Shown: piece by piece, positions 1 to 64,000 of the stretch | Layout: every line of letters begins with the position of its first letter | How positions within the stretch are numbered: position 1 is the first letter of the stretch | Source of the DNA: Absidia repens | Taxonomy: Eukaryota > Mucoromycota > Mucoromycetes > Mucorales > Cunninghamellaceae | NCBI GenBank assembly: GCA_002105175.1 | Contig: MCGE01000041.1 | Span: 62,001-126,000 of the forward strand | DNA length: 64,000 nucleotides | Direction: 5' to 3' | The notes under the pieces: model-generated | Seen by the model: the letters and a program-made list of their open reading frames with translations, nothing else | Database searches by the model: none | Told to the model about the DNA's origin: nothing | Made by a program: the position numbers and the translations under genes

Positions 1-335
1 TTCGGCATTGACTGTATTAAAAATATGAAGCGTTTTCAATTGAATTATATTGAACCAAAGAAAGATGCTCAAGAAAAATTTTCATCAGATCTTAAAAATG
101 ACTTGAAATCCACTGTATGGCTTACTGGAGGATGCAAATCCTGGTATCAGAATGACAATAGCGGGGTAGGTTGAAACTACACAATACAATATCGTACAAA
201 TCATTTTTAATTCGTTCTATATCGCGATAGTCTGTGAATCTTTGGTCTGGAACGGTAACTTCTTTTTGGTGGAACTTGAGAAACCCGACGATTAAGGATT
301 TTGTTCAAGGCCATGAGAGCAAGAAGCTAGTATAG
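1..335 (+). CDS. 3' end of a flavin-containing monooxygenase (partial, tandem paralogue)
   Basis: The 5' part lies outside the window. Two exons are visible: 1-165, open in frame from base 1, and 231-335, which ends in TAG. They are separated by a 65-nt intron (166-230) that starts GTAGGT and ends in AG. The encoded tail contains the pattern KSTVWLTGGCKSWYQ, followed after the intron by NLWSGTVTSFWWNLR. It aligns without gaps of consequence to the end of the next gene (KTVWATGCNSWYKD, then LWSSTVSSFYWKLW), and the last intron sits at the same place in both. The two genes are therefore tandem paralogues in the same orientation, about 310 bp apart. The family oxidises carbonyl or soft-nucleophile substrates using FAD, NADPH and O2. 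The substrate cannot be told from this fragment. Confidence 0.8.
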
Positions 336-649
336 GCCGATTTGATATGTTTTTTCACTTTTTAAATAAACACAGGAACGATTATTTTAAGTGGGGGAAA
401 CCATGCATAAAAAGAAGAAAAATCATATGATTTCATTGTATTGTCATACCACCAACACCTTTAATCGTAGAATATCTGTTAGTCAAGCCTATTCTCACCA
501 CTCATCACTCACACCATGCGTGTCAGAAAAAAAAGTCTGACTGCATTAAACTCCGGTAACACAGGCGGACCTACACTTAAATAAAGAAATGCTGATCGTT
601 CTTTTTTCTTTTTCTTGTTGATATTTTTCACCACCGTAAATCTTCTTTA
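336..649. other. intergenic region between tandem monooxygenase genes
   Basis: This 314-bp spacer holds the end of the first monooxygenase transcript and the promoter of the second. An AAATAAA stretch near 364 could be the polyadenylation signal of the upstream gene. No ORF, tRNA or clear TATA box was seen. Confidence 0.4.
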
Positions 650-2538
650 ATGGCCCCTTCGCTTTCTATTGGTATTATCGGCTCTGGGTAAGATAAAATA
701 AACACGAAGAAAACGGGAATAGTGCAATGACTTAACGCGTTTGTATTATTATTATATAGCTTCAGTGGCATATGCGCTGCCATTCAAGTAGAGAAGCAAC
801 TTGGAATCAAAGCAACTATATTCGAATCGTCTGATGATGTTGGTGGTACCTGGAATCATAACTTCTACCCTGGCTGTGCGTCCGATGTACCCTCCCACCT
901 ATATAGTCTTTCTTTTGAACCCAACCCCAGTAAGTGAACAGGCTGGAAGGAGGCTATAATTCATTGTAACAAATACATATATTTGTTTATTTTGATCGTC
1001 AGATTGGTCCCAGTGTTATTCTCCACAAGGTGAAATCCATGAATATATCCGTGGGGTGGCCAAAAAATACGATTTGTACAACCAAACCATCTTTAACACA
1101 GAAGTCGTACAGGCAGATTGGCTAGAAAACGAGAAGAAATGGGAACTCACTGTGCGGGAAAAAGAGTCTTTGGATACTCGTGTGATCTATTTCGATGTTG
1201 TGTAAGTATATCCGCCAAATCAGGGATCATGTCTAATCGTCGCCACTAATGCACACCACCCTTTTTTTAAAAAAAGATTTGCCGGCCTAGGGCCACTTCG
1301 TATTCCCAATTACCCTGATGAATTCAAATCATTCGAAGGTACCGTTGTACATACCGCCTATTGGGACAACTCTATTGATTTTACTGATAAAAGAGTAGCT
1401 GTGGTTGGAAGTGGTGCTAGGTAAACTCATAAAATATATACCAGGACAAGGGAAGGGGCAGTGGGACTCGATTAACCTTTTTGGGTCCTCTTTCATTTTA
1501 GTGCCGTCCAATTGATTCCCAAATTACAACCAATTGTATCACACATGACAAGTTATCAACGAAATCCAACATGGTGTTTGATTCGACGTCAATACAAATA
1601 CCCCAGCTTTATAAAATTCCTTTTTAGATGGGTTCCCTTGTTGATGAAGCTTTATAGACTCTCCATCTTTATTAGTGTCAGTCAAAAAATTATATATATA
1701 GTAAAAAAAAAAAAGGAAAAAAAAGCTCATCATCATATTTTATTTTATTTTTGGGGGGTGTAGCTTGAATTCTTTTATTTGAACTTTAGATACTTTGATA
1801 CCTTGTTTGGAAGGATTGTACGCAGGATGACCATATCAGAAATGAAACAACGGCTTCTCAAAAAGAACAGACCTGATCTTGTCAAAGCATTGATACCCGA
1901 TTATGACCTTGGTTGCCGTCGCATCACACCCTCTGAAATCTACTTGGAAGCCTTGGCTGAAAAAAATGTTACGGTGGAAAGATCTCACATCGCTTCCACC
2001 CGTGGGCATACTATCACTACCAATGATGGTAAAGAATTCGAATGCGATATTCTCGTTTTGGCTACTGGCTATAACACTACCGGATTTCTCGGTAATCTTC
2101 AAGGTAAGACGAAAAAAAAAAGAAAAAGAAAAAATAGCTTCTGAATGTTCTTGTGCTTGAAAAAAGAAAGAATTAATATGCTTATTTTTGAACTCTCTTA
2201 AATCCTAGTCAATGGAAGAAATAAACGGAATCTCAATCAACTTTGGGACGGCAAGTACACCAATACATACAAATCGATAGCTATTCATGAATTTCCAAAT
2301 TTCTTCATGTTACTTGGGTAAGGAAGTTTGTAGCATGATACTGACTTCATAATGACTGATACTTTTTTTTTTTGTGGTGATTTTGTTGTGGTGATTATAG
2401 ACCAGGTACGTAATGAAAAAAAAGCTATCCAATGTAATCATATTTACATTCCTTTTGTCTTCTTTATTATCATTATTTTATTACCACCACTAGCCTCACT
2501 TCTTGGTCATAACTCTGTGGTCGCCATGGCGGAAATGT

Positions 2539-2578
<40 letters not shown>

Positions 2579-2953
2579 CTGCACTTGACACTTAATCTGA
2601 TCTTTTTTAATATTACGAAAATAGTCAAGTTGACAATGCAATCCAATGTATCAAGCAACTCAAAAATGGTGTCAAGGCAATTGAACCTACAGAAAAGGCC
2701 CAAAACGAATTTGTCGCAGGGCTAAAAGGAAAACTTGGAAAAACGGTGTGGGCTACTGGTTGCAACTCTTGGTACAAGGACGCAAATGGCGAGGTATGAA
2801 AATGGCTCTAGATATATATATATTTATTATAGTGACAATCTCATTCCTTCTCATTTTATATAGGTCTTTTCCCTCTGGTCTAGTACAGTGTCTTCATTTT
2901 ATTGGAAGTTATGGAGTAATAACTTCAAGAAAGACTTTATCAAGTACACATAG
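650..2953 (+). CDS. Baeyer-Villiger-type flavin monooxygenase
   Basis: Predicted class B flavoprotein monooxygenase of 493 residues, which inserts oxygen next to a carbonyl or hydroxylates substrates using FAD and NADPH. Eleven exons: 650-687, 760-929, 1003-1201, 1277-1420, 1502-1676, 1764-2103, 2209-2317, 2401-2405, 2494-2536, 2625-2793 and 2864-2953. All junctions are GT-AG and keep the frame. The N terminus carries the FAD Rossmann motif GIIGSGFSG (residues 8-16). Residues 155-166, FEGTVVHTAYWD, fit the Baeyer-Villiger fingerprint FxGxxxHxxxW(P/D). The second, NADPH-binding Rossmann motif VVGSGAS is at 178-184. LATGY and LLGPASLLGHNSV are further family landmarks; the latter is restored only by a 5-nt exon (2401-2405). 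The length is normal for fungal members. No signal peptide is seen, so it is probably cytosolic. The substrate is unknown. Confidence 0.85.
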
Positions 2954-3039
2954 GTGATGCTTTATTGATTAGCTTATATCCACTTCAGTATTTAGTTTAT
3001 TTTGTATTATATTATATCTGTACTTTATATTTTATAAAT

Positions 3040-3600
3040 AAATATTCTACCGCATTATTGGAACTTCGGGGAATTATTGGTTGACTGTCGTCGGAGGGAG
3101 AGGGTTTGAAGTGTAGATTTTGATGGAGTGGGATCAGGCGTAAGGCAGCATTTTACACTTTTGGTGGCCAGCCTGTGTTTCCAACTGGTGAAATCAACGC
3201 TCTGTCAGTGGATATTTTTTTGTGGGGCAGGGTGAAAAAATGTATCACATTCACACTCCGTTCTTATGATTTGAAATTTCACTCATCTCTCTCTTCCTTT
3301 TTTTCTGGAATATCATTTTCTTTGAAACTCTCATTTGAGATGATAGTGGTCTTGGATTAGTGTTAGAACTTGAATCAGGGGCATTTTTGAAAATGCAATA
3401 GAAACATGCATGGGGAAGTCCTGTCATTTTGAATTCATGATTTGGGGCCACCATTAGACTAGCTTTAACTTAGTTTAGTGCTGTGGAAACACTCATTCCC
3501 TTAGTTTAGTATAAGTTGCATAGGTTTTATCTACATATAAATAAAACATGTCTTGTCTTTTTATTATTAGCCTTTCCAATACATCTAGTTTGTCTTTTTG
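3040..3600 (+). repeat. diverged copy of the interspersed hairpin repeat (family R1)
   Basis: This stretch starts 90 bp after the monooxygenase stop codon. It matches other copies in the window: a decayed TTTTGGTGGCCAGCC box near 3160, a pyrimidine tract near 3290-3310, and then the core TTAGAACTTGAATCAGGGGC at 3363. The core is followed by a GCATTTTTGAAAATGC hairpin, ATGCATGGGGAAG, and a tail with AATAAA near 3540. No coding potential was seen. The remaining sequence to 4534 holds no recognisable gene; the promoter of the next gene lies in it. Confidence 0.65.
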
Positions 3601-4534
3601 AATCAATACATACTTTATGAGCATGTAGAAAAAGGAAGTGTGTATGAGCCTAGCAGTGTGGCCTCCACTAGACTGGGACATACTGTATATATCCAGTTCG
3701 TTATTTATTACTTTTGCATGAGATATAATAATAATAATAATTCAGCATCAAACTGTAGCTAGTTGACCCCAAGGGATCGCTTACGAAGGTGTAGATGGTG
3801 CTGGGGTGTCCAATTTCATTAAAACTGTACTCTACCAACCTTCCCCTGACCGTCAGTAGGCAATATTTATGTGCGGCTATTAACCAGAAAACTTTTGGAC
3901 ACGTTATGGAAAAAATGAAATGGATTTTCAATAAATACTTAATTTTTGACGCTATGAATGGATCTGCAACATATACTTTTGTGTATGCGGTACAGACTCA
4001 GATCAATTATGTGAAAAGGCAAGGATATCTTAAAATCACATTTATTATATTTAAGAGAGCCGTCCATATCCATGAATGTGTTACATGAGGCTGAAGTAAA
4101 AGCTTGGGATGAGGTATCGGTGTAAAATTGAACCACACAAAGACTGTTCGACAACCAAGTGCAGTCAATGCCTTTGTACTGTAGCATCTGCGATAAAGAT
4201 TTGATCTCCGTGCCTTCTCTTATCTATACTATATCCATTGATAACACAAGCTGATAATAAATAGATAATAGCATAGTTCAAGTAAATGATTCTAGTTACA
4301 AACTTTAATGAATTCTATCAGCATTTTCGATAAACAGGGACAACCTTGATACCTGTCCCTGACATTTACTTGATTTGTTTCAGCCAATAAAATTTTATCT
4401 TTCTGATTTTAAAAAATGTGTGTGAAATTATTTTCAACATCCTTTAATTATATTTACTGTCGTTTCTTCACCACTATTATTATTATTCCTTGCATTGCTG
4501 TATCTCATTATCTTGAACGTAAAAACAAGTGATC

Positions 4535-7318
4535 ATGGATACCCGACCAATATCAAATTGTCTTCTTCAACCAAGACCTGAAACCCGCTTATTCCAACCA
4601 CGAGCTGAAGACATTTTGAGTGATGAAGAATTATTGGATCTCTTCCGTATCATTAAGCAAATCATACGAAAGCGACCTGATGCTGAACGGATTGCAAAGG
4701 TGGTTTTCTGTATATTCTATTCTTTGGGTGATCATATCAAGTGCTATAGACCGGCTCATGACGATACAATCATCTTCCGTGACGATCTCAATCCAGGTGG
4801 TGGTCTTAGTGCTGTGCGTGTGTCCCATAATCCAAGCTGTTGTGACATCTCCCCAACTCCTCCTCCTCCTCAGCTACTACAGCAGCAACTTGAACAGTTG
4901 CAAAAACAACAACAACCAACACAGTCAACAACTTTGGCACCTGACGAACAAGTATACACGATGGGACAACGTTGGAAGGATCTAGGACATATGGAAAATA
5001 CGGCATCGTTTCCGAAGCCCCTATCTGTATCATACCTAACTCGCCCTTCTCCAACATTACGTACAAGTTCAGCACCGATGGGAACAACTTCAGTTAACAA
5101 CGACTCATCTTCGATCGATATAGTGTCTGACTCGCATCACCATCATTTGCCGCCGCCCGCCAATGAACTTCATACTGCTATACCTACCACACATGGCATA
5201 GCGACAACGTCAGGCACATCAACTATCCCGGATTTATCCTTCCATGACTCACATCCATCATCAAATTCATTGCCACCCTCTTCAACAACATCATCAGCAC
5301 TCGGGCTACTAGACCATTCACCATCATCGAGCACCACCGAGGTTGTCATGAACTCCGATCAGGGCTCTGCAGTACGACCATATACTCACTTTAGACCATC
5401 CTATGCCATGAATTCGACAGCCCCTACCACGGCTTCTATTAGATTTGATGAACGACAAGACGCATCCTCTAACACCATCAATTATACCCAACAACCTGTA
5501 CAGAACCGCGATCCAACACCAGTGAGGCCAAATACGTCTCATTTACCACCACAACCACAGCATGATTTACCACTACCGCCTTCTTCTGTCATCAATACAA
5601 ATACAAACACTACTACTGCTGATGCGCGGTATCAGCAACTCAACTCAATGCTCCATGGACCTATGACCAACACTCGAATCCAGCCGGACCCTTCATCAAA
5701 CCAAGTCGTCATGGAACCAAAGCAGCGTGGATTTTATTATCAGTATGGCCGTATCGATCGTGAACCTCCGCTGTTGCGCCGATTTGCTGAACAAGGTGTT
5801 TTGACTCAGGCGTCCCTTTTACGAAAACGAAGGCGGCAATGCTCGGACACGGAAAACCCGTATGTTTTGTCTACTCTACCTGCTCCTACCAAAAAGCCAA
5901 AAATACCACATCGACATGGGGAATTTGAACAACGTCGTAAGTCTCCCCCCCCTTTTTTTTTTTTTTTTTTTGCTATGTGCTTATGTTTCTTTTTTTTTTT
6001 TTATTCTTATTTAGGTGATGATATAATTCACCGTATGCGCAGCATTACAATGACTGACTTGGAACAAAAATCACAACGACTAGCACCTGATTCTACTTTG
6101 GCCATTGAACATGCAGATCTGCCAGCAACACTTCAACCATCATCCATGACATCGGAGGAAGCAGCTGAACTGTTGGAACCTTCATTACGTATCTTGACCT
6201 TCCATTCGAACATGAAACCTCACCTGGACAATGGTATGAATCAAAATGGGATTTATTACAATAGCGATTATTACCGTCTTTATCTCGCCTTTATTCAATT
6301 CCAAAAGGTCTTTGCTACATTGTTTCCTCAAGAAGTGGTCAAAATCCGCAATATCAATAGTGCACTGGGCGGCAACAATGGCGAACGTGGCAGTGAAAAC
6401 AATAATAGCAACCACAAAAACGATAATGATGACGACGATGATGACGATGAATACGACCCACTTGCTATTCCGGTTCCTCCATCTTCTCAAGCTCCAAATG
6501 TATCGGCCATGTCGGAACGGGACCGTGATCGTGATCGAAACATGAATATGAAGGCATACCGTGGATGGATTGAACCCTTGTTGACCGAAACCAATTGGGC
6601 TGCATTCCGGCGGAACATTGTGGTGGGCGAACGCATGGTGTTACTGACTAAGGTAGTGGGTCAAGGGGTACTTTTGATGACCAAGGAACTCAGTGGCTCC
6701 AAGTTGCACTTGACCTTTACAAACAGTGAATGGGATGAATTTATTGGTGGACTACATATTGGCAAATGGGACGATACAGTGACGTGGAACGACGACGATG
6801 ACGACGACGACGACAACGACAACGACAACGGCGGCGGCGGAGATGTTGACCAAAACGATCACGGCGAAAGCGGTGGGAAAAACGGCAAATTGGTATTTTG
6901 GGGAATGGAAAAGTCAAGATTGGTGGAAGAATTGAAAGGCAAGTTTTCATCCGACTTCTGGTTTTACGACGACGGGACAGTGATACCCTCACAGATACGG
7001 AAGCGCTCACAGGAACGAAGGAGACAGGAACAAGCGGAAGAAATCCAGCGACAGCGTGAAGCATATGAGCATCAGCAACGACAGCAGCCAACCTTGGAAA
7101 CGGAAGACTCGATAGCGAACGCTAGTGCGATCATGAACGATGTAGAGTCACATGCACCCTCCTCGCCCTCCTCGTCTTCTTTGATCTCGGATGTACCCAC
7201 CACCTCCTCGGTAACCACATCTACGACAGCCGTTGATACTGCAACTGCTGGTCAGATTACATTATCATCGGCGACCTTACCGACCTCACTGGACAAGAAT
7301 CACGCAGACTCTGGTTAG
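4535..7318 (+). CDS. large low-complexity protein of unknown function
   Basis: Two exons, 4535-5936 and 6015-7318, encode about 901 residues. The 78-nt intron (GTAAGT...TTTAG, mostly pyrimidine) is a multiple of three without an in-frame stop, so intron retention would add a Phe-rich insert without a frameshift. I chose the ATG at 4535 as the first in this frame. I do not recognise the family. A compact N-terminal segment (about residues 25-90, with ELLDLFRIIKQIIRKRPD) and a C-terminal segment (with RGWIEPLLTETNWAAFRRN and LLMTKELSGSKLHLTF) look globular and conserved in type. Between and after them lie Gln-, Ser/Thr/Pro- and His-rich stretches, two acidic Asp runs, and basic clusters RKRRRQ and KKPKIPHRH that could be nuclear localisation signals. 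A nuclear regulatory role is possible but unproven. Confidence 0.7.
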   Translation: MDTRPISNCLLQPRPETRLFQPRAEDILSDEELLDLFRIIKQIIRKRPDAERIAKVVFCIFYSLGDHIKCYRPAHDDTIIFRDDLNPGGGLSAVRVSHNPSCCDISPTPPPPQLLQQQLEQLQKQQQPTQSTTLAPDEQVYTMGQRWKDLGHMENTASFPKPLSVSYLTRPSPTLRTSSAPMGTTSVNNDSSSIDIVSDSHHHHLPPPANELHTAIPTTHGIATTSGTSTIPDLSFHDSHPSSNSLPPSSTTSSALGLLDHSPSSSTTEVVMNSDQGSAVRPYTHFRPSYAMNSTAPTTASIRFDERQDASSNTINYTQQPVQNRDPTPVRPNTSHLPPQPQHDLPLPPSSVINTNTNTTTADARYQQLNSMLHGPMTNTRIQPDPSSNQVVMEPKQRGFYYQYGRIDREPPLLRRFAEQGVLTQASLLRKRRRQCSDTENPYVLSTLPAPTKKPKIPHRHGEFEQRRKSPPPFFFFFFAMCLCFFFFFYSYLGDDIIHRMRSITMTDLEQKSQRLAPDSTLAIEHADLPATLQPSSMTSEEAAELLEPSLRILTFHSNMKPHLDNGMNQNGIYYNSDYYRLYLAFIQFQKVFATLFPQEVVKIRNINSALGGNNGERGSENNNSNHKNDNDDDDDDDEYDPLAIPVPPSSQAPNVSAMSERDRDRDRNMNMKAYRGWIEPLLTETNWAAFRRNIVVGERMVLLTKVVGQGVLLMTKELSGSKLHLTFTNSEWDEFIGGLHIGKWDDTVTWNDDDDDDDDNDNDNGGGGDVDQNDHGESGGKNGKLVFWGMEKSRLVEELKGKFSSDFWFYDDGTVIPSQIRKRSQERRRQEQAEEIQRQREAYEHQQRQQPTLETEDSIANASAIMNDVESHAPSSPSSSSLISDVPTTSSVTTSTTAVDTATAGQITLSSATLPTSLDKNHADSG

Positions 7319-8790
7319 TTAGTTAAATATGTTATAGCTAGTTACTAGTTTTATCTTTAGATGGTGATATGATCTTCATGATCTGTATTTTGTTTTGATG
7401 GCATTTTTATTTTTACTTGAATAAAATCATTTTATATCTCTAAATTATGTTGCATTTTTTCATTTTTTTTTTAACAGGAGGTGGTTGGATTGTAGGGCAG
7501 CAGGGAGGGCGGCGTGGATCAAAAAAATGGATTTCAGGAAATTCGAGGAACTTTTTGCCGCCAATATTTTTTATTTAGGGGGATAGATAAAAAAAAAAGG
7601 GGGGGCAAGGTTCAGGACGCCGTCATTTTACACTTCTAAATTCAAAACCTGATGGATGATAGGGAAGCATTGTAAAGAACAAAAAAAAAACCAACTCTAA
7701 TGGGTGCCAGAAGCATTGTTATTGAGCTAAAGTATGGGTTTCGTTGGGATGGAATTAAACACACACATATCTTTTACTTCAATGGGTGACGTCTCGACTG
7801 GGGACCCTTTTTTTTTTTTGTGTATATCGATACCTACGCCGTTTCGCACCTGGTCAGAGTTTCGCTGGTTTTCGTTCGGGTTTTTGTAGGGGAAGTGTTT
7901 ATTATCATTGTTATGCCATTTGTAATAAAAATAATGAACTGATGTATACAGAATGTCTAGTTAAGCGAAGACTGTAGTATTTTAGAGGGAAGATGATTAC
8001 ACTGGTGACTAGGTACATTATTATTAATTGGTAGATCAACAATATGCCAACATTTCATATTAAATGATCCAGGATTGTCAATTAGTCATTTGGACTATGA
8101 GGGGATAGTGGGAAAATCGACAAGGAGAGTGGACTAGAAAGTAGGTGCTCAATAAGATGCTCACAAAGCCCACAATAACGACATTTTTTCACTATTTATG
8201 GGTCATAGTATGGTTGGCTAATAAAAAGACATACTTTATTGAGGTATATTGATAGGTACTATGCTAAGGATGAGATATCCAATGTAACAAGAGATCTAAT
8301 AGAAGCAGTATGTGGGAGATTAACAGGAAGACTAAAGGGAGTTCCGAAGAAGGGTCAGCACTATTCTAACGGCACTATCACAAAAATGTATCTAATATAC
8401 TGCACAAGACGTAATAAAGACTGGGAGAGCATTTGTTACTGAAGCACAACAATGACATAGACTAATCAATCCGAGTAATGGTAGAGTAAAAGAAATCTAT
8501 TGCACAATTCAAGAGAAAGACGAATGGAACATTTTTCAAAGAAGGAAGTAAAAATAAACATATTTTATTCAGATGTAGAAACAAACTATGGGCAAAACTA
8601 AACTAAGCTACTGAATGGTCCAAAAAGCCAACTAATGGTACCCTCCCCCAGATCCTAGATCCAGAATGAAAGAGTTTCCCCATGCATCTTGTAATCCCTG
8701 AGCTGAAACCCCTTCAACTAGTCCTGATACTAATCTAAGTCCACTGAAACCTCAAAAATTATACAATTTTGAAGAAACAAAGAAAACGAA

Positions 8791-8830
<40 letters not shown>

Positions 8831-9571
8831 GAGAACAAGTCCGATAGAAGCCGGAAAAATAGAAATGGGCGAAAATAAATTTCACGTGGGCGGGATTTGA
8901 AATGTCTTCGTTTTTTTTTGCGGTGGCTCTGATAAGAGTGGGTTGTGAATTTTTATGAATTGGCCATGGTGGATGACGAAGTATGAAAGGATGAGTACAT
9001 TGAAAAATAAGAAGTGATCGGATCATAAAAGTATAACAATTGAAAAGCATTGGAAATTTTTGGGGAGAAAGCACTTGTGCAATCACAAACACCCTAGTGC
9101 AAACGTTCTCACATACATTACATATACTTGAAACTAAGATGTCATTCTCATATCAAAGCTATGGAGAAAAAAAAAAGCCTAACGGAAACGAGGTTTTATG
9201 TCAAACTGGATCAAATATCAAGCTCAACCTTTGAGGTGATGAAGGTGATATGTAAATCATAGAGGGAAATGTAAATACATCAACGTATATTTCATAACAT
9301 GATCCAAAACTACTTTTTTATTTACTTATCAATTTGAAAGAAACATATGTCATTTAACTAATAAATCAGAATTTTTGGAGTGCAAAATAGGGAACATCTT
9401 GAATTTTGCACAGCATTTATAGACTCCGATTTTTCGGGTATGGGAAACAGGGCACATTGTATTTCACCGCACGAATGCATCCCAAGTGGGGGAACAAAGA
9501 TGTCCGAAGGCGTGTAATTTATTTTTGCTTCTTCCCTTTTGGCTTTATAATTTTCTATTTGAACGATCAAA
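7319..9571. other. gene-poor intergenic region with repeat remnants
   Basis: No convincing gene in 2.25 kb. It contains an AATAAA signal after the unknown gene (7420-7426), a (GAAA)n microsatellite at about 8791-8832, and a minus-strand R1 repeat copy (8240-8930). The last few hundred bases upstream of 9572 must hold the eL38 promoter; no TATA box is obvious. Confidence 0.5.
8240..8930 (-). repeat. interspersed hairpin repeat R1, subfamily II, minus strand
   Basis: Read on the minus strand it has the order seen in other copies: a CACGTG box (complement of 8882-8887), a TTTC microsatellite/pyrimidine tract, the core GGGGTTTCAGCTCAGGGATT, then ATGCATGGGGAAAC, and TTTATT/AATAAA near 8570. The part between 8240 and 8560 resembles 19790-19980, 50220-50510 and 57300-57480. 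No ORF of note is present. Confidence 0.65.
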
Positions 9572-10073
9572 ATGGTAAAGCGAATAAAACGATGGACGAC
9601 GATGAAAAACTATATTACAGTCAAATGGATGGATGGATGGATAGATAGATGGATAGATGGATAGATGGATGAAATAGTATCGTAACCTTTTTTTTTTTTT
9701 TTTTTGGAATAGCCCAAGCAAGTCCTCGACATTAAGCAATTCCTCGAAATCACCCGCAGAAAGGATGCCAGTTGTAAGTCCATTCAGCCTTGACGAAAAC
9801 TAATATTGGCATTGACTGATCCTCCATCCCCTCTCTTTTTTTTCCATCACCATACAGCTGCTCGCGTAAAGAAGAATGGTGACAAGTATAAGTTCAAGGT
9901 TAGATGCTCTCGCTACTTGTATACCCTTGTTGTGAACGATAAGCAAAAGGCCACCAAGCTCAGACAATCTCTCCCTCCTGGTAAGCAACTATCTAAGCAC
10001 GACCGACTGAATTTTTACTGACTTTTATTTTTTGGGGGGTGTCGCTGTAGCTCTTAGCGTTAAGGATATCTAA
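9572..10073 (+). CDS. RPL38: 60S ribosomal protein eL38
   Basis: Cytosolic large-subunit ribosomal protein of 69 residues, the usual length for eL38. Exons: 9572-9574, 9713-9773, 9858-9980 and 10051-10073. The first exon is just the ATG: the intron begins immediately after it (ATG|GTAAAG), and the second exon resumes with Pro-Lys. Recognisable segments are [30 protein letters not shown] and KLRQSLPPG, all typical of the family. An intron placed straight after the start codon is common in fungal ribosomal protein genes. The first intron carries a GATG/GATA microsatellite and a long T tract before its acceptor. The gene converges on the PL8 lyase gene on the minus strand. Confidence 0.95.
9627..9672 (+). 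repeat. GATG/GATA tetranucleotide microsatellite in eL38 intron 1
   Basis: About eleven tandem tetranucleotide units (ATGG and ATAG variants) lie inside the first intron of the eL38 gene, just before its T-rich acceptor region. Confidence 0.9.
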
Positions 10074-10593
10074 ACAACAGGATCGATAAAAATCTAGTTT
10101 AGCTCTTTAACATACTTTTTTTTTGCTCGACGACTTGTATGTGAATAAAAGAAATATATATATATATAAAGTCAATTACAATCATTTTTTGGACTAGTAG
10201 TATATCATAGTATATTATAGAATTCTAGCAGATGGAGATGAAGGAAGTCAAGTGAATACAATAGTGACAAAAAAGGGGAGGCACAGGGATGATAGAAAAT
10301 GGCCAGATTATAGTGAGTCCTGTATGTAATAAATGAAATAATAAAGTCAATCATCAACAACATGTATCATCATTTGGGACTATATTTATATCATATATCA
10401 AAAAGCAGGGTCTTCTTTTATTGAATATTGAGATAATAATTGCAGTATGATCAAATGAAGTGACAAAAAAAAAAAAAAAATTAGAGAATTACTATACTAT
10501 AAGTGTACAAATAATAAATATCTAAAACGCATAAATATAAACAAGAAGAATAAAAATGTAAACTAAACTAAACTAAATGGTTGGGTGGATTCA
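10074..10593. other. convergent 3' flanks of eL38 and PL8 genes
   Basis: A 520-bp AT-rich spacer between two convergent genes. AATAAA-type signals for eL38 (near 10144) and complementary TTTATT motifs for the minus-strand gene are present. No ORF or RNA gene was recognised. Confidence 0.5.
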
Positions 10594-13357
10594 TCAGGGT
10601 TCGTCTTGTAAAACAATCATCACCGAGCTTCCACGCATTTGATCTTGAGGGAAATCAATATCATACTGGATGGGTGCTTCTTCTTGATCGACCGATATCT
10701 TGATAGTTGTTGAGACCAAGGTCTGTGTTGGATCACTGATGCTTGCCACCCAAGTGCCATTGCCTACTTGTTGCTGTAAAACGAGGGCCAATGGATCATG
10801 CGTCTCGATAAACACATCCACACCATCATCACCATCGTCGCTGTGGGACCAAGGGACGTTGATAGTTGCTGGTTCCCAAAACGCCAACGCTAATGCAAAA
10901 TCGGAAGCACTGAAAGCGCCTCGCACACCTTGAGCTGTGATAAATCTAAGTGGTGGTTTGATTTGATGTCGGTGCGATCCATAATTGGGTTGCACTGTGT
11001 AAACTAACGAGGCTGATGTGGTGATAAAAGTTGTCCAAAGATCCCCCTTGGATATCATGGTCAGATTGACCGGTGTTTCAAAGGAATATAGTATTTTGTC
11101 ATACCAAAGCGTCCGGACATCCTGATGTGTAGCGTTAGGTGGTTGCTTCGTATGCCGTTTGCCATTCACATAAAGGTCTCCTCGTCGTCGTCGTTGGTCC
11201 AATGTTGTTGTGCCAAGTGAGGTATTTGTTGTTGTCATATCCATTTGAATAGCGTACACGGATGGGAAGAAGGAGAATGTTTTTTGCCAACCAAAGCTTG
11301 TATCAGTATGATTCATAACAGCCATTCCGATTTGACTTTGTTCCAAAACACTCGCACCAACAAATTTGTCGCGGTTTCCATCATCCATGTTGTTGCATAT
11401 GGACGTGTTTGATCGTATGGTTGTACCGGGTATGTGATTCCAATTCCATGCAGTATCGCCTCCAAAGATAGCCAAATAATCCGTTCCTTGCTGATAGGTC
11501 AACATACTGCCATAATAGTCGAGGAGAGTATTTTGTTTTCCATTGACGCATTCTGATGGGGCCTGTGTTCGTATCGAGACCATTTTCAGTGTGGTGACAA
11601 AGCCATGGCAACGATGGACGAGATAATCTGCATTCCAAAAATAACGTGTGCCGATCAATGGACCCTGATTGGCAGAAACATAAGTGTGATTGAGCCGTGC
11701 GATGGTTGATTCCAGTTCACGTACGGTAGGACTGATGGTTGTATTCATATTTGAAGTCCAATGTTGAATAACGCTATCCAGTTGGGTGAGATTCAGTAAA
11801 ACATTGCCAGCTGAGACAGAGGCGCCGCCCCTGCGCGCACTATGCTGCCATAGCCAAGGGGATGGTATTGTGCTATTGTTGCTGCTATTGCGTCCAACCA
11901 TCATCCATTCACTACCAGAGACCAAAACAGCAAACGCTGTCTGAGTGGTGTTTGAGGGAAACCAGTTCGTTTTGGAGTCCAAAGCCATGATGTCAAAAAT
12001 CGTCAGGAGATCCCCTATATACGATTCCCCATCAAAGCCATTGTATAATTGCCCATTGTGCGAAAGGTATGATCCATCGAGTTGTAGTCCGTCCATACCA
12101 GCAGGAGCAAACACGGTGTTGTTGTCTACATGATCTAGAGCATCTTGAAGTAAGATCGGATCGTTTTTCAGTAAAGCAAGCGAAACACCATTGTACGCTA
12201 TATTCACCAGGTGCTTGCCATCGTATTGATTTATCAAAGAGTAGGACCGGGATGTAAACTTGATGCAATGCGTGTGCTGCGCTGGTGATAAGTGTTTATA
12301 AATCAATAGACATATGTTGCCTATATACCGAGGAATCAAAGTGACCTTTTTCAAAAAAAAAAAAAAAAAATCACAATTTTCAGCTACACGTCCATTCCAC
12401 TTGTGATTTTAAACACAGCCATTTTAGGTTTACCTGGAAGTCCGATGCTGTATTCCATAACCCAGGTGTACCACATGGGCAACTTTTATATGCTCGTCCT
12501 CCATACGTTAAACAGTCCTTTTCAGCAAAGTCATGTAAAAACCAGTAGTCAAGGGATTGTGTGATTTTCGATAGCAAGGTATCATTTTCTTGCTGATTAT
12601 ACCAGACAGACGCCATGGATTCTAATGAAATAAAATTATCATGTCAACCTTTCGCTCAGTTTTTTTTTTTTTTTTTTTGGTCTTTTCTTTATTCTAACTT
12701 ACCAACACGTTCAAGATGCATTTTGGCTGGCCATTGGATTGTACTATTGTGTAAACCCCCCCCCCGCCGCTAGTGAAGTGAGTTATATGAAGCGAATTTA
12801 ACCCCCGCTCCGAGATTCATGCAAAAAAAAAAAAAAATTGACGTACCTTGCAGAACAGCCTGAAGTGTAATCAATATCAGACCATAACCCAGAACCATTC
12901 AAAGATTGCGCCCTAGAATAAATAAAGATAAAGTTAATGGATAAATAAATGAGCCATCCCTTGTCAGTGAATTTTACCAAACGGGAGCAGAAAGCTTATC
13001 CATATTTGAATTGGCTGTGCCTCTATTTTTGTTGAAAATGATCAGCTGCATGTCATTGACGTGAATGTTTGTCTGCGTGGTATTGATATTTATTGGCCAA
13101 GTTGTATTAGGATTGATATAAAGTAGATTATTATTTTGCTTTAGTATTTGCTGTGGGACTGATTGATCAGTGGCTGATGATGATGTGGTAGAAGTAATAA
13201 TGATTGGTTCATGGGTGATAGTAAAAACAGAATAAGAGGTATACCATCCATACCATAAAAAAAAAAGGCACCCTATGCCGAAACTTAAGTAACGGTAGTT
13301 TTTAATAAACAAGTAATATGCAATGCAAGCAACTAAGAACAATAAAACCAGTATCAT
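10594..13357 (-). CDS. membrane-anchored polysaccharide lyase family 8 (PL8-like)
   Basis: Predicted PL8 lyase of 808 residues. The family cleaves uronic-acid glycans such as hyaluronan, chondroitin or xanthan by beta-elimination. Exons in transcript order: 13357-12978, 12912-12847, 12743-12703, 12621-12434 and 12345-10594, with all junctions in frame. The first 45 residues contain two hydrophobic stretches (about 2-18 and 25-42), so it is probably a type II membrane protein rather than freely secreted. The alpha-helical toroid follows, with LIPRYIGNICLLI. Then DGSYLSHNGQLYNG supplies the expected catalytic His (about 321) and Tyr (about 326). A later ECVNGKQN and WNWNHIPGTTI match the conserved Glu/Asn and IPGTT landmarks. 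The segment expected to hold the catalytic Asn (often TGAN) reads DGKHLVN here, so activity is uncertain. Many N-glycosylation sequons fit an extracytoplasmic domain. The substrate is not known; glucuronic-acid wall polymers are a guess. Confidence 0.85.
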
Positions 13358-13845
13358 AGTATCTTGGTCTTGTTTGAATCCAGTCCAGGAAAAGAAAAAG
13401 GAAAAGGAAGAAAAAACGAATGCAACAAAAAAATAAAGTCATGTTTACTATAATCAAGGGGGGGGAGTAGTCTTATTTTAAAATTTTAGGAGTAAAAATT
13501 TTCCCTTCTTTTCGTCGACTAATATAAGCAACCATGGTGGTCAAGGCTACTAATAGGACGCACACGTGTTTTCCACTAATGAGTTATAATAGATAAGATA
13601 TAAAAACTTGTCATATAAAGTAATATACCCCTATTCCTATAATAATAACATTATTAAGGAGACGGTGATGATTTTCAATGAAGATACAATGCTTTATTTT
13701 GGGACATAGTAACAAATAAATAAACAGATGGGAGTTTTGTTTTCTAATCTATGGGGAATACTAGTACTAATAGCTACAATAAACTAAAGAGAAGGAGAAG
13801 AGGGAATAATACAATACTATACAAAAGATAAAGAGATAAATTTGG
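13358..13845. other. intergenic, PL8 promoter and LRR gene 3' flank
   Basis: About 490 bp, AT-rich. It must contain the promoter of the minus-strand PL8 gene and the terminator of the minus-strand LRR gene. TTTATT motifs near 13692 and 13717 are polyadenylation signals on the minus strand. Nothing else was seen. Confidence 0.4.
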
Positions 13846-15793
13846 TCAGCCTAAATGCATCTTGTGGATCAAAAAACTTGAAGGATTCTTGTTCATCACG
13901 CGTTGTAATCGTTGTGGGTGTCTTAAAAAGGAAACCTTTCCTGCTGGTTTCACGCCAATGTCATCCAAATCCATACACATTGATGTCGACGATGCTGGCA
14001 GTTGTTGTTGTTCCTGAATCAGATAATGTTGATTGGCAAGAGTATGAAGTGTGGCAAGAGTGGCGGTCATTTTGTTGCTCTTTCCATCCATAACAAAGGA
14101 AGTCTCGCGATGGAACATGTGAAGTAATCGATCGTTTTCGTCAGACCAGTGAGCAGAGCATAGGCGATATTCAAGAGGAATCCACATATCGTTTCTTTCA
14201 ATCCAACGGCGCCGGATTACGTGAGCTTCAAAATAAGGGCCATGGCATGAGGAGCATATGTTGGCGGAAGCAAGATATGATAAAAGATGGCCTGTCAATT
14301 GAGCGACGTTTTGTGTGGTAATTGCTGATGACGATTTCCTTGATCGAGATTTTTGTTTGCTGCTAGCTGAAGATGCTGATGATAAAGAGAGTATAACCTT
14401 TCTTGCACAGATTTCCATCAAACTTGGGGGATCGTGCGTTAATTCGACTTCCATTGATTGTTGTTGTTCTTTGTGGTTCAGCAATGCGTGGCAATAATCC
14501 AATCGTAATCGCCGTAAATTGGAGAGCCGTGTCATTTCCGCCGGTAATACCGATAACGGATTGTGGGAAAGATCCAAAGTGATGAGGTGTTTCATTCCAG
14601 CCAAATCCGAAGGTACGCGTGATAATTGATTATGAGATAATAAAAGTGTGCATAATGATGAATAGTGACCAAGAGAAGGGATGCATTGTAGTTGATTGTA
14701 TGACAAATCCAGTTCAGTCAGTCGTGTCAAGCATTGCATAGTGTCAGGTAAGCGTTCAAGCTGGTTTTTTGAGAGTAGGAGAGTTTCTAATTGCTTTAAT
14801 TGGCCAATACTATCAGGAAGTTCAACCAATTGATTGTTGCATCTAAAAAAAAAAAGATAGAGAGTGAAGAAAAACAAGTTAGTTTAATGCACTGTATGTT
14901 TTCCCCCTTGCTTTTCGCCACTCAAACTAATGACGAGCTGAGATACCATTCATATACTTTTTTTTTTTTTGCCCCTGTGAACCTATTTTTTTCCTTTCAC
15001 AGGTAAACTATGCATTCAATCAAAATACCAGTATACTCGCCCAGCTAAACCGCCCTCCATCCCCCTTTTTTGTCTCCAAACATAAACGCACGAACACACC
15101 CGCATGTAATATCAATTCACCAAGAAAAACTACTTGTACTTACAAGTTCAATTTCCGGATAGATGTCAATAAGCCGATATTGGGGCTCAGACTGGCCAAT
15201 GATCGCCGAGATAAGCAAATTTCACGCATAGAAGGATCTTGGGAGGCCAATGCAGCAGCAGCAAAAGTCAGTTTGGTGCCAATAGCAGCACTTGGTTGGT
15301 CATCATTGTCGTCATCTACAGTAGTGGTGCTGGTGGTCATATCAGAAACTGAGTCAGCAAAGAGACAAGTATCATCGTCATGCTGTTCCACCAAGTAATC
15401 GGCGTAGTGGTGTTGGTCCACATATTGAATATCCTGAGCCAATTGGTTTTTGATAAGAGTTGCCAGTTTTTTTGTACCAAAGGTATCCTGATCTGCATAG
15501 CCGGAATCAATTCGGTCAATTGAGTGGTGTCCAATGTAACTAAGCGATAAGGAACTAGCTGAAGATGTTGAGGGGAAAGAAAGTCGATTCCTTAAAGCAC
15601 CACCAAAGTCATCGTCGTCATTTCCAGGTCCCAAGCCATAGTGTTGAGGATATAATAACAATCGTTCACCTGCAATGAATGAGCGGTTATTATCGTCATG
15701 GTCCAGGTCGTAAGGGGTGTCTTTGTCGTCGGTGTTGTTGGCAGTGAAACCAAAAGTGTAATCCACTTGACTAGTTGAAGAAGTCTGACCCAT
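13846..15793 (-). CDS. leucine-rich-repeat protein with possible N-myristoylation
   Basis: 548 residues from two exons, 15793-15144 and 14842-13846. The start MGQTSSTS has Gly2 and small residues after it, as in N-myristoylation sites, so it may be attached to membranes; this is inference. The first 200 residues are acidic and low-complexity. About seven leucine-rich repeats follow (roughly residues 195-350) with the LxxLxLxxNxL pattern, e.g. TLLLSKNQLERLP and TLDLSHNPLSVLP. The intron cuts inside one repeat and its removal restores LNLCNNQLVELP. The C-terminal part has a Cys/His-containing stretch (ICSSCHGPYFEAHVIRRRW) seen near the end of other fungal LRR proteins. LRRs serve protein-protein contacts; the partner is unknown. 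Confidence 0.85.
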
Positions 15794-16163
15794 TCTATAT
15801 AGCTATATATATAATACTAATAGTAATGATAATAAGATATATATATATGTGTGTGGGTAAAGAAGTATAAAGAAATGGAAAAAGGATAAAAAGTGGAAAG
15901 AGAAAGATATATATAAAACCAGTTTTTTTATTGTGCGGGAAGGGCGTAAAGCGGAGATACAAAAGACGTATTTTCTTTTTTCTATTTTTATTCATTGTGT
16001 ATCGGGCTTGGGCAATGCATGTCAATTAAAAATAAAAAAATAAAAATATCCATTTATTATATAAGAGGGCAAAAAAGAGATAATAACAGAATAACAATAA
16101 TATAAATTAGAGATAACTCTATCTAATAAACAGTAATAATGGTAGGAGGATGGGGGAGATAAT
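15794..16163. other. intergenic, LRR promoter and bL9m 3' flank
   Basis: 370 bp between two minus-strand genes, rich in TA repeats (15800-15850, 15910). TTTATT near 16053 may be the bL9m polyadenylation signal. No gene was seen. Confidence 0.4.
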
Positions 16164-17261
16164 CTAAGTGGATTTTACTACCACTGTAATGGTGGTTGAC
16201 TTGTTACCAATTTGTACTTCAACGATATGATCGCCCAAGGACTTGATACGACCACCTTCGGACTTGAACTCAATTGCTTGCTTTTCCAATACCAAGTCAT
16301 ATTCTTCCTTCAATTTCAAGACCAAATCATCAGCAGTGACAGAGCCAAAGGTTGATTCACTATTTGGTACAACTGCCCGTTTGAATTCCAATAATTTGAC
16401 GTTTTCCAAACCACCCACTAATTGATTCGCTTGTTGTTGACGGTGTTCACTGTGAGCCTTGGCCAATAGATTCGCATCCTATAATATACGATACAAGTCA
16501 ATCATCGATATTTCCATATTCAGCGATGATCTTCATCAATTATCACCCTTCTTTATATATTACCTCCACGTGGTTTTGGTTATTCTCTTTATCTTCCAGA
16601 ATACGATTGCGAGGTCCATTGTAACTTGCCACATAGGTCGCCTTTCCAGATGGGTATAAGATGTTTCGCATCAATCCAGCTATCAAATTATAGATATATA
16701 AAGTTAGAGCCAAAAAAAAAAAAAAAAGCAACTGCACGATGGATCAAGTACACAATTACACATATCACAGAAGTCATATATGCATATCTTCAATCACAAT
16801 CCCCTTTCCCCATCTACTCGCCTCCTTTCTAATTTTATTTGTCACTATTCACTATCCATACAACTTACGTCGAACCAGCACTATTTCATCTATAATATCA
16901 TATAAAAGTGTCAATATATTTATGCATACAAAACAGGTACTTCATAAAAAGGGCCCTTTTTATCTTTTTGCACGAAGGAAAATAAGTGCTGTTTTCTAGT
17001 AATAAAAGAAGTTCTAACCTTTGATACCAACACCTTCTACGAAGTCATTGAGTTTCACTTGGATAGATGTCTTCTTGTGTGCTTGTCTCTGGATATATGG
17101 CGCATATATAAAAAAAAGAGTTCAATATCAGTAAATATTTTGCAGTATACAGGAGTGAGGGGGTTCTTTTCTTTGAGTGCAAATAATGATACCTTGGTTA
17201 AATAGAGAGCAGTGGCCGATGGGCGGAAAATACGTTGACACTGACGTGCAAGGAAAGACAT
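16164..17261 (-). CDS. mitochondrial ribosomal protein bL9m
   Basis: 196-residue homologue of bacterial L9, a large-subunit protein of the mitochondrial ribosome. Exons in transcript order: 17261-17193, 17088-17019, 16889-16869, 16679-16564 and 16478-16164. The basic N terminus (MSFLARQCQRIFRPSA) looks like a mitochondrial targeting sequence. The N-terminal L9 domain is spread over exons 2-4: IQVKLNDFVEGVGIKG, DEIVLVR, then PGLMRNILYPSGKATYV, matching the bacterial pattern RPGxxRNxLxPxGxA. The C-terminal domain has STFGSVTADDLVLKLK and IKSLGDHIVEVQIG, also typical. Exon 3 is only 21 nt. The gene is divergent from the Alba-domain gene, with about 980 bp between them. Confidence 0.9.
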
Positions 17262-18243
17262 GGTTGGTTCACAAAAAAAAAAAAAAAAAAAAAAAAAGAT
17301 TGAGGCGAACTTGAGAAAGTGAGGGGTCCACCCCAAGCCACTTAACAAAAATGCGAATTTATTTCCCCGCTCAAGTTTTTTGAAATGAATGACGACGTCT
17401 GATTTTCTTGTCCATTAATTCCCTGTATATACTTTTATTGTCACCTTGTAAGTCGAAAGCTACCCCTTTAAAAAAAAAAAAACCAATAGCAATTATGGAT
17501 ATGATGACGCGGTAAAAGGTTCGAAAAAAAAAGAGAAGGGTTGTTTTGGGTACTGTCAATATCCTTTTATTTTTTCTCTGCTTCAATAGAAAAACAGCAA
17601 GCGTTCCTTTTATCTATGTTATCTCTTCTTCCCTTCCACTGCCTTCCGTTGTCAATGTTTGAAATCTTGGTGCTCATCAAAAGGTTATTGGTGCTAGTAT
17701 CGTAAGGCCAAACAAAGATTGAAAAACAGCTTGGATGGAGCAGGCAAATGCCAAACGTGGTGCTTTCTTCTTTTACGGTCGATGGCAACGTGTTTTGCTG
17801 CTTGTTAGCATCTATGCTTTGCTATGAATAGATTGTCATTGGAAGCGAAGTTTCTCCCTACTTCCTGTTTGTTGACGATAAAGGAATGGCAAGATATTAT
17901 AAATTCTATCTCTATCTTATTCATGTGAACTAGACTGGGGTGGACCGGACGCTTTTGACTGAACTTTGTTGGTTACCTTAGTTTATGGACAACAGCTAGT
18001 GGATAACAGAAGCAAGATTTTTTTTTATTGGGATACTGTGGGCAAAAGACATGGCATGGCATGGATGGAAGTGGATGGTGGATATCTGGAACATTGCTGG
18101 GAAGTAGGGAAATAATCAAGGGATGATCAATGATGGCTCATTTCTTCAACATTCTCTTTTGACAAATTATGTGAACAGCCAACGATCTGATCTATATAAA
18201 ATGATACGATGGGCAAGGGAAAATTACAAATCTATGTGAACTA
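17262..18243. other. divergent promoter region between bL9m and Alba-domain genes
   Basis: About 980 bp. It holds a poly-A run just upstream of bL9m (17271-17297) and a TATATAAA box at 18193-18200, about 45-50 bp before the first in-frame ATG of the Alba-domain gene. No ORF here is convincing. Confidence 0.5.
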
Positions 18244-18959
18244 ATGTTATTTTTTGATGACTCTTCTAGATCTTTTTTAGAAGGCGACACTGCGCGACAA
18301 ACTATGGAAGAATATCGAAAAAATGGCAGCTCATCAACTCCAAATGCCACTGAATCACAATCACAAATGCCACCAGCCGATAATGAAATTCGTATAGGAC
18401 TAAATACAACAATTAAACGATTAGTTGATATGGGATTGGAAAAATTGAAGGTAAAAGGAAAAAAAAAAAAAGGTGCCTGTTATTGTTTGGTTCTAAATCT
18501 ATAGCTATATAGGAACACTCTAATATTGTAGTGGTTGCAAAAGGGAAGACGATCAATAAAGCTATCACCACGGTGGAAATCATTAAACGGAGACTTAATG
18601 GCACTCTTCATCAATACAATCAGATTGGAAAGGTGACATTGACTGAACAGTGGACCCCTATCAACGACAACGAATTGGACAAGTAAGTTCATGATGACTA
18701 TTATCATGATCAGTTTATTGAAAGTATCTTACTTGCTTATTTTTATTTGTAGAATTGCCGTCGATACTATGCTTCCAGTCATCATTATTCACTTGTCATC
18801 ATCTCCCTTACCAGAATTGGACTCGACTGCAACGTAAGTTTCCCTTTTAATTTATTACAATGGCGTATCAATGAAAAAAAAAAGAACGAAAAAAAGTACA
18901 TACTAACTAGATTTGTTGTATTTAATTATAGATACCAAGCGCCTCAACAATATGATTAG
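18244..18959 (+). CDS. Alba-domain RNA/DNA-binding protein (Rpp25/Pop6-like)
   Basis: 161 residues from exons 18244-18450, 18513-18682, 18753-18833 and 18932-18959. The Alba fold is recognised from NEIRIGLNTTIKRLVDMGLE, NIVVVAKGKTINKAITTVE and the following KRRL. This combination is typical of Rpp25/Pop6-type subunits of RNase P and RNase MRP, and of related Alba proteins. Those proteins bind the P3 RNA as heterodimers, so a role in tRNA or rRNA processing is likely but not proven. I chose the ATG at 18244 because it is the first ATG at a plausible distance from the TATA box at 18193-18200. An in-frame ATG at 18304 (MEEYRKN) would give a 141-residue protein and is a real alternative. Confidence 0.8.
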
Positions 18960-20574
18960 ATCACTATTAATAATATTTTTTGTATGATAGAATTTTTAGA
19001 ACTAGTTGACACCTACCCCCATTGTATATATACTTATATTATTTCATGAATAAAATACTGCATGGTATAATTTTTATTATATTTTTATCCTCTGGTTGTT
19101 TTGTTGGTTTCTTTTTTCTTTTTTTTTCTTTTTTTTTTGCATGCGCTCAGTGTAAAGCGATACTATTAGTGGTATCTTTTTGGATCAAGGTGCCATATTA
19201 TATGACGGAGAACATTTGTAAGGTTGAGACACGGGGTATACATTGATTAGTCGGATGGTGTAGTACTGTCTTTTTTTAAATCAACTCATTTGACTTCATC
19301 ATTGTTCATTTCTACGCAGTAGAGACCGACATTGACGATACCCAGAACAATGATAATACAAGGCGGATCACATTTTATATAGGCAATAGTTACGTTTATA
19401 TGTCAGGTGGTAGAGAGTTAAACTTAAACAAGGAAGCTCAACTTTCACTGACCTTTCAAGCGATGAAATAAGCTCAATAGTGTCTAGAAGTTGTATAGCG
19501 TCAAATAATCAATACACGCCAACCAGTGCCGTAATTAGCTTCAGATTTTTTAAAATGAAAGATAATGAGAAGACAAACTTCTTTTATATGGGTGCGTAGT
19601 CCGATCGAAAACAACCCTTTTTACTATAACGCCGAGCAGGTCATACTCCTCGACAAAAATCTACACTGACAAATTCCCACTTTCCCTATACCGTCGTCGG
19701 AGAACCCCCTAAACACTAACAAAACACTGACAAAATACTCCCAGGAATAATCCATGCCAGCAACATACATGAAAACTACACAAAGGATTAATTGACGGTA
19801 GCATGAAAGGGATTGTTGGGGGATCTGAAGAATGGTCAACACTAATCTAAAGAGACAATTACAATGTTTGACACAAGCCAAAAGGGATAAAGATAATAAA
19901 AAAAAGGATCTATTGCACAAGACATGAGAGAGGCTAATGGGATAATTTTCATTAAAGAAAGTAAAAAAAAGGTATATTTTATTCATATATAAAAATAATT
20001 TCGGGCTAACTAACACTAAACTAAGCTGATGAAGGCACCAAATAGCCAACCCAAACCAATGGTGGTTCCATATCCTGGATCCAAAATGAAAGGGTTTTCC
20101 CATGCATCTTGTAATCCCTGAGCTAAAAACCTTTCTATGCTAATCCTGATACTAGTTTAAGATCACCATATCCTCAAAGAAGTTACAATTGTGAAGAAAA
20201 TCAGAAGAAAAAAGGTAAAAGGTAAAAGAAAAAAAAGAGAGAGCAAAAAAAAAAGAAGGGAGTAAAAATGAAATTTCCACGTGGTCGGCACTTGAAATAT
20301 TTTCTGGGCCTGCGATTTTTCCATCTCGATGAAAAAAATAATAGGAATAAGTGAAAAATTGGGGCAGTATAACGAAGACTACTTTTGATTTATGATGTTT
20401 TAAATAAAAAGATCAAACAAAGTAAAAAGTAAACAATCTTTATTGAATAAAATACAAGAATATACAAAGCAAAAAACTAACTAATTGATAATAATGATAC
20501 AAAATACTATAGAGAGGGAAAAGACCCATGGGATGATATTAATGTGTAGATTGAGTTGATAATAGCAGCATAAT
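18960..20574. other. intergenic region with minus-strand R1 repeat
   Basis: No gene is supported in 1.6 kb. The transcript end of the Alba gene (AATAAA near 19048) is followed by low-complexity T-rich sequence, then an R1 repeat copy on the minus strand. Confidence 0.45.
19780..20310 (-). repeat. interspersed hairpin repeat R1, subfamily II, minus strand
   Basis: The minus strand shows the CACGTG box (complement of 20278-20283), a TTTTTC tract, the core with ATGCATGGGAAAAC, and the TTTTATTC/GAATAAA end near 19980. It is closely similar to the copies at 8.2-8.9 and 50.2-50.8 kb, including the region downstream of the AATAAA. Confidence 0.65.
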
Positions 20575-22371
20575 TTACGAGCGTGGTATCAAGGAGGGTG
20601 TCCTATTGCGTAATTGTATCCCATGAAGCAGAGTTTGAAGATCGGTGACGTGTTGATGCATAGTTTGTTGTTCCCCGTAGCCAAAAACAAATCCAACAAT
20701 AAGACATACCATGGCCAGCACTGAGCAAACTATAAGAGGAATACCCACCAACAGAGGAAGTAACCAAATAATGAGCATATCGTTGTCCCTGTGCCAAGAA
20801 CCCACAATAGAAATTGTCACCCGATAAGGAACTACCACAATCACAATATAAAGGATAATAACCAAACCCACCAAGGCCATAAAACATCGCAAAAGTCGTT
20901 GTGCCGTCCGTCGCATTGCTTGTTGATCTTTTTGTAATACTATGATCAGTTCTTGTACCGTCGTCAAATCGAGGTTCGTGTAGGTTGGAGAAGCCATTTC
21001 AAACGACGATGGTTGTGTCATCGCTAAAGAATTGTTGCCTCCAAATAGATGTGTTCGAATTCCACTATCATGATTGTTCATTGTTGCCATATTTTCCGTT
21101 GATAGAAGCATTTGCTCATCATCATCACCACCACTGACAATAAAATTGGACTGCACACCGTAATGATCTGAGTAACTCATGTTCGTTCCAGGAATACGTT
21201 CAGTCATCACAACAAATGATTCTGTGCAGCGAAGTTCCGATGTCCGTCGATAAAATATGTAATCCAATCGGTCACCTGTACGTCGCTGCTGCATTGTTTC
21301 TTGAGAAAGACCACGGAAATGTTTGGACCAAGTATTTGAAGATGAGTTGCAAGTTATACCAAACTGTTGTATAAAGGAGTCCGGGTCATCGTCGTGCAAT
21401 CGTTGTTGATTTCGTGATTCCCAGTTACCATCATCATCGCCCGAATGCACTTCCAGCCATGAGTCGGTCATAAACGCATGTTCCATCAAAATCCGATAAT
21501 TGTAGCTTGTTGGGACACTATTAAAATCGCCAGTCTTCGTCCGTCACATGCAAGATTAGTATTAACAGCATAATTAAGTACATGCCTCATAGTACCTTTT
21601 TTTTGCCTTACCACGATGATCTGTCTTCCTTGCGCAGCAGCGGACCTCAGCAAATTGGCTAGCTCCCAAGATTCAGTTATCCGATGTCCTTGATATTCAT
21701 CCGAATTTCCATAACCAGCATGCAGCTATTGAAGAAAAATCACTTGAGCACCTTATTATTTTTATACAGAATACAATTGTTCAATGCTTACATGTGTTGT
21801 AAAGACTTGAATAAGGCCAGCAATAGGATGTTCGAGGCATACAGTCGCACAACCTTTTCCGACATAGTAATCACCATGGAACACTTTCAAGGGCCTGCCT
21901 GCCAAAGAATACCGGAAATATGAAGTTTGTATAATGGGAAATTTTGAAAAAATAGCTAAACCACTTCCAAGAGCTCCACTATAAGCATGTGCAAAACCAT
22001 GTAACCTTCATTAGTACACGAATTATTATATACAATGGTAGCTATTGCTATTTCCTTACTTACCTGTAAAAGTATTTGGCATAAGGAAGTTTTGTTGCAA
22101 GACAAGCTTTGATTTTTTGGAAGTCATCTTGTACCCATATTTCTTGTAGAGTTACAATATCGTAGGAAGCTTGATTAATGGCTTTTGCGATAGATTCCAA
22201 CCGAAATTTCCGTTTTTTCGAGACAATATACAAACCCCTTCTCAAAAAGAATCAAATCATAACAGAATGGTTAGACTAAATTTACCCACTCACCCCCCCC
22301 TTAACCTTGGCTTAATTTTCTGATACTCACCAGCAATTTAGTGACAAAACGGAAAGCGTATTTGGTGCCAT
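20575..22371 (-). CDS. ISC1: neutral sphingomyelinase / inositol phosphosphingolipid phospholipase C
   Basis: 491 residues, an Mg-dependent hydrolase of sphingolipid head groups that releases ceramide. Exons in transcript order: 22371-22331, 22237-22064, 21978-21792, 21725-21612 and 21534-20575. The endonuclease/exonuclease/phosphatase fold is clear: SVLSLNCWGL at the start, the metal-binding Glu46 in TLQEIW, TTHLHAGYG, VTGDFNSVPTS with Asp175 and Asn177, GDRLDYIF, and the catalytic SDHYG with His296. Two C-terminal hydrophobic segments (about 390-408 and 426-457) match the double membrane anchor of yeast Isc1 and mammalian nSMase2-type enzymes. It should therefore sit in an ER, mitochondrial or plasma membrane with the catalytic part in the cytosol. 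Only about 85 bp upstream of its ATG begins a decayed retrotransposon fragment. The symbol is by similarity to the yeast gene. Confidence 0.88.
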
Positions 22372-22454
22372 GGGATATATTGTAAAGAAAAAGAGAAAAA
22401 AAATTTCTGGTAACGAAAGACGGAGGAAGAAAGGATACGAAAAATAGAAAATCC

Positions 22455-23045
22455 CACCTAAAACAATTAAACGAATTCGGAGTTTCATTGAACTATCTTC
22501 CTTCTATGGAAGGTGCATACAGAATTTTGATGCTATTGCAAAACCATTACATGATCAAACCAAAACCACCAGGAAGTCTACTTGGGACCAAAAATTAACT
22601 GATGCCTTTAATACTTTGATACAAAAACTGGCTCATGCACCTGTACTCAAGATGGTAGATTTCACAAAAACCCTCCCTATTGTATGTGACGTCTACCAAC
22701 TTGGATTGGGTACCTACTTCCTCAGTTCGTCTATGAAGGAAAAGGACATCCAATAGTATACACACAACTCGAGGATTAAAAACTAGTAAAAAAAAAATTA
22801 CGGTACGGCTAGACTAGAACACATACCCCTCGTTTGGAACCCACAAATATTTCGACTATCTCAGCTCGGAAAGAAATTCACCGTCATTTCAGACCATTCA
22901 CCCTTACACTGGTTAGTACAATCTTCAAAAATATCCGGCATTGTAGCGCGATGGATACAATACTTATCCAAATACGAGTTATAGATTAAATGCATACTGA
23001 AGCGGACGGAAACAGGAATCAGCAAACTTTTTCTCGCGACTGAGA
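22455..23045 (+). pseudogene. decayed Ty3/gypsy pol fragment (end of RT, RNase H)
   Basis: The frame starting near 22463 reads IKRIRSFIELSSFYG...IAKPLHDQT...TWDQKLTDAFNTL, the connection and RNase H entry of a gypsy-type polymerase. It is homologous to VRGFIGLASYYRR...ARPLHNQT in the intact element at 30.7-32.9 kb. A stop follows at about 22753, and homology continues in other frames (FTVISDHSPLHWL near 22880-22920, then SGIVARWIQYL). Several stops and frameshifts make it a pseudogene. It is older than the intact element. Confidence 0.8.
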
Positions 23046-23169
23046 TATTAATTACCCCTGAAAAAAAGAGCTATTCTCAATGATATTATCAATGCCACCT
23101 ACCAAAGAAAACAGTCTATATTACATTAATCCCTAACAGCAAATAAAATAAGGCAGGCAACTACAAGAT

Positions 23170-23622
23170 GGTGTCCATCTCAGGTATGGCGGGAGGATGT
23201 CAAAATGACCTACATATTTCATTTCCCTTCATTTATATTTACTCCCGTCGCCGACGAGATTATCTCTTACTTTCAGATATCTTATCCATTTATTATTATC
23301 CCTTTATCAATATCACAGAAAGTTTAGTATAAAAACCCACAAAAAGAATTGATTCTTCTTTTTATTTTTTATTCAGTTCTTGTTCGCTTATATTTTTATC
23401 AATAAAATTCAACAGGGCTTTAAACCACCAAAACCTCTTTTATTTTACCTTTATTTCAATCTTGACATGGAAATACTTAATTATCACGAACATTTTCGAA
23501 CTTTGAAGTCTATATTATATTTTAATCAAAATATTCTGGCGCTCACTTACAAATAATAAATAAAACACCACAAAAACACAACACAAATTACGATCCAATA
23601 AACCACAAAATTAGCCGCAACA
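23170..23622 (+). mobile_element. solo LTR or LTR fragment, plus orientation
   Basis: It has the LTR layout seen throughout the window: a TTTAGTATAAAAAC promoter near 23325, an AATAAA near 23401, CTGGCGCTCACTTAC in U5, and the terminal AAAATTAGCCGCAACA ending at 23622. The left end is estimated from a TG at 23170 and is uncertain. No target-site duplication was identified. Confidence 0.6.
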
Positions 23623-23869
23623 ACACAAATTTAAAGGTCCTGTTGAGGAAGATATTTAACAGCTGTTCGGCAAGAAACTGAAGCATATTTTTATTTCTTT
23701 TATGGCTTTTCTTATCACTTTCAATTTTATTTTAATCCAAAACTTCCTTTTAAAAATATTTATAATCTTATTTTTCTTATTTTATTTTATCTTTATATCG
23801 TATATTTTTGAAACGACCAAAATCGATTTCGTCATTTCGCACTTCGGTGGGCAGTGTGAAAAAATCAAT

Positions 23870-24806
23870 TCAGTCTCCGCACACATGACTCTATTTTTTT
23901 TTTTGGGTCCAATTTTTTTTTTCCCTTTCTTTTACTTTCTTTCTTGTTTTTCTCCTCCATGAAAGTCTGAACGATATGGTGGCATAGCTCATTGGGATAC
24001 TGGCAATCTAGGATTAGTGTTAGAACTTGAATTAGGGGCATTTTCAAAAATGCAAAACAAACATCATGGGGAAACCCTTTCGTTTTGGATTAGTGATTTT
24101 CAACCTACATTAGATTGGCCTTCATCTTAGAATAGTGCCATTAGCTTAGGTTAGTGTTAGTTGTCATAGTTTACACTGTAAACATATCTGAATAAACCTG
24201 TTTTGTCTTTTTACCATTCATCTCTTTCATGCCTTTTATTGTCTCGTTGACTGGGAATGAGTAAGCCCGGTGTGCGTATATGTGTGTATTTATATGTAGG
24301 AAGAGCGGTATGTGCTTCTGTAAAAAAAAGTGCACTATAGAATATTTTGCTATCTGTCCCCACTGAATTTCGCAATTGAATGGACTATATTGTAAGGTTA
24401 GTATTGATGCAAATTATTCTGGGGCAGGGCTAAATACTGGTGACTCAATAGGAAAATGAAATTTACAGCGATATTGATCTAGAAATATCAGTGGATCGAT
24501 ATTGCAAAGTCATAGACGTCAAATTTGATAACAATGCTTTTTGTCTGCCAACATAAAAACACACCACTATAGTTTATTTTCCCTCTGCACTTCACACCAT
24601 ATAAAGCAGCAATGGTGCGTATAGTATATGCCTATTAGAGTTTCCTGAAAAAGTGTTGGCCATGATGACAGAAAAGGGGGGAGTAGTGGCGACATTGATA
24701 CAGTGATGCGAGTGGTGGAATGGAAGGATATTCCAAAGTCATAGTTCTTTAGCTTAGACCAAGATTTTAGATAAACTTTTACCCCCCCCCTCTCTCTTTA
24801 ATAGAG
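23870..24806 (+). repeat. near-complete copy of the interspersed hairpin repeat R1 (subfamily I)
   Basis: 937 bp that match 61662-62598 in inverted orientation along the whole length. In order: CAGTCTCCGCACACATGA, a T/pyrimidine tract, the core TTAGAACTTGAATTAGGGGC with a GCATTTTCAAAAATGC hairpin, CATGGGGAAACCCTT, GAATAAA at about 24192, then about 600 bp with no ORF that other, shorter copies lack or retain only partly. It ends in CTCTCTCTTTAATAGA. No terminal repeat or target duplication was established. Confidence 0.75.
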
Positions 24807-24829
24807 GGGCAAGAGGAATACTTATTGTC

Positions 24830-25111
24830 ACCAATCTTTTTTGATTATCAAGTCTATAATTTATTTTCGTTTATTATATTATATTGATTAACTTTTGACT
24901 TTTATAGGATTTACATTATTCTACTTGATATAATTATTTCTTGAAGAAATAGTTCCCCTGAACGGACTTTAAATCTCAAATCAATTTTTTTTTTTCACTT
25001 TGTTATAATGGTTGAACTTAAAAGCCTAAAAAAGTTTCGGTGCTCGCTCTATAAAAAATAAAACCCTACAAAACCAAATTCCAGTTACGACCTAATAACC
25101 AAACCGTAGCA
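24830..25111 (+). mobile_element. LTR 3' fragment (U5), plus orientation
   Basis: It contains CCCCTGAACGGACTTTAAATC, GGTTGAACTTAAAAGCCTAA, GGTGCTCGCTCTATAAAAAA, and the terminal AACCAAACCGTAGCA. The same order is found at 44400-44603 and 41990-42154. The left end is not defined; the U3 part is missing. Confidence 0.6.
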
Positions 25112-25123
25112 CTATCAAACAAA

Positions 25124-25430
25124 ACTGTCGAGGATAGGCCTGGGGCCGCTCCCAACAACATTGAACCTGCAGCCGCCTTTGCTATCTTAGTGACTAAATA
25201 TGCCTCTGTACTACCCTTGACGATTTTCCCCTGATGACCTTGAACCACACCATACTCAAGTTAAAGTTCGATCCCGAATCACTCTGTCGATTTTTTTCTT
25301 GGTGAATTCGAACGACCCCTATATTTTAACCACCTCTGACCTCAAACCATATCAAATCTCATCCTGCCTCGCTTTCGACCAACCTTATTTTCTTTTATTT
25401 TTTTAGTATAAATAGCCAACAAATTCAATA
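25124..25430 (+). mobile_element. LTR 5' fragment (U3 and promoter), plus orientation
   Basis: It starts TGTCGAGGATAGGCC and runs to a TTTAGTATAAATAGCC promoter (25405-25420). The same start and spacing occur in the LTR at 58277. After about 25430 the similarity stops, so the rest of this LTR has been lost or replaced. Confidence 0.55.
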
Positions 25431-26399
25431 AATCTGGAATATCTCGACCGCGGAGCCTGCCAAAAGTAGTAATATCGCTATAGGCTGTTCAAACCAATAA
25501 AAAAATGGTTTGTCGAACAGTCTATTACAATAGAATAGTATGTAGAATAGTCTACCGCAATCGAATAGTATGTACAATAGCCTGTCACAGTAGTATAGCT
25601 TTGCCATCCCATTGTTCATTGCAAAATAAAAAAGCTTTTATTGAATCATGATAGTCAATACTAAATTAAAAGGAAAGAAGATATAAATAGGGGCCGCTAA
25701 TAGTAGTTGAGAGAGGTGCTAGTCTAGATGAATGGTGTACTAAAATAAATAAAAAAGGGATTTCTAAAAGGGATCTCTATAAAAGGGATCTCCAAACTTC
25801 TAATGAAGCTTAAACGCACATCATTGAAGCAAATACACATTTTTTTTTTTCAAACAAAAACAAGGTTTATTGAAGCAGAGATATGTTTTATTGAAGAAAA
25901 GAGACATCTACATGTAGCTAATCAAGACATTTCCCCAAGATTCTACAATCAAAATGAAAGGGTTTCCCCATGTCTCTTGCAATCCCTTTTCTAAAACCCT
26001 TCTAAACTATTTCTAACAGAAAGCCGAGGCCACCAGGTCCACAATGAGCCAAAAACAGTGAACAGATGTTGGCTCATTCCCGTTGATTTCTATTTTTTTT
26101 TTTTTCTTGTGCCCCTTCCCCCTTTTTTTTTTCTTTTCTCGACAAACAATGCAGGCTGGCGGCGGCGGTTGAATTCACACACTGCCAAAAAAAAGCTGGG
26201 GGTACGTCAACCCATCTGGCTTTACAGCTGCAAAATCGAATTAACGTGCAATATTTTCTTCTTCGCTTTATATAAAACGAACTACGAAACCGGTAAACTT
26301 CAAATTTTCCATGCATCTTTAGAAATATTATACAATCATTTTTTGTCACCAAACCAACCACCCATGTCTCATACAATTAATTGTACAATGCTCTAAAGT
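25431..26399. other. repeat-rich region without genes
   Basis: No gene is supported. A short tandem pattern of AATAGTATGTA(G/C)AATAG(T/C)CT units is visible at 25530-25600. A minus-strand R1 subfamily II core lies at about 25935-26030 (complement reads GGGTTTTAGAAAAGGGATTG then CATGGGGAAACCC). T-rich tracts follow at 26090-26140. Confidence 0.45.
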
Positions 26400-27512
26400 T
26401 TACGCCTATTTTTCTATTATCCTTTTATTTTTCACTTTAGTTTTTTTCAGTTTTCTCAATTTATCAAATAAAACTTGGTACAAAGGTTTTACACCACCAA
26501 ATTATCTACTGTTTCTATTGGATCATAGAAACCTCCTTTTATTTCTGATTACAAGTCCTTTTTTATTTTTACTATGTATTATGCACTTATTTTTATTGAA
26601 CAAACAAAGGTCAATACTTTTCTTTTTTATTTTATTTTACTTTTACAAGTTTATTTTTTATAAACTTTCTCTACAGTTGGACTTATCTACAAAAGTTCTG
26701 GTGCTCACTACTCTCAATTCTATTTTTGTCCGATTCAGGAACAAGATATTTCAAATTCCGTCCAAGGAACAAATTTCTTTTCAAGCTCTAAACAAGCAAA
26801 AGCTATACTAAAGGATAACTCAAGACATCCTATTCAAACCAGTGTGACGGTTGAACTCAACCTTGAGAATTGTTTGAGATGAAACAAAGATGGTTTACGG
26901 AAGCAAGATGGTTTACGGAAACAAGATGGTTTACGGGAGTAGCGGGGTTTTCGGGTGCACGATAGTCTTTGTTTCGAGCACGATGTCTTGAACTTTAAAA
27001 ATTTTAGTATAAATACCTTGAAAAAAAATATCAAAAAGAAAAAAAATTATCTTTGAACATTTTATCTTTGATCACTTTATATTTTTAAATAAATTTATTA
27101 TAAAGGTTTTTTTTAAACCTCCCAACTTGTTGGCTTCCTATTATTCCACACTTTGGAATACTTTTATTATATCTTTTGACAGCTGAGTCTGAATCTCGCT
27201 TCACTTTATTTTTTTTTGACTTGATCTAAGTCACTACTTATTTTACTGACCTTATTATTTTCATCTTTGAAAATAATACATCCTCACTTGGACTTTCAAG
27301 TTAGTCCTTTATTATATTTAAGCCTTTGAAGCTACAATCGGTTGAACTTAATCCTAAAAAGTTCTGGTGCTCACTCTATAAAAAATAAAAACCTACAAAA
27401 ACAATCTCCAGTTACGACCTAGCAACCAAAATTAGCCGTAACACCAGAAAAACATAAAAAACCTACAAAAACACAATCCAGTTGGACTAAAATAACAAAT
27501 TTAGCCGCAACA
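26400..27512 (+). mobile_element. LTR of type A, interrupted by a type B LTR
   Basis: The left part (about 26400-26841) matches 45740-46153 and 58470-58920: CAAATAAAACTTGGTACAAAGG, ACAAAAGTTCTGGTGCTCAC, then CAAGACATCCTATTC. The right part (27444-27512) is the missing end, finishing AATTTAGCCGCAACA. Between them sits an intact 602-bp LTR flanked by CCAG on both sides, so this copy is the older one. The left boundary is approximate. Confidence 0.65.
26842..27443 (+). mobile_element. solo LTR, type B (602 bp), inserted in a type A LTR
   Basis: It begins TGTGACGGTTGAACTCAACC, contains TTTAGTATAAATACC near 27004 and GTTCTGGTGCTCACTC in U5, and ends TTAGCCGTAACA. The 4-bp target-site duplication CCAG is at 26838-26841 and 27444-27447. 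The same LTR type occurs at 46154-46750 and 47648-48228. The start contains a GGTTGAACTCAACC palindrome. Confidence 0.85.
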
Positions 27513-27520
27513 CTATCTAA

Positions 27521-28382
27521 TGTTGGGTCCAGCATTGAAGACACCGCTGGGGAAATTGCTGCTGACATTTTTGGTTTTAACCAATTAATGGACTGGACCA
27601 TGAATGAAAACTAGTCAATGGAAAATACATTCATACATCTCAAAAAAAAATAGAAAATACATATATACATCCGAAAAAAATTAGAAAATACATTCCATAG
27701 ATGAAAAACACAAAAACAAACCATCTCTATAGATATCAGTTTTTTAGTATAAATAGCCAACTTTTTATTATTATCCTTTTCTTTCTCTTTAGTTTTTCTA
27801 TATACTTTTCTCATTTAACAAATAAAAGTCAGTACAAAGGTTTTTTTTATAACCACCAAATTACCAAGTTATCAAGTTATCAAGTTATTTCTATTTTGCT
27901 ATAGGAATCTTTATTTATTTTATTTCAGAGTCAATTATACTCCTTTTTATTTTTATTGAACCAGCTAAGGTCAATACTTCTACTTTATTTTATTTTATCA
28001 AGTTTTACTTTTTAAAACTTCTTTTATTTCAAGTTGGACTTTATCTACAAAAGTTCTGGTGCTCACTACTTACTATCCAAACTCATATCTGGAACTCATT
28101 ACTCATATTCAAATACACATTTGGTGTAGTACATATCTAGTGCTCTCTCTATAAACAAAAGTCAATTCAGGGACCACTGCAAATCAAATTTCAAATTCCG
28201 TCCAGAGAAAAATAAATCGCTCTTGACTTTCACTAGGAAGAAAAATTAATTTATTACAAGACACATTTGGTGCAAGATACTATTCTATCTATACCAAACT
28301 ATACAAATAACATCAAAAACATCAAGTCTACCATAACATAATTGGTATTCACTTATAACAAAACTTAAAAACAGCCACAACA
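27521..28382 (+). repeat. 5' LTR of the intact element
   Basis: 862 bp. U3 starts TGTTGGGTCC and its first 94 bases also encode the last residues of the accessory ORF when present as the 3' copy. The promoter TATAAATA is at 27748-27755 and AATAAA at 27821-27826, which puts a short R region between them. U5 contains GTTCTGGTGCTCACTACTTA. It ends CAGCCACAACA. Confidence 0.95.
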
Positions 28383-28386
28383 TATT

Positions 28387-28404
28387 TGGTGCTCACTACA
28401 GGGG
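28387..28404 (+). promoter_or_regulatory. putative primer-binding site
   Basis: TGGTGCTCACTACAGGGG starts four bases after the 5' LTR. TGG is the complement of a tRNA CCA end, as expected for a primer-binding site. I could not match the rest to a tRNA from memory; it does not fit the tRNA-Leu or tRNA-Arg genes of this window. The same GGTGCTCACT string recurs in the U5 of nearly every LTR here. Confidence 0.45.
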
Positions 28405-28775
28405 AATCAAAAAAAGAAATCATTTGAAATCAGAAAAAGAAATTATTTGAGATCAAAGAAAGAAATTTTATTTGGAATCAAAACAAGAAATTATTTGGAA
28501 TCAAAACAAGAAATTATTTGGAATCAAAAAAAGAAATCATTTGAAATCAGAAAAAGAAATTATTTGAGATCAAAGAAAGAAATTTTATTTGGAATCAAAA
28601 CAAGAAATTATTTGGAATCAAAACAAGAAATTATTTGGAATCAAAACAAGAAATTAATTGAAATCAAAAAAAAATATTTGGACTCAATCAGAAATCAAAA
28701 AAAAAAAAAAATCTGAAATCAAAAATCTGAAATCTCAAAATCAAAAATCAAAAATCAAAAACATTATAAACTGAA
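28405..28775 (+). repeat. tandem repeat leader upstream of gag
   Basis: A-rich tandem array with a unit near 24 bp of the type GAAATTATTTGGAATCAAAA. It is organised in at least two larger blocks: the segment from about 28413 recurs from about 28525. The last part degenerates into AATCAAAAATC repeats. A frame is open through part of it (28447-28716) only because the unit lacks stops; I do not call it a gene. Confidence 0.8.
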
Positions 28776-28797
28776 AATAATCAAGAATCAATCAAAC

Positions 28798-29880
28798 ATG
28801 GCTGAAGAACATACTGTGTTGGCAACATCATACGAGCAAAGCCTCAAAGGACTCAAACCTAATATTGCTACCTTCTCTGCTAAGGAAGGCGAAGATTTCC
28901 GCAAATTCAAAAAATTACTGGAGAACTACCTCTCTCTGACAAACGTCACAAATGAAGACCGAAAGCTTATTATTCTAAATTCCCTTCTATATGGAGAAGC
29001 GGAATCATTCATGGAAGACTGGATAGAAACATCTGATCCCGTAACTTATATTGGAGCCATGAATGCTTTGGAAAAACAATATGTCACTACCGAATTACTT
29101 CAATCATATGAATTCGCTTACAATGACATGACACAAGGTGTAGATGAAAGACCGCAAACTTATTATTCAAGATTAAGAGCTGCGGCAAAGCTAGCTGAAA
29201 ACCCCGATCCAAACGTATTATTAAATCGTTTTAGAACTGGATTATTACCTCCAATCCGAGCTCACTGCCTAGCATTTGGCGCTACAAAAATGGAAGATTG
29301 GAAAAAACATGCAGGAGACTGGTGGAAGGCTTATAGATCTGAAAATATGGATAAAAACCAAAACATCACAAAAAAAATCGGCACTCAAAAGTCAAAATTA
29401 GCTGACTTCCTGCATAATGCACCAATGGTACAGCCTACTAGCTTAAATGTCATGGATATAACCAACCAAGATGAAGATGAAATGGATCAAAACACATTCA
29501 TGGAAAAATTAGCCAAAATGGTGGCCATACAAATCAGTCAAAATAATTCTGGAAATGACACAGAAGAAAAAAGGCCTAAGAAACCTAGTAAGTCACAAGA
29601 AATAAATGATACTAACGATCTTAAGGAATCGATTAGGGAAGTAGTACGTCAAGAAATGAACCGATCTCAAGGTTATAATCAAAACCGTTATCGTGGAAAT
29701 AACTACAACCGAAATTATGATCAAAATAATGGCAATCGGCAATATGACAATCGTCGCCAACCAGAATACCGACCTCGTGAATATGGACAACGAAATCAAT
29801 TTAATGAACTTCAAACCCCGTATCAACAACAAAATCAACCTGGGGCACAACAGTCAAAAAACTTCAACAGCCAATTGTAA
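28798..29880 (+). CDS. gag: Gag of the gypsy-type element
   Basis: 360 residues, the structural protein that would form the virus-like particle. Residues about 20-190 resemble the retrotransposon gag domain: FRKFKKLLENYLSLTN, ILNSLLYGEAESFMEDWI, LEKQYVT, and YYSRLRAAAKLAENP. There is no CCHC zinc knuckle. Instead the C terminus (about 285-350) is rich in Asn, Arg, Tyr and Gln with repeated NRNY/RGNNY patterns, which could bind RNA. The first ATG after the tandem-repeat leader was used. The ORF ends inside the loop of a predicted frameshift hairpin, so part of translation is expected to continue into the protease frame. Confidence 0.88.
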   Translation: MAEEHTVLATSYEQSLKGLKPNIATFSAKEGEDFRKFKKLLENYLSLTNVTNEDRKLIILNSLLYGEAESFMEDWIETSDPVTYIGAMNALEKQYVTTELLQSYEFAYNDMTQGVDERPQTYYSRLRAAAKLAENPDPNVLLNRFRTGLLPPIRAHCLAFGATKMEDWKKHAGDWWKAYRSENMDKNQNITKKIGTQKSKLADFLHNAPMVQPTSLNVMDITNQDEDEMDQNTFMEKLAKMVAIQISQNNSGNDTEEKRPKKPSKSQEINDTNDLKESIREVVRQEMNRSQGYNQNRYRGNNYNRNYDQNNGNRQYDNRRQPEYRPREYGQRNQFNELQTPYQQQNQPGAQQSKNFNSQL

Positions 29881-29897
29881 ATGATGGTCAATTGGCT
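29856..29897 (+). promoter_or_regulatory. -1 ribosomal frameshift signal between gag and pol
   Basis: The slippery heptamer A AAA AAC (29856-29862) is in the gag register (codons TCA AAA AAC). Six bases later a perfect 9-bp stem follows: AGCCAATTG (29869-29877) pairs with CAATTGGCT (29889-29897). The 11-nt loop carries the gag stop codon TAA (29878-29880). After a -1 slip the frame is open through to 30686. Heptamer, spacer and stem agree with the canonical simple -1 frameshift signal. Confidence 0.8.
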
Positions 29898-30686
29898 CAT
29901 GAACATCAAAAAACCATCAACAATAAAAATAATAATCAGAAACGTGATGATTTAAACACCTTATTAATGGACGATGATTTAGACAGTCGTGATCTTTACG
30001 CTGCGACAAGATCAGATAGGCCACCTGAAGTTAAATTTCACCCCTATCGACATGAAAAACAAAAATCAAAAAATAAAAAGGAAAAACAAGCTATCATCCA
30101 CCAACAAGACCAACCAAGCATGGACATTGAAAAAGAAAATTTAAATGAAGAAATCCATGAAACCCCGACTGAAAAATTAATCACCCAAAACATTGCTCCT
30201 GAAATTAAAAAGTCGACAGAAATAAAAATCGACAAAAATATTTCAAAAACAAGTCAACCAAAGAAAAATGTCAGAAAATACTCACCTCCAAATTTTAATT
30301 ATGATATTGTGCAAGACGTTTTCAAACAAAAAGCAAATATAGAAGTTGGCGAATTATTAAAAATGGTCACACCCTTGCGAACAAAATTAACAAAAGCTTG
30401 CAGAAAGCAAAGATATAATAGAATACCGCTTGAAACCATACAAGAAAACACAGTGATGAATACTATGGAAGAAACTGATGTGGTAACCACTGCCGTATAT
30501 GCTGAATTCCAAGTAGGCGATCGAAAAGTAAAAGGACTAGTCGATTGTGGCGCTTCAAGATCGTGTATGTCAAGAACTATGATGAAAGCTTTAAATCTAG
30601 AAATCGATGCACCTTCAAATAGTGTATTTACTTTGGGAAATGGAAGTAAACAACCTACCCTGGAATGGTACAAGACGTTCCAGTAA
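29862..30686 (+). CDS. protease-region ORF (pol 5' part), entered by -1 frameshift
   Basis: The frame has no ATG near its start and is most simply reached by -1 frameshifting at 29856-29862. About 270 residues: a long Lys/Glu/Gln-rich linker (KSKNKKEKQAIIHQQ), then an aspartic-protease half with VKGLVDCGASRSCMS, where DCGA is the variant of the D-S/T-G-A active site, and SVFTLGNGSKQP. The second half of the protease fold (FILGNNWL) lies in another frame, downstream. The ORF stops at 30684-30686, 22 nt past the start of the RT ORF. No canonical slippery site is seen at this second junction, so it may be a disabling single-base deletion. Confidence 0.75.
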   Translation, partial: LQQPIVNDGQLAHEHQKTINNKNNNQKRDDLNTLLMDDDLDSRDLYAATRSDRPPEVKFHPYRHEKQKSKNKKEKQAIIHQQDQPSMDIEKENLNEEIHETPTEKLITQNIAPEIKKSTEIKIDKNISKTSQPKKNVRKYSPPNFNYDIVQDVFKQKANIEVGELLKMVTPLRTKLTKACRKQRYNRIPLETIQENTVMNTMEETDVVTTAVYAEFQVGDRKVKGLVDCGASRSCMSRTMMKALNLEIDAPSNSVFTLGNGSKQPTLEWYKTFQ

Positions 30687-32872
30687 ATATTGGCAATGGA
30701 ATAACAATACCATCTAATATCGAAGTTATACCAAATTGTCCAGCACAATTTATTTTGGGCAACAACTGGTTGAATCATGCACAAGCAATTATTGATTTCT
30801 CCACTGGTTATTTAAAACTCAGATATAAGCGACAGCGTCACAAAATACCGATCACTTTTATTAAGGCCACTGATAAGCAAGTTGTACCCATGAAAGTCAA
30901 TCACATAAATTATAAAACAAATGAAGAAGAAGAAAATTGGTCTGAAGATGATTCTGAGGAATCCGAAATAACAGACGATGAAACAGAAGAAGAAGAATGG
31001 GAACATGACGAAAAATCAGACCTGGAATCTGAAGAAGATTTATATAATATGGAAAGCCATGAGCAAAATATAGGGGTAAGAGAAAATCAAAAAAATCAGT
31101 CACTAACAATTTTTACAGAAAACGATGGACTGGTTATACCACCCTACACAGAGTGTCAAATTAATATCAACGCTCACAAACATGAAGCAAGCTACTGTTA
31201 TCAACCACTGCAAACAAAAAAATACAGCAATCCTATAAGTGATGACAGCACAATGAGCTTGACAAATCAAACAGATGAAAATATGATTATACCATCCAAT
31301 CAAATCATTGGCGATTTTTATCAACAACCAGCAACCGTCACCAATAATGAAATAATTGAATACACAGCTTACAAATTAAATGTTTCTAACTCCGTTCTGG
31401 AACATAAATCAATTTTTGATGACAATGACAATAATGAAATCACACTGGATCCAAATATTATATCAAAATTACAAATGGGCGATATATCTGCTGAACATAA
31501 AAGAAAATTCTTCAAACTAATATATCACTTCCAAGACATATTCGATTGGAATAATGATAAAATGGGATTAACCACTTTGGCAGAACATGAAATCGTACTT
31601 GAAAAAGAAATCACCCCTATAAGACACAGACCATATCGCATAAGCCCCGAAGAATCGACTCATCTCAAAAAAGAATTGGACAAGCTATGTGAATTGGGAA
31701 TTATAAAACCTTCAAATACACCATATACTTCACCTATAATTTTAGTTAAGAAAAAAAATGGTGAATATCGCATGGTAGTGGACTATCGGAAATTGAATCA
31801 ACAAACCAGAGACGATCCATATCCTTTGCCAAGAATAGACGACCTAATAGATGAACTAGGCGATTCACGAATTTTTTCGGCATTAGACTTAAGATCTGGA
31901 TTTCACCAAGTGCCAATGAAAGAAAATAGTAAACACTTAACTGGATTCACAACAAAGTTTGGTGTATATGAATATATTACATTACCGATGGGACTAAAAG
32001 GATCACCAGCATGTTTCCAACGATTAATCGACGTATGCTATAGTGAATTATTACATAAATGTCTTGTTGCATTTATTGACGATCTAAATGTACACTCAAA
32101 AACCATGGATCAACACATATTGGATCTCGAAAAATTATTTTGGCACACTCGCAGAGGCGGATTATTATTTAATGTGGAAAAATGTACCTTTTTCAGGCAG
32201 GAATTGAAATTTTTAGGATACATCATTACAAGCGATGGAATAAAAACAGACGACGAAAAAATTAAAAAAGTTAGAGACTTTCCAATACCGACAACAATCA
32301 AGCAAGTAAGAGGATTTATTGGACTGGCTTCCTATTATCGACGATTCATAAAGGACTTCGCAAAAATAGCACGACCGCTACATAATCAAACAAAAGCAGA
32401 AAGAAGAAATTGGGGAAAAGAAGAAACCGAAGCTTTTGAAAAATTAAAAGAAATGCTTACTACCGCCCCTATCTTGAAAAGACCGAACTTTGAAAAAGAA
32501 TTTTTCGTACACTGCGATGGAAGCAAATTAGGAATAGGTGCTATATTGTGTCAACATGACGACGATGGCAAGGAACACCCTATTATTTTTACTAGTAGAG
32601 GACTACGACCGGCAGAAAAGAATTATGGAGCAAGCAAACTGGAGTGCCTCGCATTGGTATTCGCTGTACAACAATTACGACCTTATTTATTGGGACATAA
32701 ATTTACTGTAATAACAGATCATCAACCCCTGAAATGGATCATTGAATCTCCGAAAATCACTGGCATAGTGGCAAGATGGGTACAATATCTAACCGATTTC
32801 AACTTTACATTAAAATACAAGTCCGGCAAATTACATCAAGCTGTTGATTTTATGAGTAGACTTGGCTACTAA
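30665..32872 (+). CDS. pol: reverse transcriptase-RNase H (with the second half of protease)
   Basis: 735 residues from the ATG at 30665. The first 60 residues carry the end of a retropepsin-like domain (PAQFILGNNWLNHAQAIID). An acidic linker with EEE/DDE runs follows. Reverse transcriptase spans about 310-500, with RMVVDYRKLN, SALDLRSGFHQVP, LPMGLKGSPACFQR and the catalytic AFIDDL. RNase H follows with HCDGSKLGIGAIL, KLECLAL and ITDHQPLKW, which hold the expected acidic residues. The ORF ends TAA at 32870-32872. The frame then stays open in register through the A-rich spacer into the integrase ORF, so only this one stop separates the two. It may also be translated as a gag-pol fusion. Confidence 0.9.
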   Translation: MVQDVPVNIGNGITIPSNIEVIPNCPAQFILGNNWLNHAQAIIDFSTGYLKLRYKRQRHKIPITFIKATDKQVVPMKVNHINYKTNEEEENWSEDDSEESEITDDETEEEEWEHDEKSDLESEEDLYNMESHEQNIGVRENQKNQSLTIFTENDGLVIPPYTECQININAHKHEASYCYQPLQTKKYSNPISDDSTMSLTNQTDENMIIPSNQIIGDFYQQPATVTNNEIIEYTAYKLNVSNSVLEHKSIFDDNDNNEITLDPNIISKLQMGDISAEHKRKFFKLIYHFQDIFDWNNDKMGLTTLAEHEIVLEKEITPIRHRPYRISPEESTHLKKELDKLCELGIIKPSNTPYTSPIILVKKKNGEYRMVVDYRKLNQQTRDDPYPLPRIDDLIDELGDSRIFSALDLRSGFHQVPMKENSKHLTGFTTKFGVYEYITLPMGLKGSPACFQRLIDVCYSELLHKCLVAFIDDLNVHSKTMDQHILDLEKLFWHTRRGGLLFNVEKCTFFRQELKFLGYIITSDGIKTDDEKIKKVRDFPIPTTIKQVRGFIGLASYYRRFIKDFAKIARPLHNQTKAERRNWGKEETEAFEKLKEMLTTAPILKRPNFEKEFFVHCDGSKLGIGAILCQHDDDGKEHPIIFTSRGLRPAEKNYGASKLECLALVFAVQQLRPYLLGHKFTVITDHQPLKWIIESPKITGIVARWVQYLTDFNFTLKYKSGKLHQAVDFMSRLGY

Positions 32873-32947
32873 AATCACATAAAACATATATCCAATAACA
32901 TATATTTAGTGCTAAAAGAAGAATATATATATATATATTTGGTGCTG

Positions 32948-32988
<41 letters not shown>

Positions 32989-33097
32989 TTTCAAAAAAAA
33001 ATATTTGGTGCTGAAAAAAAAAAAAAAGAGGCACATTCAAAATCCGACACACAAATCAATTACCCAAATTAAATCAACAAAGCAGAATACAACAATC
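32873..33097 (+). other. A-rich spacer between RT and integrase ORFs
   Basis: 225 bp with a run of about 39 A (near 32947-32985) and a second run near 33015. Each is preceded by the string TTTGGTGCTGAAAA, and a related TTTAGTGCTAAAAG lies at 32908. It stays open in the RT frame, encoding mainly Lys. It could be a translated linker after stop read-through, or an A-rich leader for internal initiation of the integrase. Confidence 0.5.
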
Positions 33098-34420
33098 ATG
33101 GAAGAAAACAGAATCACATTACTAAAAGAATACTTAACCACGTTAAAGGTGCCACAAAGCGCTACAAAGAAAGACAAGAACTATTTGGCACACCACGCAA
33201 GTAAATATATTTTACAAGAAGAAAAGTTATTTTTCTACAATATACACCAACAAACTTTACGGCAAGTTTTGACTCAAGAAGAAGCTACTGAAGTAATGCA
33301 TATGAATCACCAACATCCATTAGGAGGACATATGGGATATCACAATACATTATTCAAGATAACTAACAAGTATTATTGGCCAGCAATGGCAAAAGACGTA
33401 CAAAGTTATGTTAAAAAATGTCAACGTTGCCAAACTACTGGTCCAAAGCCCCTGAATGAATTTCTAAACCCTATTCCGGTCAAATCTAAACCTTTTCATC
33501 AATGGGCAATTGATGTGAAACATGTACCGACATCTAAAAATGGATATAGATACATTGTCGCAGCAATCGACTATCTCACCAAATGGGTGGAAGCAAAAGC
33601 ATTAAAATATCAAACGACAGCGGAAATTGCATTATTTATTTACGACATGATAACCCGATTTGGTACAATGCACATTTTAATCACCGATAATGGAAAACCT
33701 ATGGTGAGTAAACTGATCAAATCAGTTTGTTTTCATTACAACATACACCATAAAACCATTACAGTTGGAAATTCACAAGCAAATGGACTAATAGAACGAC
33801 TAAATTCGACACTTGGATCGATTTTGAAAAAAATTACAACAAAAGAAAAACCAGTATGGGATGAATATTTACCAGCTGCGTTGTTTGCATACCGAACGAT
33901 AAAACAGTCATCAACAGGATACTCTCCGTTTTACCTTACATATGGCATAGAAGCACGAACACCTTACGACAACATGATCGACAAACCGTTAAAAATAAAT
34001 TCAGCTTCATTTCAAAATCAATGGATCTCGCGTTCAAAAAAAGAAATGCTTATTTTGGAAAAGATACGAGAAGACGCTGCAGAAATGATTAAGAAATCAC
34101 AAGAAAACCAAAAGAAAGCTGTTGACAAAAAAGTAATGGCCGTACAACGACAATGGAAACCACCATTTAATTTGGGCGACATAGTTACATTATTTACAGG
34201 AATTAAACCTAACTCATGGTCTGGAAAGATATCAGACAACTGGGAAGGTTTGTATATTATTCATCAAGTACACAAGAAAGGCGTATACACCATAAAGGAA
34301 CACAAAACCGATAATCCTCAATTAAAAGTCATGCATGGAAACCGGTTAAAGCTATATCACATCCCTGATGTATTTTATAATGATCAATTAATGAAATCCT
34401 GGAGTACACACCTTTACTGA
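33098..34420 (+). CDS. int: integrase of the gypsy-type element
   Basis: 440 residues if translation starts at the ATG at 33098; the frame is open upstream through the poly-A spacer. The N-terminal zinc-binding domain is seen as HMNHQHPLGGHMGYHNT...CQRCQ (HHCC). The catalytic core has Asp in WAIDVKHVP, Asp in LITDNGKP and Glu in NGLIERLNS, the DDE triad. SSTGYSPFYLTYG follows. The C-terminal domain has FNLGDIVTLF and VMHGNRLKLYH, typical of gypsy integrases. There is no chromodomain. Having its own ORF after a stop and an A-rich spacer is unusual for this group. Confidence 0.9.
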   Translation: MEENRITLLKEYLTTLKVPQSATKKDKNYLAHHASKYILQEEKLFFYNIHQQTLRQVLTQEEATEVMHMNHQHPLGGHMGYHNTLFKITNKYYWPAMAKDVQSYVKKCQRCQTTGPKPLNEFLNPIPVKSKPFHQWAIDVKHVPTSKNGYRYIVAAIDYLTKWVEAKALKYQTTAEIALFIYDMITRFGTMHILITDNGKPMVSKLIKSVCFHYNIHHKTITVGNSQANGLIERLNSTLGSILKKITTKEKPVWDEYLPAALFAYRTIKQSSTGYSPFYLTYGIEARTPYDNMIDKPLKINSASFQNQWISRSKKEMLILEKIREDAAEMIKKSQENQKKAVDKKVMAVQRQWKPPFNLGDIVTLFTGIKPNSWSGKISDNWEGLYIIHQVHKKGVYTIKEHKTDNPQLKVMHGNRLKLYHIPDVFYNDQLMKSWSTHLY

Positions 34421-34422
34421 TG

Positions 34423-34453
<31 letters not shown>
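34423..34453 (+). repeat. poly-A tract after the integrase ORF
   Basis: About 30 consecutive A directly downstream of the integrase stop codon, followed by T6 and a TATA-like box. Together with the A tract before integrase, it frames the integrase ORF between two poly-A blocks. Confidence 0.85.
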
Positions 34454-34457
<4 letters not shown>

Positions 34458-34468
34458 TTATAAATAGG
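34454..34468 (+). promoter_or_regulatory. TATA-like box upstream of the accessory ORF
   Basis: TTTTTTATAAATAGG lies about 90 bp before the accessory ORF start. It resembles the LTR promoter box TTTTTAGTATAAATAG. It may drive a separate short transcript ending in the 3' LTR; this is inference. Confidence 0.4.
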
Positions 34469-34549
34469 AACAAGAAAAAATACAGAAAGAATTATAATTT
34501 TCACAATTAACATACAATTTTTATTAACTCAACATCATATTACAACAAC

Positions 34550-35005
34550 ATGGACGCAACCTGGACTCTTTTCACCGAAAACCGCAACTACTACCAAAAG
34601 CAAGCCATCCAAGCTTATAAGAATTACGCTGATGAAACCTTCTTGGAAAGACAGCATTTTTACAAAAAACAAAATATTGTGGATACCATTTTGATTCCTA
34701 GTCTGTTAAACCTGGTGCAACTGGGCGAGACTCAGCCCCAAAACATTTTGGAACAAGAAATTTATACAAGTAAACGGAAGGAAGTGGTGCGTTCGCTTTT
34801 AAAAGCAAGAGGAGATAAGCGAAGCCTTACGGCCATCTTGAAGAAATTGGAGGTTGTGGACCCATGGACAAAACTTAACACTGTGGGAACAGTTTCCGCT
34901 GGGGAGGCGCATGTTGGGTCCAGCATTGAAGACACCGCTGGGGAAATTGCTGCTGACATTTTTGGTTTTAACCAATTAATGGACTGGGCCATGAATGAAA
35001 ACTAG
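34550..35005 (+). CDS. accessory ORF overlapping the 3' LTR, unknown function
   Basis: 151 residues. I do not recognise the family. The first 90 residues are mixed charged with aromatic residues (TLFTENRNYYQKQAIQAYKN, ERQHFYKKQNIVDTILIPSL), then KRKEVVRSLLKARGDKRSLT, probably helical. No signal peptide or transmembrane segment. The last 31 residues are encoded inside the 3' LTR (from 34912) and end ADIFGFNQLMDWAMNEN. Related LTRs in this window start with sequences that encode similar tails ending in WAM/WAT/WGL plus acidic residues. The presumed polypurine tract GGGGAGG (about 34901-34907) lies within the ORF just before the LTR. An additional gene overlapping the LTR is reminiscent in layout only of retroviral accessory genes. 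Confidence 0.7.
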   Translation: MDATWTLFTENRNYYQKQAIQAYKNYADETFLERQHFYKKQNIVDTILIPSLLNLVQLGETQPQNILEQEIYTSKRKEVVRSLLKARGDKRSLTAILKKLEVVDPWTKLNTVGTVSAGEAHVGSSIEDTAGEIAADIFGFNQLMDWAMNEN

Positions 35006-35773
35006 TCAATGGAAAATACATTCATACATCTCAAAAAAAAATAGAAAATACATATATACATCCGAAAAAAATTAGAAAATACATTCCATAGATGAAAAAC
35101 ACAAAAACAAACCATCTCTATAGATATCAGTTTTTTAGTATAAATAGCCAACTTTTTATTATTATCCTTTTCTTTCTCTTTAGTTTTTCTATATACTTTT
35201 CTCATTTAACAAATAAAAGTCAGTACAAAGGTTTTTTTTATAACCACCAAATTACCAAGTTATCAAGTTATCAAGTTATTTCTATTTTGCTATAGGAATC
35301 TTTATTTATTTTATTTCAGAGTCAATTATACTCCTTTTTATTTTTATTGAACCAGCTAAGGTCAATACTTCTACTTTATTTTATTTTATCAAGTTTTACT
35401 TTTTAAAACTTCTTTTATTTCAAGTTGGACTTTATCTACAAAAGTTCTGGTGCTCACTACTTACTATCCAAACTCATATCTGGAACTCATTACTCATATT
35501 CAAATACACATTTGGTGTAGTACATATCTAGTGCTCTCTCTATAAACAAAAGTCAATTCAGGGACCACTGCAAATCAAATTTCAAATTCCGTCCAGAGAA
35601 AAATAAATCGCTCTTGACTTTCACTAGGAAGAAAAATTAATTTATTACAAGACACATTTGGTGCAAGATACTATTCTATCTATACCAAACTATACAAATA
35701 ACATCAAAAACATCAAGTCTACCATAACATAATTGGTATTCACTTATAACAAAACTTAAAAACAGCCACAACA
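34912..35773 (+). repeat. 3' LTR of the intact element
   Basis: 862 bp, same length as the 5' LTR and apparently differing at one position. TATAAATA is at 35139-35146. Its first 94 bases complete the accessory ORF. It is followed by the target duplication CTAA and by a probable tail of an older LTR (ACGTAAAAACAGTCATAACA, ending at about 35807). Confidence 0.95.
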
Positions 35774-35850
35774 CTAACTAATACAAAACGTAAAAACAGT
35801 CATAACAAAACACAGCCCGCAAAAAGACTGGTTTGAGCAAAAGTAAGAGA

Positions 35851-35924
35851 TGAGACTACCAGGGGTCGAACCTGGAATCTCCTGATTCGTAGTCAGACGC
35901 CTTGTCCAATTGGGCCATAGTCCC
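35851..35924 (-). tRNA. tRNA-Arg (ACG)
   Basis: The minus strand folds as a cloverleaf. Acceptor GGGACTA pairs with TAGTCTC, the D arm contains GGCCCAATTGGAC, the anticodon loop is CTACGAA (anticodon ACG), and the T arm is CCAGGTTCGACCCCTGG. Discriminator A at 35851. No intron. A short T4 terminator follows on the minus strand (complement of 35841-35844). The 3' LTR of the intact element ends 78 bp beyond the tRNA 3' end. Confidence 0.92.
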
Positions 35925-36059
35925 TCTTATGGAAAGAAAATCAACAAAAGATATTTGAAGTAAAGAAGTCGGAGGTTAAAATCGACGACACCACTCTGAC
36001 TGTGTTTACTCATCGTCGTCATTCCTTTTTTTTATTATTAATTCTTTGTCTCTCTCCCT

Positions 36060-36760
36060 CTCTTCACCTAAATTTGCTTCTTTTGTTGTCATTTTATTCT
36101 CACTCATCGTCATGCCACTTCACCACTACTAATATTCCTTTTATTTACCATTGCAAATAGGTTTACATTCGTTTATTAGTTTACATTCCTTTAGCTGAAA
36201 CACTGTCACCATTATTTTGTTGTACCTTCCTTTATTGGCTTACCTTCTCTCATTAGTTACCTTCCCGCATTAGTTTTACCTTCATTCTTATTTATATCTG
36301 AAATTCTCTTATCAATAAGACCCTTGTCTTTTGCTATTGGTATATTTTGTCCCAAAACCCTTCCTATTTTTTTTTTTTTTTTTTTTTTTTGACATATCAT
36401 GGAGGTTAAGTATATATTTCTCAAAGTAAAATATTCGAATTCCGCCCGACCTCATCTGCCATTAGTTTAGTCTCTTTAGAATAGTGTAGCTGGATCCATG
36501 TTTGTGTGTATTTATGTATGGAAGTGCGATTAGGATAAATAGTTGGAACCATTTTTTTAATAAAAATAACATCTTTCCTACTTCTCTCTAAATTTACTTT
36601 TTGGTCTTCCCCTTTGATTTTCCCATTTTATTACTTTGTCAGGTGCGTATTTTGATTTGCGAATGATTCAATTAAAAGGTGATCAGACAATTGACTATCT
36701 TTCCGTACTTTACACTCTTGCCTCTCATAAATTAACTATACAGTAAACAGGCGGCGTTTG
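36060..36760 (+). repeat. interspersed repeat R2, copy 1
   Basis: It matches 60690-61330 in the same orientation, in two blocks. One has TTAGTTTAGTCTCTTTAGAATAGTG, GTGTGTATTTATGTAT and GTGATCAGACAATTGA. The other has CACTACTAATATTCCTTTTA and GAAACACTGTCACCATTATT. The order of the blocks differs between the copies. No ORF. Confidence 0.55.
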
Positions 36761-36769
36761 AATATAAAC

Positions 36770-37110
36770 GACATGGACTCCGCCCAGGTGTTTTTTATTT
36801 ATTTTGGTTCGTTTTTTCTTTCTTTTTCTCTTTCGTTTTTCCATTAAACTTCAATGAAATGATGTCGATCTTGGATCAGTATTAGAACTTGAATTAGGGG
36901 CATTTTGAAAAATGCAAAGCAAACATCATGGGAAACCCTTTCATTTTGGATTTGTGAATTGGGACAATATATTAGATTAGTCTTCATCTTACGATGAGTA
37001 TTATGGAATCGTCATTAGCTTAGTTTAGTGTTGATTTGTTGTAGTTTGTATCTACATTTGAATAAATATGCTTGTCTCTTGATGTCATTAGTATATCTGT
37101 TTTAACGGTT
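36770..37110 (+). repeat. interspersed hairpin repeat R1, subfamily I
   Basis: It contains GACTCCGCCCAGGTG, a T/C tract, TTAGAACTTGAATTAGGGGC, a GCATTTTGAAAAATGC hairpin, CATGGGAAACCCTTTCATTT and GAATAAA near 37060. Plus orientation. Confidence 0.7.
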
Positions 37111-38892
37111 ACGTCATTTGTTTTGTCCGTAATATATACATGTACGTAGAAAATAAGCGAGTGCATTAGTGTGTGTATGTGTAAAAAAGAAATAGGTTGG
37201 CTACTAAAGAGACTTCATGTGTACTGTGTAATGACCCTCGGATTTCTATCCCCAACGTCCTACTCCACATTCCATTTATTTCCAAGTCATTCATTAATAC
37301 CATATTTCCCTACAACACTCCCCATTATTAGCTTTACATTCCCTTGCTTAATTCTCGTATAATATATCTATCCCAACTACTACTAATAAAAAAAAAAATT
37401 ATTCAGTTATCTTATCAAAAAACAAGACAAATACCTACTTCTTTATTCAACAATAATTAAGTATATCAATACTACTTTTTTCCTTTTTATTTCTATATCA
37501 ACTCGTCTTGTCTTATAATTGAGTTTTTTGTCAAGGGCCTTTTTGTTGTCTATCCCGTATATCGATCTTCTGTCTCCAGTTCAAGTAAAAATCATGTCCT
37601 AGTCTAATAGTTGTCCCCCATCATAATTTTCCATCTGTCTAATACCATCCTTTCATTTTAGTATACTCATTTCCAGCCTGTCAACATCCCCTTGTTGTCT
37701 CCCATCATCTATATAAACATTACCTTTAAATTCATATATCAAGTAAGAACTTGTTTTATTCCTAAATCAATATCTTTTTTAATAATGCAATTGTTCTAAT
37801 CATCAAATTCATTTCCCCTCATTCTACCATGATCCCCTAGTGTGCCTTTGTTAGAACCTTCACATCATGTGTATATTTGAGCGTAAAAGAACCATCAGGC
37901 ATGTGTGCGTGCAAAAAAACAAAAAACAAAAAAAAACTACAGTGTATTTTGTTGTTGTCCTCTCCGGATTCACTCTCTTGTGGATTATATAGAGTAGCAA
38001 TAATGGGGACAGTTGCATATGTGTAGCTACAAATCATGCTCAACTCATTTCCAGCGAAAAAGATGCCCATTTCAAACTTTCAAAAGATTGAAGTTAGAAA
38101 CATTGGAGGTACATTGTAAACCAGTTTTCGTCTACCAGGTACTTTCTTTTCGCCCAAACTGGCCATATAATTCATAAAGCATATCACTGAAGGTGGGATT
38201 AGGGAATAGCTCTGGTACGGATGAGATAGAAAATAAAAAAAACAAAGCCTCTAATGGGAAAGGATCAAAGGATAGTAGTTGTGTAAAGAAACGATACATA
38301 GTTGGTGAGTCAGTATAGGTACCGCGTGCCGCAAAAAAGTTTTTTCATCATTTGATTTGCTGAAAATGGGTCCATTTGAAAGCGCTACCTATTACTACTA
38401 CTACTTCTACTACGTCCTCCATTTTATTATAGGAGCCAATAAACACAATTCAAAAAGTTTTACTGTACTAGAAAGTAAAGAAGAAGTAAAGGCGATTCTT
38501 TTATTGTAATATAATATGGAATATGCAATGAATAATTTGGATAGTGAAAAAAATGGTATTTTATCCCATCCCGTTGTCCAGCCCAAGTCACATCCTAGAC
38601 CTCGCCGTTCCATCCCCTAAGTTTCATCGCTGCTTATCATGGTATTTTTGCTTGTTCAATCCCATCCCACTGTCCCAACTGCTATCCTTACTAATGATAA
38701 GTTAAATATGATTGTTTGCGAATAAATATAAAAGACACACATATATAGTTTGTTTTATTTCCAAAAACGACAATTGAAAATAAAACATAATAGTAGACAG
38801 ATATAAAAGCTAATAAAGGGAGGAACTAGAAATACTATATACTATTAGAAAGGGGAGTAAAAGCGGGAGATCTATTGCCCATCATTGTAAGT

Positions 38893-40055
38893 CTAAGATA
38901 CCAAAATGAGCCAAGAGATCACCATGTAGAAGAGACAAAGGGGATACACAGTGAGGGCTCGTCTATTGTTCAAATTGATTTGTGATTCAGATAAAAATCC
39001 AACAGAGGCTATAGGTAATGAAAAGTGAATAAATGATAATAAAAATAAATGGCACATCCAATTGTAACTTACCATAAGTAGACCATGCAAATGTGACTAT
39101 AGCAATCGGTAAACGTACCCAAATCAGATGGACAAAGATTGATACAATGGAGGCAGCAACCAGAGGGAATAAGCAGTAGCCTATTACACACACGGATTGG
39201 AAGAACGAACTATCGAATAAATGGCAACATCGACAAGAAATAAGTTTTATTGGTCATCACTCAATGCCCTGCACTTAAAGCCTTACACAGCACCGCCAAG
39301 GAGTTTGGCATTAACCGTCACCACAGCCGCGCCAAGCCAAACAATCACAAAGACACCAGTAAAAATGGATACACTTTGATCAGCAGGAGCCCTAGTACTC
39401 AAAGTTCTGTGATGTATATATATAAAGTTAGATATGTAATATTTATACATATATATATATATGTATGTGTGTTTGCTTACTTACATGGCAAGTGAAAGAC
39501 ATAGTAGTAAAGGCCCCCACAAGTCCCCTAGAAGAATTTGATGAGTAAACTTTGCAGAGTTGAATGAATATGATGAAGTGTATACTTACAGTCCCGTAAT
39601 ACATGTCTATCGCCTTTTGGATGAAGAACCTGTAGCATTTTATTAGCCACTTTTTTCAAGTCACGTAACTAAAGATACGAGAGCCAGATAAAGTGTGAGT
39701 ATAAAAAGAGTGGGTGGTCAAGTAAACATCAACTTACAATGGTCACAGAAACAGGTTCATCTAGAGTATCTTCACCAGAGTATTCATAATTTTCGGTAGA
39801 GGTGGTTTGCTGTTTCGAGGTGTGAGTAGAACTACCAATATTACCGGAGAGGGCAGGATTAGCAAAGGGATTGGAATAGGCTAGAGGTGTTGAGCTAGTA
39901 TGTACAGGTTGTTGTGTAGGTTGTCGAGTGGACTGACCACTCAAGTCCAAGTCAGGTTCGATAAAAGTCGAATAAGGGTCTGACGAGGAGGAGAATGGAT
40001 TATCGTACTCGTTGGAAGATGATTGGTTGTGATTTGAAGAAAGCATCGTGTTCAA
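38893..40055 (-). CDS. YIPF6: Yip1-domain protein, YIPF6/Yip4-like
   Basis: 270-residue multipass membrane protein of the early secretory pathway; Yip family members bind Rab/Ypt GTPases in ER-Golgi membranes. Exons in transcript order: 40055-39738, 39668-39590, 39527-39485, 39406-39287, 39209-39073 and 39008-38893. The first 95 residues are polar, Ser/Asn/Thr-rich with two NPF motifs (DNPFSS, SNPFAN). Then comes EDTLDEPVSVTILRDLKKV and the diagnostic RDWDLWGPLLLCLSLAI, followed by four further hydrophobic segments (SIFTGVFVIVWLGAAVVTV, VCVIGYCLFPLVAASIVSI and others). The order matches YIPF6/Yip4. An in-frame ATG three codons downstream (40046) is also possible. It shares a 158-bp promoter with the TRAPPC6 gene. 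Confidence 0.88.
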
Positions 40056-40213
40056 AAAGTGGAAGTGGAGAGGTGCAAAAAAAAAAAAAAAAAAAAAAAA
40101 GTAGGAAAAAAAGGTCGGTATTTTAAAATGGTCAGAGAGCTTTCTTTGTTGAATTTTGCCATTCTTCTTTTTCTCATCTCCTTCCTTTTTTTTTGATTAT
40201 TGCTATTGTTATA
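40056..40213. promoter_or_regulatory. 158-bp divergent promoter of YIPF6 and TRAPPC6 genes
   Basis: The two start codons are 158 bp apart on opposite strands. The spacer has an A20 run (about 40078-40100), a T-rich block and no clear TATA box. Both products act in ER-Golgi transport, so co-regulation is plausible. Confidence 0.6.
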
Positions 40214-41043
40214 ATGGCGTCTTACGGTGATGACGCTTCGTTTCATTCACAACAACTATCCCAACAGAAGCTTGTTAGTGAAAGTTGTATGGATTTATTC
40301 TTGATCGAAATGGTGGACACTGTTTGCAGAACAACCATCACGGAACCAGAAGCTGATATTGACGCTGTTTTTTATAAGCTGGAAACTTTAGGATATTCTG
40401 TCGGTCAGCGGTTGATTGAAAGGTAAACCTCTTTTACTGTGCATTTCTATTTCTTTACTGTATATGTTTATCTTCAGAAACCCGCTTCCATATATTGTAG
40501 ATTTACAAAGGATCGGCCACGCTTTGTTGATACGTTGGACGTGGTCAAGTTCATTTGCAAAGATCTTTGGACTATCATGTTTAAGAAACAAATCGACAAT
40601 CTGAAAACAAATCACAGGGTAATAGAAGGAAACAAAAAGAGGGTTTGGTTATGGAACGAACAACTAACTATAACGTTGACTATGTTTGGTTTGTGAATCC
40701 AGGGTGTTTATGTACTCCAAGACAATAGCTTTCGATGGTTTATGCGATTATCTACGGATGTCGGTGGTGCTGATTCTGCAAAAAAGGCTACTCCGGTAAT
40801 AAATAGTGAAGGGTTTGAGTAACAGGAAGATGATAGTAGACTAATGCGTTTTAATTGTATTCGTAGTATCTCTGGTTTCCGTGCGGCGTGATTAGAGGTG
40901 CATTGGCAAATCTGGGTGTCTCTAGTGTTGTAGTAGCTGAAACGTCAAATCTTCCGCAATGTAAGTTATTTTTCTATAACATTTGAACTATAATATTTAT
41001 CTTCTCTGTTCTAGGTACCTTCCAAATCAAAATTGCAAAATAG
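40214..41043 (+). CDS. TRS33: TRAPP complex subunit TRAPPC6 (Trs33-like)
   Basis: 180 residues from exons 40214-40422, 40501-40618, 40703-40795, 40867-40960 and 41015-41043. A core subunit of the TRAPP tethering complexes, which activate Ypt1/Rab1 at the Golgi. Recognisable family segments: [70 protein letters not shown], and [17 protein letters not shown] with the C-terminal CTFQIKIAK. The length matches Bet3-fold TRAPPC6 proteins. The gene is head-to-head with YIPF6, which works in the same transport step. Confidence 0.92.
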
Positions 41044-41984
41044 CGCAACCTTTTGGGTGCCTTGGCTTTAATTTACTCTCCCTTCCCCCACTTCTCTTCT
41101 TATCCCACTTCTCTTCTTATCCCACTACTCACTCTAGCTAGATATTTTACTTCCCTTATCATCGATCATGTACATTACAATAAAAATCGTTGTTTATCAT
41201 ACCATATTCTATTTTTATCTTTTATTTTTATTTATTTGTTGGTCTCTATCTTACTACGACTAGTGTGTGGCGGGTTTTGTGAAATTGAAAGGCGGATCAA
41301 AATCAAGAGAATTACAGAGCGGCGTAATCATTGCCTTTAAAAAAATGGTATGTGTTAATTCGGACAGGATTCTTATCTGCGTTTGTTTCAATAAGCATTA
41401 TGAATACTTTGGCTTGCTCGTGACTTCAATCCCTGGGGATTCCCTGTACTATTATTATTCTTTTGCTCGAAACTTTTATAACCTCACCGAAACTTCCTAT
41501 TGATTCATACTGAACTCTCTTGGCTGAATTTGACAGGTTCTTTTTCTTTTTTTTAAAAAACATACAAATACCCTATCATCACTCTCATCACTTCTTCTTT
41601 TTTTCTCTACATAAGGTTATTAGGACTATCTTTATATATATATATCACATTTATTAGTCCTCAAGTCTTTATCATTTTACTACCAGTCATTGAACCTGAG
41701 CATAAAAAGTTGTGATGCTGGCTCATACAAAAGGAAAAACACATTTCAGTTACTAACAAAATAGCAACAGCTAGTTGAACATCGCCGTCGAAGGTGATTG
41801 GCGGAGATCTTTTAACTATTCTTGGAATTAAACGGACCTGCGCTTGGTACCTTTCCCCTAACACGTGCCCCTCTTATCTGTTCTTGATACCGTATATTTT
41901 TATATTTTTGCAGTATTTATATTAATACTCCCGCTCCCCTCCGTATTTTATTTTCTTGTAGTTAGTTTTACTTCTAGATCGTCC
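41044..41984. other. intergenic region, TRAPPC6 3' flank
   Basis: No gene recognised. AATAAA signals lie near 41180. From about 41690 the sequence resembles LTR material (AGCTAGTTGAACATC, a TATATTTTTATATT stretch) but too weakly to delimit. Confidence 0.4.
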
Positions 41985-42154
41985 TTACCCCTGAACGGAC
42001 TTTGAAAGCCACCGTTTTATTTTATTTTTTCTCTATCACACAAAAGGTTGAACTTAAGCCTAAAAGTTATGGTGCTCACTAACATAAAAAAACTATAAAA
42101 ACAACAAAAGCATAAACCAGTTAGACTAAAGTATCAAATTTAGCTGTGAAAACA
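41985..42154 (+). mobile_element. LTR 3' fragment (U5), plus orientation
   Basis: CCCCTGAACGGACTTTGAAAG, GGTTGAACTTAAGCCTAAAAG, TATGGTGCTCACTAAC, and the end AAATTTAGCTGTGAAAACA at 42154. It abuts the next LTR (TGAAAAATTC) with no bases between. Confidence 0.6.
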
Positions 42155-42609
42155 TGAAAAATTCTGGCACTCACAGTATCGAATTGGCAAACTTATTTGA
42201 TATTGCAGCTCTGTTAAATTGGCCACAAACATGACGGAGATTGACATATGAAAATTCGATTCCTTTTTTTTTTTACACACCATGACACATCGATTGTAGT
42301 TGTTTTTTAAATTTTCGATTCCAGTTTTTTTTATTCTGATTCTAGATTTTTTGCCCAAGAAAATTTAGTATAAAAAATACACTTCCCCACAATTTTTAGC
42401 ATTGTCTTTAGTTTTTTCTCAAGTTTCCTCATTACAAATAAAGCTCAGTGCAAAGGTATTTTACTACCAAACTATTGGCTGTATTATTTTTACTATGGTG
42501 CGGCTCACTTATAATGTCAAATTTTCAATTTTCATTTCAATTTTGTGATTGTAATCGACGTTTAAATATGCTTTTTAAAGCCTTTTTTTTCCTCCTTCCT
42601 TTCTTTTCT

Positions 42610-43000
42610 TTTTTCCCCAGGTCACCGCCATTTTATTGATCTCAATGAGGCGATGTTCAACTAGGATTAGTGTCAGGACAAGTTTAGAAGGTTTTTAGCT
42701 CAGGTATTACGAGATGCATGGGGAAACTCTTCATTTTGGATTCAGAATATGGGACCACTATTAGATTGGCCTTCATCTTAGCTTAGTATAGGTTGTCATT
42801 GTTATAATTACTGCTGAATAAACGCTCTGCCGCTCCGCTGGAGCTTTTGGAAATCTTTCGATTTATTGGGTGTCACAGGTTTTTATTAAAGTGTGGGTTT
42901 TGATGGGATAAGATTAAAGCCTCCGCCCTTTCGCACTTTGGTGGGCAGCCCCTTGGGGCCTGACCGTCGTGCTCAGCGCATCGTCAATGGTTTTTTTTGT
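42610..43000 (+). repeat. interspersed hairpin repeat R1, subfamily II
   Basis: Inside the TIR element. A T/C tract is followed by AATGAGGCGATGTTCAACTAGG, the core AGGTTTTTAGCTCAGGTATT, ATGCATGGGGAAACTC, GAATAAA near 42813, then the GGGCAGCCCCTTGGGGCC palindrome near 42943. It resembles the minus-strand copy at 57480-58022 over its whole length. Confidence 0.65.
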
Positions 43001-43140
43001 GTGCTGAAAAAAAAAAAATAGTGAACGGATTAGAGCCTCTGCCATTTCGCACTATGGTGGGCAGCCCCTTGGGGCCCAACCGTCGTGGTCAGCGCGTCGT
43101 CAATGAATTTTTTTGTGTGCGGAAATAATAGCTTATTTGA
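42919..43140 (+). repeat. 116-bp tandem duplication with a GC-rich palindrome
   Basis: Two adjacent units (from 42919 and 43035) share TTTCGCACT(T/A)TGGTGGGCAG, CCCCTTGGGGCC, ACCGTCGTG(C/G)TCAGCGC and TCGTCAATG. The GGGCAGCCCCTTGGGGCCC part can form a hairpin. Confidence 0.75.
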
Positions 43141-43299
43141 AAGGCGTCAGAGAGATTAGAGCTTGATTATGTAGGGGTCGCGACTGACTTTCCACTGGAA
43201 GATAAAACAAATTATGCACTACAGGAATTATGGCGATTGCCCCTTCCCTGATTTTTTGACAGAAAAAAAAAAGGCTGGATGATTCAGGCTCCGCATTTT

Positions 43300-43620
43300 G
43301 CTTTCTATTTTTTTTTTTTTGGCCCCCATTTTTTTTCTCTCTTTTCTTTTTTTTTATTTTTTTCCTTCTTATAGTCTGAATGATATGATGGCAAGGCTTA
43401 GTGGGGTACTGATGATGTAGGATTAGTGTTAGAACTTGAATTAGGGGCGTTTTTAAAAACGCAAAACAAACATCATGGGGAAACCCTTTTATTTTGGATG
43501 TAGGATTTGGGAACTCAGTAGATTAGCATCATGGAATCGTCATTAGTTTAGTAATAGTATGTCATCGTTTGAATCTACGTCTGAATAAATATATTCTTTT
43601 TCTTATATTTAGTTTCTCTG
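43300..43620 (+). repeat. interspersed hairpin repeat R1, subfamily I
   Basis: Inside the TIR element. A pyrimidine tract (TTTTTGGCCCCCATTTTTT) is followed by GTCTGAATGATATGATGGCA, TTAGAACTTGAATTAGGGGC, CATGGGGAAACCCTTTTATT and GAATAAA near 43585. Confidence 0.7.
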
Positions 43621-44603
43621 TTGTACGTTTACATTATGAGCTTCATCGAATGTGTATTACATATGCATAGACAAAAAAAAAGTGTGTCTATATATATATA
43701 TATAAATAAAAGGAACGGATTGGGTATTATGGAGACTTCTTCCACCAACTATATAAGTTTGTGCGTAGAAAAGAAAACAGGGATGTGTTTGTGTGAAAAA
43801 ACAGCTATTACAGTGTATTTGTTGCGGTGGGGTATATTGAAGAGCAAAGTTGGGAATAGTATTAATTATGTAGCTACTGGGTGGCAAGGGGTTTCTGAAG
43901 TGTGACTTTTGATGAAAGACTCTGTGATTTGGCACTATGGGTGGGCAGCGATGGAGAAAAAAAAGATGGACGATTCCTATGGTGGACAGGGCGTCAGCGG
44001 TGGATCAGAAAAGAAAAAAAAAAAGTTGGAGGGCCAAAAGAGCGAAATTAAAGTTACTATAGCTGAGTTTTCTTACGATCAATTTTCTTTTTAATATATA
44101 ATAATAATAAATGCACATATCATTTTCTTTTTAGTACATCAGATACATTTCGAATCCTAGGCCAGCCAGCCAAAGTCTTCTTTTTTTGAAGACTGATATA
44201 AATTATTCTTTTTTTATAAAAAAAACAAACTGATGTACACGCTTTGTTCTTAAAGGTCTGAATTATCATGTTTATACATTATTTTTTTGAGGTGGCCATT
44301 TTTTAAAAAAACCATCAGCTTTCTAGGATCATTCCTAAATTTTGACATTATAAGTGAGCCGCACTATATTCCATCAAGAGGAACATTTTTTATCACAATT
44401 CGTTTTTGACTTTTATAGTTACTTCTCTCTCGAAGAAATAATTCCCCTGAACGGACTTTGAATCCTCAGATCGATTTTATTTTTTTCCATTCTCTTTACA
44501 ACTGGTTGAACTTCATCCTAAAAAGTTCTGGTGCTCACTATAAAAAAGATAAAACCCTACAAAAACAAACCCATGTTACTGCCGAATAATCAAAATTAGC
44601 CGT

Positions 44604-45458
44604 TGTTGTGGAAACCACCAATATCACCAATGCCACCTATGCGACCAACACCACTAACACCACCAACAACAATGTCGCCACCAACGCCAACAACACCACT
44701 GCCGCCAATTACCCTATTAACACAGCAAATATCATCGCCACTGACATATTTAATGTCAATCAAGTCTTAGAGTGGGGTTTAAGTGACGAATGACCTCTCT
44801 CATCAACGAAGCGTCATCACCACTCGCGCCAAAAACAACAAAAGAAACAAAACCAACAAAAAATATAGAAGTCATTACCACACGAAACCAACAAACATTA
44901 GTATAAATACCCCACTTTTTATTATTATCCTTTTCTTTTCTCTTTAGTTTTTTTATTATCACTTTTCTCAATTATCAAATAAAAGTTCAGTACAAAAGGT
45001 TTTTTTTATAACCACCAAGTTATCAAGTTATCAAGTTATTTCTATTTTGCTATACAAATCTTTATTTATTTTATTTTCAGAGTCAGATATACTCTTTTTA
45101 TTTTTATTGAACCAGCTAAGGTCAATACTTCTACTTTATTTTATTTTATCAAGTTTTCTTTTAAAAACTTCTTTTATTTCAAGTTGGACTTTATCTACAA
45201 AAGTTCTGGTGCTCGCTACTTACTATCCAAAATCATATCTGGAACTCACTACTCATTATCAAATACATATTTGGTGTGATACATATCTGGTGCTCTCTCT
45301 ATAAACAAAAGTCAATTCAGGGACCACAGAAAATCAAATTTCAAATTCCGTCCAGAGAGAAAAAAAATCGCTCTTGACCCTCACTAAGAAAAGCCTTTCC
45401 ACTAGGAAGAAAAATTAACCTATTACAAAACATATTTTGGTGCAAGATACTATTCTAG
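44604..45458 (+). mobile_element. LTR of type C (left part), plus orientation
   Basis: It starts TGTTGTGGAAACC and is clearly related to the LTR of the intact element: TTAGTATAAATACCCC near 44899, AACCAGCTAAGGTCAATACT, GTTCTGGTGCTCGCTACTTA, and ATTTGGTG motifs. Its first 190 bases encode a Thr/Asn-rich stretch ending IATDIFNVNQVLEWGLSDE and stop (44793), aligning with the tail of the accessory ORF. At 45458 it is split by a type A LTR with a CTAG duplication; a short remainder continues at 46779-46806. Confidence 0.75.
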
Positions 45459-46778
45459 TGTAAATGTTACCTGGGCAAACCTATTGGGAATCGCTGGTCT
45501 GCAAAATTGGGCCATGGGAGCTTAAGTTTTTGTTGATTGTTACATTTATCCCTTCATATTTTTTACCCCAATGTCATATTTTTACCTGCGTATATTTTAC
45601 CCCGACGTCTTTTTTCAGTCCATTTTTAAATTTTATTTTTATATATATATCCCAATATTTTTCAATTTTCTTTTTCTTTAGTTAATTTTTATTATATTAT
45701 TATCTCAACCCTTTTTATATAAAATTCAGTACAAAGGTTTTTAACCACCAAATCACTGTCTTATTTTTATTTTGTTTCTATCGTCTATATAGAAACTTTC
45801 TTTTATTTTTTTGTGACTACAAGTCCTCTTTTTTATCTTTACTGTGTGTTATACACTTAATTTTATTGAACCAACAAAGGTCAATACTTTTCCTTTTTAT
45901 TTTATTTTACTCTTTCAAGTTTATTTTTATAAACTTTCTCTACAGTTGGACTTTATCTACAAAAGTTCTGGTGCTCACTACTATCAATTCTATTTTTGTC
46001 CGATTCAGGAACAAGATATTTCAAATTCCGCCCAAGGAACAAATTTATTTTCAAGCTCTAAACTAGCAAAAGCTATACTAAAGGATAATTCAAGACATCC
46101 TATTCAACCCAGAAAAACATAAAAAACCTACAAAAACACAATCCAGTTGGACTTGTGACGGTTGACCTCAACCTTGAGAATTGTTCGCCTGGGCAATGAA
46201 TGAAGGAGATTGAAGTGCTGAAACAAATGATGAAGTTTACAACCTGACACTCAGTACCAGATGTTCTAAACAAGACGTTCAGTACCAGATGTTTCGCATA
46301 AAATAAATTTTAGTATAAATACCTCAGAAAAACATTGAAAAAGAAAAAGAAAATTATCTTTGAACATTTTATCTTTGATCACTTTATATTTTTTAATAAA
46401 TTCATTACAAAGGTTTTTTTAAACCTCCCAACTTGTTGGCTTCCTTTTATTCCACACTTTGGAATACTTTTATTATATATTTTTGACAGCTGAGTCTGAA
46501 TCTCGCTTCACTTTATTTTTTTTGACTTGATTTAAGTCACTACTTATTTTATTGAACTTATTATTTTCATCTTTGGAAATAATACATCCTCACTTGGACT
46601 TTCAAGTTTAGTCCTATATTATCTTTAAGCCTTTGAAGCTACAATCGGTTGAACTTAATCCTAAAAAGTTCTGGTGCTCACTCTATAAAAAATAAAAACC
46701 TACAAAAACAATTTCCAGTTACGACCTAGCAACCAAAATTAGCCGCAACAGACTAAAATCACAAATTTAGCCGCAACA
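45459..46778 (+). mobile_element. LTR of type A, itself interrupted by a type B LTR
   Basis: It starts TGTAAATGTTACCTGGG and ends AATTTAGCCGCAACA; target duplication CTAG at 45455-45458 and 46779-46782. Its first bases encode ANLLGIAGLQNWAMGA and a stop, again like the accessory tail. The U5 region has GTTCTGGTGCTCACTACTAT. It is split at 46153/46751 by the younger type B LTR. Confidence 0.85.
46154..46750 (+). mobile_element. solo LTR, type B (597 bp), inserted in a type A LTR
   Basis: It starts TGTGACGGTTGACCTCAACC and ends TTAGCCGCAACA; target duplication GACT at 46150-46153 and 46751-46754. TTTAGTATAAATACC lies near 46309. It closely resembles 26842-27443 and 47648-48228. One base out of frame near its start, a WAMNEGD-stop tail can still be read. 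Confidence 0.88.
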
Positions 46779-46808
46779 CTAGACTATAACAAATTTGGCC
46801 TTAACAGT

Positions 46809-48250
46809 TGCACTATCCATTTCCAATACTACTGTTGACGCCGCCTTGGATTTGTCCAATTTGTTTGGCTTGCGGGAGTTGATGGCGTGGGCTACAAACG
46901 AATAAGAACTGCCGCAGCCCCACTTCCTTCGTCGATACCAACTTCTCCGCCCTCCTATATCACAATTTTACTCCGCCACCCTAAAAATCCATCGACAACT
47001 ATCCCACTCCGCTCCTTTCAAAACAGTATAAAAGGGCCAACTTTTTTGTTACAAATTATTTTCTCTTTAGTTTTTTCAGTTTTTACTTTTCTCAATAGTC
47101 AAATAAAAGTTTACTCTAAAGTTTTTTTATAAAAACAATCAAGTTATCAAGTCATTTCTATTTTGCTATAGAAATCTTTATTTATTTTATTTTCAGAGTC
47201 AGCTATACTCTTTTTTATTTTTATTGAACCGGTTAAGGTCAATACTTTTTACTTTATTTTATTTTATCAAGTTTTCTTTTAAAAAACTTCTTTTATTTCA
47301 AGTTGGACTTTATCTACAAAGGTTCTGGTGCTCACTACTTACTACCAATAACATATCTGGTACCTTCTACTTATATCAAATAATTTATTTGGATATTTGG
47401 TACTCTCTATTTTTCAAGACTACAAGTCAAGTAAACAAAAAAGGACATTTCAAATTCCGATTCAGGGGAAAAATAAATTTTGGTCCTCGCTGCAAATCCG
47501 TTCAAGCAAGAACAAGAATACACTTATACACTATCCATTTGGTGTAAAATACAACTTGAACTTAACTAAAAGGTTATCTTCATACCGTTACGGTTCATAT
47601 TATCTCAACAAACCATACATATTTGGTACATCACTTTACTCATTAACTGTGACGGTTGAACTCAACCTTGAGAATTGTTTGAGATGAAACAAAAATGGTT
47701 TACGGAAACAAAATGGTTTACGGGAGTAGCGGGGTTTTCGGGTGCACGATAGTCTTTGTTTCGAGCACGATGTCTTGAACTTTAAAAATTTTAGTATAAA
47801 TACCTTGAAAAAAATATCAAAAAGAAAAAAAAAATTTATCTTTGAACATATTATCTTTGATCACTTTATATTTTTTAATAAATTCATTATAAAGGTTTTT
47901 TTAAACCTCCCAACTTGTTGGCTTCCTTTTATTCCACACTTTGGAATATTTTTATTATATATTTTTGACAGCTGAGTCTGAATCTCGCTTTTTATTTTTT
48001 TTGACTTGATCTAAGTCACTACTTATTTTATTGACCTTATTATTTTCATCTTTGAAAATAATACATCCTCACTTGGACTTTCAAGTTAGTCCTTTATTAT
48101 CTTTAAGCCTTTGAAGCTACATTCGGTTGAACTTAATCCTAAAAAGTTCTGGTGCTCACTCTATAAAAAATAAAAACCTACAAAAACAATCTCCAGTTAC
48201 GACCTAACAACCAAAATTAGCCGTAACATAACTCAAAAATACCCGTAACA
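46809..48250 (+). mobile_element. LTR of type D, interrupted by a type B LTR
   Basis: It starts TGCACTATCCATTTCC. The first 96 bases encode AALDLSNLFGLRELMAWATNE and a stop, the best match to the accessory tail. CAGTATAAAAGGGCC (about 47025) is the promoter and GTTCTGGTGCTCACTAC lies in U5. It resumes after the type B insert at 48229 and ends ACCCGTAACA at 48250, 64 bp from the discriminator base of tRNA-Leu. The target duplication of this LTR was not resolved. Confidence 0.7.
47648..48228 (+). mobile_element. solo LTR, type B (581 bp), inserted in the type D LTR
   Basis: It starts TGTGACGGTTGAACTCAACC and ends TTAGCCGTAACA; target duplication TAAC at 47644-47647 and 48229-48232. It is very similar to the type B copy at 26842, including the KQDGLR-like repeat GGTTTACGG(A/G)A near its start. 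Confidence 0.88.
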
Positions 48251-48314
48251 CTACACCCTAATATCATAGGAAGGATAAAAGATTGCCCGTATATCAAAAG
48301 AGATAAAAAGATAA

Positions 48315-48398
48315 TGGTGACTGGGAGATTCGAACTCCCGCCTCAGATTGAGACCGCAACTTGAGTGCGGCGCCTTAGACCAACTCGGCCAAATCACC
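48315..48398 (-). tRNA. tRNA-Leu (CAA), copy 1
   Basis: Minus strand: acceptor GGTGATT pairs with AGTCACC. D arm TGGCCGAGTTGGTCTAAGGC, anticodon stem CCGCA/TGCGG with loop CTCAAGT (anticodon CAA), long variable arm (TCTCAATCTGAG), T arm GGGAGTTCGAATCTCCC. Discriminator A. No intron. A T5 terminator follows (complement of 48305-48309). The LTR stack ends 64-86 bp beyond its 3' end. Confidence 0.93.
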
Positions 48399-49479
48399 CT
48401 TATTGATTGTCAAATTGAAAAGTAATATATATTTTGCATAAAGCGGAGTTACAATATTATTCGGCCCGTATAATATTCGACGGTGACCGCCTCACTGACG
48501 GGCGGCGGGTTTTGTTTTTCTCTTCCCCTTTCCCCTCCCACTTTTTCCCATTCAATTGTTTTTGACATTGTCTCAGTTTCCCATCTTTTATCTTATCTTC
48601 ATTTCTTACGTTAACTTAGTTTCCTTCCTTTCCCCTTCTTTTTGTTACTTATTTTATTTGCATTGTTCCAGTTCCCATTACTTTTTTTTTTATTTCTATT
48701 ATTTTTACATTACCTGTGCCGGCGACACAAGTAACTTCCACAACTCATTCTTTTCAAGTTAGTATAGGCATTCTAGTATTTAGTATTTCCATTTTTACAA
48801 TCTCGAATAAAAAAACAACTTTCTTCTCTCTGTTATTTTTTTTTTGCACTTGCTTTTCACTTGTTGATGTTTCTCTCTTTCTCCTGGTATTCCTTATCTA
48901 TTCTCTCTTTTGATACGGAATATTGGCTCTTATTGATAGAATATTTACTAGACCGAATATCAGAAAAGTAAAGTATTCAGTGCTCTGTATAGAAAAAGGA
49001 CCTTCCATACATCAGTTATTAATAAAAGCAAATTCCATACGTCTCATGGTTGTGAACTTGCATAGTAATATATAATTCTAAGCTTCCTTGAAGCTCACGT
49101 GTTCAAGTATTTTCGCTTGGTTTTTATCTTACTTTTGCACTTCCTTAGTTTAATATATACACACGTTTAGAAACGAGTAAAATATTATCTTACGTTTTGG
49201 CTAAATTTCACAAATTGGAGTTGAATTTCTAGGGAATAAAAACTTAGTCTAGGGACTCTGAAAAAAAAAAAAAACCAGGAACCAGCTGATTTTGGTTTTG
49301 GGACCAGGAAACCAAACCAAAGCCTTTTTTTTTCAGGGGCATATTATAAAATAAACCAATATTTTGTTAGATAGTATAAAGTCTTGGGATATGGGTTTTA
49401 TGTAAAAGTTGCGCGGTCGCGCTTACTTCGTATCAGAAAATTTTGATAAATAGTCAGACGAACTCTTTTTTTTTTCTTC

Positions 49480-49760
49480 TTCTTCCTTTTTTCTTTCAGT
49501 AAAGTTTCAATGAAGCGATGGCAAACTTGGACTAGTTATTAGAACTTGGATTAGAGACATTCTGAAAAAATCTTCATGAACATCACGGGGAACCCTTTAT
49601 TTTGGTTGAAGGATTTAGTCGCACCTTTAGATCACGACAGCATTTTAAGAGATGAGCGTCATGAAAGCTTCATTATTTTGCTTAGTGCTAATTGCCTTAG
49701 TTTATCTCAACATTTGAATATAGTATGTCTAGTCTTTTTACCATTAGCACCATTAGTCTC
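49480..49760 (+). repeat. interspersed hairpin repeat R1, subfamily I, diverged
   Basis: A T/C tract is followed by AGTTTCAATGAAGCGATGGC, TTAGAACTTGGATTAGAGAC, ATCACGGGGAACCCTTTATT and a decayed poly-A signal. Plus orientation. Confidence 0.6.
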
Positions 49761-50199
49761 TCTCATATTAATATAGTAGTTGTCATCAACAGTAGATCCC
49801 TTTTAATATTCCTCCCCCTCTTCCATTTATATCAACGATGTTGATCTACCAGTTTATGTTGGCTTATACAATACTTCAATAAATATATATCTTTTATTTT
49901 TAACCATTTTTTCAAATCCATGTTGACATAAGACCAATCCTCTTTTTTTTTTGTGAGATTGCATACTGTATTACATGCCATCCAGTTCTTTTGTCCCTGT
50001 CTCTTCCCCTTTACGTATTTTTTACCTTCACAGTGAGATGCAAGTCATGCTTAAGTTCAGATGTTGTCGTTTTTTATTTACTAAAACAGAAACCAATAAC
50101 CAGTACTAATATATTGCACTATACTAGAATACCTTTTTTTTTTAAAAAAAAAGAAAAAAACATTATTTTATTGCAATATAATGGTCAAAACTGAACTAA

Positions 50200-50830
50200 C
50201 AGCGCGAGGTTCACAGTAAGAAAGGATCTAATGAGATTGAGGTAGCATGAGGGAAGCTAAAAGGAGATCTGAAGAATGACCAGCACTGATATAAAGAGAT
50301 GGTTGTAAAAAGATATTTATTATACTGTACAAGCAGGAAAGACATGAAAAATACTAACTGAATATATTCTATTGAAGCATAACCGTTAGCAGCACTCTTC
50401 TAAAGGGGTGATGTGATGGTAGTAAAAGAAAAATCTAATGTACAAGACATGAGAGAAACTAATGGGACATTTTTCATTGACGCATGTAAATAAAAGAAAT
50501 ATTTTATTCAGATATAGTATGTACAAACTAATACTAAACTAAGCTAATGGTGTCTTCAAAAAGCCAATCAATGGTGATTCCAAATCCTAGGTAAAAAATG
50601 AAAGGGTTTCCCCATGCATCTTGTAATCCCTGAGCTGAAACCCCTTCTAAACTAGTCCTGACACTAATCTATTTCCAACACAATCTCATAGAAGTTGAAT
50701 GATGAAGGAAAAAATAAAAATAAAAAAAAAAAAGTTAAGAGCGCAAAAAATAAAAAAAATAAAAATTGGGGAGTAAATAAAAAACCCACGTGTGCGGAAT
50801 TTGAAGTGTTTTCTGAGGTTAGCTCTGGCG
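50200..50830 (-). repeat. interspersed hairpin repeat R1, subfamily II, minus strand
   Basis: The complement shows CCGCACACGTGGG, a T/A tract, ACTTCTATGAGATTGTGTTGG, the core GGGGTTTCAGCTCAGGGATT, ATGCATGGGGAAACCC and AATAAA near 50500. The downstream part matches 8240-8560 and 19790-19980. Confidence 0.7.
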
Positions 50831-52110
50831 GCTTCGTTTTCCATCTTTGAAGATACAGACAAAGGAATCTCTCAATTTTTACAATCATGGAGCATCCATC
50901 AACGACATCGTAATTCTCTCTTCTCATGACGTAAACCTGCACCATTCAGCACTGATGGCGCTGCATTCATTATTTCTTTTACTGTAACCAACAACGCTAT
51001 AGAGCAGAAGCATGATGGCTATCTCCTCTTTTTACAAAGCCCCCGCTGTTATGCACTGTCATCATAGTGGTCTTACTATCCTGATGCGGCTGCCATAATG
51101 TCTTTGCATTAGTTTACCACATACCGTAGAACAGTTTACCTTTCGACTTCAGTATAATTTATCCCTCTTTACTGTATAATAGCTTGCTACTCATTATATA
51201 ATTGCTCACTCTCTTAGTTTATTTCACATTATATTACTCTACAATAAAAAATATATTTATATGCCTTCAATGAACTTAGAACTACACGCAGGTAGGTACT
51301 CTCGTGTCCCTAACAAACCCCCCCTCCGGCTCCCAAACGAATACCAGTGTAAAGCGGCGTTTAAATACCATTCATGCACAGTGCCTCTAAAGAGTTTTCC
51401 TGTAGGAATAAAAGAAATCACAAACTGGAAGATCCTTGCTTCATAAAATCCTTCAAATGTGATCATTTCATTCAGCCTTTGCTTATCGTCAGTTTATATA
51501 TATATATATATATAGTAAAGCTTTATTCTTTTTTTTTTGTAAATAAAATGATTTCCTTTCATCATTTTGTATTACTGTGTGTATGAATAATTATTTTATT
51601 ATATTTATCAAACTAACGATATATTATTGCTTTTTTCATAATGGGCAATAGATTATTGATACCTTCCCTTGAATTTTCAATTCGAAATGTCAACAGCTTA
51701 CTTCATTTTTGTTGCTACATTGGACACAATATACTAAAGAAAGCAAAAAATCGTCGGAACTGAATATTTCCTAATGCCATTGATTCAGTTTATACTCATT
51801 GCACAACGTTACTGATCAAAAGACAGACTTTCTTTTGCACACGCTACCATGAACTAAATAAATAGAAGTACCACCTGCTACTACAGGGACATCCAGAGTG
51901 ACGTAAATGCATGCTAGGATTGTGTACCCTACTCGCTACAACAATTCACAGAATTCAATAAAATAAAAAAGATGATATTGTATATGATCAAAACAAGTTT
52001 TATTATGTAAAAGAATAAAAAAAAAGAAATATACAAAACTAGGTGAGACAAACTAAATAATATTTGGTGGCATAGGGTGAGTATAAAGGCGAGATGACAA
52101 AAGAGGGGGA

Positions 52111-53556
52111 TCATTTTTTGGAGGCAGGAGCAGGCTTGACATAAGGAATGAAAGTACGACCATCCATGTAAGGCACTAAAGGAGGGGGGACTTCCAAACC
52201 ATCTTCACGTTGCCATGTTTCTAAAAGACCACATATAGCACGTTCAGTAGCGCAAAGGGTAGAATTCAAACAGTGGACGTATTTCTTTTCGCGATCGGAC
52301 ATCTTCTTAATACCACAACGGATTTCCAAGTTACGAGATTGATAGTCGGTACAGTTGGAGCAAGAGACTAACTCTTTGTATTCGCCTTGATAGGGGAACC
52401 ATGCTTCCAAATCGTATTTCTTCGCAGCAGCATTGTTGAGAGCACCAGAGACAATAGACACCACACGGTAGGAGAGACCCAGAGATTGGAAGAATTCTTC
52501 AGAGGCTGTGATCATGTCATGGAACATTTCCCAAGATTTTTCAGGATCAGTCAAGACGAACTGTTCAATCTTTTCGAATTGATGGACCCGGAAGATGCCC
52601 CAAGTGTCCTTGCCGTGAGCACCAGCTTCTTTACGGAAACAGGTAGAGTAGCCAGCATACTTGATAGGAAGTTGTTCAGAAGGTTTTTCGAACCATTCAC
52701 CAGCATGGAAAGCAGAGATGGGTTGTTCAGAAGTTGCGATCAAGTACTTATCATCACCGTCACCGGTCACCTTGTAGAGTTCTTCGTCGAATTGAGATAA
52801 TTGAGCAGTCTTGGCCATCATTTCCTTACGCATGAAGAAAGGAGTCATCAATTTCTTGTACCCGCGTCGGCCAAGGAAGGACAAACCGTAGTTGATCATA
52901 GCCAAATTCAAATCGACACCCACGCCCGTCAAAAAGTAACCGCGATGACCAGCAATGTTGGCACCACGTTCTTGATCATAACCATCCAATCGAGACAATA
53001 CTTCATGATGAGATAAAATGTCAGTCTTCTTCACAGGTTTGATGTCATTGTGGTTATAGGTCTTGATCACTTCGTTATTGTCCTATTAAAAAATGGATAT
53101 AATTCAGTCATTTGTATCAAACATATACGCACATAACACGATCACTTCTTTCACCAATGCCTTTTCTCTTTAATAAATACATATACTTACTTCATTCATA
53201 GAAGTGGGTACAGAGGTGTGCACAATGTTGCCAAGGGTAGCGAGCTTGGTCTTCCAGACACTTTCTTCTTCCTTAGCTTCCACAAGCAGAGCATCCTTTT
53301 CATTTTGCAATTGGGATTTTTTGGCCACCAATTCAGAAGCATCTTCCTTTGCTTTGTATTTCTTGCCGATTTCCTTTTGCACTGCGTTGATTTCCTTATT
53401 CTTTTGGTCGCTGTTGAATTGTGTTTTGACCCACTGTTTGTAAATGGTGATGATTTCGTCGACAATTTCTACAGAGTCACCGCGACGTCGTTGAGATTCT
53501 TTAACGGCTTCAGGGTTTCCACCGCGATCTTCCAATAATAAGTTGATATCGAGCAT
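52111..53556 (-). CDS. SES1: cytosolic seryl-tRNA synthetase
   Basis: Class II aminoacyl-tRNA synthetase of 445 residues that charges tRNA-Ser. Exons in transcript order: 53556-53191 and 53082-52111. The N-terminal coiled-coil arm that binds the long variable arm of tRNA-Ser spans about residues 30-110 ([31 protein letters not shown]). The catalytic core has motif 2 ([20 protein letters not shown], about 269-288) and motif 3 ([17 protein letters not shown], about 394-410, with the conserved Arg). [11 protein letters not shown] holds the TxE serine-binding loop. The start [13 protein letters not shown] is typical of eukaryotic cytosolic enzymes, and there is no mitochondrial targeting peptide. 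Confidence 0.96.
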
Positions 53557-53842
53557 TATATATAAAAAATAAAAACGATGAAGTGAAAAAGAGGTTTTTT
53601 AAAAAAAGGGGAAAACAAAAAAAAAATAGATATATATGTCCAGCTCAAGGTGAGGTTTCGGAAGTTGAATCACCTTGAGTCACCGCATTTTAAAACATTC
53701 TTCTATAAGGTCGCAGTATAAGACACCAAGTAATAATAAATGCTTTTTATTGGATAAAATATAATAATAATAATAATAAAATACAAAAAAAAAAAAAAAG
53801 GGGGGGGAGAAGGGGATGATTGTCTAAATACTAATAATCTAT
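53557..53842. other. short intergenic region, SES1 promoter and OXA1 3' flank
   Basis: 286 bp between two minus-strand genes. It contains TTTTTTATTG (complement of a polyadenylation signal) near 53745-53755 and A/T-rich tracts. No gene. Confidence 0.4.
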
Positions 53843-55369
53843 CTAAAATCGACGTTTGGAGGCTCTTCTAGCAATGGCAGCAGCTTGTTGACGTTCGCGG
53901 AGTACTCGGTCCTTTTCCTTCTTTTCGTATAGCTTTTGTTGATCCTTGAAGTTTTCCATGAATCCCTTCGATTCTTTTTGTAATTCCTTGGCTGGTTTGA
54001 TGAGTTGAGGTATGTTCAGGGCACTACGGACAGATGGATTTTTCAAAGCCAAAATTTGAGCAATGGAATATATATTGGAAGTAATCCAATAAACAAATAC
54101 ACCCTATAGAAGATAAATTAAAAACAGTCAGACATGATATCAGAGTCAACACAGATCGAAGAAGGAGAGGTGTGTGTTCAACTTACACTAGGCATCCAGG
54201 CAGTGAATGGCACAGTCAATACAGTAATACCACGCATAAAGGTTTTCATGCCTTTGGATTGAGGGGTAGCAGCACCAGCTTCAGTACCAGCTTCCAATAC
54301 GGCCAACATACCAGCAGCACTGACAGCAGGCAAGATGTAATAAGGATCCTGTGCAGTCAAATTAGTGAACCAAGACATACCACCTTCTGCCATTCCGGGG
54401 ACAGGTAAATCGGCCATTGCACGAAGAGCCATAAAGAAGGAAATCATAACAGGCATTTGGATCAAAGGCAAACCAAGGGATTTCATAGGATGGCAGTTGT
54501 TTTTCTTGAAGAGGTCGCTGATTTCGTGGGAGTATTTTCCAGTGGCCACCGCATCACCTTCCGCTTGAGCTGTCTTGAGGTTGTTCATAATACGGGTCAC
54601 TTCGGGATTAATATTCATGAGACGAGCATTGTTTCCTTGTAACTTGATGATCAAAGGTAAGAGTGCTGTACGGACAATCACGGTCGCCAACGCAATGGAT
54701 CCCCACCAAGGTAAACCCATGGTAACATGGACTGCTTCCAACATGGCTTCCAATCCACCCACAGGCGTAAAGTTGCAGAGTCCCATGGCCTTAAAATCAC
54801 CAATCTGTGCAGCCGCTCCAATGATTGAGTCTGCCGTCGGTGTTTGTGCTAAAGAATCCATGACAGTGGTGTCTTGTACAGCTGCGGCTGTCGTTGTTGT
54901 CGTTTCTGTTGGTACTGATGTTGAAGCACTGGTGAGATCTTGAGCTGTTGTTGTTGTTGCTTTGTCATCGTCAGATCCAGCTGTTGTATAATGGCGCATG
55001 TTATGTTGATGAAGGAATACAACTCCAGTCGATCGTTGAGTAGTTTTTAAAATAACATTTGGAGTGACGCTCAATAGAGCACGATTAGGGGCCAGTCGAG
55101 AAGTTGTATGCTGCAATAAAAATAGAATAAAAAGATAATCGTGTTAGTACATGCGCTTTTGTTTGATATATACATAAGTCTTTGGGTCATTGTTGCCTTT
55201 ATACTTACTAAGCGGGAGATATTTTCCAAGGAAGGTAAATGACTACAGCAAAACATGTAAGAGAGGGTAAATAGCTGTTAAGGTATACCAGTTTGATTCT
55301 CTTTAAAAGTCTATTTCAATTAAATTAAACTTACACCTTTGCCGCCAAGCGTCTATGGGCACCAAACAT
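53843..55369 (-). CDS. OXA1: mitochondrial inner-membrane insertase Oxa1
   Basis: 417-residue YidC/Oxa1/Alb3 family insertase, which places mitochondrially made and some imported proteins into the inner membrane. Exons in transcript order: 55369-55335, 55242-55209, 55110-54187 and 54103-53843. The first ~80 residues are basic and Ser/Thr-rich (MFGAHRRLAAKVHLP), a likely mitochondrial presequence spread over three exons. The insertase core follows with GLPWWGSIALATVIVRTALLP, GLPLIQMPVMISFFMALRAM, DPYYILPAVSAAGML and, after the last intron, GVFVYWITSNIYSIAQ. A basic helical tail (KDQQKLYEKKEKDRVLRERQ) matches the matrix domain that binds mitoribosomes. The start rests on splice phase and targeting character. 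Confidence 0.92.
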
Positions 55370-55736
55370 GTTGAGAAAGATAGGAAGATTAGGGAAAAGA
55401 AAGAAGCAATGTCAACAATGGCTCCTTTTTCAAAAAAAAAAAAAAAAAAAAAAAAAGGTAATCAGGTTTAATTGCCGCATTAGTTGACCAGCTTCAGGTC
55501 GAAAAATGCACCCTTGACAGAAAAGCCACCATAGTAATAATTATATTTTACACCCCGATAACCCGTGGCTCTGGTAGCATGAATTTATATTTTTTCTCTT
55601 CCCTTCGTTAAGTATTAGTTGAATCATGGTCTCCTGTCAAACCAAGATAAAAAAACATCTGAGATAAAGATAATAAAAGCAAAGACTATAAATATTAAGT
55701 TTGATGTGCTTATTGTATACTTTGAACGAGGTGTCG

Positions 55737-56164
55737 ATGGGAGTGACGAACAAAGACCAGGATAGCGAAGATGAAGGTAAGTAAATAGTGTGACCAATAA
55801 CCATATAATGATGATTTGTTATATTATACTCACAGGGGAAATATTTTTATCAAAGACACCGCGATAGGAATCATACCAACTCTATTAAAATCCAACCGAA
55901 CCTTGGGCTGATCAGCAAGATACGCCACGTATGCAAAAGAAAAATGACCAAAGACAACCACTACTGCACCTGGATCCAATACACAACATGTCATCAACGT
56001 CTCCGCTAGAGGAAAGAAAGAAAAATGTGGTAATGCAGCATATTAAGGATATCGGTTACGAGATAGATGATTATGAACGCAGCCGCCATCTGTGGATAGC
56101 CAGAACGATCTTCCAAGTGGAAAGCAACATACGCGACAATGCAAGTAGAATCGACATCTTATAG
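55737..56164 (+). CDS. doubtful small gene, unknown function
   Basis: A possible 94-residue protein from exons 55737-55776 and 55920-56164 (intron GTAAGT...GCAAG, 143 nt). A TATAAATA box lies about 50 bp upstream (55686-55693), which favours a real transcript. The sequence contains PLEERKKNVVMQHIKDIGYE and RSRHLWIARTIFQ, probably helical; I do not recognise it. After the stop, an apparently protein-like stretch continues in another frame (about 56195-56340: KNVTPLQRMIIDNDPCGRNW). The 3' part may therefore have an unrecognised intron, or the gene may be broken. The start could also be the ATG at 55931. Confidence 0.35.
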
Positions 56165-56399
56165 TAAACCAAACTCATACCGTCTCGGTAATAATAAATT
56201 TAGAATATGAAGATCATCGCCAGCACGAAACAGCAAAGGAAAAAATGTGACTCCTCTACAACGAATGATAATAGATAACGATCCCTGTGGAAGGAACTGG
56301 ACGATGATAACGATGTTGTGGAATATAGAGAAACCAAAATAACGTTGGCGACAGCTGTGACATAATAGCATTTGATCCTCCGTATTGTTTTAAATATTA

Positions 56400-57480
56400 G
56401 CTTACTTTTGTCTTTGTTTGTCTATAGTTTGTATTTACATGTGAACCCCCCCCCCCATGCCGCCCCCTCCCTGCTCTCCTCCTTCAATGAAATATGCTCC
56501 ATTAGTTTCTCATGATTTGTGCAGTAGATTTTTTTTTACTACCAACACCAGTTTTGAGTATTGGTCACCTTAATCTACGTATTATAAATACAATAAAAAA
56601 TTATTACTCTAAAAAAGATATGGGTAATTTTTATTGCTAGTTACTGATGTGCAAGTCTTTATTTGTTGAAGAAATGTGTTGGTTGATATTATTATGGGAA
56701 CTAGGATTGACTATGATATATATAGCTGTGAAGGAGAGAAATAGGACTTGTTTGTTAAGGAAACTGGCTACTGGTAGATTTTGTCATATACTGTTTGAGC
56801 TTTGCTTTTGGTGTAGTTAATATACTTGTCCTCAATACTTTATTTTTAACTGAATTCTCAGTGACTCTCACTCAACTATGAAAGAAAAAACCCCTTGTCC
56901 CCTATAAAAAATGAGTAAAGTATACCAAAGTCTGTAAACAATAAACAGCAACTATATTTGCATAGGGTACAATATTTCTTCAAAATGACTAGCCATTGCA
57001 TATCATCATAGGGGGAGGGGAGTTAAAAGAAAAGTATACGGCGACGGTTACATTGACGAGATAGCAGGTCACTTGATATAATTGATCGACCTGAATCAGC
57101 CAACATTTGATATCAAGCGACTTAAACACCGTCAGTCAATATGTAAGCTCTAGGAAGAAAACTATATATATGGGGTGAATTAAAAAGCAGACGTTTGATA
57201 GGACACCCAGAAAACTGGTACAATTGCGGCATTACCCTCTATCCGATGTGTCAAAAAATGGTTAATAAAAAAGTTATATTTATTGAAGCACTACCGTCAA
57301 CTCTATTTCAAATGGGTAATGGTAAGAACGGACCTATTGTGCACAGTATGAGAGAGAATAAAGCAAATGGATCTATTATGTGGGACAAGGCAGGAGGATC
57401 ATTTATTTGTAGCATGTGCGAAGGATCCCATATAATAAGTATGAGAAAGATCCTAATGGAACATTTTCATTGAGATATGT
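56400..57480. other. intergenic region without recognisable genes
   Basis: About 1 kb. A C10 run lies at 56446-56455 and AATAAA signals near 56590. From 57200 the sequence resembles the downstream part of minus-strand R1 copies (ATCTATTATG..., AACATTTTCATTGA), leading into the copy that follows. Confidence 0.4.
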
Positions 57481-58022
57481 AAAAAGAGACATATTTTATT
57501 CATATGTTGATACGAACTATGATAAACTAATCCTAACTAAACTAATGAAGGCTCCAAAACACCAACTAATGGTGCCTTCAGTTCCTAGATCAAAAATGAA
57601 AGGGTTTCCCCATGATGTTTGTTTTGCATTTTTGAAAATGCCCCTAATTCAAGTTCTAACACTAATCCTAGATTGCCAGTATTCCAATGAGCTATGCCAC
57701 CATATCATTCAGGCTTTCATGAAGGAAAAAAAAAAAGAAAAGAAAAAAAGGAAAAGAGAGGTAAAAAAAATTGGAGCCAAAAAAAAAAAAATAGAAATCA
57801 TGTATGCGGAGTCTGAATCGACCTTTTTCACACCTAAACACTACCCTATATTTCTTTTTTCAACACACAGAAAAATGCGCGCTGAGCACGACGGTTGGGC
57901 CCCAAGGGGCTGCCCACCAAAGTGCGAAATGGCGGAGGCTATAATCTTATCCCATCAAAATCCACGCTTTAATAAAAAAACTGTGATACCCAATAAATCG
58001 AAAGATTCCCAAAAGCTCTAGC
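57480..58022 (-). repeat. interspersed hairpin repeat R1, minus strand, long copy
   Basis: The complement has the GGGCAGCCCCTTGGGGCCC palindrome (near 57900), a pyrimidine tract with GGCTCCAATTTTTT, TTAGAACTTGAATTAGGGGC, the GCATTTTCAAAAATGC hairpin, CATGGGGAAACCCTTTCATT and GAATAAA near 57497. A long ORF across it (57416-58021) follows from lack of stops and shows no domain. Confidence 0.7.
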
Positions 58023-58039
58023 GGAGCACCAGACCGTTT

Positions 58040-59011
58040 ATTTTTTATAAAAAGTTCTGGTGCTCACTACTTATAATCAAATATAAATTTGGTACTCTAT
58101 ATATTTTCAAGACTACAGTCAAGTAAAAAAAGGACAATTACAAATTCCGATTCAGGTGAAAAATATTTTTTGATCCTCACTACAAATCCGTTCAAATAAG
58201 AACAGGAATACTCTTATACACTATACATCTGGTGTAAAATATAACTGAAGCTTTAACAAAAAGGTTGAATCAACACTGTCGAGGATCGGCCTCTGGCCAC
58301 CACCTGACCTCTAACCATCTCTGACCTTGAACAACATCATGCTCAAATTAAAGTTCGATCTCGAAACACTCTGTCGATTTTGACAATGGTGAACTCGACC
58401 GATCCCTATACTTTGACCACTTCTTGCTTTCAACCACCCTTTATTTTTTTAGTATAAATACCCCACCTTTTTCTTCAACAATTTCAAAATCTTTAGTTTT
58501 TTTCAGTTTTCTCATATTATCAAATAAAACTTAGTACAAAGGTTATTATACCACCAAATTATCTACTGTTTCTATTGGATCATAGAAACCTCCTTTTATT
58601 TTTGACTACAAGTCCTCTTTTTTATTTTATTTTTACTGTGTGTTATACACTATATTTTTATTGAACCAACAAAGGTCAATACTTTTCCTTTTTATTTTAT
58701 TTTACTTTTCCAAGTTTATTTTTTATAAACTTTCTCTACAGTTGGACTTTATCTACAAAAGTTCTGGTGCTCACTACTATCAATTCTATTTTTGTCCGAT
58801 TCAGGAACAAGATATTTCAAATTCCGCCCAAGGAACAAATTTATTTTCAAGCTCTAAACAAGCAAAAGCCATACTAAAGGATAACTCAAGACATCCTATT
58901 CAACCCAGCAAAACATAAAAAACCTACAAAAACACAATCCAGTTGGACTAAAATCACAAATTTAGCCGCAACACAAGCTACACACCCAAATTAGCCGTGA
59001 CAACCGTAACA
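58040..59011 (+). mobile_element. LTR of type D (U5 remnant), interrupted by a type A LTR
   Basis: The left part (58045-58276) has GTTCTGGTGCTCACTACTTA, AATTTGGTACTC and CATCTGGTGTAAAATATAAC, matching 47300-47640. After the type A insert, short LTR tails AAATTAGCCGTGACA (ending 59002) and ACCGTAACA (ending about 59011) remain, 60-70 bp from tRNA-Leu copy 2. The U3 part is lost. Confidence 0.6.
58277..58973 (+). mobile_element. solo LTR, type A, plus orientation
   Basis: It starts TGTCGAGGATCGGCC, like 25124. TTTAGTATAAATACCCC lies at about 58448 and AATAAA near 58522, with GTTCTGGTGCTCACTACTAT in U5; it ends AATTTAGCCGCAACA at 58973. The target duplication is ambiguous (ACAC on both sides if the LTR ends three bases earlier). 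Confidence 0.75.
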
Positions 59012-59072
59012 CCTTCTTTACTTCTAAAAAAAAGCGCCGTAAAAGATTAACCGGTGTAAGTTGAAGCAAAAG

Positions 59073-59156
59073 TGGTGACTGGGAGATTCGAACTCCCGCC
59101 TCAGATTGAGACCGCAACTTGAGTGCGGCGCCTTAGACCAACTCGGCCAAATCACC
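59073..59156 (-). tRNA. tRNA-Leu (CAA), copy 2
   Basis: Identical over its length to the gene at 48315-48398: anticodon CAA, long variable arm, discriminator A, no intron. A T4 terminator follows (complement of 59068-59071). The 5' flank also shows resemblance (AATTGAAAAGTA versus AACTGAAAAGTA). An LTR stack again lies on its 3' side. Confidence 0.93.
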
Positions 59157-60017
59157 CTTTTTGAGGGTAAAACTGAAAAGTATTATATAATCTCTACCGT
59201 TACCTTTCGAACTCCGCATGTATTCCTATTGGCTAGTTCACTTCACCCTCCCATTTTATTTCGCTGGTTTTTTTTTTTGTTTTTTCGTTCATTGTTCTCA
59301 TTCTTTTACCGTTCCTTTAGAATGGTAATCACCTTTATTCAGAACTCAAAATAGTTTCCCTCATAGTACCTCCAATAGAAAATTTTTGGTTAAATTCCCT
59401 GTTGGAATGAACCCCGTCATTAGTTTTAGTATCTGCCAATTCTGCTTCAATAAAATATATTCTTTTTATTAACAATCCTCTGACCTATAGTAATTTCGAT
59501 TTTTGATATTTTTGCTTTCTATAGTGATAAAAGTCGTCATTGTAAGCTGTTTTGCGCGCGGCCTATCAAAGACCTGCTTTCTAGCTCCTCCCCCCCATTA
59601 TGACTAAATTTTTCACACCCTCTCTATTCCGTCCTGCTCTATCATTCATACCAACAAATTTAAATTAGCGATTATTTTTTCATATGCGCATATAACATTC
59701 ACGCTGCGACTGTTTTTTTTTTTTTACGATGTCGATAAAAAAAAAAAAAAATTTTTCTGTTGTTGTTGTTGTTTTACATTCCCACTTCCTTTTTTTCTTC
59801 GTCACATGAAATCGGTACGTTGGTATTCACTGAGCTATACTTCTATGTTCTAGTAAACATAGGATTTGGTATTTTGTACATGTATATGGCTAGTTGCAAA
59901 AAAAAACAAAAACAAAAAAAAAAACAAACAAACCCCACCTTTTTTTTTGTAACTTCCAAAAAAGAAAGGAAGAAAAGGCACTCAACCTCAAAACCTGAAA
60001 GGAGAGGTTCGAAAAAG

Positions 60018-60330
60018 TCAAATTCCGCCCACGTGAAATATTTATTTTCTCTCTCATGCCTTTTTTTATTTTTTCGGCTCTCTTTCTTTTTGATTATTTT
60101 TTTTCCTTTTTATTTTTTCTTCACCATTCAACTTCTATGATATTATGTTGGACTTAGAATAGTATATAGGACTAGTTTAGAAAGGGGTTCAGCTCAGGGA
60201 TGACAAGTTGCATGGGGAAACCCTTTTATTTTGGATTCAGGATTTGTCGACCACCATTAGTAAACTTTTTGGAGCCTTCATTAGCTTAGTTTAACGTCGT
60301 CTGGTCTCTATATTTAAATAAAATATGCCT
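60018..60330 (+). repeat. interspersed hairpin repeat R1, subfamily II
   Basis: TCAAATTCCGCCCACGTGAA, a C/T tract, CATTCAACTTCTATGATATT, the core GGGGTTCAGCTCAGGGATGA, TGCATGGGGAAACCCTTTTA, and AATAAA at about 60317. Plus orientation; the clearest copy of the CACGTG-to-AATAAA arrangement. Confidence 0.75.
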
Positions 60331-60689
60331 TCTTTTACTTGTTTTAATGAAAATATGTCTCTTAGCCGCTCTTATGTTTTGCACAATAGATTCCTTTACT
60401 TTTTTTTTTTTTTTTTTTTTTTTTGCATTCAATGCCGTTTGATTAGTGTTTTGATCGCTTGTTGTTTTTCAATAAAAAACAAAACAAAACAATGAAAAAC
60501 AGTCTTGTACAATATATAAGATCCCATTTTACGACCGCTTCTTACCTTTTGATTGTTCCCTTACTTTTTACCCAGTTCCCTTTTATTTATCTGACCCTTA
60601 CTTTCGTCCTTCCCGTCACTATCTCCGCAGCAAATAGTCAGATCGCCCTAAGTATATCTACTTAACCCATATATTGGTCGTTAGTCAGA

Positions 60690-60728
60690 TCGCCATTAGC
60701 TTAGTGTCTTTAAAACAGTGTGGCTGGA

Positions 60729-60769
<41 letters not shown>

Positions 60770-61330
60770 TAGAAGGGCAAAAGTGATTAGAATGAATAGT
60801 TGGGATGATTTCCTTTAATAAACTACATCTCATCTTTCGTTTACTTCTCCTCATTGCATTTTTGACTTCCCTTTTGACTTCTTTTCCATGTTTATTACTT
60901 CACCAGGTGTGCTTTTGATATTGCAAGTGATTCCATCTAAAAGTGATCAGACAATTGAGCATATTTCTTCATCCACTCTTAGACTCTCATGGATGTGAAA
61001 TTGGGCAGTGACCTATAAAGTGGACTCTGGGATATAAATTTAAGCGACCTCGACACCGACTCATTTTCTTATAATTTTTTTCCCCTTGTTTTTATTTTTT
61101 CTCTCTCGTCCCCCATCACCTACTGTAGACTACCTTCTGTTATTATTTTATTTAGTTTCATTTATCACCATGTACCATCACCACCATTAATATTCCTTTT
61201 TATTTTTGATCGTAAATAGTTTTACATCCTTTTAGTTTGAAACACTGTTACTATTGTTATCGTAGTACATTCCCTCATTAGTTTACCTTCCCGCCTTATA
61301 TATACATTATCATTTCTCTACAGTAAAAAA
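60690..61330 (+). repeat. interspersed repeat R2, copy 2
   Basis: Matches 36060-36760: CATTAGCTTAGTGTCTTTAAAA, GTGGCTGGATCTGTG followed by a (TG)16 microsatellite (60731-60762), GTGATCAGACAATTGAGC, then CACCATTAATATTCC and GAAACACTGTTACTATTGTT. No ORF. Confidence 0.55.
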
Positions 61331-61661
61331 ATTCGCTCTTTGCTAATTGTGCTTTTGTCTCCAATCACTCCCTGACTATTTTTATTTACCATGAGGATGT
61401 ACTTCAGTCGGTTTATATACTTCTATGTTGCACTTGCGATCACGGGATCGTATGTCCTCATATTTACCGTACTTCTGTCCTTCCTTAGCCATGTTTATAT
61501 ATATGCCCGTTTTGAAAATGAATAAAATGTTATCTTGTGCTCTGGCAAGTTTCCTCAAACCGGAGTGGAATATTTAGGAGTACGGAGGGCCTTTATCCCA
61601 TCCCATTGCCCCATGTGAAATGGATGGATATCACAAAAAACAAAGTGATACAATTGTCTTT

Positions 61662-62598
61662 TATCTATTAAAGAGAGAGGGGGTAAAAACTTACCTAAGA
61701 TCTTGATCTATGACTTTGAAATATCCTTCCATTCCTCCACTCCCATCACCGTAGCAATGCTGCCTTTTTTATCCCTTTATTCTATCACCATAGCCAGCAC
61801 TTTTTAGATACTTTTTAGGGATACTGTAATTGGCATATACTATTCTCCATCATTTCTACTCTATATAGTGTGAACTGCAGAGGGAAAATAAACTATAATG
61901 GTGTGTTTTTATTTTGACAGAAAAAAGGCATTCTTATCAAAATTGACGTCTATGACTTTGCAATATCGGTCCACTGATATTTCTAGATCAATATCGCTGC
62001 AAATCTCATTTTTCTATTGAGTCACCAGTATTTAGCCCCGCCCCAGAATATCCTGCATTAATACTAACCCTACTATATAGTCCATTCAATTGCGAAATTC
62101 AGAGGGTACAGATAGTAAAATATTCTATAGTGCACATTTTTTTCTTTTTTACAGAAGCACATACCATTCTTCCTACATATAAAAACACACACATACGCGC
62201 ACCGGGTTTACTCATTCCCATTCAACGAGACAATAAAAGACATGAAATAGTTGAATGGTAAAAAGACAAAACAGGTTTATTCAGATATGTATACAGTGTA
62301 AACTATGACAACTAACACTAACCTAAGCTAATGGCACTATTCTAATATGAAGGCTAATCTAATGTAGGTTGGAAAACACAACTCCAAAATGAAAGGGTTT
62401 CCCCATGATGTTTGTTTTGCATTTTTGAAAATGCCCCTAAATCAAGTTCTAACACTAATCCTAGATTGCTAGTATCCCAATGGGCCATGCCATCATATCA
62501 TTCAATCTTTCATGAAGGAAAAAAAGAAAAAAGAAAGGAAAAGAGAGCCAAAAAAAAAAAAAAAAAAAAGAGAAATCATGTGTGCGGAGACTGAATTG
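61662..62598 (-). repeat. near-complete copy of the interspersed hairpin repeat R1 (subfamily I), minus strand
   Basis: Reverse-complement counterpart of 23870-24806, 937 bp by my boundaries. It includes the long ORF-less part (complement of 61662-62220), AATAAA (complement near 62275), the hairpin core (62400-62460) and CAGTCTCCGCACACATGA at its end. Confidence 0.75.
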
Positions 62599-62806
62599 GT
62601 ATTTTACAGAGTTGAGAAAAAAGTCGAAAGAAGTAAAATTGAAAGTGATCGAATGATTACCAAAATGATTTGATAGCACTTTTTTATTATCATCATCATC
62701 GTCAAAGGATAACTGGACCAGCAATTATCCTTTTTTTTTTTTTTTCAAGATGAAATAAAAATACTATAATGCTACTACAAAAAGGTTGATGATCTATAAC
62801 GGTTTC

Positions 62807-64000
62807 CTATTGAGCCTTCAAAGTAAACCCTTTAAAGTAAGTGTGCTGGGTTTTCGGCGTTTTAAAATCAGACGAAGATCCACCAAAGAATGTGTCAAAA
62901 ACTAGTGTGAAAAACAACAGCCAAAAATAGAACATCAGTCAGTTCCCAGATCATTACTTTCACCTTCCTTTGTCGTTCAAATGATTTCTCTTGTTATTTT
63001 TTATTTTATTTTTTACCTATACCAAACATTTTATCCGTAGACCCTGTACGATAAACCAGGTTGGACTGCTTATAGACTTGTTTTCCATTGACAAACACGG
63101 TGAGTTCCCCATTTTGTTTTCCTGGCGTATTTAGCTTGACCAGCTGACGGACGGAATTCCAAGTATTTGTTTTGAAAGACCAGCTGCCACGGCCTAGACT
63201 ATAGCCATAATCAGAGTTACAAATATTCCCATTTCCTTTGCAAATGTCCTTGGCTTGTAACTTGGGTGGCAGGTAGGCATAAATTTCCCCTTTGCCATTT
63301 TCACGCCACATGAATCTATAAAAGCCGGTGTGATTTGCATCGCATTAATTTTTGTATCGTACCTGTATTCTATGGTGGTGTTTTTTTTTTTCCGCTTACC
63401 GTGTAGAAAAACAAGTAGACGAGGTTGAGCCCGATGAACACTTTTCATGACCGCCATATAACCCAGGAAGCTGAAAAAAAAAAAAAATTAAAATTATGTT
63501 CCATGTATATTTCGATTCAATAAATATACCTTGCCACCTATAATATAAAAAAGCAAACAAGCTGTCAATAAATAGTGTTCATCCTTGGCAATCATTATGA
63601 GATTCATACCTTTAACAAAATCAAAGTTTTTAGGGAAAAAGAGTTGATAAGAAAGATCCAATAGCGCAGGGGCACGGGCCAATGTGATTGGCTGAGCATA
63701 AAATCCAATTCCTCCTTGCACCGTCGCGTCGGGATTCATTGAATTAGCAGGGTACGTGACTTGAAGCACCCCTTTTTCTTTCGAGGCTTTAGCAGGATCA
63801 TTGACAACAGCGTAGTTATAATCATTTGCATGCCAGGGCCATGACCATCCACCTTCGTCAGGAATATGCCATTTGGATTTCCAACTGGGATCACTACTGG
63901 GAGTTTCTTTGGCATACGACTGCCAATTGGCGAAATTCCAAGAAGATCCGGCTGCTGCTGCTTCAAAAAAATAAGATACAAGTAGGGTCGATGATACGAG
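62807..64000 (-). CDS. polysaccharide lyase family 14-like protein (5' end outside window)
   Basis: Exons in transcript order: beyond 64000 to 63610, 63537-63530, 63470-63400, 63315-63017 and 62901-62807. The second is only 8 nt. The protein shows SWNFANWQSYA, GVLQVTYPANSMNP, FDFVKGGKLPGLYGG, TCFSTRFMWRENGKGEIYAY, SDYGYSLGRGSWSF, and FDTFFGGSSSD near the end. This order is typical of fungal PL14-like proteins related to alginate and glucuronan lyases, which split uronic-acid polymers by beta-elimination. A hydrophobic stretch at the visible N terminus (LVSSTLLVSYFF) could be part of a signal peptide, so secretion is likely. About 300 residues are visible; the start codon lies outside. Confidence 0.85.

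Follow-up and report, generated by a model that had tools for sequence, protein, structure and literature searches.

Integration beside genes transcribed by RNA polymerase III (pol III) has been described for several retroelements. Skipper-2, a dictyostelid Ty3/gypsy chromovirus, is placed 7–136 bp downstream of tRNA genes in four species (PMC5006619), and TRE3 of Dictyostelium keeps to one orientation at 40–150 bp downstream of such genes (PMC5911963). Tj1 of Schizosaccharomyces japonicus is found at pol III genes in a fixed orientation, with its 3′ end toward the gene (PMC4600332). Ty3/gypsy elements of Rhizopus oryzae often co-localise with tRNA genes (PMC2699053).

The window analysed here is a stretch of 64,000 nucleotides from Absidia repens, for which a sequence-only reading had described stacks of long terminal repeats (LTRs) beside tRNA genes. 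Three minus-strand tRNA genes were found where that reading had placed them: tRNA-Arg(ACG) at 35851..35924, tRNA-Leu(CAA) at 48315..48398 and tRNA-Leu(CAA) at 59073..59156 (ARAGORN start 59072), the targets of stacks 1, 2 and 3, respectively. All LTR pieces described in the following lie on the plus strand. Stack 1 contains a type C LTR, the left portion (26435..26842) and residual end (27444..27512) of which are separated by a type B solo LTR (26843..27443; duplication CCAG), a full-length type A Ty3/gypsy element (27521..35773; 4 bp duplication CTAA) and, in the interval between this element and the tRNA-Arg gene, the tail of an older LTR (35774..35807; read from the sequence). Stack 2 consists of a type A LTR fragment (44898..45457), the left part of a type C LTR (45719..46153) with a type B solo LTR inside that LTR (46154..46750; duplication GACT, read from the sequence), and an older type A-like LTR region (46831..47647; left boundary approximate), which is split by another type B solo LTR (47648..48228; duplication TAAC) ending 86 bp from the tRNA-Leu gene and which leaves a tail at 48229..48250 (read from the sequence). 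In stack 3, a type C LTR (58277..58973), in whose flanks no 4 bp duplication was seen, ends 98 bp from the tRNA-Leu gene and is followed by two older LTR tails (58974..59011; read from the sequence) with ends at 59002 and 59011.

The LTR ends named by the sequence-only reading (35773 with a tail to 35807; 48228 and 48250; 58973, 59002 and 59011) were recovered on rereading of the sequence, as were its 4 bp duplications (CTAA at element 27521–35773, TAAC at the copy ending at 48228), and its assignment to the plus strand of every LTR it could orient agreed with seven LTR queries, which gave plus-strand matches only (matches in the window listed below E 1e-8). Its distances of 45–90 bp from LTR end to tRNA 3′ end were close to the measured 43–98 bp. 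Its proposal that younger copies land nearest the tRNA had to be abandoned: in all three stacks the closest pieces are tails of older LTRs, either split by a younger insertion or left outside it.

The two LTRs of the type A element (5′ LTR, 27521..28382; 3′ LTR, 34912..35773; both plus strand) differ at 1 of 862 positions, and the 3′ LTR ends 77 bp before the 3′ end of the tRNA-Arg gene. Four nucleotides (TATT) past the 5′ LTR lies a primer binding site (28387..28404, plus strand), which pairs at 18 of 18 nucleotides with the 3′ terminus of a tRNA-Ile(AAU) gene to which CCA is added; this match speaks for priming by a tRNA. Further plus-strand features are a gag-like ORF of 360 aa (28798..29880), assigned by position and with a Pfam PNMA match below the Pfam cut-off, and ORFs for an aspartic protease (29892..30686; PF13975, PF13650), a reverse transcriptase–RNase H (30665..32872; PF00078, PF17917, PF17919) and an integrase (33098..34420; PF17921, PF00665). 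The order protease, reverse transcriptase (RT), RNase H, integrase is that of Ty3/gypsy elements (Metaviridae), and the TG..CA LTR ends, short target duplication and tRNA primer site expected of this family are all present. The best solved chains for the window RT were 4ol8 (E 1.4e-85; listed as RT/RNase H), which we take to be the Ty3 RT, and 7q5b (Ty3-G Gag-Pol; E 5e-85), and by these matches the encoded RT would be of Ty3 type. The named top relatives of the integrase are from Mucorales, and no chromodomain was found in it in a Pfam scan at E up to 5.

An additional ORF of 151 aa (ORF5; 34550..35005, plus strand), of which the final ∼30 codons fall within the 3′ LTR, has relatives in other element copies of the Absidia repens genome. 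Searched as a single sequence against 5.8 billion proteins, ORF5 gave no match at E up to 0.001, and a profile search gave six proteins, all named Absidia repens. The AlphaFold2 model, built from 7 sequences, is mostly helical and of low confidence (mean pLDDT 68, pTM 0.59; pLDDT below 50 for residues 110–141). Similarity to alphaRep-type repeat proteins, from a profile search of solved structures, was treated as noise, as no stretch passed alone, with one weak exception.

The whole Absidia repens assembly was surveyed by using the three related Ty3/gypsy LTR types (A, B and C) as queries, with 40 candidates for each LTR search and with 63 of 1766 candidates scored in the tRNA search, so that all counts are lower bounds. 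The list of pol III genes used (129 genes) is incomplete and was partly obtained by looking beside LTRs; nine entries are tRNA-Ile places recognised by a 16-nt pattern alone. Both 2 kb flanks were read for 38 clusters and the U5 flank only for 50. At least 237 LTR matches were grouped into at least 92 clusters, and mixed-strand clusters were absent among those listed. A known pol III gene lies within 1.5 kb of 62 of the 92 clusters listed (62 different genes), and in all 62 the gene is on the U5 side and on the opposite strand, so that the LTR faces the 3′ end of the gene; on the U3 side, none of the 92 has any known pol III gene within this distance. Among the 38 clusters with both flanks read, the gene is on the U5 side in 25 and on the U3 side in none. 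Position, side and orientation are in each case direct observations. For complete LTR ends within 450 bp of a gene (49 clusters), the median distance is 105 bp, and 43 of the 49 fall at 19–170 bp.

Chance association is excluded by these counts, as about one cluster would be expected (an arithmetic estimate, for which the 47.4 Mb genome is assumed to contain a few hundred tRNA genes) and 62 of 92 were observed. In a further 25 of the 92 clusters the U5 flank enters another LTR or the interior of an element. When the range is widened to 9 kb, one of the 92 clusters has its nearest known gene on the U3 side, 6 kb away. Five clusters (C11:495801, C33:62724, C35:338995, C38:277353 and C62:14432) showed neither a pol III gene nor a clear further LTR in the 1.1–2 kb read past the U5 end. 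The same arrangement was obtained from other starting points. When tRNA genes were sampled first, 12 of 18 had an LTR downstream, all on the opposite strand, and LTRs were not detectable at the other six; none of the 18 had an LTR of these types in the 250 bp upstream. When reverse transcriptase genes were taken first, 22 of 52 rows had one of the known pol III genes at no more than 5 kb, in all 22 on the 3′ side of the reverse transcriptase and on the opposite strand (18 of 52, and 18 of 18, without the pattern-only tRNA-Ile places). Type A copies 99–100 % identical to that in the window occur at five different genes, and all follow the same rule of placement and orientation. Insertions are thus concentrated ∼20–170 bp downstream in a single orientation, as the sequence-only reading had anticipated; the opposite picture, of copies mostly far from tRNA genes or lying in both orientations, was not found (62 of 92 near, 62 of 62 in one orientation).

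Three of four U6 genes also adjoin these LTRs, and at the fourth no LTR was detectable. That U6 genes are targeted as well as tRNA genes was observed directly and supports the pol III reading. At the U6 genes, the best matches to a B box were no better than those in shuffled sequences. A second, upstream gypsy lineage was found in the same genome: at six of its seven copies a tRNA gene lies on the 3′ side and on the same strand, so that the element is upstream of the gene with its 3′ end toward it (direction taken from the RT gene).

Set against the described systems, the main lineage resembles Skipper-2 in lying downstream of tRNA genes. Skipper-2 has a diverged chromodomain, whereas none was found in the Absidia repens integrase; a polypyrimidine stretch replaces the primer site in Skipper elements, in contrast to the 18-nt tRNA-Ile site here; and the host is an amoeba rather than a fungus. 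With Tj1 the lineage has in common the fixed orientation with the 3′ end gene-ward, but Tj1 lies upstream of tRNA genes, at 5–11 bp, and runs the same way as the gene (PMC4600332), and the main lineage lies downstream and runs opposite; in site and direction the second lineage is the one that resembles Tj1. Ty3 of Saccharomyces cerevisiae, whose RT is one of the nearest with a solved structure, also targets pol III genes; it differs in that its insertions lie upstream, close to the start site, and take both orientations when TFIIIC is involved (PMC5911963). TRE3 is a non-LTR element with another integration chemistry and follows the gene's direction, whereas the LTR lineage runs against the gene. 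The Rhizopus oryzae elements are likened to ours by their co-localisation with tRNA genes, and Rhizopus integrases are ∼50 % identical to that of the window; the elements of the two fungi may be the same. The sequence-only reading had called the arrangement unusual. For the combination this stands, since the literature searched, as far as its accessible text goes, held no precedent that unites downstream placement with fixed orientation; that reading had missed the precedents for single traits (Skipper-2, PMC5006619; Tj1, PMC4600332; Rhizopus Ty3, PMC2699053), placement being known from Skipper-2 and orientation from Tj1. The best reading of the Absidia repens lineage is that it targets pol III genes in a new way, as a variant of a known behaviour.

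Among the alternatives, the one that fares best is that the ends of pol III genes are targeted in both orientations and that selection removes the reverse copies, which would be harmful to the tRNA gene. Formally this is possible, as the authors of the Tj1 study say of Tj1 (PMC4600332), and the observed orientation gives T-runs of the U5 end on the gene strand, which might serve as back-up pol III terminators. However, reverse copies are absent at the 62 resolved clusters and at the 12 sampled LTR-bearing tRNA genes, and the newest type A copies are already in one orientation only. Moreover, a T-run of at least four is present within 30 bp in 56 of 57 gene flanks (at 12 bp or less in 55 of these), closer to the gene than any LTR tail found in the flanks (the nearest being at 14 bp), and there would thus seem to be little need for a back-up terminator. 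We regard selective loss as unlikely.

Growth of the stacks through cDNA that recombines homologously with LTRs resident at tRNA genes, the old orientation being copied, would account for LTRs that are related and parallel within one stack, but it is highly improbable in view of the duplications and nesting, which were directly observed. An own 4 bp duplication was found in 13 of 15 testable insertions or rows (type A events 6/6, type B rows 7/8, type C rows 0/1), several of them nested in LTRs of a different type; for type A, the flanks of the six events, read by eye, gave CTAA, CTAC, CTAG, CTAT, CAGC and CCAG. These duplications largely refute recombination, and the same rule holds at 62 different genes. 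Mere survival of insertions in harmless places is equally improbable: such insertions are tolerated in pol III gene flanks of other genomes (PMC5911963), but survival leaves the side, the distance range, the orientation and the absence of LTRs of these types from the 18 sampled upstream flanks unexplained, and it is refuted by the asymmetry between the two gene flanks.

Very probably, therefore, a Ty3/gypsy lineage actively integrates into the 3′ flanks of genes that pol III transcribes (tRNA and U6 genes), with U5 toward the gene. Active targeting through pol III factors, as proposed by the sequence-only reading, is supported by the survey and by the U6 genes; the mechanism itself we infer as follows. 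The integration complex would dock on a feature that tRNA and U6 genes share. Pol III itself or TFIIIB would be the most likely candidate, in preference to TFIIIC bound at a B box, because the insertions also occur at U6 genes that lack a recognisable B box. The DNA copy would then be inserted, with its U5 end gene-ward, in a zone lying mostly 20–170 bp beyond the point where the mature RNA ends, by an integrase-type reaction that leaves a 4 bp duplication. Reuse of the same zone would build the stacks, each new copy arriving at a similar distance and often splitting the U5 end of an earlier one. Direction may be fixed by the unlike ends of the cDNA, the U5 end having the 4–6-nt spacer and the tRNA-Ile primer, or by a cofactor such as ORF5. 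More tentatively, and with some doubt on our part, a "U5-first" rule may be proposed, under which integration places the U5 (3′) end closest to the pol III gene in both of two distant gypsy lineages, the downstream and the upstream one; at integration, the two DNA ends of an LTR element would therefore be non-equivalent, with pol III or TFIIIB as the docking site. The asymmetry might come from a mark at the U5 end (tRNA-Ile primer, 4–6-nt spacer) or from the extra protein ORF5.

The one-way downstream insertions at 62 different pol III genes, together with the upstream second lineage, amount to many natural replicates, through which one can study how the two cDNA ends differ and to which component of the pol III machinery the element is tethered. 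They offer a natural handle on how an element chooses both its target and its direction, and a fungal counterpart of the Dictyostelium case, in which several elements use common tRNA gene flanks.

LTRs of three related Ty3/gypsy types (A, B and C) were surveyed in the whole genome (G000; 47.37 Mb, 79 contigs), in which the window is C36:62001-126000. One LTR per type was used as a query, with 40 candidates scored in each search, and gave at least 90, 65 and 82 matches, respectively; these matches, at least 237 together, were grouped into at least 92 clusters, none of mixed strand. Known pol III genes, collected from fetched flanks and searches, numbered 129, nine of which were tRNA-Ile places recognised by pattern alone. 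The nearest known gene lay on the U5 side (the 3′ end of the LTR) and on the opposite strand within 500 bp of 56 of the 92 clusters and within 1.5 kb of 62; no other arrangement occurred within 1.5 kb among the 129 genes. Within 9 kb, 69 clusters followed this rule (66 without the pattern-only tRNA-Ile places), and one cluster had its nearest known gene on the U3 side, 6 kb away. For 38 clusters outside the window, 2 kb was fetched on either side, and a gene was found on the U5 side of 25 and on the U3 side of none; the U5 flank alone was fetched for 50 clusters. Twenty-five of the 30 clusters lacking a gene within 1.5 kb continued into another LTR or, past the primer site, into the element interior; five showed no gene and no clear further LTR in the sequence fetched, although one of them has a single weak LTR match of 38 nt. 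A complete LTR end was present within 450 bp of a gene in 49 clusters (median distance 105 bp; 19-170 bp in 43). The sequence-only reading had proposed such a survey of distance and orientation, and its expectation was borne out, with 62 of 92 clusters on one side and in one orientation. Downstream, one-orientation placement holds generally in this genome; the mechanism of the targeting is what we infer. Type B LTRs about 5 kb apart at G000:C78:284424-305584 suggest a tandem array of elements, the end of which lies near a tRNA-Arg(TCT) gene.

Samples drawn from the opposite direction were also counted. An LTR cluster lay no more than 3 kb from 14 of the 63 best-scored tRNA genes; the first 18 by score of the remaining 49 were fetched, and in 12 of them the 400 bp downstream held an LTR match (E up to 1e-4), always on the opposite strand. 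No LTR match was found in the 250 bp searched upstream of any of the 18, and six had none in either interval. Starting from RT genes, 65 matches less seven of a second lineage and six fragments left 52, and for 22 of these a known pol III gene lay no more than 5 kb from the RT (18 excluding pattern-only tRNA-Ile places); the 22 genes were all distinct, and each was on the 3′ side of the RT and on the strand opposite to it.

In the window, the tRNA-Arg(ACG) gene and two tRNA-Leu(CAA) genes were located on the minus strand where the sequence-only reading had put them, every LTR match below E 1e-8 was on the plus strand, and the 4-bp duplications that it described were seen as CTAA (element 27521-35773) and TAAC (type B LTR ending at 48228). 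Its view that younger copies lie nearest the tRNA did not stand: the closest pieces are old tails, because the TAAC-flanked type B LTR interrupts an older LTR and leaves its last 22 bp adjoining the tRNA, and the stack as a whole still grows near the tRNA end. Inverted dispersed repeats outside the stacks (23913-24090 with 57589-57766; 24466-24617 with 61848-61999; 88-91 % complementary) differ in kind from the LTRs.

Complete LTRs with readable flanks had 4-bp duplications in six of six type A events (read by eye), and seven of eight type B matches, and none in the single type C match (0/1). Copies of type A that share 99-100 % identity with the window copy were found beside five different pol III genes, and every one keeps the rule, which favours targeting over slow selection. 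The primer site, found in 19 of 137 sequences (136 loci and the window), follows the LTR, with 4-6 nt (TATT to TATTTT) in between, and comprises 18 nt complementary to the tRNA-Ile(AAU) gene 3′ end plus CCA. The tRNA-Ile end pattern occurred at 10 places, and the one fetched was a tRNA-Ile gene. A short copy of the primer site, TGGTGCTCACT, was seen at 12 further window places (for example 26699, 28057, 35448, 48150 and 58765), which are in LTRs or LTR fragments and include positions deep within LTRs of all three types.

Four U6 genes scored above the Rfam cut-off, and three have an LTR of the A-C group downstream in the same arrangement as at tRNA genes: 27 bp away on C1, 110 bp on C67 (with a tail at 19 bp) and 35 bp on C34. 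No such LTR was found within 400 bp of the U6 gene on C23. The best B-box match around each of the four, scored against the consensus, had two or three mismatches, equal to shuffled sequence. Since U6 genes are used though their B-box matches are no better than this, the result points indirectly to a target that tRNA and U6 genes share and that is not TFIIIC at the B box. In all four U6 genes (loci L010, L087, L099 and L100) a TATA-like box is preceded by a CCACAAYT element, which may be an upstream promoter element.

The full-length type A element (27521-35773, plus strand) has two 862-bp LTRs with one differing position. Its ORFs encode protease, RT-RNase H and integrase, and there is one additional ORF. 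Protease and RT are on two ORFs of 264 and 735 aa that overlap at 30665-30686. Because the C38 copy, whose RT is 100 % identical, has a single open frame of 1021 aa, the window copy is probably frameshifted. Long A-runs precede the integrase ORF and the extra ORF (about 32946-32985 and 34424-34454), and an A-rich repeat leader lies upstream of gag; these might serve separate ORF expression. The extra ORF, here called ORF5 (151 aa), lies downstream of the integrase and ends within the 3′ LTR. Its profile matches proteins named Absidia repens. Loci L002, L005, L030, L031 and L040 have open relatives of 139-144 aa that are 30-34 % identical to it, whereas identity is mostly about 72-78 % for the integrase pieces of such copies; our guess is that ORF5 acts in targeting or marks one cDNA end. 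Of 121 integrase relatives 120 were listed, most of them unnamed, and the strong named ones are from Mucorales: those of Rhizopus are about 50 % identical, that of Absidia glauca is 58 % identical across 79 % of the query, and Mucor ambiguus and Lichtheimia are also represented. Relatives from plants and an alga rank lower.

The second gypsy lineage (seven RT matches, 38-40 % identical to the window RT) sits upstream of tRNA genes, shares their strand and has its 3′ end toward the gene, like Tj1 in both place and direction. In three of the seven, a known tRNA gene was found on the same strand, 2.2-2.3 kb past the RT in the 3′ direction; at four predicted places, a tRNA on the expected strand was present at 2.1-2.3 kb in three, and none was found in the 501 bp fetched beside the C2 copy. 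This placement was seen at RT loci on C10, C14, C17, C18, C23 and C26 (upstream flanks L105, L115, L052 and L136). Upstream flanks of 78 pol III genes were compared all against all, and repeats were found whose distance from the gene is fixed: two kinds, with 10 and 3 copies, stop about 10 bp short of it and another, with 5 copies, 54-55 bp short of it, and within each kind the gene-side end is the same. Matching pairs were on the same strand in 115 cases and on opposite strands in 25, which stem largely from a part of the 54-bp kind that folds inward. The 10-copy repeat (L012, L045, L047, L048, L055, L058, L067, L089, L103 and L113) seems to carry its own TATA-like sequence; the 54-55-bp repeat (L107, L023, L052, L069 and L086) ends in TTTTTTCCGCTGTG and is partly self-complementary.

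In a 2018 review, Skipper-2 is named as the first case of an LTR element on the downstream side of a tRNA gene (PMC5911963; also PMC5006619), and downstream insertion is described as confined to dictyostelids (PMC5911963). The authors of the Tj1 study were unaware of another wild-type LTR element whose orientation is fixed (PMC4600332). For Ty3, one paper states that TFIIIC is essential for directionality and that in vitro events without TFIIIC are qualitatively alike (PMC8632968); for Ty3 elements of Rhizopus oryzae, frequent co-localization with tRNA genes has been described (PMC2699053). No fungal LTR element both downstream and orientation-locked was found in the accessible parts of the open-licence literature. 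The combination of downstream placement and fixed orientation in Absidia repens adds to known pol III-gene targeting.
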